In this document: positions 1 to 64,000 of the stretch, in pieces | Layout of the letters: the number at the start of each line of letters is the position of its first letter | How positions within the stretch are numbered: position 1 is the stretch's first letter | DNA from: Mageeibacillus indolicus UPII9-5 | GTDB taxonomy: Bacteria > Bacillota > Clostridia > Saccharofermentanales > Fastidiosipilaceae | Direction of reading: 5' to 3' | Length of the DNA stretch: 64,000 nucleotides | NCBI RefSeq assembly: GCF_000025225.2 | Contig: NC_013895.2 | Span: forward strand, 1,054,001 to 1,118,000 | Translations under genes and position numbers: made by a program | Notes under the pieces: model-generated | The model's database searches: none | The model's input: the letters and a program-made list of their open reading frames with translations, nothing else | What the model was told of the DNA's origin: nothing

Positions 1-1129
1 CGAAATGTCCGTAAGCCGCTGTCTGCTCATAAATCGGGCGTCGCAAATCAAGCGTACGAATGATTCCGTCCGGCGTAAAATCAAACACCGTTCTTATGGC
101 ATCAATAATAACTTCTGAATCAACCTTGCCCGTACCAAAAGTTTCGACATTTATCGACACCGGATGCGCCACGCCGATTGCGTAGGCAACCTGAATCTGG
201 CACTGCTCCGCCAGTCCAGCTGCAACGACATTTTTAGCGGCATAACGCGCCATGTAGGAAGCCGAGCGATCGACTTTGGTCGGATCCTTACCGGAAAAAG
301 CTCCGCCGCCGTGAGCAGCCGCTCCGCCATAAGTGTCAACAATAATTTTACGTCCGGTTACCCCGGTATCACCATGAGGGCCGCCGATAACAAAACGTCC
401 AGTAGGATTAATCCATATCTTTGTTTTTGCATCAAACAGTTCTGTTTGCATAACCGGAGTAATGACTTCTGCTAAAATGTCCCTGCGCAAATCGCTCAAC
501 TTGTAGTCTTCGTCATGTTGAGTGGAAATAACCACGGTATCTATGTGTATCGGCTTATTGCCGTCATATTCTACTGTCACTTGAGCCTTGCCGTCCGGTC
601 TTATCAGAGGCAGGACCCCGTTACGCCGAACTTCAGTCAATTTTTGGCACAAATGATGGGCTAAAACCAAAGTCAACGGCATGTACTCTTTTGTTTCACT
701 GCAGGCGTAGCCAAACATCATGCCTTGATCTCCCGCACCGTTGATGACTGCTTCGTCTGAGCCGTCCTTGTGCTCAGCGGCCAAATTAACACCCATGGCT
801 ATATCGCCAGACTGCTCGTCGATCGCGGTAAGAACGGCGCAATTGTCCGCATCAAATCCGTATTTGCCGCGCGTGTAGCCGATTCTCCTGACAGTGTTAC
901 GAACAATTTTAGGTATGTCGACGTAACAATTGGTAGAGATTTCGCCAGCCACCACTACCATTCCCGTGGTGGTCATCGTTTCACAAGCCACTCTAGCCAT
1001 GCTGTCTTTGGCTAATATGGCATCCAAAACAGCATCAGATATTTGATCGCATATTTTGTCAGGATGCCCCTCAGTCACTGATTCTGAAGAAAACAGATAC
1101 TTGCTGCGTTCATTTAAATATTCTTTCAT
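1..1129 (-). CDS. metK: S-adenosylmethionine synthetase, C-terminus cut by window edge
   Basis: Makes S-adenosylmethionine from ATP and L-methionine in the cytosol. The frame opens at the ATG complementary to 1127-1129 and runs off the left edge, so about 376 residues are visible against a usual length near 395. Visible family motifs, in order: [17 protein letters not shown] at the N-terminus, the [14 protein letters not shown] segment, [19 protein letters not shown], and [19 protein letters not shown]. The start is supported by a GGAGG-type ribosome site (complement of cctcc at 1137-1141). It stands alone behind a SAM-I riboswitch, so its own product should shut off transcription. Identity is certain; only the last residues are unseen. 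Confidence 0.98.
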
Positions 1130-1141
1130 CGAAAAACCTCC

Positions 1142-1177
1142 AAAAAAAATCTCTTTCGAGTCGAACCCGAAAGAGAT
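1142..1177 (-). terminator. Expression-platform terminator of the metK SAM riboswitch
   Basis: On the minus strand a 10-bp perfect stem (1149-1158 with 1168-1177, ATCTCTTTCG against CGAAAGAGAT) is followed directly by eight U. It sits between the SAM aptamer and the metK ribosome site, where S-box riboswitches keep their regulated terminator. Confidence 0.93.
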
Positions 1178-1184
1178 ATATAAA

Positions 1185-1283
1185 CTCATCTTCCAGGTAA
1201 AACTTTACCTGCCGGATTTAGCACCGTGCTTACGCCGGTTGCCGGATTTCATTGGGCCGGGTCCCTCCATCACTCTTGATAAG
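1185..1283 (-). promoter_or_regulatory. SAM-I (S-box) riboswitch aptamer
   Basis: Read on the minus strand, the S-box conserved pieces appear in order: CTTATCAAGAG at the 5' end, GGTGGAGGGAC-like GATGGAGGGACCCGGCCC, ATGAAATCCGGCAACC, GGTGCTAAATCC, and AAGATGAG at the 3' end. P1 forms between CTTATC (1278-1283) and GATGAG (1185-1190) with one G-U pair. Known behaviour: SAM binding stabilises the aptamer and lets the downstream terminator form, reducing metK transcription. Confidence 0.97.
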
Positions 1284-1298
1284 GATTAAATTCGGTTA

Positions 1299-1327
1299 AG
1301 TCTAGCACATAGTCGTTTATTTGTCTA
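1299..1327 (-). promoter_or_regulatory. metK promoter
   Basis: On the minus strand TAGACA (1322-1327), a 17-bp spacer and TAGACT (1299-1304), the latter preceded by TGC as an extended -10. Transcription would start about 10 bases before the riboswitch aptamer. The segment GTGCTAGACT recurs before thiS and, slightly changed, before upp. Confidence 0.65.
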
Positions 1328-1427
1328 TAAACCTGCATTTTTTGAAGTTATTTTCTACGATATTAAGCCGTGCAGACTTATTAATTATGTTGTCCACTGT
1401 CATATATCAGTTGTAAACGTATGCTAT

Positions 1428-2588
1428 TTATAAACGGATGTAGTCATTCCTAAGTACATACAAACCTTTTTCCTCCAAATCGGTTTCTATTTCATGTAAA
1501 GTTCTGGTGTCAGCAATAACAAATTGTTCTTCACCTTCATCTTCGGCATGCGCATTGCACCGCCTGCCTATCCCAGTATCAACCGAGGCGGAAATCTTTG
1601 TTGCCCCCCAAGCCATGGCGGCATCGCGGAATTCTTTGCGTTCCCGAGTAGAAACGGTTATCGCCGCGAACGGCAAAAATATGCGCATCGCTAGAATATA
1701 TTGCATTAATTTCTTTTCACCTATCTTGTGGGTATCACCGACACCACTTGTACCGTGCGTCGGACGAATACGGGGAAAAGAGATGGCAATCTCAACCTGC
1801 GGATATTTTCGTTGAATGAGATAGGCATGCAACCCAAGGGCATAAGCATCGTGCAACGGGTCGCTAAGCCCGAATAAAGCGCCAAAGCCAACACCTCGCA
1901 TACCGCCCATAATTGCCCGTTCCTGCGTATTCATACGATATATAATGCTACGCTTGTGTCCATAAGGATGACAATAGTCATACACTGTTGGATCATACGT
2001 TTCTTGGAATGCCGTCACAAAGTCCGCGCCAGCCATCTGCCAACGGCGATAGTCTGCCACATTGGCCGGGTAAACTTCCAATCCTACTACTCTAAAATAT
2101 TTGCGCGCTATTCCGACAGCAGTTTCGATATAGGCTACCGAAGAAAAACGCGCCGACTCGCCGGTAAGCAACAATACATCTTCTATTCCCTCCGCGGCAA
2201 GTGCTTGCATCTCCGCCTCAATTTCCGCGGTGGTCAACATTGAACGTTTGATCGAACTTTGCGCATTAAACCCACAGTAACGGCAGCCGTTTTCACAGTA
2301 ATTGGCGATGTAAAGTGGAGAAAAAGCATAAACATTATTGCCGAAATAACGGCGGCGAAGTGACTCCGCTTTGGCTGCCATCTCCGGCATAAATTTCTCA
2401 GCTATAGGACTGATCAAAATAAAGTAATCATCCGGCGACAGCCTTTCCTTGGCGAGTACCATCTTCATGTCGGCCTCAGTTACTGTTCGCAATTTTTGTT
2501 TTTCCCAGCCTGCGGCTATAGCATTTGGAATTTCTTCAGATATGACATCCATATCGGGCAAATAATCGAACACAGTTTTGTTTTGCAT
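1428..2588 (-). CDS. thiH: 2-iminoacetate synthase ThiH
   Basis: Radical SAM tyrosine lyase that splits L-tyrosine to p-cresol and dehydroglycine, the glycine imine used to build the thiamin thiazole. The protein has 386 residues, normal for the family. The 4Fe-4S motif C-x3-C-x2-C is at Cys98, Cys102 and Cys105 (NYCENGCRYCGFN). The ThiH-specific tail (IVDTRT-like VIADTRTLHEIETDLEEKGLYVLRNDYIR split over the last 40 residues) is present. It is the last gene of thiSFGH; 10 bases separate it from thiG. Use of ThiH rather than the oxygen-dependent ThiO fits an anaerobe. Confidence 0.96.
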   Translation of the reverse strand: MQNKTVFDYLPDMDVISEEIPNAIAAGWEKQKLRTVTEADMKMVLAKERLSPDDYFILISPIAEKFMPEMAAKAESLRRRYFGNNVYAFSPLYIANYCENGCRYCGFNAQSSIKRSMLTTAEIEAEMQALAAEGIEDVLLLTGESARFSSVAYIETAVGIARKYFRVVGLEVYPANVADYRRWQMAGADFVTAFQETYDPTVYDYCHPYGHKRSIIYRMNTQERAIMGGMRGVGFGALFGLSDPLHDAYALGLHAYLIQRKYPQVEIAISFPRIRPTHGTSGVGDTHKIGEKKLMQYILAMRIFLPFAAITVSTRERKEFRDAAMAWGATKISASVDTGIGRRCNAHAEDEGEEQFVIADTRTLHEIETDLEEKGLYVLRNDYIRL

Positions 2589-2598
2589 ATTATCACCT

Positions 2599-3360
2599 CT
2601 AATTAAAGAAATCCCTTAACGGTGAAGATGGAGCAGCTCCTCGCCCTAATACTCTGCCAGGCTGCGCGAGATAGGCCAGACGGCCAGCCTCAATTCCCAG
2701 TTTAAAAGCTTCCGCCATGCGCGTAATATCTCCGGCCGTGGCAATACCAGTATTGGCCATAATTGCTGCCACCCCCATTTCCATCGCTTCCGCGGCTTGA
2801 GATGGACGCCCGATACCTGCGTCCACAATTATCGGCAAATCAATTTCATCAACCAAAATCTGAATAAAATCTTTTGTGGCTAAGCCCTTATTACTGCCAA
2901 TCGGAGCGGCCAAGGGCATTATGGCTGCTGCTCCGGCATCACGCAAATCACGGGCAAAATTAAGGTCCGGATACATGTACGGCAAAACAATGAACCCTTC
3001 TTTGGCCAGCTCTTCAGTAGCCACTAATGTTGCAGCATTGTCAGGTAGCAAATATTTTGAATCGCGCATAATTTCGATCTTAACATAATCGCCGCAGCCC
3101 AATTCCCGTGCCAAACGGGCCATGCGGACCGCCTCATCTGCATTCCTCGCCCCGCTGGTGTTGGGGACAATAGTAACCTGCTTAGGAACATAGTCAAGAA
3201 TATTTTTTACATCAACCGTATTGGCCCGGCGCAAAGCTACCGTGACCATTTCCGCTCCGGCACACCGCACAGCCGCATCAATCAACTCCGGCGCATATTT
3301 GCCCGAACCCAAAATAAACCGTGAGCTGAATTCTTTTTTGCCTAACCTCCATTTATCCAT
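2599..3360 (-). CDS. thiG: Thiazole synthase ThiG
   Basis: Condenses 1-deoxy-D-xylulose 5-phosphate, dehydroglycine and ThiS thiocarboxylate into the thiazole phosphate of thiamin. A 253-residue TIM barrel of normal length. Visible: SRFILGSGKY near the N-terminus, the Schiff-base lysine in DYVKIEIM (about Lys94), VDAGIGRPSQAAEAMEMG and GVAAIMANTGIATAGD for phosphate binding. Start ATG at 3360 has a clear GGAGG. Sits between thiF and thiH in one operon; no thiC, thiE or thiD is in the window, so pyrimidine synthesis and coupling must be encoded elsewhere. Confidence 0.97.
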   Translation of the reverse strand: MDKWRLGKKEFSSRFILGSGKYAPELIDAAVRCAGAEMVTVALRRANTVDVKNILDYVPKQVTIVPNTSGARNADEAVRMARLARELGCGDYVKIEIMRDSKYLLPDNAATLVATEELAKEGFIVLPYMYPDLNFARDLRDAGAAAIMPLAAPIGSNKGLATKDFIQILVDEIDLPIIVDAGIGRPSQAAEAMEMGVAAIMANTGIATAGDITRMAEAFKLGIEAGRLAYLAQPGRVLGRGAAPSSPLRDFFN

Positions 3361-3381
3361 ACTAATCCTCCGATCTCCCTG

Positions 3382-3978
3382 TTATTTCATCAATAATTCT
3401 AAAACAATTTGACATTCCAAGGCCGCAATCGCCACAACTTTCGGGGCATAGCAATCTTTACGATCTTCGCCTTGAAAGTCGCCGACCACATGTATATTGC
3501 CGAAATCCTTCCGACCGATCTCCCCATATGGACCAGCAACTCCGGTAGTGCAAATATACGGCTTTTGTCGCTCCGCAAAAAAATCATAAGCAAGCATTTT
3601 GGCCTCAACGGAATCAAAAGCTTCAACAAATATGTCCGCTTCTTCATAAACAGCCGCTAATTCCTCGGCAGTAACCAGTTGATGACGAGCCGAAACCTTC
3701 ACCGCCGGCAGCTGGCTCTCCAAACGTTTTTTAGTAACTTCAACTTTCGGTCGACCGATATCATCAATTCCGTAATTTTGGCGATTCAAGTTGGATGCTT
3801 CTACCACGTCATAGTCGTAAATTATTAGCTTTGTCACACCGAGACGGGCAAGTATATTCGCTGCATTACTGCCGAGGCCACCACATCCCAAAACGGCTAC
3901 CACGCTGCCGTCAATCTTTGCATTAATCGCTGCGCTTTGGCGCAACAAAACATCCTCGCGTCTAACCTCAGCCTCCAC
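3382..3978 (-). CDS. thiF: ThiF-family adenylyltransferase for ThiS
   Basis: E1-like enzyme that adenylates the ThiS C-terminal glycine before sulfur transfer. ATP-binding loop VAVLGCGGLGSNAA lies close to the N-terminus, followed by the acidic strand IIYDYDVVEASNLNRQNYG. About 198 residues, the short form common in Firmicutes. The ATG at 4017 would overlap thiS by 50 bases; I prefer the GTG at 3978, which overlaps the thiS stop by 11 bases and begins VEAEVRRED. The cysteine pair for a structural zinc is not obvious, as in other short ThiF proteins. Function is set by the thiS-thiF-thiG-thiH order. Confidence 0.9.
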   Translation of the reverse strand: MEAEVRREDVLLRQSAAINAKIDGSVVAVLGCGGLGSNAANILARLGVTKLIIYDYDVVEASNLNRQNYGIDDIGRPKVEVTKKRLESQLPAVKVSARHQLVTAEELAAVYEEADIFVEAFDSVEAKMLAYDFFAERQKPYICTTGVAGPYGEIGRKDFGNIHVVGDFQGEDRKDCYAPKVVAIAALECQIVLELLMK

Positions 3979-4162
3979 CGGTAAATGAAAACACTTCAAG
4001 CACATCGCTGTCGACAACTAAAGTCTTGCCGTAATCAGCCCGACGCACGAGTGCACTATTTTTTTCAAGAGCTACTTTTTCTGGCGCAAATCCTGCCGCA
4101 ACAAGGACTTCTAGCAAATTCTTTTCGCCATTAATATGTATCTCTCGGCCATTTATTTTCAT
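3968..4162 (-). CDS. thiS: Sulfur carrier protein ThiS
   Basis: A 64-residue ubiquitin-fold sulfur carrier; its C-terminal glycine becomes a thiocarboxylate that feeds sulfur to ThiG. The sequence starts MKINGREIHINGEKN and ends FSFTGGG; the terminal Gly-Gly is the diagnostic feature. A longer frame up to 4252 exists but lacks a ribosome site, while the ATG at 4162 is preceded by GGAGGTGAAT. First gene of the thi operon, translated through into thiF by overlap. Confidence 0.95.
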   Translation of the reverse strand: MKINGREIHINGEKNLLEVLVAAGFAPEKVALEKNSALVRRADYGKTLVVDSDVLEVFSFTGGG

Positions 4163-4170
4163 ATTCACCT

Positions 4171-4242
4171 CCAAAACAAAAAAGCACGAAGAAACTACAC
4201 CCGTGGTGGTGTACCCCTTCGCGCTTTCGCACTCTGTTTTGG
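4171..4242 (-). promoter_or_regulatory. thi operon leader hairpin, terminator-like
   Basis: The 80-base leader before thiS folds into a long stem: CCAAAAC (4236-4242) with GTTTTGG (4171-4177), and inside it AAGCGCGAAG (4217-4226) with CTTCGTGCTT (4182-4191), capped by ACACC/GGTGT. The inner stem is followed by six U (4178-4183), so it can act as an intrinsic terminator. The conserved TPP (THI-box) pieces are not there. A candidate cis-element named thiS motif has been reported from comparative genomics; I cannot tell if this is one. Confidence 0.6.
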
Positions 4243-4271
4243 AGTCTAGCACAGAGAAAATATTTTTTCAA
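4243..4271 (-). promoter_or_regulatory. thi operon promoter
   Basis: TTGAAA (4266-4271), 17-bp spacer, TAGACT (4243-4248) with an extended TGC, on the minus strand. The start point would fall at the base of the leader hairpin. The -10 context GTGCTAGACT is identical to that of metK. Confidence 0.7.
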
Positions 4272-4345
4272 GCTGCTTAATTTATATAATTACGTCAATT
4301 TATTGTTGGTTGCTTAGCTCGCAAAAGCATTGTCAGGCGGCGACA

Positions 4346-4401
4346 TTGTCTAAAATTGAGGAAATTTGTCGACTATACCACCAAGTGAACGGTTGTAAAT
4401 T
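4346..4401 (+). promoter_or_regulatory. 0A-box-like array and -10 of the tadZ-cpaF-tadBC operon
   Basis: Three hexamers at exact 10-bp steps: TTGTCT (4346-4351), TTGAGG (4356-4361), TTGTCG (4366-4371). A weak -10, TAAATT (4396-4401), follows after 24 bp and no TTGACA-like -35 is placed for it. The same arrangement precedes the other two Tad loci. Units match the Spo0A box TGNCGAA at five or six of seven bases. That an activator binds here is inference. Confidence 0.65.
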
Positions 4402-4432
4402 GGGTTCATAAAACTAAAAGGTTGGCTACACG

Positions 4433-5572
4433 ATGAAAATTGCTATTTTTGATAAAGATTATAAGTATCTGCTGAACCTAGCTGGGAAGCTATCATTTTT
4501 ATGTCCTCGCGAAGAGTTCTCCGTATTTAATGAGCAAAAAAAGCTTGTATACGATCTGGTAACAAGGAATATCGATTTGCTGATAGCAGCAACGAACCCA
4601 GCCTTGCCGGCCGAGACACTTGAGCATTGCGAAACTCTTAAGCTATACAAAGAAAGGCCAGGTGGTTTTATCGAAAATCTCGCTGACGGTTTTTCCACCT
4701 GCGCCAAATGTAATGATGGATCGGATACGAACGGATCAGGCTGTTACAGCAATCTTACATGCGCGGCCAACGCCAGCGAAGCCACTGACCTTGTGCAAGA
4801 AATAAATCCCTATTACTGTACCGATTTCAGCCGCTACACTCCCCCAAAAAGGATCGCTGAATTTATTTTAAATCGAGCTGCAAACCATCCCGACCGCATA
4901 AATACCGTCGGTAAGATGATCGGCTTGCTTGCCCCGCCCTGTGATAACACCCAAGCAGTTTCAGCCGTCAACAAGCTGGTAGCTCAATATTCCACGCTAG
5001 GTCTGAAATTGCTGATTCTACCGTTTTGTCCACAACTTCTTTTTCCACTTCCTTGGTTAAATACAATTAACGGACATCATTTAAATGGAAATTCAACAGC
5101 TGATGAAAAAGTTAACGTTTCATCAGTTGAGGCATCCACAAATATATCAGCTGATTTCGACGACAAGCCGACGCTTAGCGAACTGATAAAAGCCATAAAC
5201 ATTGAAAACGGCGATGTGAATTCAATGTTCAAGCAAAGTGAGATTGAGCTCACGCCCAATGTAAGATTACTCTTGCCCTTTCGTCGTTATGACGACCTCA
5301 TTAATCTTCAGACGGAGGAATGCACTTCACTTATAGTGGCCTTCAAAGAATTTGTACGAATAAGCGAACCTTTTACAGTAGGAATAATTTATATGTGCGG
5401 GCTTTCACCGGCTTCAACTGTTGCTTGCCTGAACCTCACCGGGACTACTCAAATTATATCGCCAACTATACCGGCATTTAATCACGTATGGCAACTCGAG
5501 CTGAAAGATATTATGGAAATTTCACCAGAGTTGAAAACAAAAATAACTCACTTGCCGATACTCGACCTGTAA
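4433..5572 (+). CDS. TadZ/CpaE-like Tad pilus protein with degenerate ATPase domain
   Basis: A 379-residue protein, first gene of a Tad operon. The N-terminus (MKIAIFDKDYKYLLNLAGKL) resembles a receiver-type domain as in CpaE/TadZ. Around residues 160-200 the text MIGLLAPPCDNTQAVSAVN ... GLKLLILPFCP has the strand-loop-helix-strand rhythm of a MinD/CpaE ATPase, but the Walker A glycines and lysine are missing. In other Tad systems TadZ places the machinery at the pole. No signal peptide or membrane segment is seen; a Cys-rich linker lies at about residues 90-130. Assignment rests on position directly before cpaF and on this weak fold pattern, so it is tentative. Confidence 0.6.
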   Translation: MKIAIFDKDYKYLLNLAGKLSFLCPREEFSVFNEQKKLVYDLVTRNIDLLIAATNPALPAETLEHCETLKLYKERPGGFIENLADGFSTCAKCNDGSDTNGSGCYSNLTCAANASEATDLVQEINPYYCTDFSRYTPPKRIAEFILNRAANHPDRINTVGKMIGLLAPPCDNTQAVSAVNKLVAQYSTLGLKLLILPFCPQLLFPLPWLNTINGHHLNGNSTADEKVNVSSVEASTNISADFDDKPTLSELIKAINIENGDVNSMFKQSEIELTPNVRLLLPFRRYDDLINLQTEECTSLIVAFKEFVRISEPFTVGIIYMCGLSPASTVACLNLTGTTQIISPTIPAFNHVWQLELKDIMEISPELKTKITHLPILDL

Positions 5573-5595
5573 AATCAGGTGAAAGCGAGGATAAC

Positions 5596-6753
5596 ATGGC
5601 TGAACTTGACCAAGCATTGATTAATGAAATTAAACATAATTTACTTACTACATTTTCACCTGATACCCAACTAGCCTTACGCAGAGAAATCGCTATCGCC
5701 ATAGATCGCAAACTATCTTCCGGAAATATTGCTTTGCGCTTGCGCAATGAATATATAAATTATATATTCAACTCCATTGTTGGCCTGGACGTGCTTCAGC
5801 CGCTGATGGATGATCCTTCTATAACCGAAATAATGGTCAATGGCAAAAATACTGTTTTTGTTGAACGTCACGGCAAATTACAACCGGCAGGGGTCAAATT
5901 CAATTCGCAGCAGCATTTAGAAGAAGTAATAACCGGTATATTTGCACGGGCTAATAAGGAACTGAGCTTAGGACATCCGATCACTGACCTCAGGTTGGAG
6001 GACGGCTCAAGAGCCAATGCCGTTTTAGCACCTATTGCCCCGGACGGACCGGTTTTGACCATTCGCAAATTTACCGGTATTTTGCCAACCCCTGATGAAA
6101 TTGTCGCTTCCGGCTGTTTAAACAAACAAGCGATGGAATTTTTGGCTGAAGCCATAAAGGCTAAGGAAAGCATATTTATTTGTGGCGGTACATCGGCTGG
6201 AAAAACAACCTTACTTAACGCACTGTCAACTTTTATACCTGTTCAAGAACGCATTATAACGGTTGAAGACTCGGCAGAACTTCAATTACGCAATCAACCT
6301 AATTTAGTTAAATTGGAAGCTCGGCCCGGTACAGTTGAAGGCCAAGGATCAGTCACCATAGCCGACCTAATAAAAACGGCCTTACGCATGCGCCCTGATC
6401 GCATTATTGTCGGTGAAGTGCGTGGCGATGAAGCCTACATGTTAATTCACGCTGCCAACACCGGGCATCCCGGCACCCTTTGCACAGGACACGGCAACAG
6501 TTCGGCCGACATGTTGATTCGTCTAACCAATATGATCTCCGGCTGCACCCGCTTGCCTTATCAGGCAATTTTACGAAATTTAGTCACAAGCATAAGATAC
6601 ATGATTAATATCAAGCGTCTCAGTAACGGTCGCAGACGGGTCATGTCCATCGATAGAGTAATCGGCTGCGATGAGCATTCAGTAAATCTAAGTCCAGTAT
6701 TTATCTACGACGAAATTAATGACTGCCTAAAAAATATTTCAGATGGGATTTGA
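5596..6753 (+). CDS. cpaF: CpaF/TadA-type pilus assembly ATPase
   Basis: Hexameric secretion ATPase that powers polymerisation of Flp pilin at the membrane. Walker A GGTSAGKT is at about residues 197-204, Asp box ITVEDSAELQL next, Walker B RIIVGEVRGDEA, and His box GHPGTLCTGHGNSS. With 385 residues it has the CpaF N-terminal domain (PLMDDPSITEIMVNGK). The open frame extends up to 5488 inside the upstream gene, but ATG 5596 has GCGAGG five bases before it and lies just past the tadZ-like stop at 5572. Not to be confused with the tRNA deaminase also called tadA at 38583. Confidence 0.93.
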   Translation: MAELDQALINEIKHNLLTTFSPDTQLALRREIAIAIDRKLSSGNIALRLRNEYINYIFNSIVGLDVLQPLMDDPSITEIMVNGKNTVFVERHGKLQPAGVKFNSQQHLEEVITGIFARANKELSLGHPITDLRLEDGSRANAVLAPIAPDGPVLTIRKFTGILPTPDEIVASGCLNKQAMEFLAEAIKAKESIFICGGTSAGKTTLLNALSTFIPVQERIITVEDSAELQLRNQPNLVKLEARPGTVEGQGSVTIADLIKTALRMRPDRIIVGEVRGDEAYMLIHAANTGHPGTLCTGHGNSSADMLIRLTNMISGCTRLPYQAILRNLVTSIRYMINIKRLSNGRRRVMSIDRVIGCDEHSVNLSPVFIYDEINDCLKNISDGI

Positions 6754-6827
6754 CAAGAAAATTTGCTAGAGAGAAATTGACAAAGTTGTTTTGCTAAAAA
6801 TACTTACCGGAAAGGAGAAAATAAAAT

Positions 6828-8465
6828 ATGAGGAATATTTTAAATGAATTGGCAAACAAATACCGCCGATATCGAGAAACAGTTCTTCTTGGAGCACTGG
6901 GGCTGATATTGATGTTTCCGGTAATCCGGCTGTACACCGACAATCTGATTTTAAATGTTTTATTGACGCTTCCCTTAACTTGGCCACCGGTTCACTGCTT
7001 AAAGCTGCTTTTGGCCTCTCGCCGGGCAAGACTGTATAGGCTTATTTTCGGACATTTTTTACAAATTATGTCCGCTGAGCTGACCGGTGGAATGACCTTT
7101 ACCAACGCCTTTACCGGGGCCATTGCCGATTTGGTCCTCATAACAGGAACACGTAATCGTTTAATGCAGCAATTATGCAACGCCTCCGGAATGCTAGCTG
7201 CTCACCTGCCGGCGGCTCAAGTATTGGACGAACTGAGCAATCAAAGCGTTTGCCGTGAAGCCAAACCAATTTTAAAAATATTTTCCCTACAGTTGAGAAA
7301 CAATGGCAATATGAATAACCTCTGCAAATTTGCGACCACGATGGTCAACGATTTAAACGACACGGAAGCTCAAATAACTGCCGACAGCAACAAACAAACC
7401 GTCGAAGCCTTCATTATGGCTGCAATGCCTTATATCATGTCAGCCATTTTGCAATTTTCTGCCGGAAGCTATTATGCCCAGGCTTCCATTACCACCCTAG
7501 GCCGAGTTATGAAACTGGCTTCTTTATTTGTCGCTGTAACAGCTTCTGCCCTGACTTTTTATATTGTTTCCCAAGGGCAGAGTGACGTGATCCCATCTAG
7601 TCGGCCGCTTTTCCCGATAAACACTTGCAGTAAAAGTAAAATTCTTTTACGTATAGGACAATCGCTTAAGCAGTTTTTGCCGCAAACAGTTTTACTTAAT
7701 TTGCAAAGCAATCTGGCGCAAATAGGCATGCCTCAACCGCCGGTCGCCAAGCCAGACATGAAATCCTACTCGAACCATGGCGTAAAATTGGGTGGTTTGC
7801 CGCCGACGCAGCAGACACCGCCCAACGACAATTCCAACTTAACTTATGTTGACTTTTTTTGTGCCACCTTGCTACCAATTTTTCTAATCGGCTGTTCTAT
7901 AACAGGCTTGCTCTTATACGGCATGAATACCGGGCTGTGGCTGTTTCCGTTCGGCGGTATAGGTCTGGTTTTACTTTTCATGCAACAGCCCAAGCAAAAA
8001 GCCGAGCTGTGTCGTTGTGATCTGATCAATAAATTTCCTTTTTTCGCTGGCTTGATTAACGCACTATTGAACAGCGGTTTTGTGCCTTATCGTGCCTTGG
8101 AAATAAGTATTAACCTTTATGCCGGTGAAACCGATGTGCTCGGTAATGCTCTACGGAAAATAAATGCCGACATGCGCCGTGGGGAAAATTATTGCCGTGG
8201 TTTGGTTGATTTAGCCAAACACAGTTATGTACCGGAAATACAATCAGCTTTAAACCTGATTAATCAATATGCTATACAAGGAAATGGGCAAGCCTTAACT
8301 CTATTGGCGGTACAATGTAACACCTGTTGGCAATTGAGTCGCAATACTATGCGAAAATATCGTGAAAAAAGCACTTTTAAAATACTGATTCCAATGATGT
8401 TAAACCTGATATCAATAATAATCCTTACGGTCGCCCCGGTTATTGCCACATTCAGTTTCAGCTGA
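6828..8465 (+). CDS. Fused TadB-TadC pilus platform protein
   Basis: A 545-residue inner-membrane protein in place of the usual separate TadB and TadC (each near 300). The first half has two hydrophobic segments near residues 20-55, a cytoplasmic type II secretion F-like helical region (GHFLQIMSAELTGGMTFTNA) and two more segments near 180-245. A charged and Pro-rich linker of about 80 residues follows, then a second copy of the layout: membrane segments near 340-390, INALLNSGFVPYRALEIS with RRGENYCRGL, and a final segment near 515-540. Ribosome site GGAAAGGAG before ATG 6828. Last gene of the operon, 74 bases after cpaF. Confidence 0.8.
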   Translation: MRNILNELANKYRRYRETVLLGALGLILMFPVIRLYTDNLILNVLLTLPLTWPPVHCLKLLLASRRARLYRLIFGHFLQIMSAELTGGMTFTNAFTGAIADLVLITGTRNRLMQQLCNASGMLAAHLPAAQVLDELSNQSVCREAKPILKIFSLQLRNNGNMNNLCKFATTMVNDLNDTEAQITADSNKQTVEAFIMAAMPYIMSAILQFSAGSYYAQASITTLGRVMKLASLFVAVTASALTFYIVSQGQSDVIPSSRPLFPINTCSKSKILLRIGQSLKQFLPQTVLLNLQSNLAQIGMPQPPVAKPDMKSYSNHGVKLGGLPPTQQTPPNDNSNLTYVDFFCATLLPIFLIGCSITGLLLYGMNTGLWLFPFGGIGLVLLFMQQPKQKAELCRCDLINKFPFFAGLINALLNSGFVPYRALEISINLYAGETDVLGNALRKINADMRRGENYCRGLVDLAKHSYVPEIQSALNLINQYAIQGNGQALTLLAVQCNTCWQLSRNTMRKYREKSTFKILIPMMLNLISIIILTVAPVIATFSFS

Positions 8466-8496
8466 TTTCAGGCCTCGTTAAGCGGAAAGTGTTGAC

Positions 8497-9132
8497 TTAA
8501 AATGGGCAGATCTCTTGTGCTGTCAGCAGGCAGGTAACTCCAATGCCCTCGCCTCTCCCCATACCACTCAAACCTTCGCCGGTCGTAGCTGTTATTCCTA
8601 TTGAGGTAATCGGCAGGTTAAGCAGCTTTGCCAAAGATGAACGCATCGCCGGTATGTGCAACCATAGTTTCGGCTTTAAAGCTTCAATACTGAATGATGC
8701 ATGAACGACAGTCAAGCGTGGATGAATTTCCTGTAATATTCTTAAAGACTCCGCCAAATACACTCGACTGTCTTTAATCCCAGCCCGGCACAAAGCATCG
8801 GCCGGCTTGCCCAAAAAAGGTGGACAGCCTAAGCCTGATATGGCATTGATCAGTGCGTGAATTACAACATCACCGTCACTGTTAGCTTCGATTAGGCAAT
8901 CACAGTCAATGTCAACACCGGCCAACCGTAAACCATATTTGTTTGCCCCACCATCTGCGGTTTTCACCCTGAATCTGGCATCGAGGCAAGCTCCCATCTT
9001 GGTTTCACCCCGGTTATCAAACCCAGTTTGTCCTGGCTCTTTCGTAATAAACCTATGGTGATCCTGCCCCAAACCGGTGATGAAAATATAATGTTCCGAC
9101 TTATCTCTGCCTCGGGACAATGACTGTTCCAC
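8497..9132 (-). CDS. ispF: Divergent IspF, 2-C-methyl-D-erythritol 2,4-cyclodiphosphate synthase
   Basis: MEP-pathway enzyme that cyclises CDP-methylerythritol 2-phosphate with release of CMP. The metal ligands of the GxGxDxHxF motif (GLGQDHHRF), the segment ANSDGDVVIHAL and the C-terminal ATTGEGLSGMGRGEGI are present. Two oddities: an insert of about 30 residues follows the first motif, and the usual GDIGxHFPDTDP stretch is replaced by LGCPPFLGKPADALC. Length is 211 against about 158. The start is GTG at 9132 with AGGAG six bases before it, one base after the mrp stop. ispD is at 21032. Function is likely but activity should be tested. Confidence 0.82.
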   Translation of the reverse strand: MEQSLSRGRDKSEHYIFITGLGQDHHRFITKEPGQTGFDNRGETKMGACLDARFRVKTADGGANKYGLRLAGVDIDCDCLIEANSDGDVVIHALINAISGLGCPPFLGKPADALCRAGIKDSRVYLAESLRILQEIHPRLTVVHASFSIEALKPKLWLHIPAMRSSLAKLLNLPITSIGITATTGEGLSGMGRGEGIGVTCLLTAQEICPF

Positions 9133-10020
9133 CTAATTCTCCTCCGCTTCAGCTTTGGCAATAATAGCTTTTTTTCGGTCGATTAAAGCAGCAATCGCGG
9201 CCTTAGAGTTTTGCAGCAAATCAGTCGTTTGTGGCAAATATTCAATTTTACCGGCATCAATAAGCTCGGCTAACGCCGGATCAATAGGCATTTCGTCTAA
9301 GAAATCTGTTCCAACAGCAGCGGCGGCAGCGGCAGTCTTACCGTGCCCGAAAGGATACATGACTTTCCCGCAATCAGGGCATTTGACGGAAGACATATTT
9401 TCTACCAATCCCAGCAGTGGCACATTGAGCATGGCAGCCATTTTTGCCGCTTTACTGACAATCATCTGAACCAAATCCTGCGGTGTACTGACCAGTAAAA
9501 ACCGATCTACCGGCAAGGACTGAAAAACTGTCAGCGGTATATCGCCAGTGCCGGGAGGCATATCCAACAAGAGGACATCAAGTTTGCCCCATTCTACTTC
9601 ACTCCAAAATTGTTTAATCACATTAACGATAACCGGGCCTCTCCATACCACCGGGTCACCTTTATTGGGCAGCAATAAATTCAGGGACATCAGGGGAATA
9701 TCAAGGGATGTCCGCGCCGGAATTAACACCTGATCCTCACGTTGCATCACCCCGTGTTCCAAGCCGAACGTATGTGCCATCGACGGGCCAGTTATGTCGG
9801 CATCCAAAATACCGACCTTGTAGCCAGCTTGTTGCAAAATAACCGCCAACAATGCTGTCACCGTTGATTTGCCTACACCGCCTTTGCCGCTACCAACAGC
9901 AACTGTAACCAAGGCACTGCTACCTTTCGTCATACTTAAAAAGTTCGGAACTGTTGAACAACCGCCTTCATTAGCCGAAGCACAACCGTCATGCGACGGG
10001 CAACCAGAACAATCAGCCAT
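9133..10020 (-). CDS. mrp: Mrp/ApbC/NBP35-family P-loop ATPase
   Basis: Cytosolic ATPase that carries and hands on Fe-S clusters. Of 295 residues, the N-terminus is Cys-rich (MADCSGCPSHDGC), the deviant Walker A GSGKGGVGKST is at about residues 42-52, DADITGPSMAHTFGL follows, and the C-x2-C that bridges the cluster is ENMSSVKCPDCGK. Ends in a short alanine-rich tail. It overlaps the methyltransferase gene upstream by 8 bases and runs straight into ispF, so the three are co-translated. IspG/IspH need Fe-S clusters, which may explain pairing with ispF, but that is inference. Confidence 0.93.
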   Translation of the reverse strand: MADCSGCPSHDGCASANEGGCSTVPNFLSMTKGSSALVTVAVGSGKGGVGKSTVTALLAVILQQAGYKVGILDADITGPSMAHTFGLEHGVMQREDQVLIPARTSLDIPLMSLNLLLPNKGDPVVWRGPVIVNVIKQFWSEVEWGKLDVLLLDMPPGTGDIPLTVFQSLPVDRFLLVSTPQDLVQMIVSKAAKMAAMLNVPLLGLVENMSSVKCPDCGKVMYPFGHGKTAAAAAAVGTDFLDEMPIDPALAELIDAGKIEYLPQTTDLLQNSKAAIAALIDRKKAIIAKAEAEEN

Positions 10021-10651
10021 AAATTACCTCCTCTGCTTTCCTAAGCCTCAAAACCTTAAAACCACTGGCATGACCGACTGAATCACAATCTCCGGCCAAT
10101 TCAGCACAATATTTTTGTAAAGATTCAGCCCCCTGCTTTTTTCCGACTACAAGGAACATCAAACCGCACGGCGCGAGGTGCGCATACGCATCAGCAATAA
10201 GTCTGTATAGTGGTTGTTTACCGATACGAATTGGTGGATTGCTCACAATCAACGAAAACTCTTCCTCTTTCAATGCACTGAACCCGTCCGATACATGTAC
10301 AGGAATATCTAAGCCGGATGCCTGAACATTTCGTTTCGCCAAACTCACGGCACGCTCGTTTATATCAACAGCGGAAAACTTCAGCTGCGGTAAATATCCC
10401 TGCAAAACTATGGCAATAATTCCGATACCACAGCCGAGATCGAGTGCTCGTCCCTTGACTGATTCCAGCTCGGAACGAAGCTCCGCTTTTTTGAGCAAAC
10501 ATTCTAGAAAAACGCTTGTACCGATATCTAAGCCACGTTTAGCAAAAACACCGTTGTCACTCCATAAACGATAGGCACGCCCGTCCACCATAATATTAAC
10601 TTCGCGCAACTCGCTCAATGCTGAAGGGTGCGCATCAAAATATTGAGCCAT
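10013..10651 (-). CDS. RsmC-like class I SAM-dependent methyltransferase
   Basis: A 212-residue protein of the small-methyltransferase (RsmC/MTS) type. SAM-binding loop ALDLGCGIGIIAIVL, acidic strand FSAVDINERAVSLAKRN, and the catalytic SNPPIRIG, the N-P-P-[FYI] signature of enzymes acting on an exocyclic amino group of a base. In related genomes single-domain RsmC-like proteins are annotated as rRNA guanine methyltransferases; substrate is not proven here. Its ATG shares bases with the lepA stop at 10651, so it is coupled to lepA. Confidence 0.85.
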   Translation of the reverse strand: MAQYFDAHPSALSELREVNIMVDGRAYRLWSDNGVFAKRGLDIGTSVFLECLLKKAELRSELESVKGRALDLGCGIGIIAIVLQGYLPQLKFSAVDINERAVSLAKRNVQASGLDIPVHVSDGFSALKEEEFSLIVSNPPIRIGKQPLYRLIADAYAHLAPCGLMFLVVGKKQGAESLQKYCAELAGDCDSVGHASGFKVLRLRKAEEVIYG

Positions 10652-12462
10652 TATTCGTCTAAACGCAATACGCTCATAAATGCCTCTTGTGGCAACTCAA
10701 CACTGCCCACCTGGCGCATACGTTTCTTCCCCTCTTTCTGTTTTTCCAACAGTTTCTTTTTACGTGAAATGTCGCCGCCGTAGCACTTGGCCAAAACATC
10801 TTTACGGAAAGCCTTGACAGTTTCGCGGGCAATAATTTTACCACCAATACAAGCTTGCACAGGAATTTCAAACATGTGCCGCGGAATATTTTCTTTCAAT
10901 TTTTCGGTCATACGCCGCCCTCGCGCATAAGCTTTATCTGCATGGACGATAAATGAAAGCGCATCTACCACTTCACCGTTGAGCATTATATCCAGCTTAA
11001 CCAAATCAGATTTACGATATTCTTTAAATTCATAATCCAAGGAAGCATAGCCGCGAGTACGAGATTTTAGCGCATCAAAGAAATCATAAATTATCTCATT
11101 CAGCGGCATCTCATAATGCAAACTTACCCGGCTGTCATCAATATAACTCATATTCTCATATATACCGCGGCGTTCTTGACACAAATCCATTACATTGCCT
11201 ACATATTCTTTCGGCAACATAATCGTTGCATTAACCAGAGGCTCTTCAATGTGATCAATCTCGCTGAGGTCAGGCATATTAGTCGGATTATCCATCCTAA
11301 TTGTTTTACCATCAGTCGTAATTACCTTGTACTCAACCGATGGAGCAGTTGAAATCAAGTCCAGACGGAACTCTCGCTCCAACCTTTCCTGAATGATTTC
11401 ATAATGCAACAAGCCCAGAAAACCGCAACGGAAGCCGAAACCCAGAGCTTTGGATGTCTCAGCTTCGAAAGAAAGTGCTGCGTCATTTATCTGCAGTTTT
11501 TCCAAAGCATCACGCAAATCATTGTACCGTGCACTGTCAGCCGGATAAAGGCCGCAAAATACCATCTGCTGCACGTGTTTATAACCAGGTAAAGGCTCAG
11601 AGGCCGGGTTCGCTTTCAAAGTAACCGTATCGCCTACAGCCGTATCCCTCACGTTTTTAATGCTAGCAACCAAATAGCCGACATCGCCGGCATAAAGTTT
11701 CGCGTCCGGCACTAGCACGCCAGGATTGAAGTGGCCAAGCTCAGTAACGACAAAACTTTTGCCAGTATTCATCATCAAAATTTCATCACCGACCTTGACG
11801 CAACCATCTTTGATTCGCACATTGACGATTACCCCACGATAACTGTCATATTTCGAGTCAAAAATCAACGCCCGCAACGGAGCATCCTCACTTCCGTGCG
11901 GCGGTGGTAAAAGTTTAACAATTTTTTCCAGAACATCATCAATGTTTATATCCGCTTTAGCAGATATACAAGGTGCTTCACTTGCATCCAAGCCGATGAC
12001 ATCTTCAATTTCACCCCGCACGACCTCCGGTTGAGCTGAAGGAAGATCGATTTTATTTATGACCGGCAAAATTTCCAAGTCCGCATCCAATGCCAAATAG
12101 ACGTTGGCTAAAGTTTGCGCTTCAATGCCTTGGGCGGCATCAACGACCAATACCGCTCCATCACAAGCGGCCAGGCTGCGGGAAACCTCATAATTGAAGT
12201 CAACATGTCCCGGCGTATCAATTAAATTAAGCTCATAATTATGACCGTCTTTAGCCATATAAAGCATTCTGACAGCCTGTGCCTTAATAGTGATGCCACG
12301 CTCCCGCTCTATATCCATGTTGTCCAAGACCTGGCTTTGCATTTCCCGCTCCGTCAAAACGCCGGTGTGTTCAATCAACCGATCGGCCAAGGTAGATTTA
12401 CCGTGATCGATATGAGCAATTATTGAAAAATTGCGGATGAACTTTTGCCTGTCTGAACTCAT
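10651..12462 (-). CDS. lepA: Elongation factor 4 (LepA)
   Basis: Ribosome-bound GTPase that back-translocates or remodels stalled ribosomes. Full length at 603 residues. G1 [15 protein letters not shown]2 [11 protein letters not shown]3 [13 protein letters not shown]4 NKIDLPSA are all intact, and the LepA-specific C-terminal domain ends with [19 protein letters not shown]. Start overlaps the lepB stop by four bases; this lepB-lepA coupling is old and widespread. Confidence 0.98.
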
Positions 12463-13103
12463 TTTACCCTCCCCAAACTGTAGAACGGAAAAATACGGAA
12501 AGCTAAATATCCCATGATCGCTTTCGCCGGCACAACGCCAAAAACTCTACTATCTGTGCTGTGACTTCGATTATCACCCAAAACGAAATAGCTGTCCTTT
12601 CCTAGCAAAACACGGCTGTAGCTGCCGATTAATTCGGTCACGACACCTGAAGGCAAATATTTTTCCGGCAATTTTTTATCATTCACAAAAACTTGGCCGT
12701 CTTTAATTTCAACTGTTTCGCCAGGCAAAGCCACGATACGTTTCACTATGTCTTTATCAATATCAGGATTGTCAAGTTTAGCAGCGTTTATCGTAACAAT
12801 GTCTCCACGGTCATAAGGACGACTAAACGTAGTCCGCAATTTATTTACCACCACTCTGTCCTGCGGTTTCAAGGTAGGGAACATAGATCTACCTTGCACT
12901 ATGTTTACCTGAAAAACGAACTGTGACAGGAAATAATACAGCACCAGCGTGATACAGACAAACTTTACCCATTCCAGTACGTTCTTAAGCTTGCCATTGG
13001 AGTTTCCTTGCGACCCACCGGTTGATTCAACCCGGTCGAGCGCCGGTTCCGCTGCAGGTATCGGTTCTGTCATCTCTTCTTTCAGAAATTTTTCATCTGT
13101 CAT
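12459..13103 (-). CDS. lepB: Signal peptidase I
   Basis: Membrane serine-lysine protease that removes signal peptides from exported proteins. 214 residues: a cytoplasmic N-tail of about 45, one membrane segment ([16 protein letters not shown]), nucleophile Ser73 in GRSMFPTL, general base Lys121 in [12 protein letters not shown], and the [14 protein letters not shown] box. All catalytic parts are present, unlike the paralogue at 13269. A 165-base gap separates it from that paralogue, and lepA follows by overlap. Confidence 0.96.
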
Positions 13104-13268
13104 AACAACATAGTCTCCTATCTCAAATTAAGACCGCTTGTTTCATCGGCATATCGGTTATTGGTTGCAAATACCGGCTAGATATTATTGGCTTAACCGC
13201 TATATCACCGATACGAGGCTCTCCGAGTTCCGTCAGGTCCGCGGCGAGTCATGTAGTTGCCGTACTGA

Positions 13269-14564
13269 CTATCTTATACGTCCAAATTTGTGCATCGGTG
13301 CCGTTCTAAGCACACACTCGCCGACGATATCCGAACGAAGAATTGGGCCGAAGAAACGACTATCCAAGCTAGCACTTCGATTATCTCCCAAAACATAATA
13401 TTGATTTTTATCCAAGACAACTTTCTTAAAGCGCAGATCTATCGGCTCCGTCACCGTACCCGAAGCCAGATACGGCTCGTCAAGTTTTTCGCCGTTAACG
13501 TAAACAGCCTCATCTTTCAGTTCAACAGTGTCACCACCTACCGCCACAACCCGCTTGACCAAATCGCCAACCTGAATATGTTCAGACAGATTACCGCTGT
13601 CAAGGATAATTATATCGCCACGCCTGATCGCTCCAATATGGGCAGCTAGCAAATTAACTAGGACATGCTCGCCGTCATCCAGAGTCGGTTGCATCGCAAC
13701 TCCGCTAATCGCATTTCTCCGGCAGACGTAGCTGTTAAATAAAAAAGCGATTACCAGAACCAGACATAAAGTCTTTAGCCAACTCAACGTTAATTTAGCA
13801 TAGCGGTGCCAGCCGCTTTTCATGGCAGACACGCTGTAAGCATTCTCCAAATCAGATGGGCAACTGACACGTTTTATGTTATCCGTCAAAGTCGCACTGT
13901 GAGGTCGTCTAAGCATTTCACGGCGATGCGCTGATTTTTTGCCACCTAATTCCAACAACAGCTTTTCCGGCAAAATTTTGGCTGAAGAATGAATGGCTTT
14001 AGTTGAATAATCGTTCGCCTGGTCAGCGGTGACATCATGATGGTTTAACATTTCATCAGGTGAAATCTTGGACAATTCAAGAAATTGGCCGTTTCCCTTT
14101 TTTATTTTGGACAATTTTGGCAACTTGAACGGTGACCCCGATTTAGCCGTCGGCTTGCTTTCCTTGCGACAATCAACACTAGGTTCTTTGAGCGTCCCTT
14201 TATTCGCCACGCTGGGAACCAATGATGTCTGCTCGCCGTTCACGCTCTCCGTCATTGATGCAGTTAATTGCAGCATTTCCGGCGTAATACGGACTGTATT
14301 TCTGGACAAATCAGGCTTGGGGGCATAGTTCCCGGCAGCCCCCGCAGAGGCTGGCACATCGTTCGACATGGCCTGACGAATATCCCCGGCCGTTCCGGAT
14401 ACGGTTCCGTCAGAAGAACTGTTAGCCACCTGATTCGCCGCTTTGTTCTCCTTAGCAGCAGCAAAATCAGCCGTAAGATGAGCCAACCGTTGCTGATCTA
14501 CCGCAGGTCGCCGCACTGGCTTACTGTTGTCAGATCGATTAATCTTCTTGCCGAAAAACATCAT
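13269..14564 (-). CDS. Signal-peptidase-like paralogue, catalytic Ser replaced by Ala
   Basis: 431 residues. The C-terminal 175 follow signal peptidase I: one membrane segment near 258-278, then GVAMQPTL where active enzymes have G-x-S-M-x-P-T-L, so position 290 is Ala (codon GCG at 13695-13697). The lysine (Lys337, DLVKRVVAVGGD) and the LGDNRSASLDSRFFG box are kept. The first 250 residues are a cytoplasmic extension rich in Ser, Lys and Pro with no domain I know. With no nucleophile it should be inactive as a protease; it may bind signal peptides or LepB. The ATG overlaps the aspS stop by four bases. Confidence 0.85.
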   Translation of the reverse strand: MMFFGKKINRSDNSKPVRRPAVDQQRLAHLTADFAAAKENKAANQVANSSSDGTVSGTAGDIRQAMSNDVPASAGAAGNYAPKPDLSRNTVRITPEMLQLTASMTESVNGEQTSLVPSVANKGTLKEPSVDCRKESKPTAKSGSPFKLPKLSKIKKGNGQFLELSKISPDEMLNHHDVTADQANDYSTKAIHSSAKILPEKLLLELGGKKSAHRREMLRRPHSATLTDNIKRVSCPSDLENAYSVSAMKSGWHRYAKLTLSWLKTLCLVLVIAFLFNSYVCRRNAISGVAMQPTLDDGEHVLVNLLAAHIGAIRRGDIIILDSGNLSEHIQVGDLVKRVVAVGGDTVELKDEAVYVNGEKLDEPYLASGTVTEPIDLRFKKVVLDKNQYYVLGDNRSASLDSRFFGPILRSDIVGECVLRTAPMHKFGRIR

Positions 14565-16357
14565 TCATTTCCCTCGGCTATATCAGGTTGCAAATTAAGT
14601 TTAAGTTCAGCCAGCTGCTTGTCACTGACCGTTCCAGGGGCCATAGTCATCAAATCGGCGGAAGTTTGTACTTTAGGGAAAGCAATTACGTCACGGATAT
14701 CAGTAATTCCGCTCAGTTTCATGACCAGACGATCCAGCCCCAAAGCACAACCGCCGTGCGGTGCCACCCCATAACGGAAAGCCTCTAGCAAGAAGCCGAA
14801 GTTCGCGAAAGCCTGTTCTTCTGTAAATCCGAGCAACCCAAACATCTGTTTTTGCAAATCCTGGTCATGGATACGAATACTGCCGCCACCAAGCTCAGTT
14901 CCGTTCAAAACAACGTCATAGGCTTTAGCACGCACAGCTCCGGGATCGGATGTGAGCAGAGGCAAATCCTCCTCCATAGGTGAAGTGAACGGATGATGCA
15001 TCGCCGTATAACGATGCTCCTCTTCACTGTATTCGAGCAAAGGAAATTCGGTAACCCAAAGAAGTTTATATTGATTTTCATCAATCATATTCAAACGTTT
15101 AGCAACTTCACAGCGTAACTGACCCAAAGAGTCTTGAACGACCTGATATTTATCCGCCACGAAGAGGAGAAGATCGCCATCCTTAACAGATAATTTTTGC
15201 TTTATTTCAGCAATATCGACATCCGTTACAAACTTAAGGAAAGAGCCACGGGTTTCCGCGCCGAAAGCCAGCCAAGCCAACCCGCTGGCCCGATAAGTCT
15301 TGACAAACTCACCTAAACTGTCGATTTGTTTCCGAGTCATGCTCGCAGCACCGGGAACCTGAATACAAGCGACTCGTCCCTTGGGCAAAGCCAAAGCATT
15401 TTTGAAGACCGCGAAATCAAGTTTCGCTGCCCAATCAGAAACATTATTGATTTCCATAGCAAAACGCAGATCAGGTTTATCGGATCCGAATCGTTCCATT
15501 GCTTCAGCATAAGGCATACGTTGGAGTGGAAGATCAATTTTTATCCCTTTTATTTCAGCAAAAATCTCTGCCAACAGGCCCTCAACCACCGTCTGAACAT
15601 CTATAGGATTGACAAAAGACATTTCCAAGTCGACTTGCGTAAATTCCGGCTGACGATCCGCTCGCAAATCTTCATCGCGGAAACATCTGGCAATTTGAAC
15701 ATAACGGTCATAACCAGCAACCATAAGAAGCTGCTTATAAAGCTGCGGTGACTGCGGTAAAGCAAAAAAATGTCCCGGGAAAACTCGACTAGGCACCAAA
15801 TAGTCACGTGCACCTTCCGGGGTGCTGCGGCCAAGCATAGGTGTCTCTATTTCCAAGAATCCATGCTCATTGAAATAACGATGAATGATGTTGGTGATGT
15901 TGTGGCGCAAAATCAAGGTACGTTGCATGTCGGGCCGACGCAAATCCAAATAACGATATTTCAGCCGCAAAGAATCCTTAGCCTGCATTCCTTCTTCAAT
16001 GTAAAACGGTGGCGTCTCAGCTTCACTTAAAATTCTAATTTCGTCCGCCAAAATTTCGATATTGCCGGTTTTCATTTGCGGATTAGGCGCACTGCGGCGA
16101 GATACTTTACCGATAACCGCCAAAACATATTCGCTTCTCGTCTTAGCTGCAGCCGTGCGGGCAGCTTCCGGCGAACTTTCGTTGACGCAGATTTGAATTT
16201 CGCCAGAGCGATCGCGTAATGTAATGAATATCAGGCCGCCAAGGTCGCGTTGTTTATGACACCAACCCATCAATGTAACCTGTTCACCTACCTGATTGTC
16301 CGTGACTTCCGCGCACATGCAACTGCGGTGCAAATCAGCTATTGATTTATTGTTCAT
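14561..16357 (-). CDS. aspS: Aspartyl-tRNA synthetase
   Basis: Charges tRNA-Asp (and, if non-discriminating, tRNA-Asn). 598 residues, the bacterial type: N-terminal OB anticodon-binding domain (VTLMGWCHKQRDLGGLIFITLRD split over residues 27-50), class II motif 1 FLEIETPMLGRSTPEGARDYLVPSR, motif 2 CFRDEDLRADRQPEFTQVD, GAD insert in the middle, and motif 3 GLDRLVMKLSG. Ends in a tail after SDKQLAELKLNLQ. hisS lies 83 bases upstream on the same strand. Confidence 0.98.
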   Translation of the reverse strand: MNNKSIADLHRSCMCAEVTDNQVGEQVTLMGWCHKQRDLGGLIFITLRDRSGEIQICVNESSPEAARTAAAKTRSEYVLAVIGKVSRRSAPNPQMKTGNIEILADEIRILSEAETPPFYIEEGMQAKDSLRLKYRYLDLRRPDMQRTLILRHNITNIIHRYFNEHGFLEIETPMLGRSTPEGARDYLVPSRVFPGHFFALPQSPQLYKQLLMVAGYDRYVQIARCFRDEDLRADRQPEFTQVDLEMSFVNPIDVQTVVEGLLAEIFAEIKGIKIDLPLQRMPYAEAMERFGSDKPDLRFAMEINNVSDWAAKLDFAVFKNALALPKGRVACIQVPGAASMTRKQIDSLGEFVKTYRASGLAWLAFGAETRGSFLKFVTDVDIAEIKQKLSVKDGDLLLFVADKYQVVQDSLGQLRCEVAKRLNMIDENQYKLLWVTEFPLLEYSEEEHRYTAMHHPFTSPMEEDLPLLTSDPGAVRAKAYDVVLNGTELGGGSIRIHDQDLQKQMFGLLGFTEEQAFANFGFLLEAFRYGVAPHGGCALGLDRLVMKLSGITDIRDVIAFPKVQTSADLMTMAPGTVSDKQLAELKLNLQPDIAEGNE

Positions 16358-16440
16358 ACATGCAACTCCTTTATTTTATCTTCAAAGTCTATTCGTTATA
16401 TTCTGCTGGAATATCTTGCTCATTGACTGAACGCGGCAAA

Positions 16441-17700
16441 TCATCTCAGTAAATTCAGATTATGCGGCAAATCTTCCCAATGTATCGATGTCTTGCTGCC
16501 GTCTTGCATATTTTTAAGCTCAGCGTAACCGCTTGTCAATTCATTTTCGCCCAAGACTAAAACGAAACGCGCCCCGATTTTGTCGGCAAACTTCATCTGC
16601 GCTTTCAAAGTCCGTCCGCACAAATCAGTTTGGGCCACAATGCCGCCTTCCCGCAATTGATTGATCAGGCACATGGCTTTCCACTGCGCGTTTTCCCCCA
16701 TAGGAGCGACATATATATCTGTCGGTGTCGGTCGAGGAATGTCCAATTGCTGTGCTGCCATTTCCATGAGCAGCCGCTCTTCGCCCAAAGCAAAACCGAC
16801 CGCCGGAACCGCGGTTCCACCCATCTCTTCAACCAGGCAGTCATAGCGACCGCCCCCACAAATAGTCCCCTGCGTACCTACATTTTCCGAAACAAACTCA
16901 AACACAGTTTTAGTATAATAGTCAAGTCCGCGAACAATATCCGTATCAATCACAAACGGTATGCCGAGAGCGGTTAAGCCATCCTTTAATGCAGCGAAAT
17001 GTTCCGCACTTTCCGTATCGAGATAGTCCAAAAGCCGCGGAGCATTGCGAGCTATTTCGTGGCAATGATCCACTTTGCAATCCAAAACACGCAACGGATT
17101 TTTGGCCAGACGTTCGCAACAATCACCACAAAGCTCCGTCTCATACGGACGCAAATATTCGCGCAAAACTTTGTTATATTCTGACCGGCAGGCAGGTGTT
17201 CCTATACTGTTGATATGTAAAGCGGTCGAATGCAAGCCCAGCCGTTTGAAAAAACTGTGCAGTAACGCAATCATTTCAATGTCCATCATCGCTCCGGCAG
17301 CCCCAAAAGCCTCGGCTCCCAATTGGTGAAACTCGCGATAGCGGCCTTTAGCCACCCTTTCATAGCGGAACAAGTTCAAGTTGTAATAAAGCCTTACCGG
17401 ATAAGGCAAAGAACTCATGCCCTGTTCAATGAAACTGCGCACTACACCGGCCGTTCCCTCCGGCCTTAAGGTCATACTGCGGTCGCTTTTATCCAAAAAA
17501 GTGTACATTTCTTTACGCACGATATCGGTTGAACCGCCGACACCGCGGGCAAAAACCTCAGTTGCTTCGAATGTCGGTATGCGAATTTCCGAAAAAGCGA
17601 ATTGCCGGCACACCTCAGCAAATACCCGTTCAACATACTGCCAACGATATATTTCGTCAGGCAGAATATCCCTCGTTCCCCGTGGAGCAGAATACTTCAT
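16441..17700 (-). CDS. hisS: Histidyl-tRNA synthetase
   Basis: Charges tRNA-His. 419 residues. Starts YSAPRGTRDILPDE, motif 1 RIPTFEATEVFARGVGGSTD, motif 2 YERVAKGRYREFHQLGAEAFG, the HisA signature VRGLDYYTKTVFEF, motif 3 AVGFALGEERLLM, and a C-terminal anticodon-binding domain. ATG 17700 has GGAGAGT ahead. The leader is too short for a T-box (46 bases to rsmE), so it is probably read through from rsmE. Confidence 0.98.
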   Translation of the reverse strand: MKYSAPRGTRDILPDEIYRWQYVERVFAEVCRQFAFSEIRIPTFEATEVFARGVGGSTDIVRKEMYTFLDKSDRSMTLRPEGTAGVVRSFIEQGMSSLPYPVRLYYNLNLFRYERVAKGRYREFHQLGAEAFGAAGAMMDIEMIALLHSFFKRLGLHSTALHINSIGTPACRSEYNKVLREYLRPYETELCGDCCERLAKNPLRVLDCKVDHCHEIARNAPRLLDYLDTESAEHFAALKDGLTALGIPFVIDTDIVRGLDYYTKTVFEFVSENVGTQGTICGGGRYDCLVEEMGGTAVPAVGFALGEERLLMEMAAQQLDIPRPTPTDIYVAPMGENAQWKAMCLINQLREGGIVAQTDLCGRTLKAQMKFADKIGARFVLVLGENELTSGYAELKNMQDGSKTSIHWEDLPHNLNLLR

Positions 17701-17746
17701 ACAAAACTCTCCTTATAAACATTCATCTGACAATTATACTTTATTA

Positions 17747-18487
17747 TCATTCAAATTCATAGGTCAAATTAGCCAAAGCCATAATGCCGGCCGTTTCAGT
17801 TCTCAGGATACGTCGCCCTAAGCTGACTACCTGAAAGCCGCTTTCTTTAAGAACACCAATTTCATCGGCTGCCAAACCTCCCTCCGGCCCTATTACAATG
17901 CAGATATGTTCAGGAATGCCACAATGTTTGCGATAATCACTTATGGCATCGGCCAAACTTAGACTTCGCTCTTCTTCCCAAGCCACCACCCGCAAGGTGT
18001 TCGGCAAAAGCGCAAGCTCGGCAACGCAAGCCTTCAGATCGGTAACTGGATGAATAATCGGACATCCTGTACGGCCGGACTGCAAGGCCGCAGCAGCGAT
18101 TATTTTGTTCCAACGTATCACTTTTTTGCTCAAATCCTCTTTTTTGACCCTTGCTATGGATCGTTGCAAGTTAAGCGGATAAAAATCGGTTGCTCCAAGT
18201 TCGACGCCTTTTTGCAAAATAAATTCCCATTTGTCACCCTTAGGCATACCTTGGATAAGATAGACTCGGTACGGAGGTTCAGTATCCGCCAAACAATCTC
18301 CCATTCGTTTTACGCAGCCATTTTTTCCTAACTCACTGAAAAAGCGTCGGCCGGACTTGTCCACAAGCAGAACTTTTTCACCCGATAGCGCACGTTGCAC
18401 ATTACACAGATGATGCCGAGCCGCTGCATCCAAACTGATTTGCTGCCATCCTTCATCCAAATCGACTTCCAATCTTACTTTCTTCAT
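17747..18487 (-). CDS. rsmE: 16S rRNA m3U1498 methyltransferase RsmE
   Basis: SPOUT methyltransferase for N3 of U1498 in 16S rRNA. 246 residues with an N-terminal PUA-like domain (HHLCNVQRALSGEKVLLVD) and the knotted C-terminal domain: QKGVELGATDFYPL, IVIGPEGGLAADEI and SLGRRILRTETAGIMAL, the family's SAM-knot motifs. First gene of the rsmE-hisS-aspS run. Its upstream region, shared with exoA, holds a 3x TTGTCG array at 18669-18694. Confidence 0.95.
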   Translation of the reverse strand: MKKVRLEVDLDEGWQQISLDAAARHHLCNVQRALSGEKVLLVDKSGRRFFSELGKNGCVKRMGDCLADTEPPYRVYLIQGMPKGDKWEFILQKGVELGATDFYPLNLQRSIARVKKEDLSKKVIRWNKIIAAAALQSGRTGCPIIHPVTDLKACVAELALLPNTLRVVAWEEERSLSLADAISDYRKHCGIPEHICIVIGPEGGLAADEIGVLKESGFQVVSLGRRILRTETAGIMALANLTYEFE

Positions 18488-18668
18488 GCATCCCCCGAGT
18501 TTTCTTAAAAATTATTCATTACAGATTGATTATTGATCATTTATTATTGCTTATCACAATCACTCTCAGTTAGCGCAATTCAGAACACCCAACGACCAAC
18601 GACAACCGATACTTTAGAACATTCAGAACCGTCACGGAGTACATTTTAATATAAGTGCCGGAAAAACG

Positions 18669-18694
18669 CGACAAAATCCGACAAACTTCGACAA
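18669..18694 (-). promoter_or_regulatory. Perfect 3x TTGTCG array, 0A-box-like
   Basis: CGACAA occurs at 18669-18674, 18679-18684 and 18689-18694, that is TTGTCG on the minus strand at exact 10-bp steps. The first unit continues to TGTCGAA, a full match to the Spo0A box. It lies 32 bp before the exoA -35 and 182 bp before the rsmE start, so either side could be the target; a TATATT on the minus strand follows 15 bp after the array. Confidence 0.65.
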
Positions 18695-18726
18695 TTTATT
18701 GAGTGCGAGTCGCGATCTTGTTATAC

Positions 18727-18754
18727 TTGACACAAGCGTACATTGCGCTAATTT
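18727..18754 (+). promoter_or_regulatory. exoA-radA-ispD promoter
   Basis: TTGACA (18727-18732), 16-bp spacer, TAATTT (18749-18754). The start point would lie near 18761, downstream of the first ATG of the open frame (18699), which argues for the GTG start of exoA. Confidence 0.6.
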
Positions 18755-18773
18755 TAATGAAAGGCAAATTAAT

Positions 18774-19529
18774 GTGACAAAATTAATTTCATGGAATGTC
18801 AACGGTCTGCGCGCCTGTGTTGAAAAAGGATTCGTAGAATCGATGCAACATCTTTCTGCCGATATAATATGTATCCAAGAAAGCAAATTACAAGCCGGAC
18901 AAATAGATCTCGATTTACCTGGATACTGCCAGTATTGGAATTACGCCCGCAAAAAAGGCTATTCCGGCACGGCTATTTTCAGCAAAATCGAACCTCTGCG
19001 AGTAACCTATGGAATGAATATGCCGGATCACGATCAAGAGGGTCGCCTGATCACCGCTGAATTTCCCGACTACTACTTATGTACGGTTTACACACCGAAC
19101 TCCCAGGACGGACTTAAACGCTTGGTTTATCGACAAAGCTGGGAACGAGATTTTCTCACCTATCTTCAGGAACTAAGACGAGTTAAACCGGTTATCATAT
19201 GCGGGGACTTAAATGTAGCCCACCGTGAAATCGATCTGAAAAATCCTGCTGCCAATCGCAAAAATCCCGGCTTTACCGATGAAGAACGCGCAGAATTTCA
19301 AACTTTGCTCGATGCAGGATTTGTTGATACTTTTAGATATTTTTATCCTGAAAAGCCGGAAGAGTATTCGTGGTGGTCTTACAGGTTCAACGCCCGTTCA
19401 CGTAATGCAGGATGGAGAATTGACTATTTTCTAGTTAGCAACGAATTGACCGACCGTTTGCAATCCGCCTCCATTCATCAAGAAATTTTCGGTTCGGACC
19501 ATTGCCCGGTCGAACTGATTTTAAAATAA
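18774..19529 (+). CDS. exoA: Exodeoxyribonuclease III / AP endonuclease
   Basis: Cuts DNA at abasic sites and trims 3' blocks in base excision repair. Family motifs in order: LISWNVNGLRA, CIQESKLQ, YSGTAIFSK, ICGDLNVAH, and the catalytic SDHCPVEL at the C-terminus. I place the start at GTG 18774 (AAAGG nine bases before it), giving 251 residues, the usual length; the in-frame ATG at 18699 lies before the likely promoter and adds 25 unrelated residues. radA follows 38 bases later. Confidence 0.95.
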   Translation: MTKLISWNVNGLRACVEKGFVESMQHLSADIICIQESKLQAGQIDLDLPGYCQYWNYARKKGYSGTAIFSKIEPLRVTYGMNMPDHDQEGRLITAEFPDYYLCTVYTPNSQDGLKRLVYRQSWERDFLTYLQELRRVKPVIICGDLNVAHREIDLKNPAANRKNPGFTDEERAEFQTLLDAGFVDTFRYFYPEKPEEYSWWSYRFNARSRNAGWRIDYFLVSNELTDRLQSASIHQEIFGSDHCPVELILK

Positions 19530-19567
19530 ATCGGCAGATAATTAATGATTATCAATACGAGGTGTCT

Positions 19568-21019
19568 ATGTCTAAAGAAAAATCGCTTTATTTTTGCAGT
19601 GAATGCGGCTATGAAACGCCGGGATGGTTGGGCAAATGCCCGGCCTGTGGGATGTGGAATACCTTAGTTGAATCTACTAAAATAACCGGCAAGCCAACCA
19701 ATCGCAAAACTGCAGGGGGCGGAATCGGCGCCGGGATCCAAAATGGTTGGTTGCAGAGTCAAGTCCTCGCCGATGCGACAAAAACCGGCCGAACCGCCTC
19801 AGATACGGGCACAATTTTGACACTTGCTGAAATAGAAGCAAAAAAAGTTGACCGCTATTCTTCCGGGATGGCAGAGTTTGATCGTGTTTTGGGCGGCGGC
19901 TTCGTTCCCGGATCGATCGTTTTGGTAGGTGGCGATCCTGGTATTGGAAAGTCAACTTTGCTTTTACAAATTTGCGCCGAAGTTCCTACGAACAATATAA
20001 TTCTTTACGTCTGCGGTGAGGAATCACCAGAACAAATAAAACTGCGGGCGCGGCGGCTTAAAGTAAGTCGCAAAGAACTGCGACTGCTGCCCGAGACTTC
20101 TTTCGACAAAATTGCCGCCGCCATAATAACCCACAAGCCATCTCTGGTCATCATCGATTCAATTCAGACTATTTACGCTGAAGATATTGCTTCCGTGCCA
20201 GGCTCAGTCAGCCAAGTGCGGGACTGTACAGCCGGATTTATGCGCTTGGCCAAAATGCTTAATATAACTATGGTTCTTATCGGTCATGTGACCAAAGATG
20301 GCAATCTGGCTGGGCCACGTATTTTGGAACATATGGTTGACACGGTGCTTTACTTTGAGCAAAATGCCCAAAGCGACCTCCGCTTTATTCGGGCCGTAAA
20401 AAACCGTTTCGGGGCAACCAATGAGCTAGGGATTTTCAGCATGCATTCAACCGGACTCACGGCAATTCAAAATCCGTCAGAAATGATGCTAGCCGGACGG
20501 CCGCTCAATACACCCGGTACGACCTTAACCGTAACTTCTGAAGGAACTCGACCGCTGTTGATCGAACTGCAGGCCTTGATTGTTCCCTGCAATTACTCCG
20601 TCCCGCAGCGCATGACATCCAATTTAGACCGCAATCGGGTTTCTATGTTATTAGCCGTGGCTGATAAGTTTCTACAAGCCAAATTTGATACCTCCGACGT
20701 TTACATAAATATCGTAAGCGGTCTGAAAGTAAATGATACTGGAACCGACTTGGCGGTAGTATCCGCCCTTCTCTCCAGCAAACGGAATTTACCGTTGCCG
20801 CCGGATACTCTTATTTGCGGCGAAATAGGCCTTACTGGAGAACTGCGTCCGGTAAACTCAATTGCCGGCAAAATTGCCGAGGCAGATAGACTTGGGATTA
20901 AGCAGATGATTTTGCCGAGCAGCAACCACTCTACTTGTCGGCAGTTGAAAGAACCCTCACGTGTAGAATTGATTTTTGTCGATAATTTACGGCAAACAGC
21001 CGATATTTTGTTCAAATAG
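19568..21019 (+). CDS. radA: DNA repair helicase RadA (Sms)
   Basis: Ring ATPase that drives branch migration in recombination and, in naturally competent Firmicutes, in transformation. 483 residues: C4 zinc finger CSECGYETPGWLGKCPACG near the N-terminus, RecA-like core with Walker A GGDPGIGKSTLL, the RadA signature KNRFGATNELGIF, and a Lon-like C-terminal domain. ATG 19568 has GAGGTG ahead; the frame's upstream part overlaps exoA and is not used. Sits between exoA and ispD, likely one transcript. Confidence 0.97.
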   Translation: MSKEKSLYFCSECGYETPGWLGKCPACGMWNTLVESTKITGKPTNRKTAGGGIGAGIQNGWLQSQVLADATKTGRTASDTGTILTLAEIEAKKVDRYSSGMAEFDRVLGGGFVPGSIVLVGGDPGIGKSTLLLQICAEVPTNNIILYVCGEESPEQIKLRARRLKVSRKELRLLPETSFDKIAAAIITHKPSLVIIDSIQTIYAEDIASVPGSVSQVRDCTAGFMRLAKMLNITMVLIGHVTKDGNLAGPRILEHMVDTVLYFEQNAQSDLRFIRAVKNRFGATNELGIFSMHSTGLTAIQNPSEMMLAGRPLNTPGTTLTVTSEGTRPLLIELQALIVPCNYSVPQRMTSNLDRNRVSMLLAVADKFLQAKFDTSDVYINIVSGLKVNDTGTDLAVVSALLSSKRNLPLPPDTLICGEIGLTGELRPVNSIAGKIAEADRLGIKQMILPSSNHSTCRQLKEPSRVELIFVDNLRQTADILFK

Positions 21020-21031
21020 GTAGGGCTATCT

Positions 21032-21769
21032 ATGCACCTAAATAATTTTATCGCAATTGTTATGGCCGCCGGTTCTGGGCAGCGCATGGGGCTAGGTTAC
21101 AACAAGCTTTTGTTTAACCTCGCCGGGCAAAGCGTTTTGGAAAGAAGTGTGCGTTGCCTGCTCAGTGAACCGAGACTTAGCCGCGTATACGTCGTTGCCG
21201 CCGCTGAAGATTTCAAGTTGTTTGCGCCTATTTTAAATCGGCTCGCGGCCAGCGATCAGCGTTTGAACTCTAACTGCATAAATGGCGGCAGTACCCGAAC
21301 CGCTTCGGTCCACAATGCAGTCGAATTTTTAAGTCACAGCGATCCGCTACCCGACTTCCTTTTGATCCACGACGGGGCGCGTTGCCTGCTGAGTCACCAA
21401 CTGTTAAGCACAATAATTGACACAGTTAGTAAAGGTTTGGTCACTGCTCCAGCGCTACCGCTTACAGACAGCATCCACCAAGTTGATGTTAACGGACATG
21501 CCATGGCCGCCATGCCGCGTGATAATTTGCGGGCCGTGCAAACCCCTCAAGCCTTTCCTTGGCCATTTATTTACAGGGCTTATTCAGCCTCTACACTTAT
21601 GAATAGTACAGGGACAGCCAAGTACACCGACGACATCAGCTTGATGTACGCCTTAAACATTCCCGTACAATTCGTTCCCGGGGACTATAAAAATATTAAG
21701 CTAACCAGCCCGTTGGACATAATATTGGCCAAAGAATTTCTTAGATCATCGTCCAGTCAGGAAAACTGA
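21032..21769 (+). CDS. ispD: IspD, 2-C-methyl-D-erythritol 4-phosphate cytidylyltransferase
   Basis: Third step of the MEP isoprenoid pathway: joins CTP and MEP to CDP-methylerythritol. 245 residues. Nucleotide loop VMAAGSGQRMG, GGSTRTASVHNAV (SVxxGL-type region), LLIHDGARCLL, and AVQTPQAFPWPFI with YTDDISLMYALNIPVQFVPGDYKNIKLTSPLD at the end, all typical. Only 12 bases after radA, so co-transcribed with DNA repair genes, as often in Firmicutes. Confidence 0.96.
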   Translation: MHLNNFIAIVMAAGSGQRMGLGYNKLLFNLAGQSVLERSVRCLLSEPRLSRVYVVAAAEDFKLFAPILNRLAASDQRLNSNCINGGSTRTASVHNAVEFLSHSDPLPDFLLIHDGARCLLSHQLLSTIIDTVSKGLVTAPALPLTDSIHQVDVNGHAMAAMPRDNLRAVQTPQAFPWPFIYRAYSASTLMNSTGTAKYTDDISLMYALNIPVQFVPGDYKNIKLTSPLDIILAKEFLRSSSSQEN

Positions 21770-22048
21770 AGCCGCCTAATAGCCTAATGAGCTTCAATAC
21801 TGGTTCAAAGCTGCCGTTCTTCGGTTAACAACTACTATTAATCAGTTAACACCGAGTCAAGCAAATCATATGCTACACAAGTTAGCACTAAGTCCACCGG
21901 ACCGCTGCCAGTAACACACGTTGCTGCACATGTATATGCAGATATAATATTGATCATATATTTTTGTGCAAAATTGAAAAAATATACTGGCCATCTTGTT
22001 TATTTTTATATTTAGCTGTAGACTAATTCTTTACACAGGGGGAATTTT

Positions 22049-23434
22049 ATGCGCTTAGGTTTTTTTCGCCAAAGTTTAGCTGAACGCCGAGAAATGATTC
22101 TGTATGGCAACACGCTGAAAACTATCATGTATTTGTCATTACCGACTTTGATGATGGCCGTAGTGCAATCATTAATACCTCTTACAGACGGATTATATTT
22201 GAACAACACATCTTCCGTCGCAGTTGCGGGCGCAGTCGGATTTGCCGTACCGATCATTAACATACTAACATCTTTATCTCAAGGCCTTTCCGTCGCCGCC
22301 CTGGCAATTCTCGGACAGATCTTTGGGCAAGGAGACATCCCGAAAGTTCGCCATTGTGCCTCTCAAACCATGTTCTATTCCTTCCTTTTCGGCTGTTGTA
22401 TCGCCCCGTTCACCCTCTTAGCCGCCTTCATTCTGCGCTCACAGGTTAATCACGAAATTGCCGCTCCTTTATTCAATTACTTGAGTGTTTACTCCCTCGT
22501 GTTACCCTTTCTTTTTACTGCGTCAATTTATAACGCAATCAAAAGTGCCACCGGCCAGCCAGAAGCCAACTTCATTCGTATGCTCTTTTTGTTCATTCTG
22601 AAATTGATCTTTAACGGAATTTTTCTCTCCTGGCTCCATTTAAACGAATTCGGAGCTGTTTTGGCTTCGCTCGGTTCTTATCTCACCATCAATGCTTGGA
22701 TGTTGTACGACTTGTATATAGCCGATTCCGAAACCAGACTGACGTTCAAAAATATCAAACCCGACAAGGTTTTTCTGACATCTTTGGTAAAACTTGCTAT
22801 TCCCTCTATGCTCAGCAATATGATGGTGTACTTCGGTTTCACTTTAATCAATATGGAAGTATCATCTTTTGGCAAAGTTGCCCTGAATGCTCAGGTAATA
22901 GCCTCCAATGTCAGCGCGATGGCATTCACCGTGCCTTCGTCAATTGGCTCAACCATAACCGCGCTTGTAAGTATGAACATCGGCATCAACCGCACACGGC
23001 AGGCAAAAAAATCTTACTTTATTGGCTGTCTGGTCAGTATCGTTATTTCAGCGATTCTAATCGCCATTTTTTTACCTTTGTCACCATATTTGGTACTCAT
23101 GTTTCGTAATGATCCCGATATCGTGGATATATCTGCCGGTGCTTTACGCATATACCTCTGGTCAATAATAGGTTTCGGAATCTACATGGTAACCAACGGA
23201 GCTTTCATCGGTTTGGGACGCACAAAAATGACTTTGATCAGTGGAGTTTTGCGGATATGGTTCTGCCGTTATCTGTTTATTCTAGCCTTCGAAAAAACTT
23301 TGGGTGTTTATTCAATATTTTGGGGAAACCTGTTTTCTAACACTATATGCGGCATAATTTTCAGCGCAATTCTAATCCTATGTCTGCCTTGGAAATCGGT
23401 AATTCAGGACAAGCTGTCGCAGATCGGCCGCTGA
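22049..23434 (+). CDS. MATE-family multidrug/Na+ antiporter
   Basis: 461 residues in about 12 membrane segments arranged as two six-helix halves. The first half has YLSLPTLMMAVVQSLIPLTDGLY and GLSVAALAILGQIFGQGD, the second KLAIPSMLSNMMVYFGFTLINM and GSTITALVSMNIGINRTRQAK, the paired pattern of MATE proteins. Ribosome site CAGGGGG before ATG 22049. It stands alone, 279 bases after ispD, facing pyrE. Substrate cannot be told from sequence. Confidence 0.9.
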   Translation: MRLGFFRQSLAERREMILYGNTLKTIMYLSLPTLMMAVVQSLIPLTDGLYLNNTSSVAVAGAVGFAVPIINILTSLSQGLSVAALAILGQIFGQGDIPKVRHCASQTMFYSFLFGCCIAPFTLLAAFILRSQVNHEIAAPLFNYLSVYSLVLPFLFTASIYNAIKSATGQPEANFIRMLFLFILKLIFNGIFLSWLHLNEFGAVLASLGSYLTINAWMLYDLYIADSETRLTFKNIKPDKVFLTSLVKLAIPSMLSNMMVYFGFTLINMEVSSFGKVALNAQVIASNVSAMAFTVPSSIGSTITALVSMNIGINRTRQAKKSYFIGCLVSIVISAILIAIFLPLSPYLVLMFRNDPDIVDISAGALRIYLWSIIGFGIYMVTNGAFIGLGRTKMTLISGVLRIWFCRYLFILAFEKTLGVYSIFWGNLFSNTICGIIFSAILILCLPWKSVIQDKLSQIGR

Positions 23435-23543
23435 CAGGCGAGAACTGCCCAATCGCCTGCGTCAAGCCGCCGGCCACTCACAGACAACCATCGCTAGATC
23501 GCCGCCCGAGCCGCCGGCCGTCAGCTCCGTCACGTCAATATCG

Positions 23544-24176
23544 TCAATCCATTTTCTGCCAACTTGGATCGGACGGATTCTCCCTAAAAGCCAGTAACTT
23601 TCGCTGTTGTTTGGCATCTATGTAACCCGACTCTAACGCAACACTTAAAAGCTCCGTCAAATCCGTCAAAGTAAACAACTTAACGTCAGCAACTGTCATC
23701 GCTTCTTCCGCTCTTTTCATACCATAAGTAAAAATTGCCACCATTCCCTGCACATCAGCGCCAACAGACCGCAAAGTGTCAACTACCTGTAATGACGAAC
23801 CGCCGGTAGAGACTAAATCTTCAACTACTACGGTTTTTATTCCGGTCGGGACAACCCCTTCAACCGCATTTTCCTTGCCGTGATCTTTAGCTTTGGCGCG
23901 AACAAAACCCATGGGCAAACCAAGTTGCCAACCACAAATGGCAGCGTGAGGAATACCGGCCGTAGCCGTTCCCATCAGACATCCCGCATCCGAAAATTCC
24001 CTTCTTATCAGGTCACACAAGGCATTTTCAACTTTTTCCCTTTCCTCGGGGTAGGATAAAATCAAACGATTATCACAATAAATAGGCGATTTTATACCTG
24101 AGGCCCAAGTGAACGGGGCATCAGGGGACAAAGTTACCGCCTTAATTTTCAAAAGGATTTCAGCTATCTCACGCAT
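23544..24176 (-). CDS. pyrE: Orotate phosphoribosyltransferase
   Basis: Joins orotate and PRPP to orotidine 5'-phosphate. 210 residues; YCDNRLILSYP for orotate, the mobile loop RAKAKDHGKENAVEG and the PRPP motif VVVEDLVSTGGSSLQV are intact. Last gene of pyrCKDFE, 122 bases after pyrF; that gap holds no evident terminator. Convergent with the MATE gene. Confidence 0.97.
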   Translation of the reverse strand: MREIAEILLKIKAVTLSPDAPFTWASGIKSPIYCDNRLILSYPEEREKVENALCDLIRREFSDAGCLMGTATAGIPHAAICGWQLGLPMGFVRAKAKDHGKENAVEGVVPTGIKTVVVEDLVSTGGSSLQVVDTLRSVGADVQGMVAIFTYGMKRAEEAMTVADVKLFTLTDLTELLSVALESGYIDAKQQRKLLAFRENPSDPSWQKMD

Positions 24177-24298
24177 ATTAATTATCTTCCTTTCAAACAG
24201 CTTATAAATCTATAAAATTACAAGCTTATAAACTTATATATCACTAAACTCTAGGCTTCCGACGTCGAATATTTTGCTCGGCAGCAGACTCATTCACC

Positions 24299-24988
24299 TT
24301 ACTGATGAAATTCCGCTGCGATTTGCCGATAAGCTGCCAAAGGATCCGCGGCCGCCGTTATCGGCCGACCTACCACAATGTAATCAGAGCCTATTTCCGC
24401 CGCCTGCTTCGGAGTAACCACCCGCTTTTGATCACCAGCAGTCGCAGTGGCCGGCCTTATCCCCGGAGTTACAGTCAAGAAATCTCGCCCTAAGACTTTA
24501 TGAATGCGATCAACTTCCCAAGCCGAACAAACAACACCGTCCAGTCCAGCTGTTCGAGCAAGTTCCGCGTAATGAAGCACTGTAGCCTGCATCTCATGAT
24601 CAATCCACAACTCTTGCCGCAATTCGTTTTCACTGATTGAAGTAAGTTGAGTTACAGCGATAATTTTTGCTGTGGAGCCACTATCTCGTAATGTTTCCAC
24701 CGCTCGGCGCATCATCGTAACACCACCGGCAGCATGAACGTTAATAATGTCCGCACCTAATTTCGCACAAGAACGCACAGCTCCAGCCACCGTATTCGGT
24801 ATGTCATGAAATTTCAAATCAAGAAATACTTTGTGACCTGCTTGCTTAATTTTTCGTACGATGTCCGGACCCTCAGCGTAAAAAAGTTCCATCCCTACTT
24901 TGACAAAAATTGATTCGTCAAACTGCCGTAAAAATTCCATTGCCCTTACCTGATCAGGGAAATCCAACGCCGTAATAACCTTTTTCAT
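24299..24988 (-). CDS. pyrF: Orotidine 5'-phosphate decarboxylase
   Basis: Makes UMP from OMP. 229 residues of the short bacterial type. TALDFPDQVRAMEF at the N-terminus, the catalytic Asp-Lys-Asp array in VFLDLKFHDIPNTV, and the phosphate loop VTPGIRPATATAGDQKRVVTP (in part) with DYIVVGRPITAAADP. Start ATG 24988 directly follows GGAGGAAAC. Between pyrD and pyrE. Confidence 0.97.
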   Translation of the reverse strand: MKKVITALDFPDQVRAMEFLRQFDESIFVKVGMELFYAEGPDIVRKIKQAGHKVFLDLKFHDIPNTVAGAVRSCAKLGADIINVHAAGGVTMMRRAVETLRDSGSTAKIIAVTQLTSISENELRQELWIDHEMQATVLHYAELARTAGLDGVVCSAWEVDRIHKVLGRDFLTVTPGIRPATATAGDQKRVVTPKQAAEIGSDYIVVGRPITAAADPLAAYRQIAAEFHQ

Positions 24989-25050
24989 GTTTCCTCCTTA
25001 GTGAAAACCGCCGTTTTTTTATTTAATTTAACATTTAACAACAATATATT

Positions 25051-26821
<1,771 letters not shown>

Positions 26822-26863
26822 TTTCTCCCTCCTAAACAACAGTTTCGAACGACCACCGACCAA

Positions 26864-28189
26864 TCAGCTTAATTTTCCATTACTGAGAATCTGCTTGCCG
26901 TCACACCAAAGATCAGTAACTTTTCCATACACCTCACGACCGTCAAATGGCGTGTTCTTCCCTTTTGACAATTGATCGGCAGCCCTTATCGTCCATTTGG
27001 CATTTAAATCTACCAGAACCAGATCCGCCGTAGCACCACTTGCCAAAGTGTAATCGCCATAGCCGAAACGCTTGGCCGGACCCGCGGTAAAACACTTCAA
27101 TACAGTGGCCAGCTTTAGCCGCCCCGACCTGACCAATTCAGTGTAGACAAGCGGGAAAGCAGTTTCTAGGCCGGTAATACCGAAAGCCGCCGTCGCCAAA
27201 CCACCGTTTTTTTCTTGCAAAGCATGGGGGGCATGATCGGTAGCAATGATTTCCACCAGACCGGAGTCAATTGCCTCAACCATCGCAGTGACATCAGCTG
27301 CCGAACGAAGTGGTGGATTCATTTTAAAATTTCCGTCCTCGCGCAAGTCATCATCACTCAGCAACAAGTGGTGTGGGGTAATTTCCGCGCTCACATCCGC
27401 CTGCCACTTCGTCTTGGCTAAGTTAAGCAAGTCAGCACATTTGGCCGTACTCATGTGACAAAGATGATAACGGCACCCGGTTTCAGCAGCTAAAATCAGA
27501 TCACGTGCCGTCATAACCTCCTCAACACTGTCGCTAATACCGCAATGGCCGTGCTTACGTGCATAATCGCCGTCATTGATATATCCCTTATTCAATAAAC
27601 TGTTTTCTTCACAATGTTGCGCCAAAAGCCCGCCCACGGCAACCAATCTACGCATAGCCTCACGACACAAAGCCGGATTTTGCATTCCTTTGCCGTCATC
27701 AGAGAAAGCCACTGCTCCCGCTTTCATTTGAGCAGCGAAATCGACCAAATTCAGACCCTTTTCGTCATCAGTGACGGGGCTGTAAAAGTCAACCTTGATT
27801 TTTGCTTGCTCTTTGGCTCGACGGCGCATGGTTTGAATCAGCTCCGGCGAATTAGGAACAGGATTTACATTAGGCATGGCCAAAACACGCGTATAACCTC
27901 CCGCCGCAGCCGCTGCCGTCCCGGTGATCAAATCCTCTTTATAGGTGAAACCGGGATCACGCAAATGAACATGGGGATCGATAAATCCCAGGCTCAACAG
28001 CTTGCCGTTAGCTTGGACAATATGCAAATCAGAATAAGTTTCCGATAACTCCTTCCGCTTGGCCTTAGCCTCAGCAGTCGACAAACCTTCATAAAATGCT
28101 GCGATCTTATCATCAACGATCAAAACTTGCGCCGAAGTCAGTTCATTTTCCTTTGTACAAACAACCGCGTTTTCCAACCAAGTTATCAT
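26864..28189 (-). CDS. pyrC: Dihydroorotase
   Basis: Closes carbamoyl aspartate to dihydroorotate. 441 residues, the type I form. Metal ligands in FIDPHVHLRDPG, the VLAMPNVNPVPNS segment, HCEENSLLNKG, LCHMSTAKCADLL and IIATDHAPH are visible. ATG 28189 has AAGGGG seven bases ahead. First structural gene of pyrCKDFE; carbamoyl-phosphate synthase and pyrB are not in the window. Confidence 0.97.
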   Translation of the reverse strand: MITWLENAVVCTKENELTSAQVLIVDDKIAAFYEGLSTAEAKAKRKELSETYSDLHIVQANGKLLSLGFIDPHVHLRDPGFTYKEDLITGTAAAAAGGYTRVLAMPNVNPVPNSPELIQTMRRRAKEQAKIKVDFYSPVTDDEKGLNLVDFAAQMKAGAVAFSDDGKGMQNPALCREAMRRLVAVGGLLAQHCEENSLLNKGYINDGDYARKHGHCGISDSVEEVMTARDLILAAETGCRYHLCHMSTAKCADLLNLAKTKWQADVSAEITPHHLLLSDDDLREDGNFKMNPPLRSAADVTAMVEAIDSGLVEIIATDHAPHALQEKNGGLATAAFGITGLETAFPLVYTELVRSGRLKLATVLKCFTAGPAKRFGYGDYTLASGATADLVLVDLNAKWTIRAADQLSKGKNTPFDGREVYGKVTDLWCDGKQILSNGKLS

Positions 28190-28325
28190 TCTCTGCCCCT
28201 TTCGCTAAAAAAAAGTACGGTCGCCGCAGCAATCGTACTATATGCAAAACATTTTTCAGACGTCGAAACAACGACCACGCCGTCGCTCTGTAATGTGCTG
28301 TTGATATCCAAAAATATGTGGACAT
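28143..28325 (-). CDS. Candidate pyr leader peptide read through the attenuator
   Basis: A 60-codon frame starting at ATG 28325 with GGAGG five bases ahead, the first start codon after the pyr promoter. It begins MSTYFWIS, passes through the terminator hairpin as RRPYFFLAK, and stops at 28143, inside pyrC in another frame. The E. coli pyrBI leader peptide is likewise read through its terminator. No known protein family. Its value would be the act of translation. Longer frames to 28367 and 28377 start before the transcription start and are not counted. Confidence 0.55.
   Translation of the reverse strand: MSTYFWISTAHYRATAWSLFRRLKNVLHIVRLLRRPYFFLAKGAENDNLVGKRGCLYKGK
28207..28239 (-). terminator. 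pyr operon attenuator
   Basis: On the minus strand AGTACG (28234-28239) pairs with CGTACT (28214-28219), with an inner TTGC/GCGA stem and a TGCG loop, then eight U in a row (28207-28214 complement). It lies 18 bases before the pyrC start and inside the leader reading frame, so a ribosome close behind RNA polymerase would prevent it from folding. No PyrR-binding loop is recognised. Confidence 0.8.
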
Positions 28326-28348
28326 TTTCACCTCCGACATCTTGAAAG

Positions 28349-28377
28349 ATGATAACGGATAAATCATAAAGAGTCAA
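28349..28377 (-). promoter_or_regulatory. pyrCKDFE promoter
   Basis: TTGACT (28372-28377), a 17-bp spacer and TATCAT (28349-28354) on the minus strand. Start would be near 28342, leaving a 17-base untranslated stretch with GGAGG before the leader ATG. The 0A-like boxes of the divergent pilin gene begin 24 bp upstream of this -35. Confidence 0.75.
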
Positions 28378-28401
28378 GTGTCCTTTTTATTTGTATTCTA
28401 T

Positions 28402-28466
28402 TTGTCGCTTGTTGTCGCTTTTTGAGGAAAATTGACGATCACGCTTAAGGCAAAAACTCTTAGACT
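28402..28466 (+). promoter_or_regulatory. Four-unit 0A-box-like array and -10 of the pilin operon
   Basis: TTGTCG (28402), TTGTCG (28412), TTGAGG (28422), TTGACG (28432): four units at exact 10-bp steps. TAGACT (28461-28466) follows the last unit after 23 bp and has no fitting -35. The last 28 bases of the array align without gaps to those before tadZ (4345-4372) and the prepilin peptidase (35399-35426), with 18 bases the same in all three. Confidence 0.7.
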
Positions 28467-28503
28467 AAAGCTATTAAAAAAATCATTTCACAGGAGGTAA
28501 TCT

Positions 28504-28932
28504 ATGCCGGATAAAAATTTATCACCAATATCCTCACCCCAAGCCAAACCACTGCCTAGCCTTCCGAATCGACTTACGAATGAGAATGCCAAAGCCAAAC
28601 AAGGACTATCGAACACAGTCACGACCACAGCCAAAAGCAGCCACATCAAAGCAGAATATTCGCGCAATGCCGGGAAAAATCTGCCGCTGAGATTGCGAAT
28701 AACTCTCCCCCCTTACCTAAAGAAAAAACTATTCTTATGCCGAGAAGGGATTACATGCATGGCCGAAAACAAAGACGGCGCGGCGACACTTGAAGTGGTA
28801 ATTATTATTGCCGTACTTATGGCGATAGCTCTAATTTTCAACACCCAACTGCGCCAATTCGCGCAAAACCTGTTTCACAAAGTATTTGACGATCAAAGCA
28901 TTCTGAGTCAAATCGGCAATATCGGAGGGTAA
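28504..28932 (+). CDS. Flp-type (type IVb) prepilin with long N-terminal extension
   Basis: Major-pilin candidate of the Tad system. The prepilin motif is near residue 92: KDG, cleavage, AATLE with Glu at +5, then a 17-residue hydrophobic stretch (VVIIIAVLMAIALIF). The mature part is only 50 residues, normal for Flp. The 90 residues before it are unusual: polar and Lys-rich, with no signal. AGGAGG is placed well for ATG 28504; an internal ATG at 28759 (AAGGG nine bases ahead) would give a plain 57-residue Flp prepilin. Both may be made. Ends two bases before the FHA gene. Confidence 0.78.
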   Translation: MPDKNLSPISSPQAKPLPSLPNRLTNENAKAKQGLSNTVTTTAKSSHIKAEYSRNAGKNLPLRLRITLPPYLKKKLFLCREGITCMAENKDGAATLEVVIIIAVLMAIALIFNTQLRQFAQNLFHKVFDDQSILSQIGNIGG

Positions 28933-28933
28933 A

Positions 28934-30421
28934 ATGGCTGAACTGAAGCCAACCAGACTAATCAATTTTAATTATGTTTTGACGGCAGGAGAAAGCTTCA
29001 GCGACTTTCAAAATGAAGCTCTTAGTTCCATGAACTGGCACGGACTTCTCCTGCCTACCTGCCAAATAGAACCCGAACACATGAGTTTAGTCTGCCGAAT
29101 AAGTAATAAAATAAGCTTAAGCGAGCTTGGTAGAACTGAAAAACTTGACATCGGGTTTATGGTCACCCTGATAAATCATTGCGGTGAGTTATGGGCAGCC
29201 GTGGATAACAGTCAATTGGTGGCCGACAACATACTGTTTGATCCGGACTCAATATTTTTCCCGCCGGATAAACTTGATGCTTGCGAAGCCGGCTTTATCT
29301 ACTTGCCGGTATGGCAAGAACAAAACGATAATAGCCACGCCTGCGCTTTAGCCACAGGCGGTCGGCTAGGTTTGGTTGAATTGTTCTTGCAGCAAAACCA
29401 GCAGCTGAACGAGAATCAAAAAATTGAACTAATCAACGCCGCAGCTGAAAGTATGGCCGGCTTAGTCGAGTGTGTAAATAAATTGTCCTATACTGCCACC
29501 GCTCCATCGGACTTGGCTACACCTCAACCTTATTTCAACGATGTCGCCAAGACTTATACAGCCGCTCCGTCAAACCAAGCTGCGTCCCCACCTCTAAACG
29601 GAAATACTATTATACCTGCCTATATAAAAGCAGGGCAAGCTTCAACTAAAGGTAGGTTTGACGCTTTCAGCGACCACAATTATGCAGAAAATACCGGCAC
29701 AAATATTCGGAACAGAAACAGCAATCGCTACTTGGCTTTACTTATTCAAGCAGTTTATTTAGTGGTATGCCTCACCTTGCCGTTTTGGTTACCTGATTCT
29801 CACCGCAAACCCTCATTTATCGCGATAAGCATTGAATGGTTAGTGCTACTATGCCTAGATTTAAAACTGTTTGTATTCAGCCGCCGTGGACTTTTTAAAA
29901 GAAAGCCTATAAATCGAAAAACTTCGACCTCGTTCAATACCGACCGAGCAGCTAATGCACCCGAGATCCGCCAGCCTCCGCCGACCGCCAACTTTTTGCA
30001 GTTCTCTGCCATGCCTTCGGATAAAGAAGAAACAGTTAAAGCCGTGGATAATTCGTTGCTCTTCTCAGAGACCATAATCGATAAACAAGCTGCCGTACCG
30101 AACAACCCTGCTTTCATCTCACGCTCCATACCTGGGAGTTCAAATGAACGCCGTAGCGACAGAATATACATTCTAAGGAATAACTTTGTTTTGGGCACAG
30201 ACCCGATAAAAGCCGACTGCCTCCTGCCTAACCACGGCCATCGCCCCCGTTCCGTGGCGCGTATAAAGAATAATGCCGGAACATACTATATAGAACCACT
30301 AGTTCGTGACAGTGTATCCCTGAATGGGAAAAAACTAAAACCCTATACCGACTGTCCCTTGCCGAATACCGCAACCATAAGACTTAACAACACAGCTTAC
30401 TATTTTTGCTGTAACAGCTAG
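28934..30421 (+). CDS. DUF6382-like, FHA-domain membrane protein of the pilin operon
   Basis: 495 residues. The first 180 look like the DUF6382 domain that goes with Tad genes in Clostridia (LINHCGELWAAVDNSQLVADN region). Two hydrophobic segments lie near residues 273-315, then a disordered linker, and residues 410-495 form a forkhead-associated phosphothreonine-binding domain: FVLGTDPIKADCLLPNHG, RSVARIKNNAGTYYIEPL, SVSLNGKKL. Such proteins may link the pilus machine to Ser/Thr kinase signals; role is inferred. GGAGG within the pilin stop region serves its ATG. Confidence 0.75.
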   Translation: MAELKPTRLINFNYVLTAGESFSDFQNEALSSMNWHGLLLPTCQIEPEHMSLVCRISNKISLSELGRTEKLDIGFMVTLINHCGELWAAVDNSQLVADNILFDPDSIFFPPDKLDACEAGFIYLPVWQEQNDNSHACALATGGRLGLVELFLQQNQQLNENQKIELINAAAESMAGLVECVNKLSYTATAPSDLATPQPYFNDVAKTYTAAPSNQAASPPLNGNTIIPAYIKAGQASTKGRFDAFSDHNYAENTGTNIRNRNSNRYLALLIQAVYLVVCLTLPFWLPDSHRKPSFIAISIEWLVLLCLDLKLFVFSRRGLFKRKPINRKTSTSFNTDRAANAPEIRQPPPTANFLQFSAMPSDKEETVKAVDNSLLFSETIIDKQAAVPNNPAFISRSIPGSSNERRSDRIYILRNNFVLGTDPIKADCLLPNHGHRPRSVARIKNNAGTYYIEPLVRDSVSLNGKKLKPYTDCPLPNTATIRLNNTAYYFCCNS

Positions 30422-30506
30422 CGCAGATAACTGCCATGCTAACTAGCACGAACGAAAAATTCGACGATTTTTCCTTGCCAGCAGAATTGAAGAGGCCCAC
30501 ACAAGT

Positions 30507-30534
30507 AAAAAGGGACACCTACAAGATGTCCCTT
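30507..30534 (-). terminator. upp terminator
   Basis: AAGGGACA (30527-30534 complement) with TGTCCCTT (30510-30517 complement), 9-base loop, five U after it on the minus strand. Lies 40 bases after the upp stop. Confidence 0.85.
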
Positions 30535-30573
30535 GAATACGCATGTAAAAAATTTGAAATAATTTAATCTTAT

Positions 30574-31203
30574 CTATTTTGTTCCGAACAAACGATCGCC
30601 GGCATCACCTAAGCCCGGTATAATATAAGCATGATCGTTAAGCCCTTTATCAAGTGCCGCACAGAATATGGGTATATCCGGATGTTCTTTATGCAAACGC
30701 TCTACACCTTCCGGAGCAGCAATCAAGCATACAAAACGGATGTTGGTGATCCCACGTTGCTTAAGAAAACTGAGCGCAGCTGAAGCCGAGCCACCCGTCG
30801 CCAGCATTGGATCCAAAAGAATGACATCACGCTCAGTAATGTCTTCCGGCATTTTGAAGTAATATTCTACCGGCTGCAAAGTTGCCGGATCTCGATACAA
30901 ACCAATGTGCCCTACCTTTGCGCTCGGCACTAACTGAAGCATACCCTCTACCATGCCTAAACCGGCACGTAAAATCGGCACCAAAGCCATTTTTTTACCG
31001 GCAAGAACCTTGGTAGTAGCCATCCCAATCGGTGTTTCCACCTTAACTTCTTTCAACGGCAAGTCACGGGTGACCTCGTAGGCCATTAGCATTGCCACTT
31101 CCGAAACCAACTCTCTGAATTCTTTGGTTGAAGTATTCTTATCACGCATAAGTGATATCTTATGTTGAATCAGCGGATGATCAAAAACAAAAACCTTATT
31201 CAT
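30574..31203 (-). CDS. upp: Uracil phosphoribosyltransferase
   Basis: Salvage of uracil to UMP with PRPP. 209 residues. Starts [21 protein letters not shown], has [14 protein letters not shown], the PRPP motif [18 protein letters not shown], and ends near [17 protein letters not shown], all family marks. Single gene with its own terminator; a -10 of the TARACT type (31238-31243) is 35 bases upstream. Confidence 0.98.
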
Positions 31204-31237
31204 AGTAACTCCTTATTCCGAACACAAAGTTTTTTCA

Positions 31238-31267
31238 AGTTTAGCACATTGAAGCAGGGATATGCAA
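31238..31267 (-). promoter_or_regulatory. Probable upp promoter
   Basis: Minus strand TTGCAT (31262-31267), 18-bp spacer, TAAACT (31238-31243) with extended TGC. The block GTGCTAAACTT is a one-base variant of that before metK and thiS. Confidence 0.5.
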
Positions 31268-31356
31268 ACTCAATTCATGTCCCGACAAATCCAACTCACA
31301 TTTATGTAAAGCATTTGTAATATTTCTCTAATATTTATTCAATCAAATCAATTTTT

Positions 31357-31428
31357 TGCGGATAAGTAGGATAACTATGTGAATAACCGTCTGAACAAAG
31401 CAAAATCAGCCATGCTTTTTGTGGATAA
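31357..31428. promoter_or_regulatory. Three phased DnaA-box-like sites
   Basis: TGCGGATAA (31357-31365), TGTGAATAA (31378-31386) and TGTGGATAA (31420-31428), all the same way round; the last is the exact complement of TTATCCACA, the others differ by one base. Start-to-start distances are 21 and 42 bp. They lie in the 233-bp gap between upp and the nucleotidyltransferase gene, next to AT-rich DNA. No dnaA or dnaN is near, so not an obvious chromosome origin. Confidence 0.5.
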
Positions 31429-31436
31429 CCGGTTGA

Positions 31437-32177
31437 TTACTGCCAGGTGTCCTTGATCGCGGCATAGCTTTCTACCGTGCCTATATCGATACATTTTCCC
31501 TCAATTCGATACAAGTAAATCGGTTTACGCTTATAAAGCCAAGCCGGAAATCTTCCCGGAGAATCCATGTTGTTTCCTTCCGATTCATATTGCAGCAGCA
31601 AAGGTAACGTTTCCGCTTTATAGAAGTAAGTTGCATAAACGACAATATTACTTTTAGGATTAGCCGGCTTTTCTTCAAGGGAAGTAATAATTCCTCCGGC
31701 GTCAACTTCCGCAATAGCAAATCTGCTCAACTCGTCACAGTTTTCCAAGCTTTGACCGACTACCATGTCCTTTTTCAGGCGCTTAAACGTCAAATACGCC
31801 TGCCGCAAAGAAAACTCGAACAAATTGTCACTTGCTAACACGAGAACGTCTTCCTCATAACCGAGTTGGTTTAAAGCCAATTTTAAATCACCCAACGCAC
31901 CCAAGCGAATAGATTCTTCTCCAGTACCGTCGTCCAAAACCTTTATTTGCCACGGCAAAAATTCATTCTTTAGCTTGCGAAAATAGGCATCAAAAACTGC
32001 GGCGAATTTGTGGTTGGTAACCAAAGTTACCGACGACACGTCACTTATCTCCGCTACTTTTTGTAAAAGCAAATCTAAAATTGTCTTTTCACCGACAGGC
32101 AGGAGAGCCTTAGGTAAATTTTTAGTCAACGGATAAAGGCGTGTGGCATATCCAGCCGCCAAGATGATAACCTTCAT
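31437..32177 (-). CDS. Sugar-phosphate / phosphocholine nucleotidyltransferase family protein
   Basis: 246 residues of the NTP_transferase fold. The N-terminal signature IILAAGYATRLYPLTKNLPKALLPVG matches glucose-1-phosphate thymidylyl/uridylyl and LicC-type cytidylyltransferases over its first 26 residues; VLASDNLFEFS is the metal-binding Asp region, and SLEEKPANPKSNIVVY the sugar-site segment. Substrate cannot be set: no partner sugar or teichoic-acid gene is nearby. Its ATG overlaps the stop of the methyltransferase upstream by one base, so they are co-translated. Confidence 0.8.
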   Translation of the reverse strand: MKVIILAAGYATRLYPLTKNLPKALLPVGEKTILDLLLQKVAEISDVSSVTLVTNHKFAAVFDAYFRKLKNEFLPWQIKVLDDGTGEESIRLGALGDLKLALNQLGYEEDVLVLASDNLFEFSLRQAYLTFKRLKKDMVVGQSLENCDELSRFAIAEVDAGGIITSLEEKPANPKSNIVVYATYFYKAETLPLLLQYESEGNNMDSPGRFPAWLYKRKPIYLYRIEGKCIDIGTVESYAAIKDTWQ

Positions 32178-33469
32178 TATTTATTACCTCGATTATTTTT
32201 ATTTATTTTGTTAAATTGGTCACTATATTTGCGGCCAGCCCTTGAGGTTGGCGGTGCATAAGGACGAGATGTTTTGCGGAAAAATTGGTAGTAGCGGCAA
32301 GGAATCATGCCGTTGTAAAGTTTACGTTGTTTATCGGCGAAAAAACCTATTGCCTGTTCCGTATTCTCATCCGCAGTTATGAGATACAACTTGGTATGCG
32401 GCCTTAGTCCCGTACCAGTAAAGAACACCCTGCCGATGGCTTCCGATAACCGATGCGCTGCTGCCGCGTCAAGCAGCCGTTCACCATAAGGCGGATTAGT
32501 AACAGCAGTAACATAAGGCAGTTCAAATTTTTCTTGCAAATCACTGATACTTTGAGTTTGAGCATCTGCCGCCGCAAACTTTATAAAATCAGCCACTCCG
32601 GCCCGCTCGGCGTTGGCTCTAGCAATTCGTATCGCCTGCGGATCAATATCGGTACCGTAAAAAAACGGCGTGTCCGGCGGCGTTAAGTCCACTTTGCTTT
32701 CAGCGTCCGCCCGAGCACGGTCAAAATCAGCCTTCGCAAAAAAGCGCAAACGCTCACCGCTGAAATTGCGCCGCATGCCCGGGGCCATACCAGCAGCTTG
32801 CCGCGCCGCTTCAATAAGTATTGTTCCAGAACCGCAAAATGGATCCCAGAGCAACTCATCACCGAAAGGCTTGAAATGGGTCAAAGCAAGCAACGAGGCA
32901 GCCAAAGTTTCCTTAAGAGGAGCCATATTCGCTTTTATTCTATAGCCGCGCTTATGTAAACCGTCCCCAGTCGTATCGAACCGCAAACTGAACTCATCTT
33001 CCATAAATGAAAATTGCAAGCGCAAGTCTTGAATTTGCGGGTCTTCTTTTAAAATTGTTTCTTTCGGCAAATTGTTAGCACGCAGTACACGCGAGATCAC
33101 CGCCTTTTTGATGATACTTTGGCAAGCCGGGATGCCGAACAATTTTGATTTACGCGAATATCCACCCGCAACAGTAAAAGCACTCCCGGGCACGATTATG
33201 TTCTCCCAAGGATAATTGGTGACCGTTTCAAACAATTGGTCAAAGGTGGTTACTTCGGCGCGCAAAATTTCCACTTCAACCCTTTCGCCGCAAGCAATAT
33301 TGACATTTAATTCAGCCACACTGCGTGAAACGGCTGCCCAATCATCGGCAACTTTAAGGAAAACTTGGCCGTCTCTTACTTCAATGTTGGTGCGAGAAAA
33401 ACCTAATCTCTGTATTTCAGCAGACACCAAAGCTTCCACTCCAAGCAAAGTCGGCAAAACTATGTACAT
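32177..33469 (-). CDS. THUMP-domain RNA N2-guanine methyltransferase (RlmL/TrmN-like)
   Basis: 430 residues. An N-terminal ferredoxin-like/THUMP region (residues 1-160, ATLLGVEALVSAEIQRLG-type start) is followed by a Rossmann methyltransferase: LLWDPFCGSGTILIEAARQA, FYGTDIDPQAIRIARANAE and the catalytic TNPPYGERL. This is the YpsC/RlmL-like class that modifies rRNA (G2445 in E. coli) or tRNA. A basic tail (SRAGRKYSDQFNKINKNNRGNK in part) ends the protein. ATG 33469; upstream lies the long gene-free region. Confidence 0.88.
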   Translation of the reverse strand: MYIVLPTLLGVEALVSAEIQRLGFSRTNIEVRDGQVFLKVADDWAAVSRSVAELNVNIACGERVEVEILRAEVTTFDQLFETVTNYPWENIIVPGSAFTVAGGYSRKSKLFGIPACQSIIKKAVISRVLRANNLPKETILKEDPQIQDLRLQFSFMEDEFSLRFDTTGDGLHKRGYRIKANMAPLKETLAASLLALTHFKPFGDELLWDPFCGSGTILIEAARQAAGMAPGMRRNFSGERLRFFAKADFDRARADAESKVDLTPPDTPFFYGTDIDPQAIRIARANAERAGVADFIKFAAADAQTQSISDLQEKFELPYVTAVTNPPYGERLLDAAAAHRLSEAIGRVFFTGTGLRPHTKLYLITADENTEQAIGFFADKQRKLYNGMIPCRYYQFFRKTSRPYAPPTSRAGRKYSDQFNKINKNNRGNK

Positions 33470-34190
33470 ATATCGCTACCCTCACATCCAAGCATATTGT
33501 AAAATATTTCGACTAAAGTTTATCATAATTCTCATTCGTCTGTCTGATTTCGCACACAACCTTACCACCTAGGCCGACATTAGCCCACAGGCTTAACGGC
33601 AAATTTTTCTTTCTGTCCAAGGGCAAGGCGCAATAAGTATTACCATTGTCAAATCAGAGCCAAAATTTGTCAAGATTTCATAAATTAATTTCTCGCAATT
33701 ACCGTAAATTCAAGTAAAACGAATAGCCTCTGCCTAGTTTTAACAGAGGAGATGCCCAAAAATTGCTAGCTCCTCGTCAGAACAGCTACCAGGGGCAAGG
33801 CGAATGTACTTCTGCAGAACTGCATCTGTTCACCAAAGTGATTTGACAGGTGCTGCTATTTTTCGTAGGCAGTGAACCGTTGAGCAATTGACTGCCGGCA
33901 GCACAGCATGGTAACTTACTTTAGTTGTGGTGAAGAAAAATTGCCGCAAAAGCCTTGCCAGCAGCCAAAACCAAGGAACAGATAGCCACCAAACCAGGCA
34001 AATTATCAAATAATCTGCATAATTTAAAGTTAATTATATGCAGCAAAAACCTGACCACTAATAAAAACGTATTTCGTAGTTAACATTAGCGTAACAATTT
34101 ATTTTCCATTTAGCTTTATAGTAAACATGTAAATTACACACTGGCCGATTTTTTAAAAGATTACGCACAATTATTAAGTAGGTAAATGCT
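33470..34190. other. Gene-free 720-bp region with stable hairpins
   Basis: No reading frame of coding quality on either strand. Two plus-strand hairpins stand out: CCTCTG/CAGAGG around 33728-33749, and a longer one at 33821-33853 with GCATCTGT pairing ACAGGTGC and an inner TCAC/GTGA, followed by TGCTATTTTT. The part 33720-33960 is GC-richer than the AT-rich 33980-34180 that precedes the XRE gene. I tried RNase P RNA, tmRNA, 6S RNA, SRP RNA and T-box signatures and recognise none. It may encode a structured RNA. Confidence 0.35.
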
Positions 34191-34436
34191 ATGAGAATTA
34201 ATTATAACAAGTTGTCATATCTTTTGAAAGTTTACAGAACTGCCCGTAATCTCTCACGAACCCAGATGGCAGAACTGCTAAATCTAAATAAAACCGTATA
34301 TTCGCGCATCGAAAATGCCCAGGTGCATATCGATCTCGACCTTTTGATAGTTATTGCCGAAGTTATGGGTTTGCCTCCGGTCACTCTCTTCGGTTATTTG
34401 TGCGATTATAACGAAGTAGCTTGCTTTGAATGGTAG
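34191..34436 (+). CDS. Small XRE-family DNA-binding regulator
   Basis: 81 residues, nearly all one Cro/C1-type helix-turn-helix: LLKVYRTARNLSRTQMAELL, then NLNKTVYSRIENAQVHIDLDLL as recognition helix and following helix. No sensor domain. The AT-rich upstream DNA and the 48-bp gap to mutM suggest its own promoter. Targets unknown; it could act on the adjacent mutM or its own gene. Confidence 0.85.
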   Translation: MRINYNKLSYLLKVYRTARNLSRTQMAELLNLNKTVYSRIENAQVHIDLDLLIVIAEVMGLPPVTLFGYLCDYNEVACFEW

Positions 34437-34484
34437 TTTTAATATATTCTTAAAACACTATCATCTGAAAAGCGAGGGGTACTT

Positions 34485-35327
34485 ATGCCTGAATTGCCGG
34501 AAGTTGAAAATATCCGCCGCAGTCTTGCGCCACATTTGTTGGATGAGTATTTAACGTTGAAGCAACCGTTTCATCCACAGGTTTGGATCAATCCGGGTGA
34601 TCTGCCGTGCCGTGATGTTAAAGTGACCGCCATTAACCGACGCGGCAAATACTTGGACTTCGTTCTCGACAGTAACCTGCATTTGGTGGCGCATTTGCGG
34701 ATGACCGGGCGTTTCACTTATACGGAAGATTTAGCTTCTCCCTGTCTGCCGCATACGCATGTGATATTTGCTGTTTCGCATTCCGTAGGTTTGCCTGCAC
34801 ATGCAGAGCTGCGATATTCTGATCCTAGGCGTTTTGGGAGGCTCATTCTGCTGAATGACACTGAGCTTAAAAGCTATAAATTCGGTTATAATTCACTAGG
34901 AGCCGAGCCGCTAAGCCCTGACTTCACTCCAGCTTACCTGCTAACAGCCGCCAGCAAACATCCACACGCTAAAATCAAATCCTTTTTGTTGGATCAAACC
35001 GTTATCGCCGGGTTGGGGAACATATATGCTGACGAGATTCTATACGCCTGCCGGCTGCACCCCTGTATACCGGTCGGAAGTATCTCCGAAGCGGCTTGGG
35101 AACAAGTGGTCAACGAAACTATACGCCTACTTTCATTATCGATCGCCAACCACGGTACGACTTTTCGTGACTACCGAGATGGTGACGGCAAACGAGGTGG
35201 ATTTCAATCTCTATTATGTGTCTACGGACGGGCGGGGCAAGCTTGTCCACGGTGTAACGGTATTCTTGCAACTACGCGCATATCAGGTCGCAGCACCGTG
35301 TATTGCCCCCAGTGTCAAGCCATGTAA
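34485..35327 (+). CDS. mutM: Formamidopyrimidine-DNA glycosylase
   Basis: Removes 8-oxoguanine and Fapy lesions and nicks the strand. 280 residues: PELPEVENIRR at the N-terminus with the catalytic Pro2 and Glu3, RRGKYLDFVL, HLRMTGRFTY, the helix-two-turn-helix (DQTVIAGLGNIYADEIL) and the C-terminal zinc finger C-x2-C ... C-x2-C (ACPRCNG ... YCPQCQ). Ribosome site GCGAGGGG. The loop after the H2TH is normal, so it should be active. Confidence 0.97.
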   Translation: MPELPEVENIRRSLAPHLLDEYLTLKQPFHPQVWINPGDLPCRDVKVTAINRRGKYLDFVLDSNLHLVAHLRMTGRFTYTEDLASPCLPHTHVIFAVSHSVGLPAHAELRYSDPRRFGRLILLNDTELKSYKFGYNSLGAEPLSPDFTPAYLLTAASKHPHAKIKSFLLDQTVIAGLGNIYADEILYACRLHPCIPVGSISEAAWEQVVNETIRLLSLSIANHGTTFRDYRDGDGKRGGFQSLLCVYGRAGQACPRCNGILATTRISGRSTVYCPQCQAM

Positions 35328-35399
35328 TCTCTGCTGCTTTGTCGGCCGTTTGGTATGGAGTCTCATCGTTTGGTGAACATTTTCGTGTTCTGGCGAAAT

Positions 35400-35454
35400 T
35401 TGTCGTTTTTTGACGAAACTTGTCGGTTCCCTCCCTTGCTCATCTGTTTAAACT
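35400..35454 (+). promoter_or_regulatory. 0A-box-like array and -10 of the prepilin peptidase gene
   Basis: TTGTCG (35400), TTGACG (35410), TTGTCG (35420) at 10-bp steps; decayed units TTGGTG (35370), TTTTCG (35380) and CTGGCG (35390) keep the same phase. The middle unit reads TGACGAA, a full 0A box. TAAACT (35449-35454) follows after 23 bp. Third of the three Tad loci with this layout. Confidence 0.7.
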
Positions 35455-35498
35455 CAACCTAAGATGATAATCACGGTTGAGAGGACGGATATCTGGCA

Positions 35499-35978
35499 AT
35501 GGATGTTTTTCTTTGTTTATTATTAGTGTACTTGCTTTACAGGATCGCTTTGGAAGATGCGTTAACCTCCCGAGTTCCGCTTATTTGGCACGGCCTGCTC
35601 GGCACGGTCGCACTTGCCCTATGTTTTCTTTCTCCCGTCGCCATTAAACAACTCAGCCTTTTCCCTCTTCATTTAATTGTCGGTTACATTATTTATCGCT
35701 TAAATGGCTGGGGTGGCGCAGACAGCAAACAACTACTTTGCAACGGCATCATCTTCGGGACGTTGCGCACCTATTTCACGCTAGCGGCTGCCTTAATCGG
35801 TGTCATATTGTTTATCACAGGAAAAGCTGGAATATTCTTGTGCCGAAACATCTATTTGGCCAAGATCAAACATACCGTGAAACCTACATATTCATTATCA
35901 CTAAGCAGCAAAATTCCTTTACTGCCTTTTTGGCTAATCAGCCTAGGTTTAAGCTTTACCATCTACCCCGGAGCATAA
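35499..35978 (+). CDS. A24-type prepilin peptidase (TadV/CpaA-like)
   Basis: Membrane aspartyl protease that removes the leader of the Flp prepilin. 159 residues, the short form without the methyltransferase domain. The two catalytic aspartates are visible: Asp20 in LEDALTSRVP and Asp75 in the GGAD motif (LNGWGGADSKQL). Four or five membrane segments. It is 6.5 kb from the pilin gene and 27 kb from the ATPase, with no other pilus gene beside it; the shared upstream array ties it to them. Confidence 0.85.
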   Translation: MDVFLCLLLVYLLYRIALEDALTSRVPLIWHGLLGTVALALCFLSPVAIKQLSLFPLHLIVGYIIYRLNGWGGADSKQLLCNGIIFGTLRTYFTLAAALIGVILFITGKAGIFLCRNIYLAKIKHTVKPTYSLSLSSKIPLLPFWLISLGLSFTIYPGA

Positions 35979-36107
35979 AATTTATACAAAATTGCAAATA
36001 TATGATTTGTGATAGTGAATTACTAATAGTAAGAGAACAATCGTTGTGCTAAAATACTACAAACCGGCTGAAACAAATCTGTATCAACCAAATTGTGAGG
36101 TAGCAAA

Positions 36108-37505
36108 ATGTTAAATTTAACCGAAGAAGCTAAACTTTCGCTTGATGAACTGATGAAAGTACTTGCCGCTAGCCATTCCGCCTTTCATTCCACCGCAGCT
36201 CTGGTCAAAATGCTCAAAGCTGCCGGATTTAACGATTATACGGCAACCGGGATTACGAAGATGGAACCCGGCATGAGAGGCTTTATAACCCAAAACAAAT
36301 CTGCTTTAATGGCCTTCCGTATCGGAGAAAAACCGTTGGAAAATGGTTTTAAAATTGTCGGTGCTCACACGGATTCACCGACTTTGCGAATTAAGCCTAA
36401 CCCGATCATAGAACGTGAGGGATGCCTGCTCCTAAATACAGAAGTGTATGGCGGCCCCATTTTGAACACTTGGTTCGACCGCCCCCTTTCCTTGGCCGGG
36501 CGCATCGTTTATCGTAAGGATGGGAAATTGCGTGATGAGTTGATCGACTTGGTTGACCCATTGCTAATACTCCCTAACTTAGCCATACACATGAATCGCA
36601 AAGTAAACGAAGGCGAACCGATAATACGACAAAAGATGCTTCTGCCGGTTATAGCTCTGGCCGATTCAGTAGAAGATTTCGGACGTACCGTCAATAATTT
36701 TGGTAATGTCGCTGGCACCGATGCCGATGTCCCGGCCTCGAAGCAACAAAATAAGCTTAACAAACTAAAGCTCATCGAAACCATCTGTGCCGCCAAGCTC
36801 GGATGTCCAAGCGAGGATATCATAGACTATGACCTATACGTATACGACATTCAGCCTCCCTGCGTCGTTGGTCTGAATCACGAATTGCTCAGTAGCCCGC
36901 GTCTGGACAATGTTGCCATGTCGTTTGCAGCGGTAAGTTCGCTGATCAAGTCAACCTCCGCCACGGCAACTTGTGTCGCCTTTGCCTCAGACAATGAGGA
37001 AGTAGGAAGCCGCTCACGCCAAGGAGCCGCTTCCATGTTTTGTCGCGACATGCTCGAATCTTTATTTTTGGCCTCAGGTGGCGATCGGCTAGGATTCTTA
37101 AACTGTCTAAACAATTCTTTTCTAATTTCCGCCGATCAGGCTCACGCAGTGCATCCTCATTATCCTGAAGTTGCCGATCCAGTAAATCATCCACGGATCA
37201 ATCATGGACCGGTTATAAAATTGGCCGCCAACCTTTCTTACGCCACCGATGCCGGATCAGCCGCCGTATTCAAAGAACTGTGTCGTCAAGCTGAAGCACC
37301 GTTCCAATATTTTGTCAATCACAGCGATCGTCCGGGTGGCTCAACTATCGGACCGATCAGCACCGCATATCTGCACTGCCCAACAGTCGATATCGGCAAT
37401 GCTATTTGGGGAATGCATTCGGTGCGTGAAACCGGTGGTGTAGCAGACACTTACATACTGATCAAAATTTTGCGTAATTTTTACAGTAATAATGGCATAA
37501 TTTGA
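36108..37505 (+). CDS. M18-family aspartyl aminopeptidase
   Basis: Cytosolic dodecameric zinc peptidase that takes acidic residues from peptide N-termini. 465 residues. Metal ligands are in VGAHTDSPTLRIKP (His), SPRLDNVAM (bridging Asp), SDNEEVGSRS (catalytic Glu and metal Glu) and SADQAHAVHPHYPEV (Asp and His); the last His is near SVRETGG in WGMHSVRE. No signal peptide. Single gene before the tRNA-Gly promoter. Confidence 0.95.
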   Translation: MLNLTEEAKLSLDELMKVLAASHSAFHSTAALVKMLKAAGFNDYTATGITKMEPGMRGFITQNKSALMAFRIGEKPLENGFKIVGAHTDSPTLRIKPNPIIEREGCLLLNTEVYGGPILNTWFDRPLSLAGRIVYRKDGKLRDELIDLVDPLLILPNLAIHMNRKVNEGEPIIRQKMLLPVIALADSVEDFGRTVNNFGNVAGTDADVPASKQQNKLNKLKLIETICAAKLGCPSEDIIDYDLYVYDIQPPCVVGLNHELLSSPRLDNVAMSFAAVSSLIKSTSATATCVAFASDNEEVGSRSRQGAASMFCRDMLESLFLASGGDRLGFLNCLNNSFLISADQAHAVHPHYPEVADPVNHPRINHGPVIKLAANLSYATDAGSAAVFKELCRQAEAPFQYFVNHSDRPGGSTIGPISTAYLHCPTVDIGNAIWGMHSVRETGGVADTYILIKILRNFYSNNGII

Positions 37506-37525
37506 CTGTATGCCAGATTGCAGTG

Positions 37526-37553
37526 TTGACGAATACTGAAACTCGGGTATAAT
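37526..37553 (+). promoter_or_regulatory. tRNA-Gly promoter
   Basis: TTGACG (37526-37531), 16-bp spacer, TATAAT (37548-37553), 12 bases before the tRNA. A strong consensus promoter. Confidence 0.85.
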
Positions 37554-37565
37554 AGTAGTGTTCGC

Positions 37566-37639
37566 GCGGGTATAGTTCAATGGTAGAACATCAGCTTCCC
37601 AAGCTGAGAGTGGGGGTTCGATTCCCCTTACCCGCTCCA
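37566..37639 (+). tRNA. tRNA-Gly (anticodon CCC)
   Basis: Cloverleaf: acceptor GCGGGTA with TACCCGC, D arm GTTC/GAAC, anticodon stem TCAGC/GCTGA with loop TTCCCAA so the anticodon is CCC, T arm GGGGTTCGATTCCCC. The discriminator T and CCA are encoded. Reads GGG codons. Confidence 0.96.
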
Positions 37640-37684
37640 CTATTTTTGTACGTTAGTAAGGCAAAATAGAACCGATCATTCGTC

Positions 37685-37713
37685 TTGACACATTTATCGT
37701 TAGTAGGTATAGT
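37685..37713 (+). promoter_or_regulatory. HU gene promoter
   Basis: TTGACA (37685-37690), 17-bp spacer, TATAGT (37708-37713), followed by TAGGAGG before the ATG at 37750. Confidence 0.85.
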
Positions 37714-37749
37714 ACAACACGAAATTATTTCCATAGGAGGAAAATCAGA

Positions 37750-38025
37750 ATGAAGAGAAATGATTTAATTGCGTCCATTGCTAAGGCCGCCAATTTAACC
37801 AAGAAAAGTAGTGAGGAAGCCTTAGACGCAGTTCTAAACACAATCTCTGATGCCTTAATCAAGGGCGACAAGGTCATTCTTACGGGTTTCGGCACCTTTG
37901 AAGTAAGAGCAAGAGCTGCTCGTAAAGGGCGCAATCCCGCAACCAAAACCGAAATTATGATTCCTGCATCCAAATCGCCTGCTTTTAAACCAGGCAAGCG
38001 CTTAAAAGAACAAGTAAACAAATAA
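37750..38025 (+). CDS. hup: HU-family nucleoid protein
   Basis: 91-residue DNA-bending protein. [19 protein letters not shown] at the start, [25 protein letters not shown] with the family signature [20 protein letters not shown], and an ending in [13 protein letters not shown]. Flanked by its own promoter and terminator, as expected for a highly expressed gene. Confidence 0.98.
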
Positions 38026-38038
38026 AATTTATGCATCT

Positions 38039-38078
38039 TATAGCTGTCTTATTTAAGGCAGCTATATTTTTATTTTTT
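38039..38078 (+). terminator. HU gene terminator
   Basis: TATAGCTG (38039-38046) pairs with CAGCTATA (38059-38066), with CTT/AAG inside, then a U-rich tail. 14 bases after the stop. Confidence 0.92.
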
Positions 38079-38142
38079 ATATAGAATATCTCATAATATA
38101 TAATCATTTAACATTAGCATAGATGGTCTGTAAGGTGGAATT

Positions 38143-38586
38143 ATGAGGATACCGTTAGTATTAGTCATAGACGGCCAAGGTGGTGGACTTGGCAAAGAAT
38201 TAATTGAGCAAGTAAGGATATATTTGCCGGCAGAAGAATTTTCATACACGCTTTTGGCATGTGGGACCAATTCGGCCGCTACCCAAAACATGTTGAAGTC
38301 CGGTGCCGACTTAGGCGCGACCGGAGAATCCGCCATTATTTATAATGCTCAAAAAGCTGACTACATTTTAGGTCCGGCCGGAATTTTATCCGCCAATTCT
38401 TTATTAGGTGAGCTTTCTCCTGCCATGGCCAACTCTATCGGCTCCTCAGAAGCAATTAAGTATATCGTTCCGATTAATAAGTGTCGGGTACGTATCGCCG
38501 ATGACAATTTACCTTTGCCGCAGCGCATTACCGACTGTGTAAAAATGTTTGTCAGTGATTTCAAATTTATGTTACAAAATTCATGA
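38143..38586 (+). CDS. DUF3842 family protein
   Basis: 147 residues, a family of unknown function almost confined to Clostridia. Starts LVLVIDGQGGGLGKELIEQV, a nucleotide-loop-like glycine run after a strand, with CGTNSAATQNMLKSGADLGATGES in the middle, the best conserved part. No membrane segment. Its stop overlaps the next gene (tRNA deaminase) by four bases; translational coupling hints at a role tied to translation, but that is inference. Confidence 0.85.
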   Translation: MRIPLVLVIDGQGGGLGKELIEQVRIYLPAEEFSYTLLACGTNSAATQNMLKSGADLGATGESAIIYNAQKADYILGPAGILSANSLLGELSPAMANSIGSSEAIKYIVPINKCRVRIADDNLPLPQRITDCVKMFVSDFKFMLQNS

Positions 38587-39098
38587 GTAGGTTGCAGCCA
38601 ACAGATCTTTCTACCTCTCCCCTCATCCCACGCTCGCCGGAATATTTTATGCGTCGAGCGCTTCACCAGGCCGCCTTGTCCGAGCGTAAAGGCGAAGCCC
38701 CCATAGGTGCAGTAATTGTTTATCAAGGACGCATCGTTGCCCACGGGCGCAATTCACGTCAAAACAGCAATCTGATCACTGGCCATGCCGAGATTTCCGC
38801 CATATTGCAAGCCGAACGCAAGCTTAAGAGCTGGCGGTTGCCCGAGTGTGATATTTATGTTACTTTAGAGCCGTGCATAATGTGTGCTGGAGCAATTCAG
38901 CAAGCTAGAATTCGTCATGTCTATTTCGGTGCATCCGATCCTAAAGGTGGGGCGGTGGTAAGTTGCGGAAATATTTTCGATCTACCCGGGCTTAATCACC
39001 ATGTTGGCTACACTGGTGCGATTCTGGCCGACGAATGCAGCACAGCTCTCAGCAACTTTTTTCGTAATTTGCGGCAAGCCAAATCAGGCAAACGGTGA
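38583..39098 (+). CDS. tadA: tRNA(Arg) adenosine-34 deaminase
   Basis: Makes inosine at the wobble base of tRNA-Arg(ACG). 171 residues of the cytidine-deaminase fold: zinc site HAE in TGHAEISAILQAERK, and PCIMCAGA with both cysteines (YVTLEPCIMCAGAIQ). The C-terminal tail is slightly longer than usual. Despite the symbol it has nothing to do with Tad pili. Coupled to DUF3842 upstream; mscL follows after 13 bases. Confidence 0.95.
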   Translation: MSRLQPTDLSTSPLIPRSPEYFMRRALHQAALSERKGEAPIGAVIVYQGRIVAHGRNSRQNSNLITGHAEISAILQAERKLKSWRLPECDIYVTLEPCIMCAGAIQQARIRHVYFGASDPKGGAVVSCGNIFDLPGLNHHVGYTGAILADECSTALSNFFRNLRQAKSGKR

Positions 39099-39111
39099 AA
39101 GGAGAGTCCGC

Positions 39112-39528
39112 ATGAAAAAGTTTATCAATGAATTCAAAAGTTTTATAATGCGCGGCAGCGTGATTGATATGGCCGTCGGTATTGTCGTCGGCGCCGCATT
39201 CACCACGGTGATCAATTCAGTGGTCAAGGATATAATCAATCCGGTTATCGGTTTCATACTAGCCGGTATCGACTTTGCCAATCTCAAAGCCGTTTTGGCT
39301 TCAGCCGAAGGTGCAAAGCCTGAAATAGCCATAACTTACGGCAATCTGATCAATGCCATAATAAATTTTATTATCGTCGCCTTTGTTTTATTCATAGTTC
39401 TTAAAATCTATAACAAAGCAAAATCAGTTCTTGAACATCAACAAGAAGCTACGGAAAACGCCAAACCTGCGACGCCAAGTGACAATGAACTGTTGGCAGC
39501 TATTTTGGATGAATTAAAAAAGCGCTGA
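39112..39528 (+). CDS. mscL: Large-conductance mechanosensitive channel
   Basis: Pentameric pore that opens on osmotic downshock. 138 residues: N-terminal amphipathic helix KKFINEFKSFIMRGSVIDMAV, TM1 through VIDMAVGIVVGAAFTTVINS, a periplasmic loop, TM2 in IINFIIVAFVLFIVLKIYNK, and a C-terminal helix (DNELLAAILDELKKR). The open frame extends to 39001 inside the deaminase gene; AAAGGAG before ATG 39112 decides the start. Confidence 0.97.
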   Translation: MKKFINEFKSFIMRGSVIDMAVGIVVGAAFTTVINSVVKDIINPVIGFILAGIDFANLKAVLASAEGAKPEIAITYGNLINAIINFIIVAFVLFIVLKIYNKAKSVLEHQQEATENAKPATPSDNELLAAILDELKKR

Positions 39529-39621
39529 CCGCCTACTTTACCACACTCCAATCCCGAATACCTATGTTGGGAGAGTTAAAAAGCAAGCAAGTTCAGCTGC
39601 CATATTTTGTAATGGAGAATT

Positions 39622-40185
39622 ATGTCTAAATTTGCTGAATCTGAAGTAATAGCCCGTTATGTTTTTTTGGCCCTGATTGCGGCCAAACCTGGATTGACCG
39701 ATGCCGATTTACTCAATACCTGTTGCGCATCAATGTATATGGATTATTTCACCTACTCACAGATCAAACAGGAAATGAAAGAAAAAAAATTGGCACAACT
39801 TTCTTTGCGCAAAAATGAATCTTTGCTCGCAGCTGACGGCGAGCCGTTACTGCGCTGGGATCTGACAGAGACCGGGAAGGAACTTTTGCATACGCTTAAT
39901 CCTACCATGCCTGATCCGGTGCTGAAATTTTTGGCTAATTTTTCTAACTCTAGGCAGTTTTTCGAAGAAGCGACAGCGAAAGTTTTGCCTTCCGGCTACG
40001 GCGACTATTGGGCAGTCTTGCAGTTACTAGATAATAATCGTCTGACTTTTGAATATCGTATAATTGTGCCCACAAGTGAGGCAGCGGAGGATCTGGGTAA
40101 ACGTTGGCGGCAAAATACGGCTGAATTGTACCGATATCTGGTAGATCCGTTTAATCGAAAAAACGACGATCCTAAACAGCCGTAA
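39622..40185 (+). CDS. DUF4364 family protein
   Basis: 187 residues of a Clostridia family related to PadR-like winged-helix regulators. The N-terminal half (VFLALIAAKPGLTDADLL, YFTYSQIKQEMKEKKLAQL, LTETGKELL) has the winged-helix layout; the rest is a mixed domain. Function unproven. Ribosome site TAATGGAG. Last gene of the plus-strand group that ends at the repeats near 40257. Confidence 0.8.
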   Translation: MSKFAESEVIARYVFLALIAAKPGLTDADLLNTCCASMYMDYFTYSQIKQEMKEKKLAQLSLRKNESLLAADGEPLLRWDLTETGKELLHTLNPTMPDPVLKFLANFSNSRQFFEEATAKVLPSGYGDYWAVLQLLDNNRLTFEYRIIVPTSEAAEDLGKRWRQNTAELYRYLVDPFNRKNDDPKQP

Positions 40186-40256
40186 TACAGCGAATATCTG
40201 AGTGAAGATCTGTATTGGATTGGATAAATTATACTTTAGAGCTATATTCCATGGAT

Positions 40257-40330
40257 AATAAGGCCAACAAGCCATAATAAGGCCAAGAGCCAAAATAAGG
40301 CCTTACAAGACGGATTTCGCTCATAAGGCC
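40257..40330. repeat. Interspersed short repeats, AATAAGGCC
   Basis: AATAAGGCC at 40257-40265, 40276-40284 and 40294-40302, plus CATAAGGCC at 40322-40330, with similar bases between the first three (CCAACAAGCC, CCAAGAGCC). Lies in the convergent gap between DUF4364 and the flavoprotein. Role unknown. Confidence 0.6.
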
Positions 40331-40456
40331 CATTTTTCAATTATGCAATTATGTGCATCTATGCCACGCGGTTATGTTTGTTCGCATTTACTCAACAACA
40401 GCAATGGGAGTTCAGTTGCTCCGACCGCCAAGCAGCATATGTTTTGTGAAACTGCT

Positions 40457-41656
40457 TTATTTGCAGAGCTCATCCATTTTATCCACAAAAGCGTTGGCAA
40501 ACTCATCGACACGCTCAAAATCCTTCTCGGTTGGCGCGCCCTTAACCATCAGCACCGGCAAAGTTTCTGTTTTTATCGCACTCAGGCCAGTTGTTAAAAA
40601 TTGTTCAGCTTTACTTGCCCAAGCATAAGAACTCATGAACCCGGCAACCTTTATTTTCGGCTTCAAGGTATTGACTACAGCAGCCGCATACAAACAAGCC
40701 GGATGCGGATTGACTAACACCGTAGGTGCCGCCAAGATAAGCCCCCCTGCTTCAACTAGATCACCGGCCATCTCACCAACAGCTACCGACATACTGTCGC
40801 GATGCGCCGCCAAGTTGTAGAGCGTGTACGGCATGTTGCGATCTTTCAAACGCAGAATTAAACGTTGAATCATTTCTTGCGTGCTAGAGTGCATTGAAAC
40901 ATAACCAATGACGGTTTTACGCTGTCTTTTGTCGCCTGTCCACTCTTCATATTTATCGAGAATGTCGGACGGATTGCGCCACAGCGGTCCGTGGGCGGCG
41001 GCGATTATGGAAGGATTAAGTTCTTTGACCCATTTTGTGTATTTTGCACATTGCGTTGAAAAAGGCATCATTATTTCTGCAAAATAATCGCGGGCGGCTC
41101 TTATCTGCAGTTTAACATCGTCGTTATACATTGAACCACAGGCCAAATGAGAACCAAACAGGTCTGAAGTGAAAATTATGTTGTCTTCTTCCAAAAATGC
41201 GGTTGTGTTATCCGGCCAATGCGCAAAGGGGATGCTACGGAAAACCAAAGTCTTACCGCCTAATTCCAGCTTGTCATTGTCTTTAACGAGCATATATTTT
41301 TCTTTGGGCAAATGCAAATGCAGCTCTGCCAATTCGGCGACTTTGGCTGTACCCACCAGCTGTGCGTCCGGCCAGCGTTGCAACATGAATGGCGTTCCGC
41401 CGGAGTGATCCTGTTCAGTGTGCAAATTAATAATATAATCTATCTTTTTAACTTGCAAATCCTCTAAATTTTTCAGCAAGTCAGCAATTTTTTCCGGCTC
41501 GACCGGATCGATTAGTGCGTTCGCCTTGGTACCTTGGATAAAATACGAATTGTAAGTCGTCCCATAGTGCAACGGCATTAATGCGTCGAACAATTCCCGA
41601 TCAAAGTGTTGAGCACCGACCGAATATACGTTATCGGTAATTTTTTCTAATGGCAT
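40457..41656 (-). CDS. FprA-type A flavoprotein (flavo-diiron oxidoreductase)
   Basis: Reduces O2 (or NO) to water (or N2O) in anaerobes, with electrons from rubredoxin. 399 residues: a beta-lactamase-like diiron domain with HTEQDHSGGTP (His-x-Glu-x-Asp-His), the second His in PFAHWPDN, SDLFGSHLACG and AAHGPLWR, then a flavodoxin-like domain (VIGYVSMHSSTQEMIQRL; FMN-phosphate loop is SMHSSTQ). ATG 41656 has AGGAGG. The rubredoxin gene lies 394 bp upstream on the same strand, so the pair likely works together. Confidence 0.94.
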   Translation of the reverse strand: MPLEKITDNVYSVGAQHFDRELFDALMPLHYGTTYNSYFIQGTKANALIDPVEPEKIADLLKNLEDLQVKKIDYIINLHTEQDHSGGTPFMLQRWPDAQLVGTAKVAELAELHLHLPKEKYMLVKDNDKLELGGKTLVFRSIPFAHWPDNTTAFLEEDNIIFTSDLFGSHLACGSMYNDDVKLQIRAARDYFAEIMMPFSTQCAKYTKWVKELNPSIIAAAHGPLWRNPSDILDKYEEWTGDKRQRKTVIGYVSMHSSTQEMIQRLILRLKDRNMPYTLYNLAAHRDSMSVAVGEMAGDLVEAGGLILAAPTVLVNPHPACLYAAAVVNTLKPKIKVAGFMSSYAWASKAEQFLTTGLSAIKTETLPVLMVKGAPTEKDFERVDEFANAFVDKMDELCK

Positions 41657-41720
41657 TTTTTCCTCCTATCGCCTGTTGTATTTGCAGTCAAACCACCTTG
41701 GCTAAGCCTTACGCGAGTCT

Positions 41721-41760
41721 TAAATGAGTCCAAATAAGTTCAAATGAGTTCAAATAAGTC
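41721..41760. repeat. Tandem 10-bp repeat, CAAATRAGTY x4
   Basis: Four consecutive decamers: TAAATGAGTC, CAAATAAGTT, CAAATGAGTT, CAAATAAGTC. It begins 65 bp before the flavoprotein start and thus sits where an operator would. The unit differs from the TTGTCG arrays, but the period is the same. Confidence 0.75.
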
Positions 41761-41865
41761 TCAAGCCAAACCGGCAAAATCAGCCCGGCTGCGTTCAAAA
41801 ATCAATATCCTCACTTATTTTACTACAAAACAAGTCATAAAATAATTTTAACTAAGCAAAATATT

Positions 41866-41890
41866 AAAGCCGCTCCATAGAGCGGCCTTT
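41866..41890 (-). terminator. Hairpin after the rubredoxin gene, probable terminator
   Basis: GCCGCTC (41869-41875) with GAGCGGC (41880-41886), four-base loop; on the minus strand it is followed by TTTAATATTTTG. Could end rubredoxin transcription, in part or fully, before the flavoprotein gene. Confidence 0.6.
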
Positions 41891-42049
41891 GTCTGTCCGA
41901 ATTCCACTCATATCGAAAATAAAGGTGAAATTCGCAATACTGCTTACCCGATTTAGCCGGATGCCGACCGAACTGATGCTGCCGTATTGGTGGCACTGCG
42001 GTGAAATAGTCTTAGCCACTCACGGCATCAAGCTGCCGTTCGCACTGAA

Positions 42050-42211
42050 CTAGTCAGCAACACTGAACTGATCCTTAGCAGCTCCGCACAACGGGCACAG
42101 CCAATCCTCCGGCAAATCAGCGAATGCAGTACCAGGTTCAATCCCATTGTCCTCGTCGCCCACTTCCGGATCGTAAATATAGCCGCACAGATCGCATACA
42201 TACTTAGTCAT
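42050..42211 (-). CDS. Rubredoxin
   Basis: 53-residue iron-Cys4 electron carrier. Translating the complement from ATG 42211 gives [18 protein letters not shown], then [18 protein letters not shown]; the two C-x2-C-G knuckles and the YIYDP and PEDWxCPxCG marks are exact for rubredoxin. AGGGAGAG is seven bases before the ATG. It should feed electrons to the flavo-diiron protein encoded downstream, an oxygen-defence pair in anaerobes. Confidence 0.96.
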
Positions 42212-42634
42212 TTTGTTTCTCTCCCTGTTTTTGTTTTACGTTTAACGTGTTTTACGTCTAGCACCAAAATTGCTACTGCCTGCGGTTCGCTACACCAGTC
42301 AAGCAATGGCAAATCATTATTAAAACTCCGCCTTAGATCAGAACAGACAGCTGACTGTAAACTGCCCTGTAGAACTGAACTGTAGAACCGACCTGTACAA
42401 ACCAGCTGCACCTCCAGCCCACACAGCCAAATAACTTTTTAAACTGCATTAGCTGTATGTCCAAAGCGGAATATAATTCTTGTTTCCAATAGTATTATAG
42501 CGCAAAGTAAAGTCTTTTTAGAAACACATGTGACGAAAACTTGTCGTCACCCCATGTCGTCTCTGCAATAAACACAGGTTTATCGTAAGTATTTGCCGTT
42601 TTCATCTTGCGTTTCATTCTTGCCGGCTCCAGGC
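42212..42634. other. 423-bp gap upstream of rubredoxin
   Basis: No convincing gene. On the minus strand GTGCTAGACG (42255-42264 complement) resembles the -10 block of metK and thiS and would serve rubredoxin with a 40-base leader; a TATAAT lies at 42494-42499 complement. A 21-bp inverted repeat, GTGACGA ... TCGTCAC, is at 42530-42550 and contains a full 0A-box match TGACGAA. A 67-codon frame ending on the rubredoxin ATG has no placed ribosome site. Confidence 0.45.
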
Positions 42635-42937
42635 TTAGGGCAAGACTATGGCTTTGCCTATTTTTCGCAACTCAAGATTGGGTAAATATAACGTGAACTT
42701 TCGTCCGATCACTTGAATAACCTCAGCTTTTAAAGCTGCAGCCATTGCTTCGGCCGCCTCGCGAGGAGTAACCGGGCAGGTCTTGAGAACCGTTGCCTTT
42801 ACCAACTCCCGCTTACTTAAATATTGCTGAAAAGTAGTTATATTGGCCGCATCAAGTCCGTCCTTGCCGATTTGAATCGCAGCCGGGATTTCAGTTGCTA
42901 GACCGCGTAAAAACGCTCTTTGTTTACCGGTTAACAT
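42635..42937 (-). CDS. yhbY: YhbY-type CRM-domain RNA-binding protein
   Basis: 100-residue protein that binds pre-50S particles. Single CRM fold: LTGKQRAFLRGLATEIPAAIQIGKDG at the N-terminus with the family's GKxGL-type loop (IGKDGLDAANI), then ELVKATVLKTCP and VIQVIGRKFTLYLPN. 81 bases after obg, the common Firmicutes order rplU-prp-rpmA-obg-yhbY. Confidence 0.95.
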   Translation of the reverse strand: MLTGKQRAFLRGLATEIPAAIQIGKDGLDAANITTFQQYLSKRELVKATVLKTCPVTPREAAEAMAAALKAEVIQVIGRKFTLYLPNLELRKIGKAIVLP

Positions 42938-43018
42938 TTATTTCTCCTTTAAAATTCCGGCATAAAAATACACCGTGAAAGTCTGATTTGCTAATGTATC
43001 GAAACAGCCGTCTTGCCT

Positions 43019-44287
43019 TTAAGGCACGTATTCAAATTCTATATCATATATATGAACTGTGTCGCCTTCTTTTATTCCGGCCGCAACCAATGCATCAATA
43101 ACACCCTTGGTTTTTAACAGACGTTGGAAATATTGCAAAGATTCGACATCCTCGAAATTGGTTGAATTAACCAAGTTTTCCGCCCACTTGCCAACTACGG
43201 CAAAACCGCCTGGCACAGCTTTTATGTTGAACAATTGCGCGTCATAAGTGTAAACCTTTGTCGCCAGCTCCGGTTGCGGGCGCAAGACAGTCTCCGGCAA
43301 CTCATCCAATAAAGCAGCTGCCCTTTGCATCAACTTATTCACACCTTCATGTATCGGGCCACAAATATCGAACACCTCATAGCCTTGCCCCTCAATTGCG
43401 GTATGGAAAGACTTAAGCTGCGCCTCTGTTGCTAAATCAATTTTGCTGGCCACAACCAATTGGTGACGCTTCGCCAAATCGCTGTCGAACTTGGCCAGTT
43501 CATTATTTATTTGTTTAAAATCATCCAGAGGATCACGACCTTCTGAGCCGCTGACATCAACCAGATGAAGCAATAGTCGTGTGCGTTCGATGTGACGGAG
43601 GAAATTATGACCTAAACCCAAGCCGTCCGAAGCGCCCTCAATAAGACCAGGGATATCAGCTATTGCAAAATGTTTTTCACCGACGGTACAAATGCCGAGA
43701 TTTGGTTCAAGTGTCGTGAAATGGTAGTCAGCAATTGCCGGTCTAGCCTCAGAAACCACCGAGAGTAAAGTTGATTTACCAACGTTAGGCATACCAATCA
43801 GACCGATATCTGCAAGCAATTTGAGCTCGATTATAACTTCCATTTCCGTCGCTGCCTCACCAGCTCGGGCAAAGTTAGGTGCCTGACGCACAGGGTTAGC
43901 GAAGCGGACATTTCCTTTGCCGCCTTTACCGCCTTCAGCAATTACTACTTCTTCACCATTGGCAGTGAAATCTGCCAACAGGCGACCGGTTTGGGCGTCT
44001 TTAATAATCGTGCCAACCGGAACTTTGACATATAGATCTGCGCCATTCTTACCAGTTTTGTTGCGTCTACCACCCATTTCGCCGTCCTCGGCCATATACT
44101 TTCGCTTATATCGAAAATCTTGTAAGGTTGATAAATTGGCATCAGCAACAAATATAACGCTGCCGCCGTCACCGCCGTCGCCACCATCCGGCCCCCCATT
44201 AGGAACGTATTTGGCGGTATGGAAACTAACCCTGCCGTCGCCACCTTTACCAGATTTTAAAAATATTTTGGCATAATCTATAAACAT
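43019..44287 (-). CDS. obg: GTPase Obg (CgtA)
   Basis: Ribosome-assembly and stress GTPase. 422 residues in three domains: glycine-rich Obg fold (GGDGRVSFHTAKYVPNGGPDGGDGGDG in part), G domain with GMPNVGKSTLLS, ADYHFTTLEPN, DIPGLIEGA and a G4 of VVASKID, and a C-terminal OCT domain ending DTVHIYDIEFEYVP. A terminator separates it from rpmA, so it may have its own promoter. Confidence 0.98.
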   Translation of the reverse strand: MFIDYAKIFLKSGKGGDGRVSFHTAKYVPNGGPDGGDGGDGGSVIFVADANLSTLQDFRYKRKYMAEDGEMGGRRNKTGKNGADLYVKVPVGTIIKDAQTGRLLADFTANGEEVVIAEGGKGGKGNVRFANPVRQAPNFARAGEAATEMEVIIELKLLADIGLIGMPNVGKSTLLSVVSEARPAIADYHFTTLEPNLGICTVGEKHFAIADIPGLIEGASDGLGLGHNFLRHIERTRLLLHLVDVSGSEGRDPLDDFKQINNELAKFDSDLAKRHQLVVASKIDLATEAQLKSFHTAIEGQGYEVFDICGPIHEGVNKLMQRAAALLDELPETVLRPQPELATKVYTYDAQLFNIKAVPGGFAVVGKWAENLVNSTNFEDVESLQYFQRLLKTKGVIDALVAAGIKEGDTVHIYDIEFEYVP

Positions 44288-44369
44288 AAAATCTCCTGCC
44301 AGAATCTCCTACTGTTACAATTTAAGCAGCATTTCCGCTACAGTCACGCCGTACTTAGCCGCTTAATTT

Positions 44370-44399
44370 AAAAAAGTCCGGTTGCTATAACCGGACTTT
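44370..44399 (-). terminator. Terminator after rpmA
   Basis: AAAGTCCGGTT (44389-44399 complement) with AACCGGACTTT (44373-44383 complement), five-base loop, followed by more U on the minus strand. Lies 21 bases after the L27 stop. Confidence 0.92.
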
Positions 44400-44419
44400 G
44401 ATCATCAAGACTTATATCT

Positions 44420-44704
44420 TTAAGCTTCAACCGGGTAAACACTAACCTGTTTACGGTCTTTGCCGAGTCGCTCGAACTTGACCTTACCGTCAGCGCGGGC
44501 ATAAAGTGTATCATCTGACCCGATTCCAACGTTAGTTCCTGGATGAACCTTAGTACCACGTTGTCTCACTAAGATGTTGCCGGCTAAGACGAACTGTCCG
44601 TCAGCACGCTTGGTTCCCAAACGTTTGCTTTCTGAATCACGACCGTTCTTGGTGCTACCGCCACCTTTTTTGTGAGCGAGTAATTGTAAATTGACTAAAA
44701 TCAT
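44420..44704 (-). CDS. rpmA: Ribosomal protein L27, with Prp-cleaved extension
   Basis: 94-residue component of the 50S peptidyl transferase region. The N-terminus is [24 protein letters not shown]: the nine residues before AHKKGGG are the Firmicutes extension that Prp must remove to expose the mature end (shown here only by its first and last parts). Core [20 protein letters not shown] is typical. GGAGGACACC precedes the ATG. Confidence 0.98.
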
Positions 44705-44723
44705 GGTGTCCTCCTATTACAGA

Positions 44724-45056
44724 CTAATTAATCTTAACATATTCATCGCCATAGCTCAATTCGATCTGTTGTACAGCCAACTGTAGGCTACGCAGAATCA
44801 AATCGACATCATGTAACTTACCGGCATCAAGGCCATCGGTGCGAACCATGCAGGCAATGTTGCCATCCTCAACTTCGTAAGCAATCGGTACTTGCAATAT
44901 ATCTTGCAAAGTTCCAATCGTTCCTGTGCTCAAGGCCGTAAGGGCTGCACAAACGATATCCGGTTGACCGGGTTTGGCGTACCCTGCATGACCAACTAAA
45001 CTGAAACCGTTCAGTTGACTTTCCGCCGCTAGTGAATGAAATGTTACCGTAATCAC
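44724..45056 (-). CDS. prp: Ribosomal-processing cysteine protease Prp
   Basis: Cleaves the N-terminal extension of L27. 110 residues. The catalytic His lies in LVGHAGYAKPGQPDIVCAALTAL and the Cys 11 residues after (VCAA), the family's G-H-A-x(8-11)-D-[IL]-V-C-A signature (quoted in part). Start is GTG 45056 with a weak ribosome site, so it probably relies on coupling to rplU 21 bases upstream. Placed between rplU and rpmA as always in this family. Confidence 0.94.
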   Translation of the reverse strand: MITVTFHSLAAESQLNGFSLVGHAGYAKPGQPDIVCAALTALSTGTIGTLQDILQVPIAYEVEDGNIACMVRTDGLDAGKLHDVDLILRSLQLAVQQIELSYGDEYVKIN

Positions 45057-45077
45057 CGTCTTATTTTTTCGTATCGC

Positions 45078-45386
45078 TTATGCTTTAATCGCAGTTATGC
45101 GTACACGAGTGTACGGTTGACGATGTCCTTGTTTGCGACGAAAACCTTTCTTGGCTTTATACTTGAAAATAACAAGTTTCTTGCCTTTGCCTTGTTTCAC
45201 GATCTCGCCGGTTACTTTGGCCGCCTCAGCAGCCTCGCCCATGACCAATCCTGTTTCGGTTGAATAAGCTAAAACTTCGTTGAAATCAACTGTTGCACCG
45301 GATTCTCCGGCAATTTTCTCAACAAAGATTTCATCGCCTTCGGCAACTTTGTATTGTTTGCCGCCTGTTTTGATAATTGCGTACAT
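45078..45386 (-). CDS. rplU: Ribosomal protein L21
   Basis: 102 residues. YAIIKTGGKQYKVAEGD at the start and YKAKKGFRRKQGHRQPYTRV near the end match L21. The frame is open up to 45479, but AGGAGG before ATG 45386 sets the start and the extra residues lie in the leader. First gene of rplU-prp-rpmA. Confidence 0.98.
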   Translation of the reverse strand: MYAIIKTGGKQYKVAEGDEIFVEKIAGESGATVDFNEVLAYSTETGLVMGEAAEAAKVTGEIVKQGKGKKLVIFKYKAKKGFRRKQGHRQPYTRVRITAIKA

Positions 45387-45464
45387 ATTGTTCCTCCTGT
45401 AATCAGACTCGTCGATTTTTGGTTGCCACAACTGCTGGCATTGGAGACCGGAATCGAACGGTAC
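45387..45464 (-). promoter_or_regulatory. Candidate L21 leader RNA
   Basis: The 78-base leader contains GGTCTCCAATGCCA ... TGGCAACC, a hairpin with TGCCA/TGGCA and GGT/ACC arms, placed where Firmicutes carry the L21 autoregulatory leader. I cannot confirm the conserved core without a covariance model. Confidence 0.4.
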
Positions 45465-45470
45465 CACGAA

Positions 45471-45499
45471 ATTATACAATTTAGTGCTATCAAAGTCAA
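45471..45499 (-). promoter_or_regulatory. rplU operon promoter
   Basis: TTGACT (45494-45499), 17-bp spacer, TATAAT (45471-45476) on the minus strand. Confidence 0.88.
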
Positions 45500-45532
45500 C
45501 TGTTCAAGTTACGTGGTAAGCTGCGTCTGAAG

Positions 45533-46822
45533 TTAATCCGTCACTGTTTCACTCTGGTTATCGTTTTTATCGGCACTTGTTTCAGCATGTGCAGCCGCTG
45601 CTCTCAATTCTCGCAATGTTTCGCGGCGATTGACAATTACCGCGCAGCTGGCGTCTCCCGTTATATTGACAACCGTCCTGCCCATATCGAAGATTCGATC
45701 GATTCCGGCTACCAAGGCTATTCCTTCCACCGGCAATCCGACACTTTGCAAAACCATCGCCAGCATAATCATCCCTGATCCAGGGGTTCCTGCGGTACCT
45801 ATACTTGCTAAAGTAGCGGTCAAGACAATGGTAAGTAATTGGCTTGCCGACAAATCTATTCCGTAGCAGGCCGCGATAAAGACTGCGCAAACACCTTGGT
45901 AAATAGCAGTTCCGTCCATGTTTATCGTTGCTCCTAAAGGAAGAACGAAGCTGACAATATCTTTTCTTATTTTCAAGTTTTTTTCCAAACAAGACGCATT
46001 AATAGGTAAAGTTCCGACAGAAGATGCACTAGAAAAAGCGAAGATCATAGCCGGCATAAGGGCTTGAAAGAATTTGCGGGGAGAAGTTTTTCCTAAAGCC
46101 TTAACGGTAAATGAGTAAACAACGGTCAAATGAACGATATAAGCTATATATGCTGCCAGTAAAACCATTGTCAAAGATCCGATTACCTGAGCACCGTTAG
46201 CGGCAATAACCGGAGTTATCAAACAAAAGACGGCGTACGGGGATATTTTGACGATCATCTCCATTATGATCATGAATATGTCTTCAATCGAGCGATTGAT
46301 TTTAGCAAGCGGGGTACCCTTTTCTTTGGCAATTATAATCGCAAAACCTATTAAAAGAGAAATAACGATGGTTTGCAACATATTGGCTTCAACCAAAGGG
46401 CCTAAAACATTTTTTGGGAAAAGTCCTACCAAGGTTGACATGAAGCTGGTGGCTTTACCAGGATCGAACTTCAAATTTGTTGTTTGTAACAGTTGGAATG
46501 TTCCCTTAAAAAGATTGGCAAAAAGCAGTCCGCCGGCGACGGCAAAAGCCGTGGTTAAAGCATAGTAAATAATCGTACTTAAGCCGATCGTGCCTACCTT
46601 TCTTATATCTTTTAAGGAAATTACCCCATCTATGATAGAGGTTAAAACTAGCGGTACAACAACGAATTTCAATAAATTAAGGAAAATCTGCCCCAATGGT
46701 TTAAGATAAGAATTGGCAAAATCAACATGTCCTGTCTTCATTAAAACAAGGCCAAAAATTATGCCCAAAAAAAGAGCTATAAGAATTTGAATAGCTAGTG
46801 ACAGCTTAAACTTTTTTGTCAT
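45533..46822 (-). CDS. Dicarboxylate/amino acid:cation symporter (DAACS family)
   Basis: Sodium- or proton-coupled uptake of glutamate, aspartate or C4-dicarboxylates. 429 residues, eight membrane helices and two re-entrant loops. Family marks: FAFSSASSVGTLP (HP1), FVLPLGATINMDGTAIYQG (TM7 NMDGT), SIGTAGTPGSGMIML (HP2) and DRIFDMGRTVVNITGDA (TM8 substrate site). The Arg in DMGRT..N-I-T-G-D is the usual acidic-substrate residue. GGAGGAGG precedes ATG 46822. Single gene with its own promoter at 47031-47058. Confidence 0.94.
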   Translation of the reverse strand: MTKKFKLSLAIQILIALFLGIIFGLVLMKTGHVDFANSYLKPLGQIFLNLLKFVVVPLVLTSIIDGVISLKDIRKVGTIGLSTIIYYALTTAFAVAGGLLFANLFKGTFQLLQTTNLKFDPGKATSFMSTLVGLFPKNVLGPLVEANMLQTIVISLLIGFAIIIAKEKGTPLAKINRSIEDIFMIIMEMIVKISPYAVFCLITPVIAANGAQVIGSLTMVLLAAYIAYIVHLTVVYSFTVKALGKTSPRKFFQALMPAMIFAFSSASSVGTLPINASCLEKNLKIRKDIVSFVLPLGATINMDGTAIYQGVCAVFIAACYGIDLSASQLLTIVLTATLASIGTAGTPGSGMIMLAMVLQSVGLPVEGIALVAGIDRIFDMGRTVVNITGDASCAVIVNRRETLRELRAAAAHAETSADKNDNQSETVTD

Positions 46823-47030
46823 AGTCCCTCCTCCTATGCCAATATTGCATCATTGTGCGAAGTGCCGATTACCGCTACTGCTGGGGTTGTTGGAATCGCC
46901 TGGTTTTGCGTTATTGCCTGGATTCTTACTAGGCTACCTAGTGTCAACCGCCGCGGCAAGTTTCTCTTACTTCTTGTCTTTTACTCTTACTTTGTTTAGT
47001 TGATACTTTTGTTGCAACTCATTTCAATAC

Positions 47031-47058
47031 ATTATAGTATTAAATATTTTAAAAACAA
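47031..47058 (-). promoter_or_regulatory. Symporter gene promoter
   Basis: TTGTTT (47053-47058), 16-bp spacer, TATAAT (47031-47036) on the minus strand, in the 287-bp gap after hemZ. It implies a 200-base leader that holds no feature I recognise. Confidence 0.55.
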
Positions 47059-47109
47059 TACTTCTCTGCACTTATGCATAACAATCTCTAAATCGGACAA
47101 AATTCTTTA

Positions 47110-48768
47110 CTAAAAATGAACACTTTTTATCACATTATCATTCATTTGCCGGAACAGAATGATTTTCCGCTCGCTCATCTCGCGATGTCTCTCTATATAA
47201 GCTTGAATTGACCGCACATTTGGACTGCGTTCAACTTTGTCACCACTCACCGCCTTGCTCATAGCCCCAGCCCCAAAGGACAGTATTGACAAGCCGTCCC
47301 CCATCATGGCCAAGTTATAGCGATTACCGCAGCCTGGACGGGCATAGCCTAAATTTTCTAACCCGCCGACTCCATCTTTTTGCCGATACATGTAGTACGG
47401 AACCAACCAGAGTCGGTTGGCCAAGGCGCGTCCTTCTTCTTGCAAACTTTCCAACACTTTATTACGGCGATGAACCGCTCCTACATCCAACCAATCTTCT
47501 GCCTGCAACTTTAAGTTGGAAGCGCGTTTAATTGCCAGACTGTGTAGGGTAAAACTGTCTGGGGCCAAACTTTCCAATTTTTTTAGGGTATAACGCATGT
47601 CAGCCTCCGTCTCACCTGGCAATCCAAGGATAAGATCCATGTTTATATTGGTAAACGGCATTCGACGCGCCATTTCGTAAGTTGAGATAAGTTGCTCCAC
47701 CGTATGCTGACGATTGACCAAAGCGAGGGTGCGGTCATGGAAAGTCTGGGGATTAAGGCAAATCTTCTGAAAACCAGCTTCATATACGGCGGATAAAGCG
47801 GGCTGATCTACTCGATCCGGTCGGCCGGCCTCGAAGGTCAGCTCTGCGCCTGGAATAAATTCGATATTTCGATGAATAATTTGCCCAAGCCGCGCTATTT
47901 GCTCTGCCGAAAGTATGCCCGGAGTGCCACCACCAACATAAAGGGTGGAGATTTTAAACGGCAACTGCGCGAAAGTGAGTTCAATTTCTTCACTAAGTGC
48001 ATCAATATAGCGATTAATCAAATCATTGGGAGGATCTATTCCTTCATTAGTGCTGAAAGAACAGTACAGACATCTTGTGGGGCAAAAGGGAATGGCAATG
48101 TAAACCCCGCAGGTATCCGGCGGAAGCTGACGTAAAATATGCTGTTCTTCCCGCGCCGTAGTCAAGGCCAGCTGCGCTTTGAAAAGACTCACACCATAAT
48201 AACGAACCAGTAAATTTTCCGCTGCCGCGTGGTTCGGTGTAATTTTCATGGCTTCCGCAGCGATCAAAGTAGGTCTGATTCCGGTTAAGCTGCCCCAAGG
48301 GAATGTCTTGCCGGTAAGCTTACATAGGGCAAAGTACAGCAAACGCTTATTATCACGTTTAGGACGGCAAAATTCAGCCGGCTTTCCGACCAGACCGATT
48401 TGGATAAGTAAATTGAGGCTGTCATCTCGACAAGCCAAAAGCCTCGCTGAAGCTAAAACCGCGGCTCTATTTTCCGCTAAGTTAAGATTTAGGCAGGCAT
48501 CCGTTGTATTTAGGCAATCGCTTGTCCATCCGTGCATTCCGCTCAATTCGAATATGCGGCAGTCGTCATCTTCAGCCAAGATAGCCCACGTCAAATCTTC
48601 TGCGAACTCCTTTGCAGAGCCTTCAGCTAAATTATCTGCTAAATCAACCGCGAAACCAAGCAAGACGTTATTTGTCGGTTCAACAAGGCGCGTGCAAGTT
48701 CCAAAAAACAAACGCAGCAAATCTTGTATTCCATATGCATCAACTTCGGAATTAAAAAAAATTTTCAT
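47110..48768 (-). CDS. hemZ: Oxygen-independent coproporphyrinogen III oxidase-like HemZ
   Basis: Radical SAM protein of the HemN/HemZ class; HemZ is named for haem synthesis but its reaction in Firmicutes that lack haem genes is uncertain. About 552 residues from ATG 48768 (AGGG five bases ahead); an earlier start at 48792 would overlap the phosphatase gene. N-terminal 160 residues are HemZ-specific, then IPFCPTRCLYCSF with the C-x3-C-x2-C iron-sulfur motif, LYVGGGTPGILSAEQ, TFEAGRPDRV and NMDLILGLPGET. No other haem gene is in the window. Confidence 0.92.
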   Translation of the reverse strand: MKIFFNSEVDAYGIQDLLRLFFGTCTRLVEPTNNVLLGFAVDLADNLAEGSAKEFAEDLTWAILAEDDDCRIFELSGMHGWTSDCLNTTDACLNLNLAENRAAVLASARLLACRDDSLNLLIQIGLVGKPAEFCRPKRDNKRLLYFALCKLTGKTFPWGSLTGIRPTLIAAEAMKITPNHAAAENLLVRYYGVSLFKAQLALTTAREEQHILRQLPPDTCGVYIAIPFCPTRCLYCSFSTNEGIDPPNDLINRYIDALSEEIELTFAQLPFKISTLYVGGGTPGILSAEQIARLGQIIHRNIEFIPGAELTFEAGRPDRVDQPALSAVYEAGFQKICLNPQTFHDRTLALVNRQHTVEQLISTYEMARRMPFTNINMDLILGLPGETEADMRYTLKKLESLAPDSFTLHSLAIKRASNLKLQAEDWLDVGAVHRRNKVLESLQEEGRALANRLWLVPYYMYRQKDGVGGLENLGYARPGCGNRYNLAMMGDGLSILSFGAGAMSKAVSGDKVERSPNVRSIQAYIERHREMSERKIILFRQMNDNVIKSVHF

Positions 48769-48775
48769 TGCATCC

Positions 48776-49480
48776 CTACTTGCCTGCCACATTCAGAAAA
48801 GCAAAGATATCGGATGGCTTTATAGCCACGAAGTCTGCACCGGCTCGACGCAGCTCAGCTTCGCCACGGAATCCCCAGTCAACACCAATTCCGAGCATGC
48901 CGGCAGTTTTTGCAGTATAAACGTCGACATCCGAATCGCCGACCATCGCCCAGTTTTGTAAAGACAGGCCAGTTATTTCCTCAAGCTGCTGTGAATTTCG
49001 CAAGTCCGGCTTGGGCAAAAATCCCGCTTTCTGCCCGATAACGGCTCGCCACGGTATAAATGAGAAAAAATGTTCTACCAATATCTGAGCAAATTTATCC
49101 GGTTTATTCGTCAAAACAGCTACCGAATAATCGCATGCAACCAATCCTTTGAGCAACGGAATAATTCCTGGGTAAGGTTGGGTAGCGTCAGTCAAATGCT
49201 CGCGATAACGGGTGTCAAAGTCCGCCTGAAGGATATTGAATAAATCTTGGTGTTCAGCTTTTGTCCACGGCGGATCTTGTCGGGCAAAAATCCGCTCGAT
49301 GAGTTTAGGTATGCCCCCTCCCACCAAGTGGTTGTATTCCGACAAATTTCGCGGTGTCAACCCGTTTTTGGCCAGAGCAAAATTCATAGCGGCTGCGAGA
49401 TCTGTTATTGTATTCAGCAAAGTTCCATCAAGGTCGAAAGCAATCGCTTTGATTTTTCCGGACGTTTTGAATTCATTCAT
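48776..49480 (-). CDS. HAD-family phosphoglycolate phosphatase-like hydrolase
   Basis: 234 residues. HAD motif I AFDLDGTLLNT with the nucleophile Asp, motif II VLTNKPDKFAQ, motif III Lys in KPDLRNSQQL, and motif IV MVGDSDVDVYTAKTAGM; cap domain of Gph type. Likely removes phosphate from 2-phosphoglycolate or a pyrimidine nucleotide; the family is promiscuous. Its ATG overlaps the sepF stop by four bases, and hemZ begins eight bases after its stop on the coding strand. Confidence 0.88.
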   Translation of the reverse strand: MNEFKTSGKIKAIAFDLDGTLLNTITDLAAAMNFALAKNGLTPRNLSEYNHLVGGGIPKLIERIFARQDPPWTKAEHQDLFNILQADFDTRYREHLTDATQPYPGIIPLLKGLVACDYSVAVLTNKPDKFAQILVEHFFSFIPWRAVIGQKAGFLPKPDLRNSQQLEEITGLSLQNWAMVGDSDVDVYTAKTAGMLGIGVDWGFRGEAELRRAGADFVAIKPSDIFAFLNVAGK

Positions 49481-50031
49481 CTTTCCATATCATTCTCAGA
49501 ACGATAGCGTTTCTCTTCTTCGTTCATACCATTAATCATAACCACTGAGCGCGGCGTAAGGACAAAAATATATTTGCTCACCTGCTGAAATCCGGCTGAG
49601 AGCGCACTTGCACCGCCACTGATGAAACAATAGGCTAGTTCGGAGCTTTTTTCATCCATTCCTTCGAAATTACAAATTACAGAATTATTATTTCTCACTT
49701 GTGCTATGATATTGCGCGCTGCCTCCAAGCTATACGGTTGCAAACTGACAATACGATGATTGTACATGGTATCCGGCGCAGCAGCTTCGGTTTCGGTCGG
49801 ATTCGTCCTATACGAGCGGCGATTCCAAGCGGCATTTCGATTCGGCAATTCATTTAAACGCATATCTTCAGCATTTACGTTTACTTCATAGGCAGGTCTG
49901 TGTTCGTTGTCTTCCATATCCACATCATTAAATACCGTGTTCTTGATACGGTTGAATATTCTGGTGGTCAATTTTTCTGACCGGACGGGTTCATCATAAA
50001 CATTGTTAACTTCAGTCATACTGACAGCCAT
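49477..50031 (-). CDS. sepF: Cell division protein SepF
   Basis: Anchors FtsZ rings to the membrane and bends FtsZ bundles in Gram-positives. 184 residues: a short N-terminal amphipathic stretch, a polar linker (residues 40-90) and the SepF core, RIVSLQPYSLEAARNIIAQVRNNNSVICNFEGMD (in part), with DFISGGASALSAGFQQVS-type CFISGGASALSAGFQQV and IFVLTPRSVVM. Usual partners yggS and the HlyD-like gene lie just upstream. Confidence 0.95.
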   Translation of the reverse strand: MAVSMTEVNNVYDEPVRSEKLTTRIFNRIKNTVFNDVDMEDNEHRPAYEVNVNAEDMRLNELPNRNAAWNRRSYRTNPTETEAAAPDTMYNHRIVSLQPYSLEAARNIIAQVRNNNSVICNFEGMDEKSSELAYCFISGGASALSAGFQQVSKYIFVLTPRSVVMINGMNEEEKRYRSENDMER

Positions 50032-50234
50032 ATCGTATCACCTCAAATAAATTCTTCATACACCTTAAAATATTTGCGGTGTTTAGTCAATCTGATGTTA
50101 AGCAATATAATATATGTTTTATAAATTAAAACTACATATAGGATAGGCAATATTGGCATTACTATCGTTTTAGGCTTAATCAAAACACAATATTAGTTAT
50201 TATATTGTATTTCTTTTGTAATTATATTTTAATA

Positions 50235-51215
50235 TTATTCAGCTGGATGAATCACTCTAGGGCCGAGTAAAACCGTACCTAATCTTATCATAGTAGCTCC
50301 GGCTTCAATCGCCAATGGATAATCATGACTCATGCCCATGCTAAGTTCTCGTAAATTGACGGCTTTGTTCAATTCAGGCGTATCGGACCAGGGGTGACTT
50401 TTATTCAAATGATCACGCAGATTTCTGACACCGTTGAATATTTCAATCAAAGCAGCCGGGGCTGCGTCTTTCGGTGCCACGGTCATCAAGCCGTCAATAC
50501 GTATATTACTCACATCTCCCGGCTTCAAGCTGCTTAAAATTTCCGCAATGGCGGTAGGCGCAAACCCGTGTTTTGAGGTCTCACCACTGTAGTTTACTTC
50601 GAGCAAAACGGGTTGGCAAAAAGCATCCGCGCCAGCCTGAGCCAGTTTGGCCGCTCTAGCATTAATAGCCAGCAACAGTTCAAGCGAATCAACTGAATGA
50701 ATAAGGCAAGTTTTTCCGACGGCATATTTAACCTTGTTTTTTTGCAGGCTGCCGATAAGATGCCAGTTGATCGGGTTATCGGCAACGACGTTGGCCTGAG
50801 TCTGACCTGGACGACCTGAATTTTCCGATGCCGCCTCTCTCAACTCGATCTCCGCTCTCTTCCCCGGCCCAGCCGCCAAATCAAATTCCGTCAATTCGGC
50901 CTGTTTGCTCAACATCTCTTGGCAACGGTTCTCGCCCCAATCGTAAATCTCCAGTTCTAACAATGGCTTAATTTCCTCTAAGCTTTTGGTTTTAGTTACC
51001 GCAATTAGCCGCACCTCACGCGGATCGCGCTTGGCTGCAGCACACGCGGCGACAATTTTTTGCTGAACCACGTCTAAGCGCTCACGCAACAAATCCGTAT
51101 AAGCAGGTCCACTGCATACCGATTTACTGCTTGCCGCTTCATTACTTATCGTTTCATTATTTACCGTGCCGATGTTTATCTCTTCGTTTTTCATCATTTC
51201 ATTCAAGTTTGTCAC
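50235..51215 (-). CDS. YggS/PLPBP family pyridoxal phosphate homeostasis protein
   Basis: Non-catalytic PLP-binding barrel that buffers pyridoxal phosphate. 326 residues against about 230: the N-terminus carries some 45 extra residues (polar, Asn and Glu rich) and an insert of about 35 lies after the first third (ELTEFDLAAGPGKRAEIEL region). Core marks are kept: RLIAVTKTKS with the PLP lysine, DWGENRCQEML, WHLIGSLQKNKVKY, LELVNYSGETSKHG-type LEVNYSGETSKHGF, and LSMGMSHDYPLAIEAGATMIR in part. Start overlaps the HlyD-like stop by 17 bases. Members next to sepF are the norm in Firmicutes. Confidence 0.88.
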   Translation of the reverse strand: MTNLNEMMKNEEINIGTVNNETISNEAASSKSVCSGPAYTDLLRERLDVVQQKIVAACAAAKRDPREVRLIAVTKTKSLEEIKPLLELEIYDWGENRCQEMLSKQAELTEFDLAAGPGKRAEIELREAASENSGRPGQTQANVVADNPINWHLIGSLQKNKVKYAVGKTCLIHSVDSLELLLAINARAAKLAQAGADAFCQPVLLEVNYSGETSKHGFAPTAIAEILSSLKPGDVSNIRIDGLMTVAPKDAAPAALIEIFNGVRNLRDHLNKSHPWSDTPELNKAVNLRELSMGMSHDYPLAIEAGATMIRLGTVLLGPRVIHPAE

Positions 51216-52899
51216 CCTCTTTTATTCCGGCCGGATTCTGCACAACCAAACTACCAGCCGTTATCTTGGCGTCCTCGTTCAAGGGCGTCACCACTGCTTT
51301 ATCGCCACTTCTAATACCGACTTTAACTTTCGCAAAATGAGCAAAGCCTGACTGCACCACGGCCATTTCCCCCAGATCAGACTCGTTGCCAGAAAACTTC
51401 AGGGCAGAAAAAGGAACGATCAAGCCTTGTTCCGCCGAAACCCTTAATTGAATATTGACACGGCGTTCGCGCAGTAAGCCTTCAACTTTCTTTTCTGTAC
51501 GTATAAACAAATACGTTCCGCCGTTCGCCGGCAAACGATGCGTAATCCTGCAATCTTTCAACTCATATTTCATATCAGGAAGATATATATCTACTTTATC
51601 ATCATTGAAATTTCCCAGATCTTTTTCTTTTACTAAAACGGCAAAATATTGATAAAGTCCGTTGACCATGCGAATTACTGGATGATCTTTGGCAGTTTGA
51701 CCGGAAATATCACTGAAATCGGAGTTGGCTTTAAAAATTTCCTGCAAATTATCGCCGGTGATTGTGTCGATCTTGTCCCCAGGCAATTTGTCCTCAAATC
51801 CGTCGACACTGAAAGTTGCCAAACCGGCCACCCCCGCTTTTATGACGCGCGATTTCTTGGTTAGTTCACGTTCTAGCCTATCTCTGGTTGTCGTCAAATC
51901 TTTTAGCACGGGATCATTAAAACTTATTTTTTTCAGCTCACGATTTCGATTTTCAAGCACGGAATTTATTCTAAGTCCTGCCGCCTTCGCTTCTCGTACC
52001 TCGCCTCCGGCCGCTGCTACAGCTATTGAACGCACAAGTTCTCGCAAGGAATCTTCAGATTTGTTGTAAATTTTCTGGGCATCTTCGGACTGGCCCAAGC
52101 TAATCAATTCCATCTCGCGTCCGCTTATTTTTTGTAAAACGTCATTAAGTTGGCCACGAATTGGCGCGATGTCCTCTGCTGAAATCAACGCCAGTTTTTG
52201 TCCATAGGCTACGCGCTCCCCCTCGCCGGCTAGGGGTTGAACAAAACCATCCGCCGCGGCTTTTTCCACCTTTTCATTTCTGATAACAATTGCTTTTCCG
52301 TCCACTGTGCGATACAAAGTTCCTGAAGTTATAAATCTTAAGCCGGTTTGATTAGCACTGCGGTTGACGATTAGTCGGATGAGAACAAATGTAAGTATCA
52401 GCGTTAGTAAAATCAAACTCAACAAAATGCCGGCGCGGAAGCGCACGCGACGTTGGCGGCGCATTCGATGTCGTCTAAGCTCACGCTGTTCAGCAGCCCG
52501 TCGTTCGCGTTCGGCAACAGTTTGCACATCATAATCTGTTTCGCTGTTAGGTGAAGCGGTTTGTCTTGGGTAAGCAGCATTCGGCTGATCTAACCGATTG
52601 TCGCGGTAGTCAGCGACAAATTGACTTTGACGTTCGGTGGAAGCGGATTTTTTTTGCCACCACAAATCGGCCGCCGACATATATTTGTCGGAATCCGGCT
52701 TGCCAGAGTCGCTGCCAAGAAAGGTAAAATCGTCAGACAGACGGTCGAATTCATGCTCGAACCGGCCGACCTTGTGCGACTCGGAATATTGCTCGGTTCG
52801 ATAATCGGTCTGACGTTTGTCGCGGCGTTCCGATTCACCGCCGGCTCGTTTGCCGGAGCGGCCCGCATTATATAGAAAGTCATCTTGTTTATTTGACAT
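51199..52899 (-). CDS. HlyD-like membrane protein with long cytoplasmic N-terminus
   Basis: About 566 residues from ATG 52899, which has GAGGTGAAA ahead (an upstream start at 52923 has none). Residues 1-155 are charged and low-complexity, full of Arg, Asp and Glu; one membrane segment follows (ILLSLILLTLILTFVLIRLIV), then an outside part with a biotinyl-lipoyl-like pair (ADGFVQPLAGEGERVAYGQKL), a coiled coil near 260-330 and a beta-rich end. Members of this family lie next to sepF and yggS in many Clostridia and are called HlyD-like; role in division or envelope is inferred. Confidence 0.7.
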   Translation of the reverse strand: MSNKQDDFLYNAGRSGKRAGGESERRDKRQTDYRTEQYSESHKVGRFEHEFDRLSDDFTFLGSDSGKPDSDKYMSAADLWWQKKSASTERQSQFVADYRDNRLDQPNAAYPRQTASPNSETDYDVQTVAERERRAAEQRELRRHRMRRQRRVRFRAGILLSLILLTLILTFVLIRLIVNRSANQTGLRFITSGTLYRTVDGKAIVIRNEKVEKAAADGFVQPLAGEGERVAYGQKLALISAEDIAPIRGQLNDVLQKISGREMELISLGQSEDAQKIYNKSEDSLRELVRSIAVAAAGGEVREAKAAGLRINSVLENRNRELKKISFNDPVLKDLTTTRDRLERELTKKSRVIKAGVAGLATFSVDGFEDKLPGDKIDTITGDNLQEIFKANSDFSDISGQTAKDHPVIRMVNGLYQYFAVLVKEKDLGNFNDDKVDIYLPDMKYELKDCRITHRLPANGGTYLFIRTEKKVEGLLRERRVNIQLRVSAEQGLIVPFSALKFSGNESDLGEMAVVQSGFAHFAKVKVGIRSGDKAVVTPLNEDAKITAGSLVVQNPAGIKEGDKLE

Positions 52900-53012
52900 T
52901 TTCACCTCAAAATCAATGCACACCTATTTATAACAATATATTTTACAACGCTGCAGCAACTTGCTCAGCTACCCTAGCCGCACTTTTACCCGCCGCAAGC
53001 CCAGCATTTGAC

Positions 53013-54326
53013 TCAGTTGTTCGCGCTACGCTTTTGCTCCGCTATTTTTTGCACCGCCAACAGAGCGGCAAGTTTAACATTTTCATATACCAAACCGCCC
53101 TGCATGAAAGCGGTAAATGGAGGTTTAACCGGTCCGTCTGCGCTAAGTTCAATAGAAGCACCCTGCACAAAAGCCCCTGCTGCCATGATAACCTCACAAT
53201 CATAGCCCGGCATAGCCCACGGTTCCGGAGTTACGTAGGAATCGATCGGAGAAGCCGCCTGAACAGCTCGGCAAAACTGCAACATCGGTTCGCGCGCATT
53301 AAATGTAATAGTCTGAATTATATCATATCTTTCTTCTTCAGCTGAAGGCGAGCTTTTAAAACCGGCCTCGGCAAAAACAGCCGCCGCCAACGCCAAACCC
53401 TTGAGGCATTCGGTAACAACATGTGGCGCCATATAAAATCCCTGGGCTAACGACCTTGTCTGACCCAGCATCGGCCCGACATGCAGACCTAACCCGGGTG
53501 CATACAAACGATTGGCAACCAATTCAACCAAATCACCTTTTCCAACTACATAAGCTCCGGTAGCCGCCAAACCCCCCCCCGGATTTTTAATTAATGAGCC
53601 TACAGCTAAGTCAGATCCTAGGTCGGTCGGCTCAGCTTTTTCCGTAAATTCGCCGTAACAGTTGTCGGTCATACATATAATTTTATCATTTAGTGCATGC
53701 ACAGCCGCAAAAGCTTCAGCCAAAGCATAGACGGACAAAGCCGGTCGCGATCCATAGCCGCGCGAACGTTGAAACAGTACCACTTTGGTCGCTGGATTGA
53801 TGGCAGCCAAAATGCCTTGAAGGTCAATCGTACCGTCAGCATTTAATTCGACTTGCTTAAAAGTAACGCCGAAATCACGAAGTGAACCAGTGTCGTGTCC
53901 ATGGCCAGGGGTTGTCGCAGCCTCCGCGGAAGCAGTCCCTGCGCCTATCACTTGTCGCAAAGTATCATAAGGCGCACCAGTAGCCGCCAAAAGTTCATCT
54001 CCAGGACGCAAAATAGCAGATAAAGTTAGGCTTAAAGCCTGGGTAGCTGAACAAAGTTGCGGTCGCACCAGAGCCTTTTCGGTGCCAAAAACTTTAGCGT
54101 AGACTGTCTCCAGCTGTTCGCGTCCCATATCGTCATAGCCGTAACCCGTAGTACCGGCAAAGCCGGCCTCAGAAAATCTGGCTTCCTGCATAGCATGGAG
54201 GACTTTTAGTTGGTTGTATTCGCGCAAATCATCTAAACGTTTAAATACTTTTGCTAATGATTTCTCGATCTCTTTCGCTTTTTCGACAAAGGATTTATCT
54301 ATCCCCCATAAAGCGTAGTTATCCAT
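53013..54326 (-). CDS. Methionine gamma-lyase family PLP enzyme (aluminium-resistance type)
   Basis: 437 residues of a PLP fold type I family found in Firmicutes (YnbB-like). PYDTLRQVIG and GYGYDDMGREQLE at the front, the cofactor Asp region CMTDNCYGEFTEKAEP, and the Schiff-base lysine in SLIKNPGGGLAATGAY. The carbon-sulfur lyase role is by family name only. The open frame starts with GTG at 54365; ATG 54326 (AGGAG 11 bases ahead, MDNYALWGIDKSF) matches family N-termini better. The stop is 114 bp before the HlyD-like start. Confidence 0.85.
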   Translation of the reverse strand: MDNYALWGIDKSFVEKAKEIEKSLAKVFKRLDDLREYNQLKVLHAMQEARFSEAGFAGTTGYGYDDMGREQLETVYAKVFGTEKALVRPQLCSATQALSLTLSAILRPGDELLAATGAPYDTLRQVIGAGTASAEAATTPGHGHDTGSLRDFGVTFKQVELNADGTIDLQGILAAINPATKVVLFQRSRGYGSRPALSVYALAEAFAAVHALNDKIICMTDNCYGEFTEKAEPTDLGSDLAVGSLIKNPGGGLAATGAYVVGKGDLVELVANRLYAPGLGLHVGPMLGQTRSLAQGFYMAPHVVTECLKGLALAAAVFAEAGFKSSPSAEEERYDIIQTITFNAREPMLQFCRAVQAASPIDSYVTPEPWAMPGYDCEVIMAAGAFVQGASIELSADGPVKPPFTAFMQGGLVYENVKLAALLAVQKIAEQKRSANN

Positions 54327-54402
54327 ATAACGAGTTTCTCCTATCAGTTTAAAATTTCCGGCCACTTTCGAAGTTTAACTTTCCAGGCTGCCGACGCGTT
54401 GC

Positions 54403-54431
54403 TTGACAAACCTCAGCCAAAGTTATATGCT
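54403..54431 (+). promoter_or_regulatory. tRNA-Thr promoter
   Basis: TTGACA (54403-54408), 17-bp spacer, TATGCT (54426-54431), 20 bases before the tRNA. Confidence 0.8.
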
Positions 54432-54451
54432 ATCTTGCGTATATCGCAGTT

Positions 54452-54527
54452 GCTAATGTGGCTCAGATGGTAGAGCAGCTCACTCGTAATGAGCAGGTCG
54501 CGGGTTCGAGTCCCGCCATTAGCTCCA
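54452..54527 (+). tRNA. tRNA-Thr (anticodon CGT)
   Basis: Acceptor GCTAATG with CATTAGC, D arm GCTC/GAGC, anticodon stem GCTCA/TGAGC with loop CTCGTAA giving anticodon CGT, T arm GCGGGTTCGAGTCCCGC. Discriminator T and CCA encoded. Reads ACG codons. Confidence 0.96.
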
Positions 54528-54532
54528 TATTA

Positions 54533-54564
54533 AAAGCCTTAAATCAGAAGATTTAAGGCTTTTT
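54533..54564 (+). terminator. tRNA-Thr terminator
   Basis: AAAGCCTTAAATC (54533-54545) with GATTTAAGGCTTT (54550-54562), four-base loop, then TT. A 13-bp perfect stem directly after the tRNA; being symmetric it may also act for arcA, which converges on it from the right. Confidence 0.93.
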
Positions 54565-54673
54565 CATATTACCACATTTACCCGAGCAGAACAATTAATC
54601 ACCCGGTTTCTGTCGGCAGTTAGCCTTGATTTTCTCAACGCCCCAGCCATATCGTTGCGGTTCGCTGGCCGTT

Positions 54674-55891
54674 TCACTCCCGGTACAAAGGCATTGACAT
54701 GCAACGCGGCCCACCTCGCCCACGCGAAAGCTCCCCGGAACGAATAACATGCAACTTGGCACCATACTTAGTAAGCTCCGCATTAGTCAATGTATTCCGA
54801 TCATAAACGACAACTTCTCGTGGCGCAATCGCCAAAGTATTATAGCCATCATTCCATTGTTCGCGAATCGCGTCCATAACCGTACCGTTACCTTCGCGGA
54901 TCAGGTGCACTTCTTTTGTCCGCAAAAATTTCTTTAAAACATCTTCCATGACATTACTTTCCCGGCGAGTAACAACCTCACCATTTTTCAGGCGCATCGA
55001 AAAAACCTGCAAAGTATGGTCAACCTCAGGATGCAAAGTAAACAGGTCATAATCTACCATCGTAAATACTGTGTCCAGATGCATAAACGCATGCGATTGA
55101 GGAATCGTAAAAGCCAATACAGTTTCATAACCGCAATCAGATGTAAGCAAATTTTTCGCCAGCAGTTCGATTGCCCGCGGTTTTGAGCGTTGACTGACGC
55201 CAACGGCAACGACTTTATCCGAAAGCACGGCAATATCCCCGCCCTCGATCGAAGGATGAAGATCACGATCATACCAAAACGGGATTTGATTATCCTTGAA
55301 CATTGGATGATGTAGCAAAATAGTTTTGCCGAACAACGTTTCCCGCCGCCTAGTCTGTGACCACATGCAGTTCAAACTGACCCCATTGCCGATGAAGAAA
55401 AAAGGATCGCGAGTGAAGTAAAGATTCGGCATCGGTTTAACGACAAAAAATCCGTCACGCTCAATCATTTCGTTGAGCGTCAATTTTGTGTAGGACGGTA
55501 GTTCAGTGCGGCGTACCCCTTCCATCATTTTGAGGACCAGGCTTTCGTTGTCCAAGGTGTAGAGTAACTCTTTTACCAATTCTCGTTCCTTTGGCACCGC
55601 AATATCTGCCTCTTCAAGAAAGGTTTCAATAAATTCTTTTTTCACCTCTGGATCGTCCACCGCTTCCGCAACCAGCTTTTCCAAATAATACACAGTAACG
55701 CCGTTATCACGCAGCACTTGCGCAAAACTATCATGCTCAATTTGTGCCATTTCAAGATAAGGAATTTCATCGAAAAGAAGTTCTTCCATCAGGTCTGGCG
55801 TAATGTTAATCAGTTCCCGGCCTGGACGGTGCAAAATGACGGATTTTAAGCGTCCTATTTCCGATTTTATTCTTATCGGGTTCACGTTCAT
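54674..55891 (-). CDS. arcA: Arginine deiminase
   Basis: Turns arginine to citrulline and ammonia, the first step of ATP-yielding arginine fermentation and acid defence. 405 residues. Substrate-binding RLKSVILHRPGRE, PNLYFTRDPFFFIGNG, the catalytic His region HAFMHLDTVFTM, and the nucleophile Cys in GGPRCMSMPL near the C-terminus. AGGAGG sits before ATG 55891; the frame continues to 55909 without support. arcB, arcC and arcD are absent here, so citrulline use is encoded elsewhere. Confidence 0.97.
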   Translation of the reverse strand: MNVNPIRIKSEIGRLKSVILHRPGRELINITPDLMEELLFDEIPYLEMAQIEHDSFAQVLRDNGVTVYYLEKLVAEAVDDPEVKKEFIETFLEEADIAVPKERELVKELLYTLDNESLVLKMMEGVRRTELPSYTKLTLNEMIERDGFFVVKPMPNLYFTRDPFFFIGNGVSLNCMWSQTRRRETLFGKTILLHHPMFKDNQIPFWYDRDLHPSIEGGDIAVLSDKVVAVGVSQRSKPRAIELLAKNLLTSDCGYETVLAFTIPQSHAFMHLDTVFTMVDYDLFTLHPEVDHTLQVFSMRLKNGEVVTRRESNVMEDVLKKFLRTKEVHLIREGNGTVMDAIREQWNDGYNTLAIAPREVVVYDRNTLTNAELTKYGAKLHVIRSGELSRGRGGPRCMSMPLYRE

Positions 55892-55975
55892 AGCTATCCT
55901 CCTAGTCAATCAAAAATTGATTTAGTACTATTCTTAGTAAAGATAATGCCGTAAACGCCTTGACATTGCAAGATT

Positions 55976-56011
55976 ATAAAAAGGCACAATCCCGCAACTG
56001 GATCGTGCCTT
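55976..56011 (-). terminator. Terminator after the MarR gene
   Basis: AAGGCACGATCC (56000-56011 complement) with GGATTGTGCCTT (55981-55992 complement), seven-base loop, then UUUAU. Separates the MarR gene from arcA. Confidence 0.9.
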
Positions 56012-56153
56012 ATCCATGTAAACAATCTTGATATTTTATTATTTTAAAACAAATATGCTGCTAATGAATGCGCAACTATGTGCAGCATTCTGTTATGCTG
56101 TGCGGAACCGTCCTATATGATACTTAATGTATGAGTTCCGTAAATCCTGCTGC

Positions 56154-56579
56154 TCAATCTTGACAAATGTTGTCCAGAACACGAGCTAAAACTGCATTGA
56201 TACTTTGGGCGTTGTGTAGCAATTCATCTAAATCATCTTCACGGATCTCAAGTTTCCCATAAATTTTTCCTTTTAGATGGTCACACTTATCCCGCCCCTC
56301 TTCAGACAAATGCAATTCTACGGAACGTTCATCGGTAGCACTCCGCACGCGTCTGACAAAGCCAAGATTGCCCAATCGTTTACACGTTGTTGACGTATTT
56401 CCTTGATTGGCATGCAAAAAGGTAGTCATTTCCTTAATACTCATAGTTCCGCTGTAGTATAAATGGAAAAGAATCAGCACTTCATTACGGCTTAAAGGTT
56501 CATCTTTGGTAATTTCATCCAAGATCCCATTGATGCGGACACCGATTTGTTGAAATTCATCAGTTAGCCTGTCTAGCAT
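56154..56579 (-). CDS. MarR-family transcriptional regulator
   Basis: 141-residue dimeric winged-helix protein. Helix 1 dimerisation FQQIGVRINGILDEI, DNA-binding region LSRNEVLILFHLYYSGTMSIKEMTTFLHANQGNTSTTCKRLGNLGFV (in part), and the wing RRVRSATDERSVELHLSEEG. GGAGAGAG precedes the ATG. Ends at its own terminator, so it is not co-transcribed with arcA; targets and ligand unknown. Confidence 0.9.
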   Translation of the reverse strand: MLDRLTDEFQQIGVRINGILDEITKDEPLSRNEVLILFHLYYSGTMSIKEMTTFLHANQGNTSTTCKRLGNLGFVRRVRSATDERSVELHLSEEGRDKCDHLKGKIYGKLEIREDDLDELLHNAQSINAVLARVLDNICQD

Positions 56580-56850
56580 TCTTCTCTCTCCTTGTTAACT
56601 ATTTTGCAACTGATATTTTACTATTATTGAACATTTAATACAACGTTTTTTAAAGTATTTTTCATTTTAAATCCATTATTTCTTGAGATTATTCAAGATT
56701 TACGCTCGAATTCGTTAAATTTTAGCGGACGTTGCTAATTATTAAAATTTCTTTAATTAAAATTGTAAATAAAGTTGATTTTTTGAGATGTGTTCCTCGC
56801 CAAGGGGACGCAACTAAGAAAAAATCACACCCTAGATGATGCTAAGAATC

Positions 56851-58530
56851 TTACGGCTCAATTTTCAGATATGCCCCGGTGTCTGGGAATACCAAATATT
56901 TAAAGCGGTCAAGAGTTTCGTTGGCGACGAGGAATCGATCGCCCAAGCTAGTGATGCCACTAGTGGAAAAATCGTTAAGAATGTCTATCTTCCCATCAGA
57001 CAAATTAATTTCCTGCAATTGCCAATTGCTGAACAGCAACGTTTTTCGGTCTTTCAAGTGTAAATTGCTGATGTTTTCGGCTTGTAACAAGCGTCTGCTC
57101 CGGCCTCCGTCCGCATCGGATGTCCAAAGTCGGTTGCCATCAGCGATATTTACATAGAATAAATTAACCCCGTTAGAAACAATTTCTTCCGTTTCATCCA
57201 AAGGTAATTGCTGCACTTCGCCAGTTTGCAGTTTATAAGACATGACTTGATAAGTTTCCGCCCGAATAGCAAAAATATGTTCGCCATCCATCGTGTAGGA
57301 ACGGATCGGCATATCAAGACAAACTTCCGGGCGTAGGTTTTTTCCAACAGAGGCAATTGTCGCGTGCTCATCACGTAAAAGTGTCGTCAAATCAATTTTT
57401 TTCAACTTACGCCCGTCGCCGGTGTCGCGGTAAAAAAGCTTGGTACCGGCCAAAATCATGTAGTCAGCCTTAACGGCGATGATCGTTTCAGTGCGTCCGT
57501 CAGCCAAGTGGCGGCGACAAATATTTCCAGCTCGGCGGTCAACGTAATATAGCCATCCGTCACGCCAATTGAGGCAGGCGACCGGAATATCAGCGATAAC
57601 TTTCGGCTTAGGCAAAGTCGCAGCCAACTCTGCCCTACTTTTTTCCAACATACTCGCCGGCCATTTTTGTAAAAAATACGTTGAATAAGCCGCGGCATAG
57701 ATTTCCCCGTCAATGCGGATCGCCTCCCCACCGTTCTGCATATTGCCGATAGTCGTGCCATAATAATTCGGCCGGTTCTTCGCATTAAATTTGCCTGAAG
57801 CGGTTAATCTTTCGACTAAATTTGTGTATGCCTCCGCTTGATTAAGCATTATATAGGACTTGGCCAAAAGTATCGCCTGTGTTTCCGTCAAATCTCCCGT
57901 TCCGACATTGGATGATAAGGCTTTGGCAATTCCAGCGTAGTCACCGTCTTTGTACGCAGCGGCAAGAGAGGTGGAATCAAGATCAACCGCTGAGGCGTCC
58001 GAAAAAGAGTCAGATTGGGAAGGAGCAAAATCGCGACTTTTGTCACTCGGCAACGGCCGCTTAACTTGCAGATAAGGATAGTGGCCTTGCTTGATCTTCT
58101 TAATCGCATCAGTTTCGCCGAATATTTTTGTTGCCTCTGCCAGCCAACGTTCGGCAAGATCAGAAAAAGCGAGGCGATGCGCCATGGTAATCATGTTAAC
58201 ATAGGTAGTTTCACTCTGCTTGCGTCGTTGTTCCGGCAGAATTTTGGCAAAAGCCTTAGCTGCTTCTTCTAAATAATTTAAATCTATACTGCTCAGAAAT
58301 AGGCCATAATTGACTTCCGGATCATCGGGCTGCTGATCTTTTAGCGCGGTAAATCTTGCAAAAGCAGTATAGCTGTCCCCCGATTTCAGTGCTGCAATAC
58401 CTTCGCTGAACAAGCGGTCATCATTTTTCGCCTGCGAGTGGAAATAAAAAAGGCGGCAACCGATTATAGCCAATATCAGGACAACTAGGCAAGCAGTCAA
58501 AATTATAAATGTTTTTTGCACACTTTTCAT
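56851..58530 (-). CDS. Membrane-anchored TPR-like and beta-propeller (DUF5050-like) protein
   Basis: 559 residues, not a family I know by function. A single N-terminal membrane segment (IILTACLVVLILAIIGCRLFYF) with no cleavage site, then helical TPR-like repeats to about residue 240 (FSEGIAALKSGDSYTAFARF, DPEVNYGLFLSSIDL), and from about 280 a repetitive beta part (CLNWRDGWLYYVDRRAGNICRR, LFYVNIADGNRLWTSDADGGR) of the DUF5050/propeller kind. Probably outside the cell, in protein binding. Single gene on the minus strand. Confidence 0.6.
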   Translation of the reverse strand: MKSVQKTFIILTACLVVLILAIIGCRLFYFHSQAKNDDRLFSEGIAALKSGDSYTAFARFTALKDQQPDDPEVNYGLFLSSIDLNYLEEAAKAFAKILPEQRRKQSETTYVNMITMAHRLAFSDLAERWLAEATKIFGETDAIKKIKQGHYPYLQVKRPLPSDKSRDFAPSQSDSFSDASAVDLDSTSLAAAYKDGDYAGIAKALSSNVGTGDLTETQAILLAKSYIMLNQAEAYTNLVERLTASGKFNAKNRPNYYGTTIGNMQNGGEAIRIDGEIYAAAYSTYFLQKWPASMLEKSRAELAATLPKPKVIADIPVACLNWRDGWLYYVDRRAGNICRRHLADGRTETIIAVKADYMILAGTKLFYRDTGDGRKLKKIDLTTLLRDEHATIASVGKNLRPEVCLDMPIRSYTMDGEHIFAIRAETYQVMSYKLQTGEVQQLPLDETEEIVSNGVNLFYVNIADGNRLWTSDADGGRSRRLLQAENISNLHLKDRKTLLFSNWQLQEINLSDGKIDILNDFSTSGITSLGDRFLVANETLDRFKYLVFPDTGAYLKIEP

Positions 58531-58655
58531 TACTATGAACTTCTCCGAATCACTTAGAATTATTACGGATTGCTCCGTTTACTGAGAATTAGCAAATTAT
58601 ACAAAAGGACCAATTAGTATGATGGCCAAACTGCTACAGACTTGCAGGATAGCGT

Positions 58656-59063
58656 TTAATTGCTTTGTTTTTGTTCCAGTTTGAATTCAGCGTAATGGGA
58701 GCGCGGTAAATAATGGATGGCATAGCTTTGACCCTCTTTTGGCACGGCACTCCAACGGCTGACATAAAAAATACCTTGTTTCGTATACACTCTCCCTAAT
58801 ATACGATTATACGCCGTCACTTCTGCCGTCACCTTCCGGATTTGTCCTTGCACCAAGCTGATGCAGTCTAGAGAGCGCGGTAAAACCATGGCAAAACTAA
58901 GCCAGAGAATTATCGGTAAAAGTAATGCCGGTAGGAAAAATTGATAACGCCAAGTTATCTTGCGCTCCGCCCAACATTTAATTGCTTTTATAAACAAGTA
59001 CAGGCTTCCGACCAAAGCGGCGACACTTATAATCAAAGATGTTATAAAACCGGCATAGTACAT
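58656..59063 (-). CDS. Small membrane protein, unknown
   Basis: 135 residues from ATG 59063 (MYYAGFITS); a GTG start at 59123 would add 20. Two membrane segments at the N-terminus (SLIISVAALVGSLYLFI; FFLPALLLPIILWLSFAMVL), then an extracytoplasmic domain of about 70 residues with a strand pattern reminiscent of DUF3592 (KVTAEVTAYNRILGRVYTKQGIFYVSRW). Function unknown. Lies 126 bp upstream of the DUF5050-like gene and may be expressed with it. Confidence 0.55.
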   Translation of the reverse strand: MYYAGFITSLIISVAALVGSLYLFIKAIKCWAERKITWRYQFFLPALLLPIILWLSFAMVLPRSLDCISLVQGQIRKVTAEVTAYNRILGRVYTKQGIFYVSRWSAVPKEGQSYAIHYLPRSHYAEFKLEQKQSN

Positions 59064-59203
59064 AATTTTTTCCGTTTCTTCCAAGTTTTCTGTGTATTTA
59101 TTATTAAGATAGGCAGACGGCACAAAGTTAAGTGCGCAATACCCGTCTGTATTATTTTACCGTATTGGCAGGAAGGCGCAAGGTGTTCAGCAGATCGGGC
59201 TAA

Positions 59204-59235
59204 TTGCTGGAAAAAAAAAAAAAATTTGCTATAAT
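59204..59235 (+). promoter_or_regulatory. dtxR-like gene promoter with 14-A spacer tract
   Basis: TTGCTG (59204-59209), then G and 14 consecutive A (59211-59224), TTTGC and TATAAT (59230-59235). The spacer is 20 bp as sequenced, three above the optimum, and would be 17 with 11 A. CGGAGG follows before the ATG at 59266. Confidence 0.6.
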
Positions 59236-59265
59236 AAAGTAAATTACATTTCTACGGAGGTAAAC

Positions 59266-59706
59266 ATGGCTGAATTACCTGTTTTGACTATGTCAAATGA
59301 AGACTATCTGGAAGCAATATTACAATTATCCGCCCACTCGCCCAGTGTAAGATCGGTTGATGTCGCCGACATGCTTGGAGTGTCCAAAGCCAGTGTAAGT
59401 AAAGCCATGGGAGTTTTACGTGAGGCCGGGATGATCGAACAACCACACTATGGTTTGATTACGCTCACTGACGAAGGCAAAGCGGTTGCCGGAGAAGTTT
59501 TGCATCGGCACAAGATGCTCAAATATTTTCTGGTACATATGCTTGGCGTTGCAGATAACGTCGCCGAAGAGGACGCTTGCCGTATGGAGCATGTAATAAG
59601 CATGGAAACGCGCAACAAGTGGTTCGCCTACATCCGCCAATTTCATGAAGCGGAAGTTAAGGGCAGCATCGACAACGGGCTGCCAGCGCAGGAATCCATC
59701 AAGTAA
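59266..59706 (+). CDS. DtxR/MntR-family metal-dependent repressor
   Basis: 146 residues, a DNA-binding and dimerisation core without the SH3-like third domain, as in MntR. The winged helix is SVRSVDVADMLGVSKASVSKAMGVLREAGMI (in part); metal-binding residues are in the HRHKMLKYFLVHMLGV and EEDACRMEHVIS helices (Cys at the DtxR-type position). Senses Mn2+ or Fe2+; targets are not in the window. A poly-A tract in its promoter spacer may make expression variable. Confidence 0.92.
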   Translation: MAELPVLTMSNEDYLEAILQLSAHSPSVRSVDVADMLGVSKASVSKAMGVLREAGMIEQPHYGLITLTDEGKAVAGEVLHRHKMLKYFLVHMLGVADNVAEEDACRMEHVISMETRNKWFAYIRQFHEAEVKGSIDNGLPAQESIK

Positions 59707-59728
59707 TCAGTTATAAAACTTAGCAACA

Positions 59729-59766
59729 ACTTAGGTTGACTTAGCTGAAACTCAGGTTGACTTAGC
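59729..59766. repeat. Two 17-bp direct repeats, 21-bp period
   Basis: ACTTAGGTTGACTTAGC (59729-59745) and ACTCAGGTTGACTTAGC (59750-59766), one base different, in the gap between the dtxR-like gene and the IS. Confidence 0.7.
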
Positions 59767-59966
59767 AACTTATCTCAAACTAAGCTTAACACGACCGCCA
59801 AGGCGGTGAGCACTTTGGGTAATAACACTTTCCAGAGTGCCGATTCACCCAGCAACCTTCTGATTCAAAATTTTTAGATGAAAATATAAAATAGGCGAAA
59901 TCTTGTACCGACCCCCAAAAGTTAGACTTTTTTAGCGTAGCAGTTTATATGACTGCTACGCTATTT

Positions 59967-60491
59967 TTATGCAGCCAAGAGTCTAAGCCTGTATTGCACT
60001 GGACTTAGCCATCCTAGTTTTTCTTTAATTCTTTGTTCATTATAATACTTTATGTATCGTTCTATTTCTGACTTTAGCTCATCATAACTATAGTAAGTAA
60101 CACCGTAATAGATTTCTTGTTTAAGTAATCCAAAGAAGTTCTCCATAACAGCGTTATCATGACAGTTACCCTTACGAGACATACTTTGGAAGATTCGTTC
60201 TTCCTTTAGACGATGAGAGTATGCTTTCATTTGGTAAGCCCAGCCTTGATAAGAACTGTATTTTCGGCTCTTTCGAGTGAAGGAAGTAACTTGTAAAACA
60301 AGCTTTTGCATTATACGTTGTACTTTCTTTTTGTTTACACAGTAGCCTTGATTTCTTAACTCTCCAACCACTCGACGATAACCATAATCTTTGTGTGTAT
60401 CTCTGATTTCAAGAATTTTATCCTCGATTTCTTTGTCAGGGTTTTCTCTATAGAATCTTTTCTGCCAGTACATATAAGTTGTTTTAGGCAT
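59967..60491 (-). pseudogene. IS3-family transposase OrfB with DDE core deletion
   Basis: Catalytic part of the OrfAB transposase. The N-terminal HTH_21 region (DKILEIRDTHKDYGYRRVVGELRNQG in part) and the C-terminal SMSRKGNCHDNAVMENFFGLLK with the catalytic Glu are intact, but the text jumps from KYSSYQG straight to WAYQMKAYS. The roughly 100 residues between, which in relatives carry both catalytic Asp (TDVTEF and HSDQG), are gone, in frame. The frame upstream of ATG 60491 continues (LRGEFKLKDLLSYTG), as for a -1 frameshift product. Should be inactive for transposition in cis. Confidence 0.9.
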
Positions 60492-60514
60492 GCCTGTGTA
60501 AGAGAGAAGGTCTT

Positions 60515-61093
60515 TTAGTTTGAATTCTCCTCGGAGACTGTTGATGACGAGTGCCGTTCTCTCATTTTTGCCTCGTCCTCTAAACGCAGCCTCCTCAGTT
60601 CTTTTAAAAAGGCATTCTCAATTTTTAGTTTAAGCAGTTCATCTTCTAGTTCTTTAACATGTTCTGCACTTGTATCAACTATTCTTTTTTCCGCTTGTTT
60701 TGCTTTACTATCTATCTTAGGTTTATCCAATTTTTTCTTTCGACCTTTCTTGCGAGGTTTCAACGCATCAGGACCGGCAGCACGAAAACGGTTAACCCAG
60801 ATACAAATCATGCTTGGATTGTATATACCTTCTTGAATCGCCAAATCTTGGTATGAAATCTCACTTGATAGATATAACTCTACAACAGAAAGCTTCTTTT
60901 CGAAAGAATATTTTGCTTTTTTACAAGAACGCATTAATCCTTCATCGCCAAACTCCTTGTATGCATTAATCCATTTGCGTAACTGTGAGTCAGAGCCAAG
61001 TCCATATTTTTTAGAAAGATATTTTAACCCACATTTCCCATCCAAATATTCTAAAACAATTTTCTTCTTGAATTCGAAACTATGTTTTGCCAT
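60515..61093 (-). CDS. IS3-family transposase OrfA
   Basis: 192 residues from ATG 61093 (MAKHSFEFKKKIVLEYLDG), DNA-binding half of the transposase. Two helix-turn-helix units (LKYLSKKYGLGSDSQLRKWI; YQDLAIQEGIYNPSMICIWVNRF) and a C-terminal leucine-zipper-like helix (ELEDELLKLKIENAFLKEL). A run of five A (GGCAAAAATGAG, complement of about 60563-60574) near its end could be the -1 slippage site into orfB. Confidence 0.9.
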   Translation of the reverse strand: MAKHSFEFKKKIVLEYLDGKCGLKYLSKKYGLGSDSQLRKWINAYKEFGDEGLMRSCKKAKYSFEKKLSVVELYLSSEISYQDLAIQEGIYNPSMICIWVNRFRAAGPDALKPRKKGRKKKLDKPKIDSKAKQAEKRIVDTSAEHVKELEDELLKLKIENAFLKELRRLRLEDEAKMRERHSSSTVSEENSN

Positions 61094-61279
61094 AAAAATA
61101 CCGACCTCCCAATCTTTAGATTTTGGTCTAACTTTTGGGGGTCGGTACATCTGGTTTACCCAAGTTCGCCTATTTTTTTAATTCAGTAACGGCGCAAAGA
61201 TAAGATGGTTAAGCCAAACTTCTTTCGCCATATCACATGGAATCAGCTTCCGTACCACAAGCTGCCTTGCCCCACAACC

Positions 61280-62710
61280 TTATTCGGATCTCAGGCTTTC
61301 CAAAGCACTCATTTTCATGGCACGACGCGATGGGAAATACCCGGCAATCAAACCTACCGAAGTAGAAATAACCAAAGCAGCAATTACCAACCAAGCCGGG
61401 ATGTAGGAAACAACCTGGACGGTTTCATCCGTGGCACTGGCAAAGTTAAACAAACCGGAATCGCGCATAATAAAGTTGGCCAAATTAGATAAAATCAGCG
61501 CAACCACTGAACCGAAAAAGCCGCCAGTAAAACCTATCATACCGGACTCAAAAAGAAACAAATTGCGAATATCTTTTAGGTTTGCGCCGATAACTTTCAT
61601 GATTCCTATTTCTTTGGTACGCTCATAAATCGTCATGATGGTCGTATTAGTGATGCCGATTGTCGCCACCAAAAGGGAAATGCCGCCGAGTCCGCCCAAA
61701 ACTAGTTGAACCCACATAAAAACCTTACGCATCTCGTCAAACATATTTATCGGATTGAAAACCGACAAGCCCATATCTTTTAGCTTAGTCAAAACGAGCT
61801 TCACTTGATCCACTTTATCAACCCCGACCATCAAGTTTGTGTAGCTATGATTTTTTTTGTACTCACTGTATTCATATGCAAACTCTTTAACCTTATTTGC
61901 GTTGGCCGGATTTTTGCGGGCAAATTCCTGAAAAGCTTGCAGACCAGCTTTAATACTTACATATCCGGTTTGATCATAATCATATTTAGGAAAGATCTTC
62001 TGAATTTTAAACTTAGTTTCCGGAAAAACCAGTTTTGGTGTATCACTCTCAGCTTCAGAATCACGGCTACGACGATTGCCGCGGCCATTATCAATTTTTG
62101 AATAGTCAAAGGAATGTACAAGCATCTCATGAGCATACATTTCCTCTTCTTCAGGCGTGAGTTTTGGCTGAGTAGGATGTCCTTTTTCGTCAAATTCAAT
62201 TTGCTTGCCTAATATTTGCTGCGTAATAAAGGACCCTTTGAGAAAGACCCCGTTTTTTTCGGCTGCGGCAATTTCTTCTGGCGTAACTTTCAGCCCCATG
62301 TAGGGCAAAATTTTCAAATCTACCGCATCCAATGAAGAATAGGTCTTTTTACTCTTAATTTGCACGGCCCCGCTCAAAGTGAAAGCCGGTGTAACCTCAC
62401 CCACGCCCGGGATCTGCTTGATGCGCATAATCAAATTGTCATCCATCTTTTCGCCATTTTGACCGCGACCTCGCATCGCCATGCGTCCATCGCCTTTGTT
62501 ACCGTTTTCAAACCCAAACACCTTGATTACCCGAATTCCATCGATGTTTTCAATAGAATTGTCGAGGGTATAGGTAATGGCCAAACCGATGGAAACCGTG
62601 GCAAGTATAGAAAACACGCCTATGAACACACCCAGCACGGCCAGAATTGTTCGCACCTTACGTCGCCACATGTTGAAAAAACATTGCTTAAGGATATCGC
62701 TAAAACGCAT
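61280..62710 (-). CDS. MacB/FtsX-type ABC transporter permease
   Basis: 476 residues with the MacB-FtsX layout: a membrane helix after MWRRKVRTILAVLGVFIGVFSI, a large extracytoplasmic domain (residues 45-330), then three helices (LVLGGLGGISLLVATIGITNTTIM; GFTGGFFGSVVALILSNLANF; WLVIAALVISTSVGLIAGYFPS) and the cytoplasmic YERTKEIGIMKVIGA loop. Ends ALESLRSE. Such permeases move lipids, antibiotics or peptides, or transmit force. The ATPase is not in the window; the surface protein gene lies eight bases upstream. Confidence 0.9.
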   Translation of the reverse strand: MRFSDILKQCFFNMWRRKVRTILAVLGVFIGVFSILATVSIGLAITYTLDNSIENIDGIRVIKVFGFENGNKGDGRMAMRGRGQNGEKMDDNLIMRIKQIPGVGEVTPAFTLSGAVQIKSKKTYSSLDAVDLKILPYMGLKVTPEEIAAAEKNGVFLKGSFITQQILGKQIEFDEKGHPTQPKLTPEEEEMYAHEMLVHSFDYSKIDNGRGNRRSRDSEAESDTPKLVFPETKFKIQKIFPKYDYDQTGYVSIKAGLQAFQEFARKNPANANKVKEFAYEYSEYKKNHSYTNLMVGVDKVDQVKLVLTKLKDMGLSVFNPINMFDEMRKVFMWVQLVLGGLGGISLLVATIGITNTTIMTIYERTKEIGIMKVIGANLKDIRNLFLFESGMIGFTGGFFGSVVALILSNLANFIMRDSGLFNFASATDETVQVVSYIPAWLVIAALVISTSVGLIAGYFPSRRAMKMSALESLRSE

Positions 62711-62718
62711 AAGTCCTC

Positions 62719-64000
62719 CTAGAAGTCATCCATGGATAGACCGGCTTGTTTCTTCTTCTTTTTGGCGCGGCGTATGAAGATAATTAACAGAATAATCAGG
62801 AGCAGTATTACAACGGTTACGACCCATTTAACCCAGCCATGGCCACCTGTTTCAGGCATTTCCTCCGGCGGCATCATCCCATCACCACTCGGCATAATAT
62901 TTTCCTCGACTTGCACCGTATACTCTTTTTCCACTTTTTGCTCAATTCCGGTGCCGGGGTCAAAACTGAAAATAAACTTGACTTTCTTCTCTCCCGGTGA
63001 AGTAAACGAATAGTTTGCTTCAACACTTTGCGTCGAGCCGGGATTTACGGTTCCAACAAAAGTCGTCGCATTCTCGCATACCACGTCCTGCCCTTCAACT
63101 TTCATATACAAGTTGTTGAGGGTTGTCTTGCCTAGGTTAATCAGGTCAAAGGACTTAAACTGTGGCATGTTCGGCTGAGGCGGCATCCCTTGATTTTGTT
63201 GCTGCTGTTCGACAATGTCTAGTTTGGTTTTTTGCAGAATATTGGCGGTGACGGTTTCTTTGCCCTCGACAGCGTCACCGTTAGGGGTTTCATAGTACAG
63301 TTCGATTGTAATTGGTGTAGGCTTTTGCTCAGCTGATGGCAAAATAGTGAGTGGCAATTTTTCAAACACATAGCCGCCGGCCGCAACACTCGGCTCGTAG
63401 AAAGCATTTGATGTATTATTCGGCATGATGCCACCCTCGGAGGTCACGGTTAGTTTGATATTGCGCAGCAACTGATTGCTGGTATTTTTCAGTTTAAAGT
63501 CAAAGGTTACATTTTCGCCGGCCACCAATTCACTTGTTTTTTCGCCGCTTTCCTTGGTAAAAGAATAAGAATCGACAATAAACAAGGCTTTGGAATGCTT
63601 TCCTTCTTTGCCGTCCTTGCCACCAGTACCCCCGACGACCAAGGTCCCGGTATGCAACATTGCCGCCGCTGCCGGACCCTCCGAAACATTGATCCCGCCG
63701 CCAGACGAGCCGGACCCGCCTTTGCCATCGGATTGCGGAGCAGGAGTAGCCGAACCGCCGGGGTTGGCGCTTATCTTGATATTATGAAATTTATTTTCCA
63801 TTTCGCGCCCGGCTTTAAGGCGAACGCTGAAGTCTTTCTTTGTCCAAGCCGGCAATACCGGTATGATAAAATTCTCCTGGCTCATGTTAACCATACCTTC
63901 CGGCAGCTGCAGACCGACCTCGACATTTTTGGCCGCCGCAGTGCCGAAATTGGTTACCGAAAAGCAGAGTTCAAAAATGGTTTCCACGTTCACCTGTTTG
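62719..64000 (-). CDS. CARDB/NEW3-type surface protein, N-terminus cut by window edge
   Basis: At least 427 residues; the frame is open to the right edge, so its start is unseen. Repeats of an Ig-like fold (FELCFSVTNFGTAAAKNVEVGLQLPEG; DFKLKNTSNQLLRNIKLTV; FDLINLGKTTLNNLYMKV) resemble COG1361/NEW3 proteins that pair with MacB-like permeases. A Gly-Ser and Lys-rich linker (residues 70-120 of the visible part) joins the first two. It ends in MPETG, a hydrophobic helix and KKKKK, much like a sortase signal but with a nine-residue tail. Forms an operon with the permease. Confidence 0.7.
   Translation of the reverse strand, partial: KQVNVETIFELCFSVTNFGTAAAKNVEVGLQLPEGMVNMSQENFIIPVLPAWTKKDFSVRLKAGREMENKFHNIKISANPGGSATPAPQSDGKGGSGSSGGGINVSEGPAAAAMLHTGTLVVGGTGGKDGKEGKHSKALFIVDSYSFTKESGEKTSELVAGENVTFDFKLKNTSNQLLRNIKLTVTSEGGIMPNNTSNAFYEPSVAAGGYVFEKLPLTILPSAEQKPTPITIELYYETPNGDAVEGKETVTANILQKTKLDIVEQQQQNQGMPPQPNMPQFKSFDLINLGKTTLNNLYMKVEGQDVVCENATTFVGTVNPGSTQSVEANYSFTSPGEKKVKFIFSFDPGTGIEQKVEKEYTVQVEENIMPSGDGMMPPEEMPETGGHGWVKWVVTVVILLLIILLIIFIRRAKKKKKQAGLSMDDF

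Follow-up and report, generated by a model that had tools for sequence, protein, structure and literature searches.

Tandem box arrays upstream of the tad genes

The window analysed here, a 64,000-nt stretch of the Mageeibacillus indolicus UPII9-5 genome (NC_013895.2, positions 1,054,001 to 1,118,000), holds three tad units, which begin with a gene at the TadZ/CpaE position, a Flp1-like pilin gene and a gene for a prepilin peptidase-like TadV (Table 1). The original prediction held that each unit is preceded by hexamers TTG[T/A][C/G]G repeated at 10-bp steps; all of the predicted box positions were recovered, and the hexamer failed only at 4346 (TTGTCT, one base off). The 18 bases said to be common to the three arrays were also found, although a recount gave a gap-free core of 26 bases rather than 28, and the distances from the last box to a -10-like hexamer (24, 23 and 23 bp) were as claimed. 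An exact genome search added a minus-strand array (18694-18669) that the first reading had overlooked. With one mismatch allowed, the window contains five array matches against 0.00 expected, a count reached in none of the 100 shuffles; the arrays are real and far above chance. Compilation of 31 boxes gave the consensus TTGTCGAAA, which contains TGTCGAA, reported as the core of the 0A box (PMC3485338). A reading of the minus-strand gene at 23544-24176 as ComFC was rejected in favour of pyrE, and boxes were not seen upstream of it.

Table 1. Box arrays, -10-like hexamers and neighbouring genes in the window
Feature	Position	Strand	Remarks
Array of three boxes (TTGTCT, TTGAGG, TTGTCG), 10-bp steps	4346..4371	+	boxes at 4346, 4356, 4366
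-10-like TAAATT	4396..4401	+	24 bp past last box
First gene of tad unit, TadZ/CpaE position	4433..5572	+	named by position; without Pfam match
TadA/CpaF ATPase	5488..6753	+	sole T2SSE-family match in genome
TadB/C-like platform protein	6828..8465	+	T2SSF 17.1 bits, under cut-off 25.2
RsmE-type RNA methyltransferase	17747..18487	-	gene at which fourth array points
Fourth array, TTGTCG x3, 10 bp apart	18669..18694	-	between exoA-radA (+) and rsmE (-); target unsettled
exoA-like exonuclease (Exo_endo_phos)	18774..19529	+	followed by radA
radA-like recombination ATPase	19502..21019	+	named from domain make-up
Array of four boxes, 10-bp steps	28402..28437	+	boxes at 28402, 28412, 28422, 28432
-10-like TAGACT	28461..28466	+	23 bp past last box
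Flp1-like pilin	28504..28932	+	PF16982, 40.7 bits, cut-off 33.5
DUF6382 protein	28934..30421	+	second gene of pilin unit
Array of three boxes, 10-bp steps	35400..35425	+	boxes at 35400, 35410, 35420
-10-like TAAACT	35449..35454	+	23 bp past last box
Prepilin peptidase-like TadV	35499..35978	+	Peptidase_A24 18.6 bits, under cut-off 26.5

Arrays at competence genes in M. indolicus and its relatives

Across the whole genome the exact pattern gave four matches, all within the window, and none for the reversed-pattern control; a relaxed scan (at most two mismatches, 1.81 Mb) yielded 15 matches at 10 distinct sites, against two control matches. The arrays do not lie mostly inside genes, eight of the 10 sites being intergenic, and seven of these eight precede Tad or competence genes: tadZ-tadA, flp, tadV, tadG/E, comEA, comM-dprA and radC. 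This brought to light a fourth tad unit, outside the window and missed at first reading; the eighth intergenic site is the one between exoA-radA and rsmE. DNA-uptake and recombination genes share a common promoter element, and a competence/Tad regulon marked by the arrays is well supported. As in the competence regulons of Firmicutes, where the activators are ComK in Bacillus and ComX/SigX in streptococci, a single activator would serve DNA-uptake, recombination and pilus genes, but the candidate regulator here is a Spo0A_C protein and the pilus is Tad, not ComG. No array was found upstream of M. indolicus comEC, and none of the array matches found in this genome stands before a recognised recA. 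Two-box sites also occur at ParA-ParB, rnhB-yraN, PAP2-like and secreted-protein genes.

In Saccharofermentans genomes, like arrays precede comEA, comEC, comM-dprA, recA, tad and nuclease-like genes. Targets of the tad, com or nuclease-like type follow all seven array groups in genome G057 and eight of ten in G062, where comEC, comM, dprA, comEA, TadA and recA were confirmed with Pfam and no clear target was found for the other two groups. The 85 genomes of genus g20 gave 832 pair matches against 64 in the control, and the targets in g20 genomes, which belong to another family, agree with those of M. indolicus. Of 44 arrays, 30 have a -10 hexamer 23-24 bp past their final box (shuffles, about 0.85 per position), seven more have it at 33-34 bp, and seven at neither distance.

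The Tad pilus as candidate DNA-uptake pilus

The M. indolicus genome contains a TadA ATPase, a Flp pilin, a prepilin peptidase and TadE-like proteins; TadA (T2SSE) and the Flp1-like pilin exceed their Pfam cut-offs, the peptidase, T2SSF and TadE matches fall under them, and TadA scores under the NCBIfam TadA cut-off. A T2SSE search of the whole genome found no ComGA/PilB-type ATPase besides TadA, and comEC, comEA and dprA are all retained. Because TadA is the one secretion ATPase in a genome that keeps comEC, Tad is the only evident DNA-uptake pilus.

There are precedents at some phylogenetic distance. Liberibacter crescens is, unlike M. indolicus, a diderm alphaproteobacterium. Its DNA uptake has been tied to a Tad pilus (PMC8513845), and transformation of Micrococcus luteus is reported to require tad genes, the competence pilus being drawn from two tad clusters and a peptidase (PMC4322843). 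The latter species belongs to the phylum Actinomycetota, and the abstract describing it mentions neither a Spo0A-type regulator nor 0A-like arrays (PMC4322843).

The strongest alternative is a Tad pilus for adhesion or surface sensing that comes under the same stress or stationary-phase regulator as the com genes but does not itself take up DNA. Tad genes had earlier been linked, according to the same abstract, only with biofilm, adherence and virulence (PMC4322843), and the additional two-box sites hint at a broader programme or at chance. We nevertheless regard this reading as unlikely, though it deserves serious weight: the lone T2SSE match beside retained comEA, comEC and dprA, the predominance of com, recA, tad and nuclease-like targets in G057 and G062, and the M. 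luteus requirement all speak against it and for an uptake pilus.

A Spo0A_C protein as candidate regulator

A search for the predicted spo0A gave one Spo0A_C match in the genome, a 211-aa protein outside the window (C1:479738-480370), and no full Spo0A. The match to PF08769 (40.0-41.5 bits, cut-off 25) covers only positions 1-63 of 104, and the protein scores 33.9 bits with the curated Spo0A equivalog TIGR02875, far from its cut-off of 200. No receiver domain was matched in the regulator or in the 35 relatives scanned, for which Spo0A_C (33 of them) was the sole family matched by more than two, and a second Spo0A, one with a receiver, was not found in the sequences searched. Residue D52 of the regulator is invariant. 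With its receiver unmatched and its effector-domain similarity stopping at position 63 of 104, the regulator is not Spo0A itself. In a PDB search with the regulator profile, the only credible matches were the two Spo0A-C structures 1fc3 and 1lq1 (E about 6e-15), and within the base-reading helix ('SRVERAIRHAIE') R146 and R149 are invariant across 35 rows.

Spo0A binds tandem boxes at 10 bp, and its promoters lack a -35 element. The M. indolicus system shares these two traits, the C-terminal DNA-binding domain and the box core TGTCGAA (PMC3485338), and differs in having no matched receiver and in its targets, which are competence and pilus genes. A regulator match occurs in 178 of the 188 genomes of the order, M. 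indolicus included; the G059 and G128 regulators, considered as broken genes, were not, the stop being the natural gene end.

The helix position aligned with E213 of Spo0A, a base-reading glutamate, is Asp in M. indolicus and Glu in 62 of 71 g20 genomes. Genomes with Glu carry at least two pair matches in 55 of 62 cases, those with Ser or Val in none of eight; instead, the tad boxes read TTGTGA x3 in G085 and G091 and TTCGGA or TTTCGG in four Val genomes, while keeping the 23-24 bp distance to the -10. On the tree, helix and box changes coincide at only two of three residue changes, and an independent-pairs test cannot reach significance. Exceptions are G101 (Ala, yet eight pair matches), G063, G084, G118 and G137 (Glu, yet none) and G092 (Glu, three matches versus three in the control). 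In two lineages, then, the box sequence shifts along with the recognition helix.

Alternatively, the regulon is genuine and the arrays are bound by another transcription factor, the Spo0A_C protein having a different role. The regulator does occur in families whose arrays are at or near background: outside f3, its relatives coexist with few arrays, as in f4 (31 matches versus 34 in the control) and in f1 without M. indolicus (10 versus 15). In f2 (42 versus 17) all five located contexts lie within ORFs, as do all four from G050, G051 and G054 of f3. Within f1, arrays in G045 and G046 precede unnamed proteins and a gene resembling those of prepilin peptidases (found in G046; Peptidase_A24 25.7 bits, cut-off 26.5), those of G041 and G042 lie before an unnamed protein of ~650 aa or within an ORF, and that of G040 within an ORF. 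Conversely, G122 and G136 have 18 and 28 array matches and no regulator match, possibly owing to a sequence gap, as the neighbour gene was likewise not found. Tandem boxes before the regulator gene were absent in 27 of 27 relatives inspected, and the two boxes at the M. indolicus regulator promoter have no -10 at 23-24 bp. Against a different factor stand the fit of box core and 10-bp tandem phase to the 0A box, the single Spo0A_C match per genome listed with one, the conserved helix residues, the joint shifts of box and helix residue in two lineages, and the boxes at the M. indolicus regulator's own gene; we judge it improbable, and less probable than an adhesion pilus.

The Spo0A_C protein is thus the likely regulator of the arrays, by predicted binding. 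The original proposal of one Spo0A-like activator for the scattered pilus genes is supported because the Spo0A_C match is single, its own gene carries boxes, the consensus is of 0A type, and box and helix change together in two lineages; its restriction to pili did not hold, as competence genes are included.

Proposed competence regulon

We put at roughly three in four the probability that the arrays are tandem sites of a competence regulon under a receiver-less Spo0A-type activator, with Tad as uptake pilus; binding, activation, uptake and the inducing signal are what we infer. The 211-aa regulator would bind adjacent TTGTCGAAA boxes, spaced by one helical turn, and recruit RNA polymerase to promoters that lack a -35 and carry a -10 23-24 bp past the last box. 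The genes so turned on together would be the four Tad units, comEA, comM-dprA and radC, perhaps along with that of the regulator, and the Tad pilus would serve for DNA uptake. With somewhat less assurance, we think it probable that in this clostridial order the Spo0A DNA-binding half, joined to a small new N-terminal domain, is the competence master activator and Tad the uptake machine, with recognition code and sites rewritten at least twice.

If an alternative sigma factor used the arrays as its -35 elements, the fixed distance to the -10 hexamer would be explained, but 23-24 bp exceeds the -35/-10 spacer, usually 16-19, and boxes recur three or four times at 10 bp, which makes this very unlikely.

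These results suggest that a presumed non-sporulating bacterium has reassigned a Spo0A-type switch to natural gene uptake via a Tad pilus. The literature search, with subscription journals and preprints outside its scope, found no such regulon among the records listed and no paper joining Spo0A and the Tad pilus (with or without competence), Mageeibacillus, competence and pilus, or Saccharofermentans and natural competence. For BVAB3 and Spo0A it found only PMC3533761, in which BVAB3 is listed with seven 'sporulation' genes and presumed asporogenous. If correct, the competence regulon would account for asporogenous BVAB3 being counted as Spo0A-encoding (PMC3533761), offer a candidate competence activator and many targets for a large order including gut, rumen and vaginal bacteria, add a further case of Tad pili as DNA-uptake machines, and provide a compact natural experiment in which regulator and sites shift specificity jointly.

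An unselected GTDB scan gave 120 exact three-box arrays, of which 55 stand in front of tad, com or nuclease-like genes. Chance or simple repeats might fit the remainder (47 without recognised target, 14 within ORFs, 4 at an edge), but this explanation is refuted for the M. indolicus genome and g20 by the shuffles, the g20 excess and the agreement of targets across families. A number of the titles listed in that scan are of unrelated taxa. The nuclease-like family (~260 aa) had no Pfam match in the one member scanned, weak matches to endonuclease I and Bax1, and a best Foldseek E of 0.25; its PD-(D/E)XK label derives from a motif reading and from PADLOC PDC-S68 matches, obtained in 18 of 18.

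Tandem arrays precede tad and competence genes

The three arrays predicted upstream of the tad units were borne out in the window sequence, with a TTGNSG hexamer in every unit except that at 4346, which reads TTGTCT. Five matches with at most one mismatch occurred in the window versus none across 100 shuffles, and the exact three-box pattern was found four times in the entire genome, a single contig of 1,809,746 bases, always inside the window, and never in the reversed control; the fourth exact array, between exoA-radA and rsmE, was missing from the original prediction. Extending the scan to two mismatches and listing the genes behind gave 15 matches against 2 in the control, representing 10 distinct sites: eight intergenic (see table), one within an ORF (44690) and one spanning a two-ORF junction (400677). 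The arrays are confirmed as an observation, and that they mark a regulon is close to certain. Pfam supported ComEA (SLBB and HHH_3), ComM, DprA, RadC and a ParA-type ATPase.

Array sites and other features (plain numbers, window; C1, whole genome; L, fetched stretches)
Feature	Coordinates	Remark
tadZ-tadA	4433 (gene start)	intergenic array
flp	28504 (gene start)	intergenic array
tadV	35499 (gene start)	intergenic array
exoA-radA (+) / rsmE (-)	18669-18694	exact array, 18694-18669 (-); neither side has a -10 at 23-24 bp
Fourth tad unit	C1:659135	90-aa protein, DUF5702 protein, TadE-like protein
comEA	C1:984844	intergenic array
comM-dprA-topA	C1:915006	intergenic array
radC	C1:876650	intergenic array
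parA-parB	C1:8434-8450 (L084)	two boxes
Spo0A_C gene	C1:479738-480370	two boxes
TadE-like fusion	C1:660779-661840 (L085:3780-4841)	
S26 signal peptidases	12459-13103; 13269-14564 (-)	
Nuclease-like gene	L142:5443-6222	

A two-box search of the genome yielded 36 matches against 12 in the control, and its 21 additional places comprised 16 within ORFs and five ahead of genes, namely the Spo0A_C gene itself, parA-parB, rnhB-yraN, a PAP2-like gene and a secreted protein, several of these names being our own reading; chance may account for some of the five.

The only T2SSE-family match in the genome was the TadA of the window, this whole-genome search finding no ComG-type ATPase, and comEC is present, which leaves the Tad pilus as the sole evident candidate for delivering DNA to ComEA and ComEC. 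A pilus role in DNA uptake is probable, in which the pilus would bring DNA to these two proteins, and Micrococcus luteus offers a described precedent (PMC4322843). Separately, a restriction-endonuclease-like domain from the CDI EC869 family (PF21111, 32.6 bits against a cut-off of 27) seems to be fused to the TadE-like pilin protein of the fourth unit, whose TadE match itself falls below cut-off. Downstream of aspS lie the genes of two adjacent S26 signal peptidases, one of which has a long N-terminal region.

Arrays in related genomes

Among 188 genomes of the order Saccharofermentanales, M. indolicus included, tandem pairs in genus g20, taken to include Saccharofermentans, numbered 832 versus 64 in the control (85 genomes, 70 exceeding their own control), with weaker enrichment in genus g21 (81 versus 22; 23 genomes). 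Pair hits versus control elsewhere were 42/17 in family f2, 31/34 in f4 and 10/15 in f1 minus this genome. The located contexts lay within ORFs in f2 (5/5) and in G050, G051 and G054 together (4/4); the f1 genome G046 has an array ahead of a prepilin-peptidase-like gene, as in the window.

Array groups stood ahead of com, tad, rec or nuclease-like genes in 7/7 cases in G057 and 8/10 in G062, the remaining two of G062 having no clear target. The targets were comM-dprA, comEC, comEA, tadZ-tadA-tadB, TadE/G-like genes, recA-recX and a recurring ~260-aa nuclease-like family; Pfam confirmed ComEC, ComM, DprA, ComEA, TadA and RecA of G062, and the labels TadZ and TadE/G, with either no Pfam match or a DUF5702 match below cut-off, come from position and our reading. 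GTDB genomes, scanned without selection, held at least 120 arrays on at least 118 stretches; among the 120 listed, 44 directly and 11 via the next gene preceded tad, com or nuclease-like genes, 14 lay within ORFs, 4 lay at an edge and 47 had no recognised target.

The nuclease-like family is multi-copy under the same arrays in Saccharofermentans (one member and 17 relatives aligned). PADLOC PDC-S68 matched 18/18; no Pfam family was found for the single member scanned, and a confident model (pLDDT 89.9) had no convincing PDB match.

Promoter architecture

Of the 44 arrays whose target was recognised directly, 30 had a -10-like hexamer starting 23 or 24 bp behind the last box, 7 had one solely at 33 or 34 bp and 7 had one at neither distance, the shuffle expectation being about 0.85 per position. 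This distance was 24 bp at tadZ and 23 bp at flp, tadV, comEA, tadG, comM and radC in this genome; neither the regulator gene nor the window's fourth array follows this spacing. The last box would occupy a site just upstream of an absent -35, as at activator-dependent promoters. At parA-parB the -10 lies 33 bp away, one turn beyond the usual distance. The box-unit consensus in this genome is TTGTCGAAA (31 listed boxes); the Spo0A box is given as TGTCGAA, with contacted bases G2, C4 and G5 (PMC3485338).

A candidate regulator with a Spo0A-type domain

The search for a spo0A-like gene found a single Spo0A_C match in the genome, spanning positions 1-63 of 104, in a 211-aa protein encoded behind genes read as rplJ-rplL. 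A two-box site, TTTGTCGCTTTTTGTCG, starts about 117 bp upstream of its ATG; tandem boxes were not found at the regulator gene of the 27 relatives inspected. A domain search detected no receiver domain in the protein, and its Spo0A equivalog score was far below cut-off. The regulator was matched in 178/188 genomes (its own counted) and PF08769 in 159/188, one apiece in each genome listed; most of the listed matches stop at positions 63-85, and a few (such as G014, G015 and G017) extend to 89-103. Spo0A_C was matched by 33/35 scanned relatives and a receiver family by none as listed, and a profile of the 35 had the Spo0A-C structures 1fc3 and 1lq1 as its sole credible matches. The invariant Arg146 and Arg149 fall on the recognition helix of Spo0A in the alignment, and the position preceding Arg146 pairs with a Glu of chain 1lq1, which is Glu213 if that chain starts at 148. 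The Spo0A_C protein is likely the array regulator, and the predicted control by one Spo0A-like activator is supported and widened.

Its N-terminal domain (residues 14-55 of L053, regulator alignment A1) carries a near-invariant D21 and an invariant D52, each after strand-like stretches, and could be a shrunken receiver. In many fetched g20 genomes (L289-L308) the gene lies beside genes read as ligA, 5-formyltetrahydrofolate cyclo-ligase, a small membrane protein and HU. One published survey counts BVAB3 (M. indolicus; 1810 kb) among apparently non-spore-forming genomes encoding Spo0A, listing seven 'sporulation' genes and assuming it asporogenous (PMC3533761).

Box and helix covariation

The helix residue was first read in 71/85 g20 genomes. 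Glu, in 62/71, went with a median of 9 pair hits (at least 2 in 55, none in 4), Ser with 0, 0 and 1 (three genomes), Val with 0, 1, 0, 1 and 0 (five) and Ala with 8 (one); Glu was also read afterwards in G092, which has 3 pair hits versus 3 in the control. Residue and pair hits were associated when kinship was ignored (Fisher P=7e-7; Mann-Whitney P=2e-5); a tree shows the residue changing three times, twice together with an array change, and the independent-pairs test cannot reach significance.

Several points weigh against the link between regulator and arrays. G063, G084, G118 and G137 have Glu yet are array-free, degenerate boxes being retained in G084 and G118; families where arrays are scarce or absent keep the regulator, and the contexts located in f2 and in G050, G051 and G054 are intragenic; the gene of the regulator lacks tandem boxes in the relatives inspected; and the regulator was undetected in array-bearing G122 and G136, where a neighbour gene (one query protein) was likewise not found.

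The qualitative box change in the Ser and Val lineages is a stronger point than the statistics. At the tad promoter, the only one viewed, the fetched Ser genomes G085 and G091 (two of three, G106 being the third) carry three TTGTGA boxes at 10 bp followed 23 bp on by TATGAT, and the fetched Val genomes G059, G060, G078 and G128 (four of five, G112 being the fifth) carry TTCGGA or TTTCGG 23-24 bp ahead of the -10, the boxes being chosen by eye and the distances afterwards measured by script. In these lineages the contacted bases are altered and the promoter architecture is kept.

What the first reader, a model, noticed from the sequence alone, without database searches (positions are those of the whole stretch)
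28143..28377. pyrBI-like attenuation by a translated leader in a Gram-positive pyr operon
Promoter TTGACT-17-TATCAT, then GGAGG and ATG 28325 within 17 bases, a 60-codon frame that runs through a terminator (28207-28239) as RRPYFFLAK and stops inside pyrC. This is the layout of E. coli pyrBI, where UTP shortage pauses polymerase, the ribosome catches up and the terminator cannot form. Firmicutes normally use PyrR instead, and no PyrR loop is visible.
Basis: partly seen in the sequence, partly recalled or inferred. Interest (0 to 1): 0.66.

Follow-up and report, generated by a model that had tools for sequence, protein, structure and literature searches.

The report
Translated-leader attenuator before pyrimidine genes
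This Clostridia genome lacks the usual Gram-positive pyrimidine regulator (PyrR); its pyrimidine operon instead begins with a short translated reading frame that runs through a transcription stop signal, as in E. coli pyrBI, and the same layout recurs in many other PyrR-less Clostridia.

Summary
On the minus strand, promoter TTGACT-17-TATCAT, GGAGG and ATG 28325 open a 60-codon frame that runs through a hairpin (28214-28239) with a T8 tract and stops 46 nt inside pyrC, head of pyrC-K-D-F-E. The geometry nearly equals E. coli pyrBI: inferred 5'UTR 18 vs 18 nt, ATG-to-stem 86 vs 89 nt. The genome has no PyrR (best 23.7 bits, cut-off 138), and the leader has no RF00515 match, though 8 of 8 PyrR+ leaders score. 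Alone, the open frame is weak evidence (shuffles P=0.10; codon usage not coding-like). Relatives make the case: PyrR-less G008 of the same family has a 108-codon frame through two terminators before pyrBICFKDE (P=0.0015). Over 17 PyrR-less pyr leaders with a terminator, 13 carry a Shine-Dalgarno-led frame reaching the stem (1.3 expected); PyrR+ controls 1 of 21 (1.2 expected). Stop-to-terminator spacing (median 40 nt; 2.5 in a B. subtilis prophage) does not suggest runaway transcription. Best reading: ribosome-coupled, pyrBI-like attenuation that arose independently of PyrL and replaces PyrR. UTP as the signal is inferred: the window lacks the pyrimidine-rich tract common in the relatives. No experiment tested any step.

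The parts
28349..28377 (-). sigma-70-type promoter TTGACT-17-TATCAT; start of transcription inferred at about 28343
   Evidence: consensus scan, 10/12; start site inferred from spacing, not mapped
28331..28335 (-). Shine-Dalgarno GGAGG of the leader frame (GGAGGTGA, core 5 nt before ATG)
   Evidence: sequence
28143..28325 (-). 60-codon leader frame, through the terminator, overlapping pyrC by 46 nt in another frame
   Evidence: openness P 0.03-0.10 alone; layout recurrent in PyrR-less relatives
28266..28288 (-). predicted hairpin upstream of the attenuator, possible pause or SD-masking structure (its 3' flank can pair with the 5' end of the transcript)
   Evidence: RNA folding only; function inferred, weak
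28207..28239 (-). intrinsic terminator (attenuator): stem 28239-28214 plus T8 28214-28207
   Evidence: terminator pairs at probability 0.86-1.0 in the complete leader
26864..28189 (-). pyrC, dihydroorotase, first gene of the operon
   Evidence: TIGR00857 355.8 bits, cut-off 279
25991..26863 (-). pyrK, dihydroorotate dehydrogenase electron transfer subunit (true start may be internal)
   Evidence: NF000799 E 3e-70, below its equivalog cut-off
25051..26121 (-). pyrD, dihydroorotate dehydrogenase (listed ORF start lies upstream of the likely true start)
   Evidence: NF005574 425.7 bits, over cut-off
24299..24988 (-). pyrF, orotidine-5'-phosphate decarboxylase
   Evidence: NF001273 over cut-off
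23544..24176 (-). pyrE, orotate phosphoribosyltransferase
   Evidence: TIGR00336 over cut-off

Best explanation
The 28377-28143 leader is a transcription attenuator worked by the ribosome, functionally like E. coli pyrBI. RNA polymerase starts at about 28343; a ribosome loads at GGAGG/ATG 28325 almost at once. If polymerase is slow over the leader (expected when UTP is short), the first ribosome closes up behind it and, because the frame has no stop before the hairpin, covers the terminator stem so that it cannot fold, and pyrC-K-D-F-E is transcribed. If UTP is plentiful, polymerase outruns the ribosome, the hairpin plus T8 forms and transcription stops before pyrC. It takes the place of PyrR, which this genome lacks. 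Shown: promoter-like sequence, SD, frame, terminator, absence of PyrR, recurrence of the layout in PyrR-less relatives. Inferred: translation, coupling, UTP as signal.
For: Geometry close to the E. coli yardstick read from K-12: inferred 5'UTR 18/18 nt, ATG-to-stem 86/89 nt, 8 T each; G008 21 nt and 105 nt. PyrR absent (23.7 bits against 138) and RF00515 absent with a working positive control (8/8 PyrR+ leaders, E 4e-5 to 0.011; 0/8 PyrR-less leaders). G008, same family and PyrR-less: SD GGGAGG, 108-codon frame through two terminators, stop 16 nt before pyrB (P 0.0015). PyrR-less clade of family f5: SD-led frames of 24-46 codons ending from -11 to +65 nt of the attenuator stem; 13 of 17 PyrR-less leader terminators against 1.3 expected, PyrR+ 1 of 21 against 1.2 expected, Fisher P 5e-6; leaving out the three loci that prompted the test, 11 of 14. 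Swap inside one family: L218 (PyrR+) has the PyrR site and no frame, its PyrR-less sisters have the frame and no PyrR site. A ribosome at a stop codon less than about 18-27 nt from a stem represses the terminator in E. coli (PMC4824070). Stop-to-stem spacing: G000 median 40 nt (12% under 12 nt), G008 24, E. coli 18, B. subtilis prophage SPbeta 2.5 (83% under 12), so this lineage lacks the runaway-transcription signature described for B. subtilis (PMC7858274). Pyrimidine-rich tracts before the attenuator are longer in PyrR-less than PyrR+ leaders (P 0.001).
Against: In the window itself openness is only P 0.03-0.10 and codon usage is not coding-like; a second frame is also open (28377-28186), though without a start codon near an SD. 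No same-genus genome was available to test conservation. The pyrimidine tract seen in relatives is not in this leader (10 of 14, P 0.76). No experiment on UTP, start site or translation. Most PyrR-less, PyrI-bearing Clostridia surveyed have no leader terminator at all, so this is not a general substitute for PyrR. The G000 pyrBI genes have no such leader. Several f5 genomes are 72-88% complete, so PyrR absence there is less certain one by one.
Confidence: 0.66

Rival explanations
1. The terminator is a real attenuator, but it is set by something other than a ribosome: an unknown RNA-binding protein, an antiterminator or an undescribed riboswitch; the open frame is incidental.
For: The frame in the window is only marginally longer than chance; the leader folds slightly better than shuffles (z -2.2); other PyrR-less Clostridia (L094, L125, L105) have what looks like an unknown structured leader before pyrB.
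Against: No known RNA family; no long structure excluding the terminator: the terminator forms at pair probability 0.86-1.0 once complete. Does not explain why SD-led frames reach the stem in 13 of 17 PyrR-less leaders and 1 of 21 PyrR+ ones.
Confidence: 0.18
2. Ribosome-dependent attenuation, but the signal is ribosome speed (arginine or other amino-acid supply, or general translation capacity), not UTP: a ribosome slowed at the Arg-rich part of the leader falls behind and lets the terminator form.
For: Leader peptides are Arg-rich (window 7/60; f5 set 9.4%, against an assumed 4.5% background); G000 and G008 lack CarB, and G000 has carbamate kinase next to ornithine carbamoyltransferase, so carbamoyl phosphate may come from arginine/citrulline.
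Against: E. coli PyrL is also 9% Arg and answers to UTP; no run of one codon in the window; G151 has CarB and still has a leader frame; no alternative antiterminator as in amino-acid attenuators.
Confidence: 0.11
3. PyrR-type attenuation as in Bacillus.
For: It is the commonest arrangement in the order (93/113 genomes).
Against: No PyrR gene (best hits 19.5-23.7 bits, one of them upp), no RF00515 match with a positive control.
Confidence: 0.01
4. The leader frame encodes a functional small protein or an extension of PyrC, and the hairpin is fortuitous.
For: 60 codons with a good SD.
Against: No Pfam match; in-frame TAG before the pyrC ATG; peptides differ completely between relatives; codon usage not coding-like; strong terminators inside genes are rare.
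Confidence: 0.02

Closest known systems
E. coli / Salmonella pyrBI attenuator with leader peptide PyrL (PF08052; Roland, Liu and Turnbough 1988, cited in PMC5021804)
   Same: promoter, 18-nt 5'UTR (inferred here), SD, frame of 43-60 codons through an intrinsic terminator with T8, ATG-to-stem 86 against 89 nt, pyrimidine gene directly behind
   Different: peptide not homologous; controls pyrCKDFE rather than pyrBI; frame ends 46 nt inside the first gene instead of 3 nt before it; no AATTT initial tract for slippage; no pyrimidine-rich pause tract; host is a Clostridia member
Bacillus-type PyrR attenuation (RF00515)
   Same: intrinsic terminator 40-100 nt before the first pyr gene, same pathway
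   Different: no PyrR gene, no binding loop, leader frame instead
Leader-peptide attenuators of amino-acid operons (trp, his) and the hisS leader peptides of bacilli (PMC2965389)
   Same: short translated frame decides whether a terminator forms; that paper notes leader peptides as then unknown outside Proteobacteria and Actinobacteria apart from ermC, and describes one in bacilli
   Different: those rely on ribosome stalling at codons of the end product and on alternative hairpins; here the frame runs to or through the single stem

Membership tests
pyrBI-type (UTP, coupling-dependent) attenuator, as a mechanism | SD-led leader frame, close to the start of the transcript, with no stop before the terminator stem | tested here: met
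   recurrent in relatives
pyrBI-type (UTP, coupling-dependent) attenuator, as a mechanism | intrinsic terminator directly before the first pyr gene | tested here: met
pyrBI-type (UTP, coupling-dependent) attenuator, as a mechanism | host transcription and translation run close together | tested here: inconclusive
   only by proxy: stop-to-terminator spacing is wide, unlike a B. subtilis prophage
pyrBI-type (UTP, coupling-dependent) attenuator, as a mechanism | UTP-sensitive pausing at a U-rich tract before the attenuator | tested here: inconclusive
   U5 and U4 runs present but no significant pyrimidine tract in the window; pausing itself not testable
pyrBI-type (UTP, coupling-dependent) attenuator, as a mechanism | read-through depends on leader translation | not testable with these tools
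   needs a reporter with an early stop codon
PyrL leader peptide family PF08052 | sequence match to the family | tested here: not met
   window, G008 and L222 peptides no match; E. coli PyrL 114.6 bits
PyrR attenuation | pyrR gene | tested here: not met
PyrR attenuation | PyrR binding loop RF00515 in the leader | tested here: not met
   control

The most novel reading that the evidence does not exclude
In several Clostridia lineages without PyrR, the pyrimidine operon is governed by a ribosome-coupled attenuator of pyrBI type that arose independently of the enterobacterial one, perhaps more than once; the peptide sequence is free and only the frame, the start position and the stop relative to the stem are kept. 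This implies that transcription and translation are kinetically coupled at these leaders in Gram-positive bacteria.
Probability: 0.55. Interest if true: 0.75.

Novelty: new variant of a known kind. Interest (0 to 1): 0.62.

Why it matters
pyrBI-type attenuation needs a ribosome close behind RNA polymerase. B. subtilis is reported to run transcription ahead of translation, so a Gram-positive class of such attenuators would show that uncoupling is not general in the phylum and gives a simple natural reporter for coupling. It also supplies a regulator for the pyrimidine pathway in many Clostridia without PyrR, and a case of the same solution reached with unrelated peptides.

Tried and rejected
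Peptide homology between G000, G008 and E. coli leaders (shared S-L-[FI]-R-R-L): not above shuffles (P 0.26-0.50). Codon-usage test of the window frame: not coding-like, as may be expected for a regulatory peptide, but no support either. First fold-based terminator scan over all stretches timed out, replaced by a faster one. Rfam at gathering threshold as evidence against PyrR loops: rejected as insensitive (one search missed the PyrR+ leaders), replaced by E-value mode. PyrR-less relatives G018, G024, G029 (pyrC leaders): no obvious attenuator. pyrC leaders in 30 loci of PyrR-less genomes: terminators in 4, no ATG/SD frame through any. Short conserved frame MPVRKYAAIFIKRLVFCP in L094/L125: sits in what looks like a structured element, not counted. 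Transcript slippage fusing the leader frame to pyrC: excluded by the in-frame TAG. Literature: no paper found in the held library describes a translated pyr leader in Firmicutes, but most subscription papers are not held.

Full report
What is there. On the minus strand of 28420-28140 the sequence reads TTGACT-17-TATCAT, then AAGATGTCGGAGGTGAAAATG..., a frame of 60 codons from ATG 28325 to the stop at 28145-28143, and within it a hairpin 28239-28214 followed by T8. pyrC begins at ATG 28189 and is followed by pyrK, pyrD, pyrF and pyrE. The leader frame overlaps the first 46 nt of pyrC in another frame; the pyrC frame has a TAG 18 nt before its ATG, so leader and pyrC are separate products. The neighbour upstream is divergent (28504-28932, + strand), so the hairpin is not the 3' terminator of another gene; it lies between the only plausible promoter and pyrC and must act on the pyr transcript.

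How strong is the window alone. The hairpin is a good terminator (about -12 kcal/mol, T8) and comparable sense-strand terminators inside genes are rare in this genome (3 in 374 coding kb). The open frame by itself is weak evidence: dinucleotide shuffles stay open through the T run in 10% and for the full length in 3% of cases, a second frame without a usable start is also open, and codon usage does not favour the frame.

Yardstick. The E. coli K-12 pyrBI leader has an 18-nt 5'UTR, 89 nt from ATG to attenuator stem and T8; the window has 18 nt (start site inferred), 86 nt and T8. Frame ends differ: 3 nt before pyrB in E. coli, 46 nt inside pyrC here.

The usual regulator is missing. The genome (one contig of 1,809,746 bases, 99.99% complete; from memory this is the size of Mageeibacillus indolicus UPII9-5, not verified) has no PyrR: best score 23.7 bits against a cut-off of 138. 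In the order 93 of 113 genomes have PyrR, in the class 137 of 233. No RF00515 match is in the leader at E<=10. The gathering threshold proved too strict for Clostridia, but in E-value mode all 8 PyrR+ leaders tried match RF00515 (E 4e-5 to 0.011), and none of 8 PyrR-less leaders of family f5 does.

Relatives. Family member G008, also PyrR-less, has pyrBICFKDE preceded by a promoter-like sequence, GGGAGG, ATG and a 108-codon frame that runs through two terminators and stops 16 nt before pyrB; shuffles stay open that long in 0.15%. Of 46 PyrI-bearing PyrR-less Clostridia, most have no leader terminator before pyrB. One, G151, has a 29-codon frame ending 5 nt before the attenuator stem. Its family (f5, unnamed here) was then sampled: the sub-clade that shares its PyrB type is almost wholly PyrR-less (several genomes are incomplete) and has a terminator before pyrB and SD-led frames of 24-46 codons ending from -11 to +65 nt of the stem.

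Test. For every pyr leader with a terminator within 135 nt of the first gene, I asked whether a start codon with a Shine-Dalgarno core, 60-215 nt before the stem, opens a frame of at least 20 codons that reaches within 12 nt of the stem or beyond, and compared with dinucleotide shuffles of the upstream 230 nt. PyrR-less: 13 of 17 against 1.3 expected; 7 against 0.18 with a stricter SD; 9 against 0.5 with ATG only. PyrR+: 1 of 21 against 1.2. Fisher P 5e-6. Related loci are not independent, so this P is too small, but the shuffle comparison is made locus by locus. Without the three loci that prompted the test (window, G008, G151) it is 11 of 14. G008 is counted as a miss in this test because its large-loop first terminator is not seen by the fast finder, so the figure is conservative. 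L218 in f5 has PyrR and an RF00515 site and no frame, while its PyrR-less sisters have the frame and no site: the two kinds of leader replace each other.

Why position matters. In E. coli a terminator whose stem begins less than about 18-27 nt after a stop codon is repressed by the coupled ribosome, and the pyrBI boundary is especially steep (PMC4824070). All frames above, the window's included, carry the ribosome to or over the stem.

Is coupling plausible. B. subtilis is described as running transcription ahead of translation, with terminators only a few nt after stop codons (PMC7858274). With one pipeline I find median stop-to-stem distances of 40 nt in this genome (26 terminators, 12% under 12 nt), 24 nt in G008, 18 nt in an E. 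coli sample and 2.5 nt in the B. subtilis prophage SPbeta (83% under 12). The proxy separates the known cases, and this genome is not of the runaway type. The samples are small (10 to 26 terminators each).

Signal. Many PyrR-less leaders have a pyrimidine-rich tract before the stem (for example TTTCCCCTTTTTCTTTC in L222, CCCTTTTTCCC in L221, CCCCCTTTTTCC in G008; E. coli CCGTTTTTCTTCCC); tracts are longer than in PyrR+ leaders (P 0.001). This fits UTP-sensitive pausing, but only 3 single leaders exceed their own shuffles and the window has no such tract (only U5 and U4 runs). UTP as the signal is therefore an inference from the pathway and from E. coli.

Peptides. No sequence is shared between the leaders, none tried matches PF08052, which finds E. 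coli PyrL. The kinship is one of layout, so this works like pyrBI but is not a member of the PyrL family; independent origin is the simplest account.

Verdict. Translation, coupling and UTP response have not been shown.

Noticed in passing
G000 whole genome; L077 3996-6012: No large subunit of carbamoyl-phosphate synthase (CarB) in G000, G008 or G001 although G000 and G008 have de novo pyrimidine genes; the PyrR+ members of the family tested have it. G000 has carbamate kinase next to ornithine carbamoyltransferase, so carbamoyl phosphate may come from arginine or citrulline.
   Followed up: partly
L094, L125, L105 (G190, G340, G258), about 150 nt before pyrB: Conserved structured-looking leader ending ...GTATGCCGCT...AGCGGCT(T)GTTTTTTGCC before PyrR-less pyrB, without an Rfam match at gathering score: perhaps an undescribed regulatory RNA.
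   Followed up: no
L218 (G373): PyrR+ member of family f5 with an RF00515 site and no leader frame, beside PyrR-less sisters with frames and no site: a natural swap of regulators.
   Followed up: yes
L076 5067-5169: The separate pyrBI operon of this genome has a promoter TTGACT-17-GATAAT but no attenuator.
   Followed up: partly
window 1183-1285 (-): SAM riboswitch, 78.5 bits.
   Followed up: no
L216-L238 leader peptides: Leader peptides of the f5 set look rich in Phe (9.9%) and Arg (9.4%) against assumed backgrounds of about 4.4%; Phe follows from U-rich tracts, Arg is unexplained.
   Followed up: no
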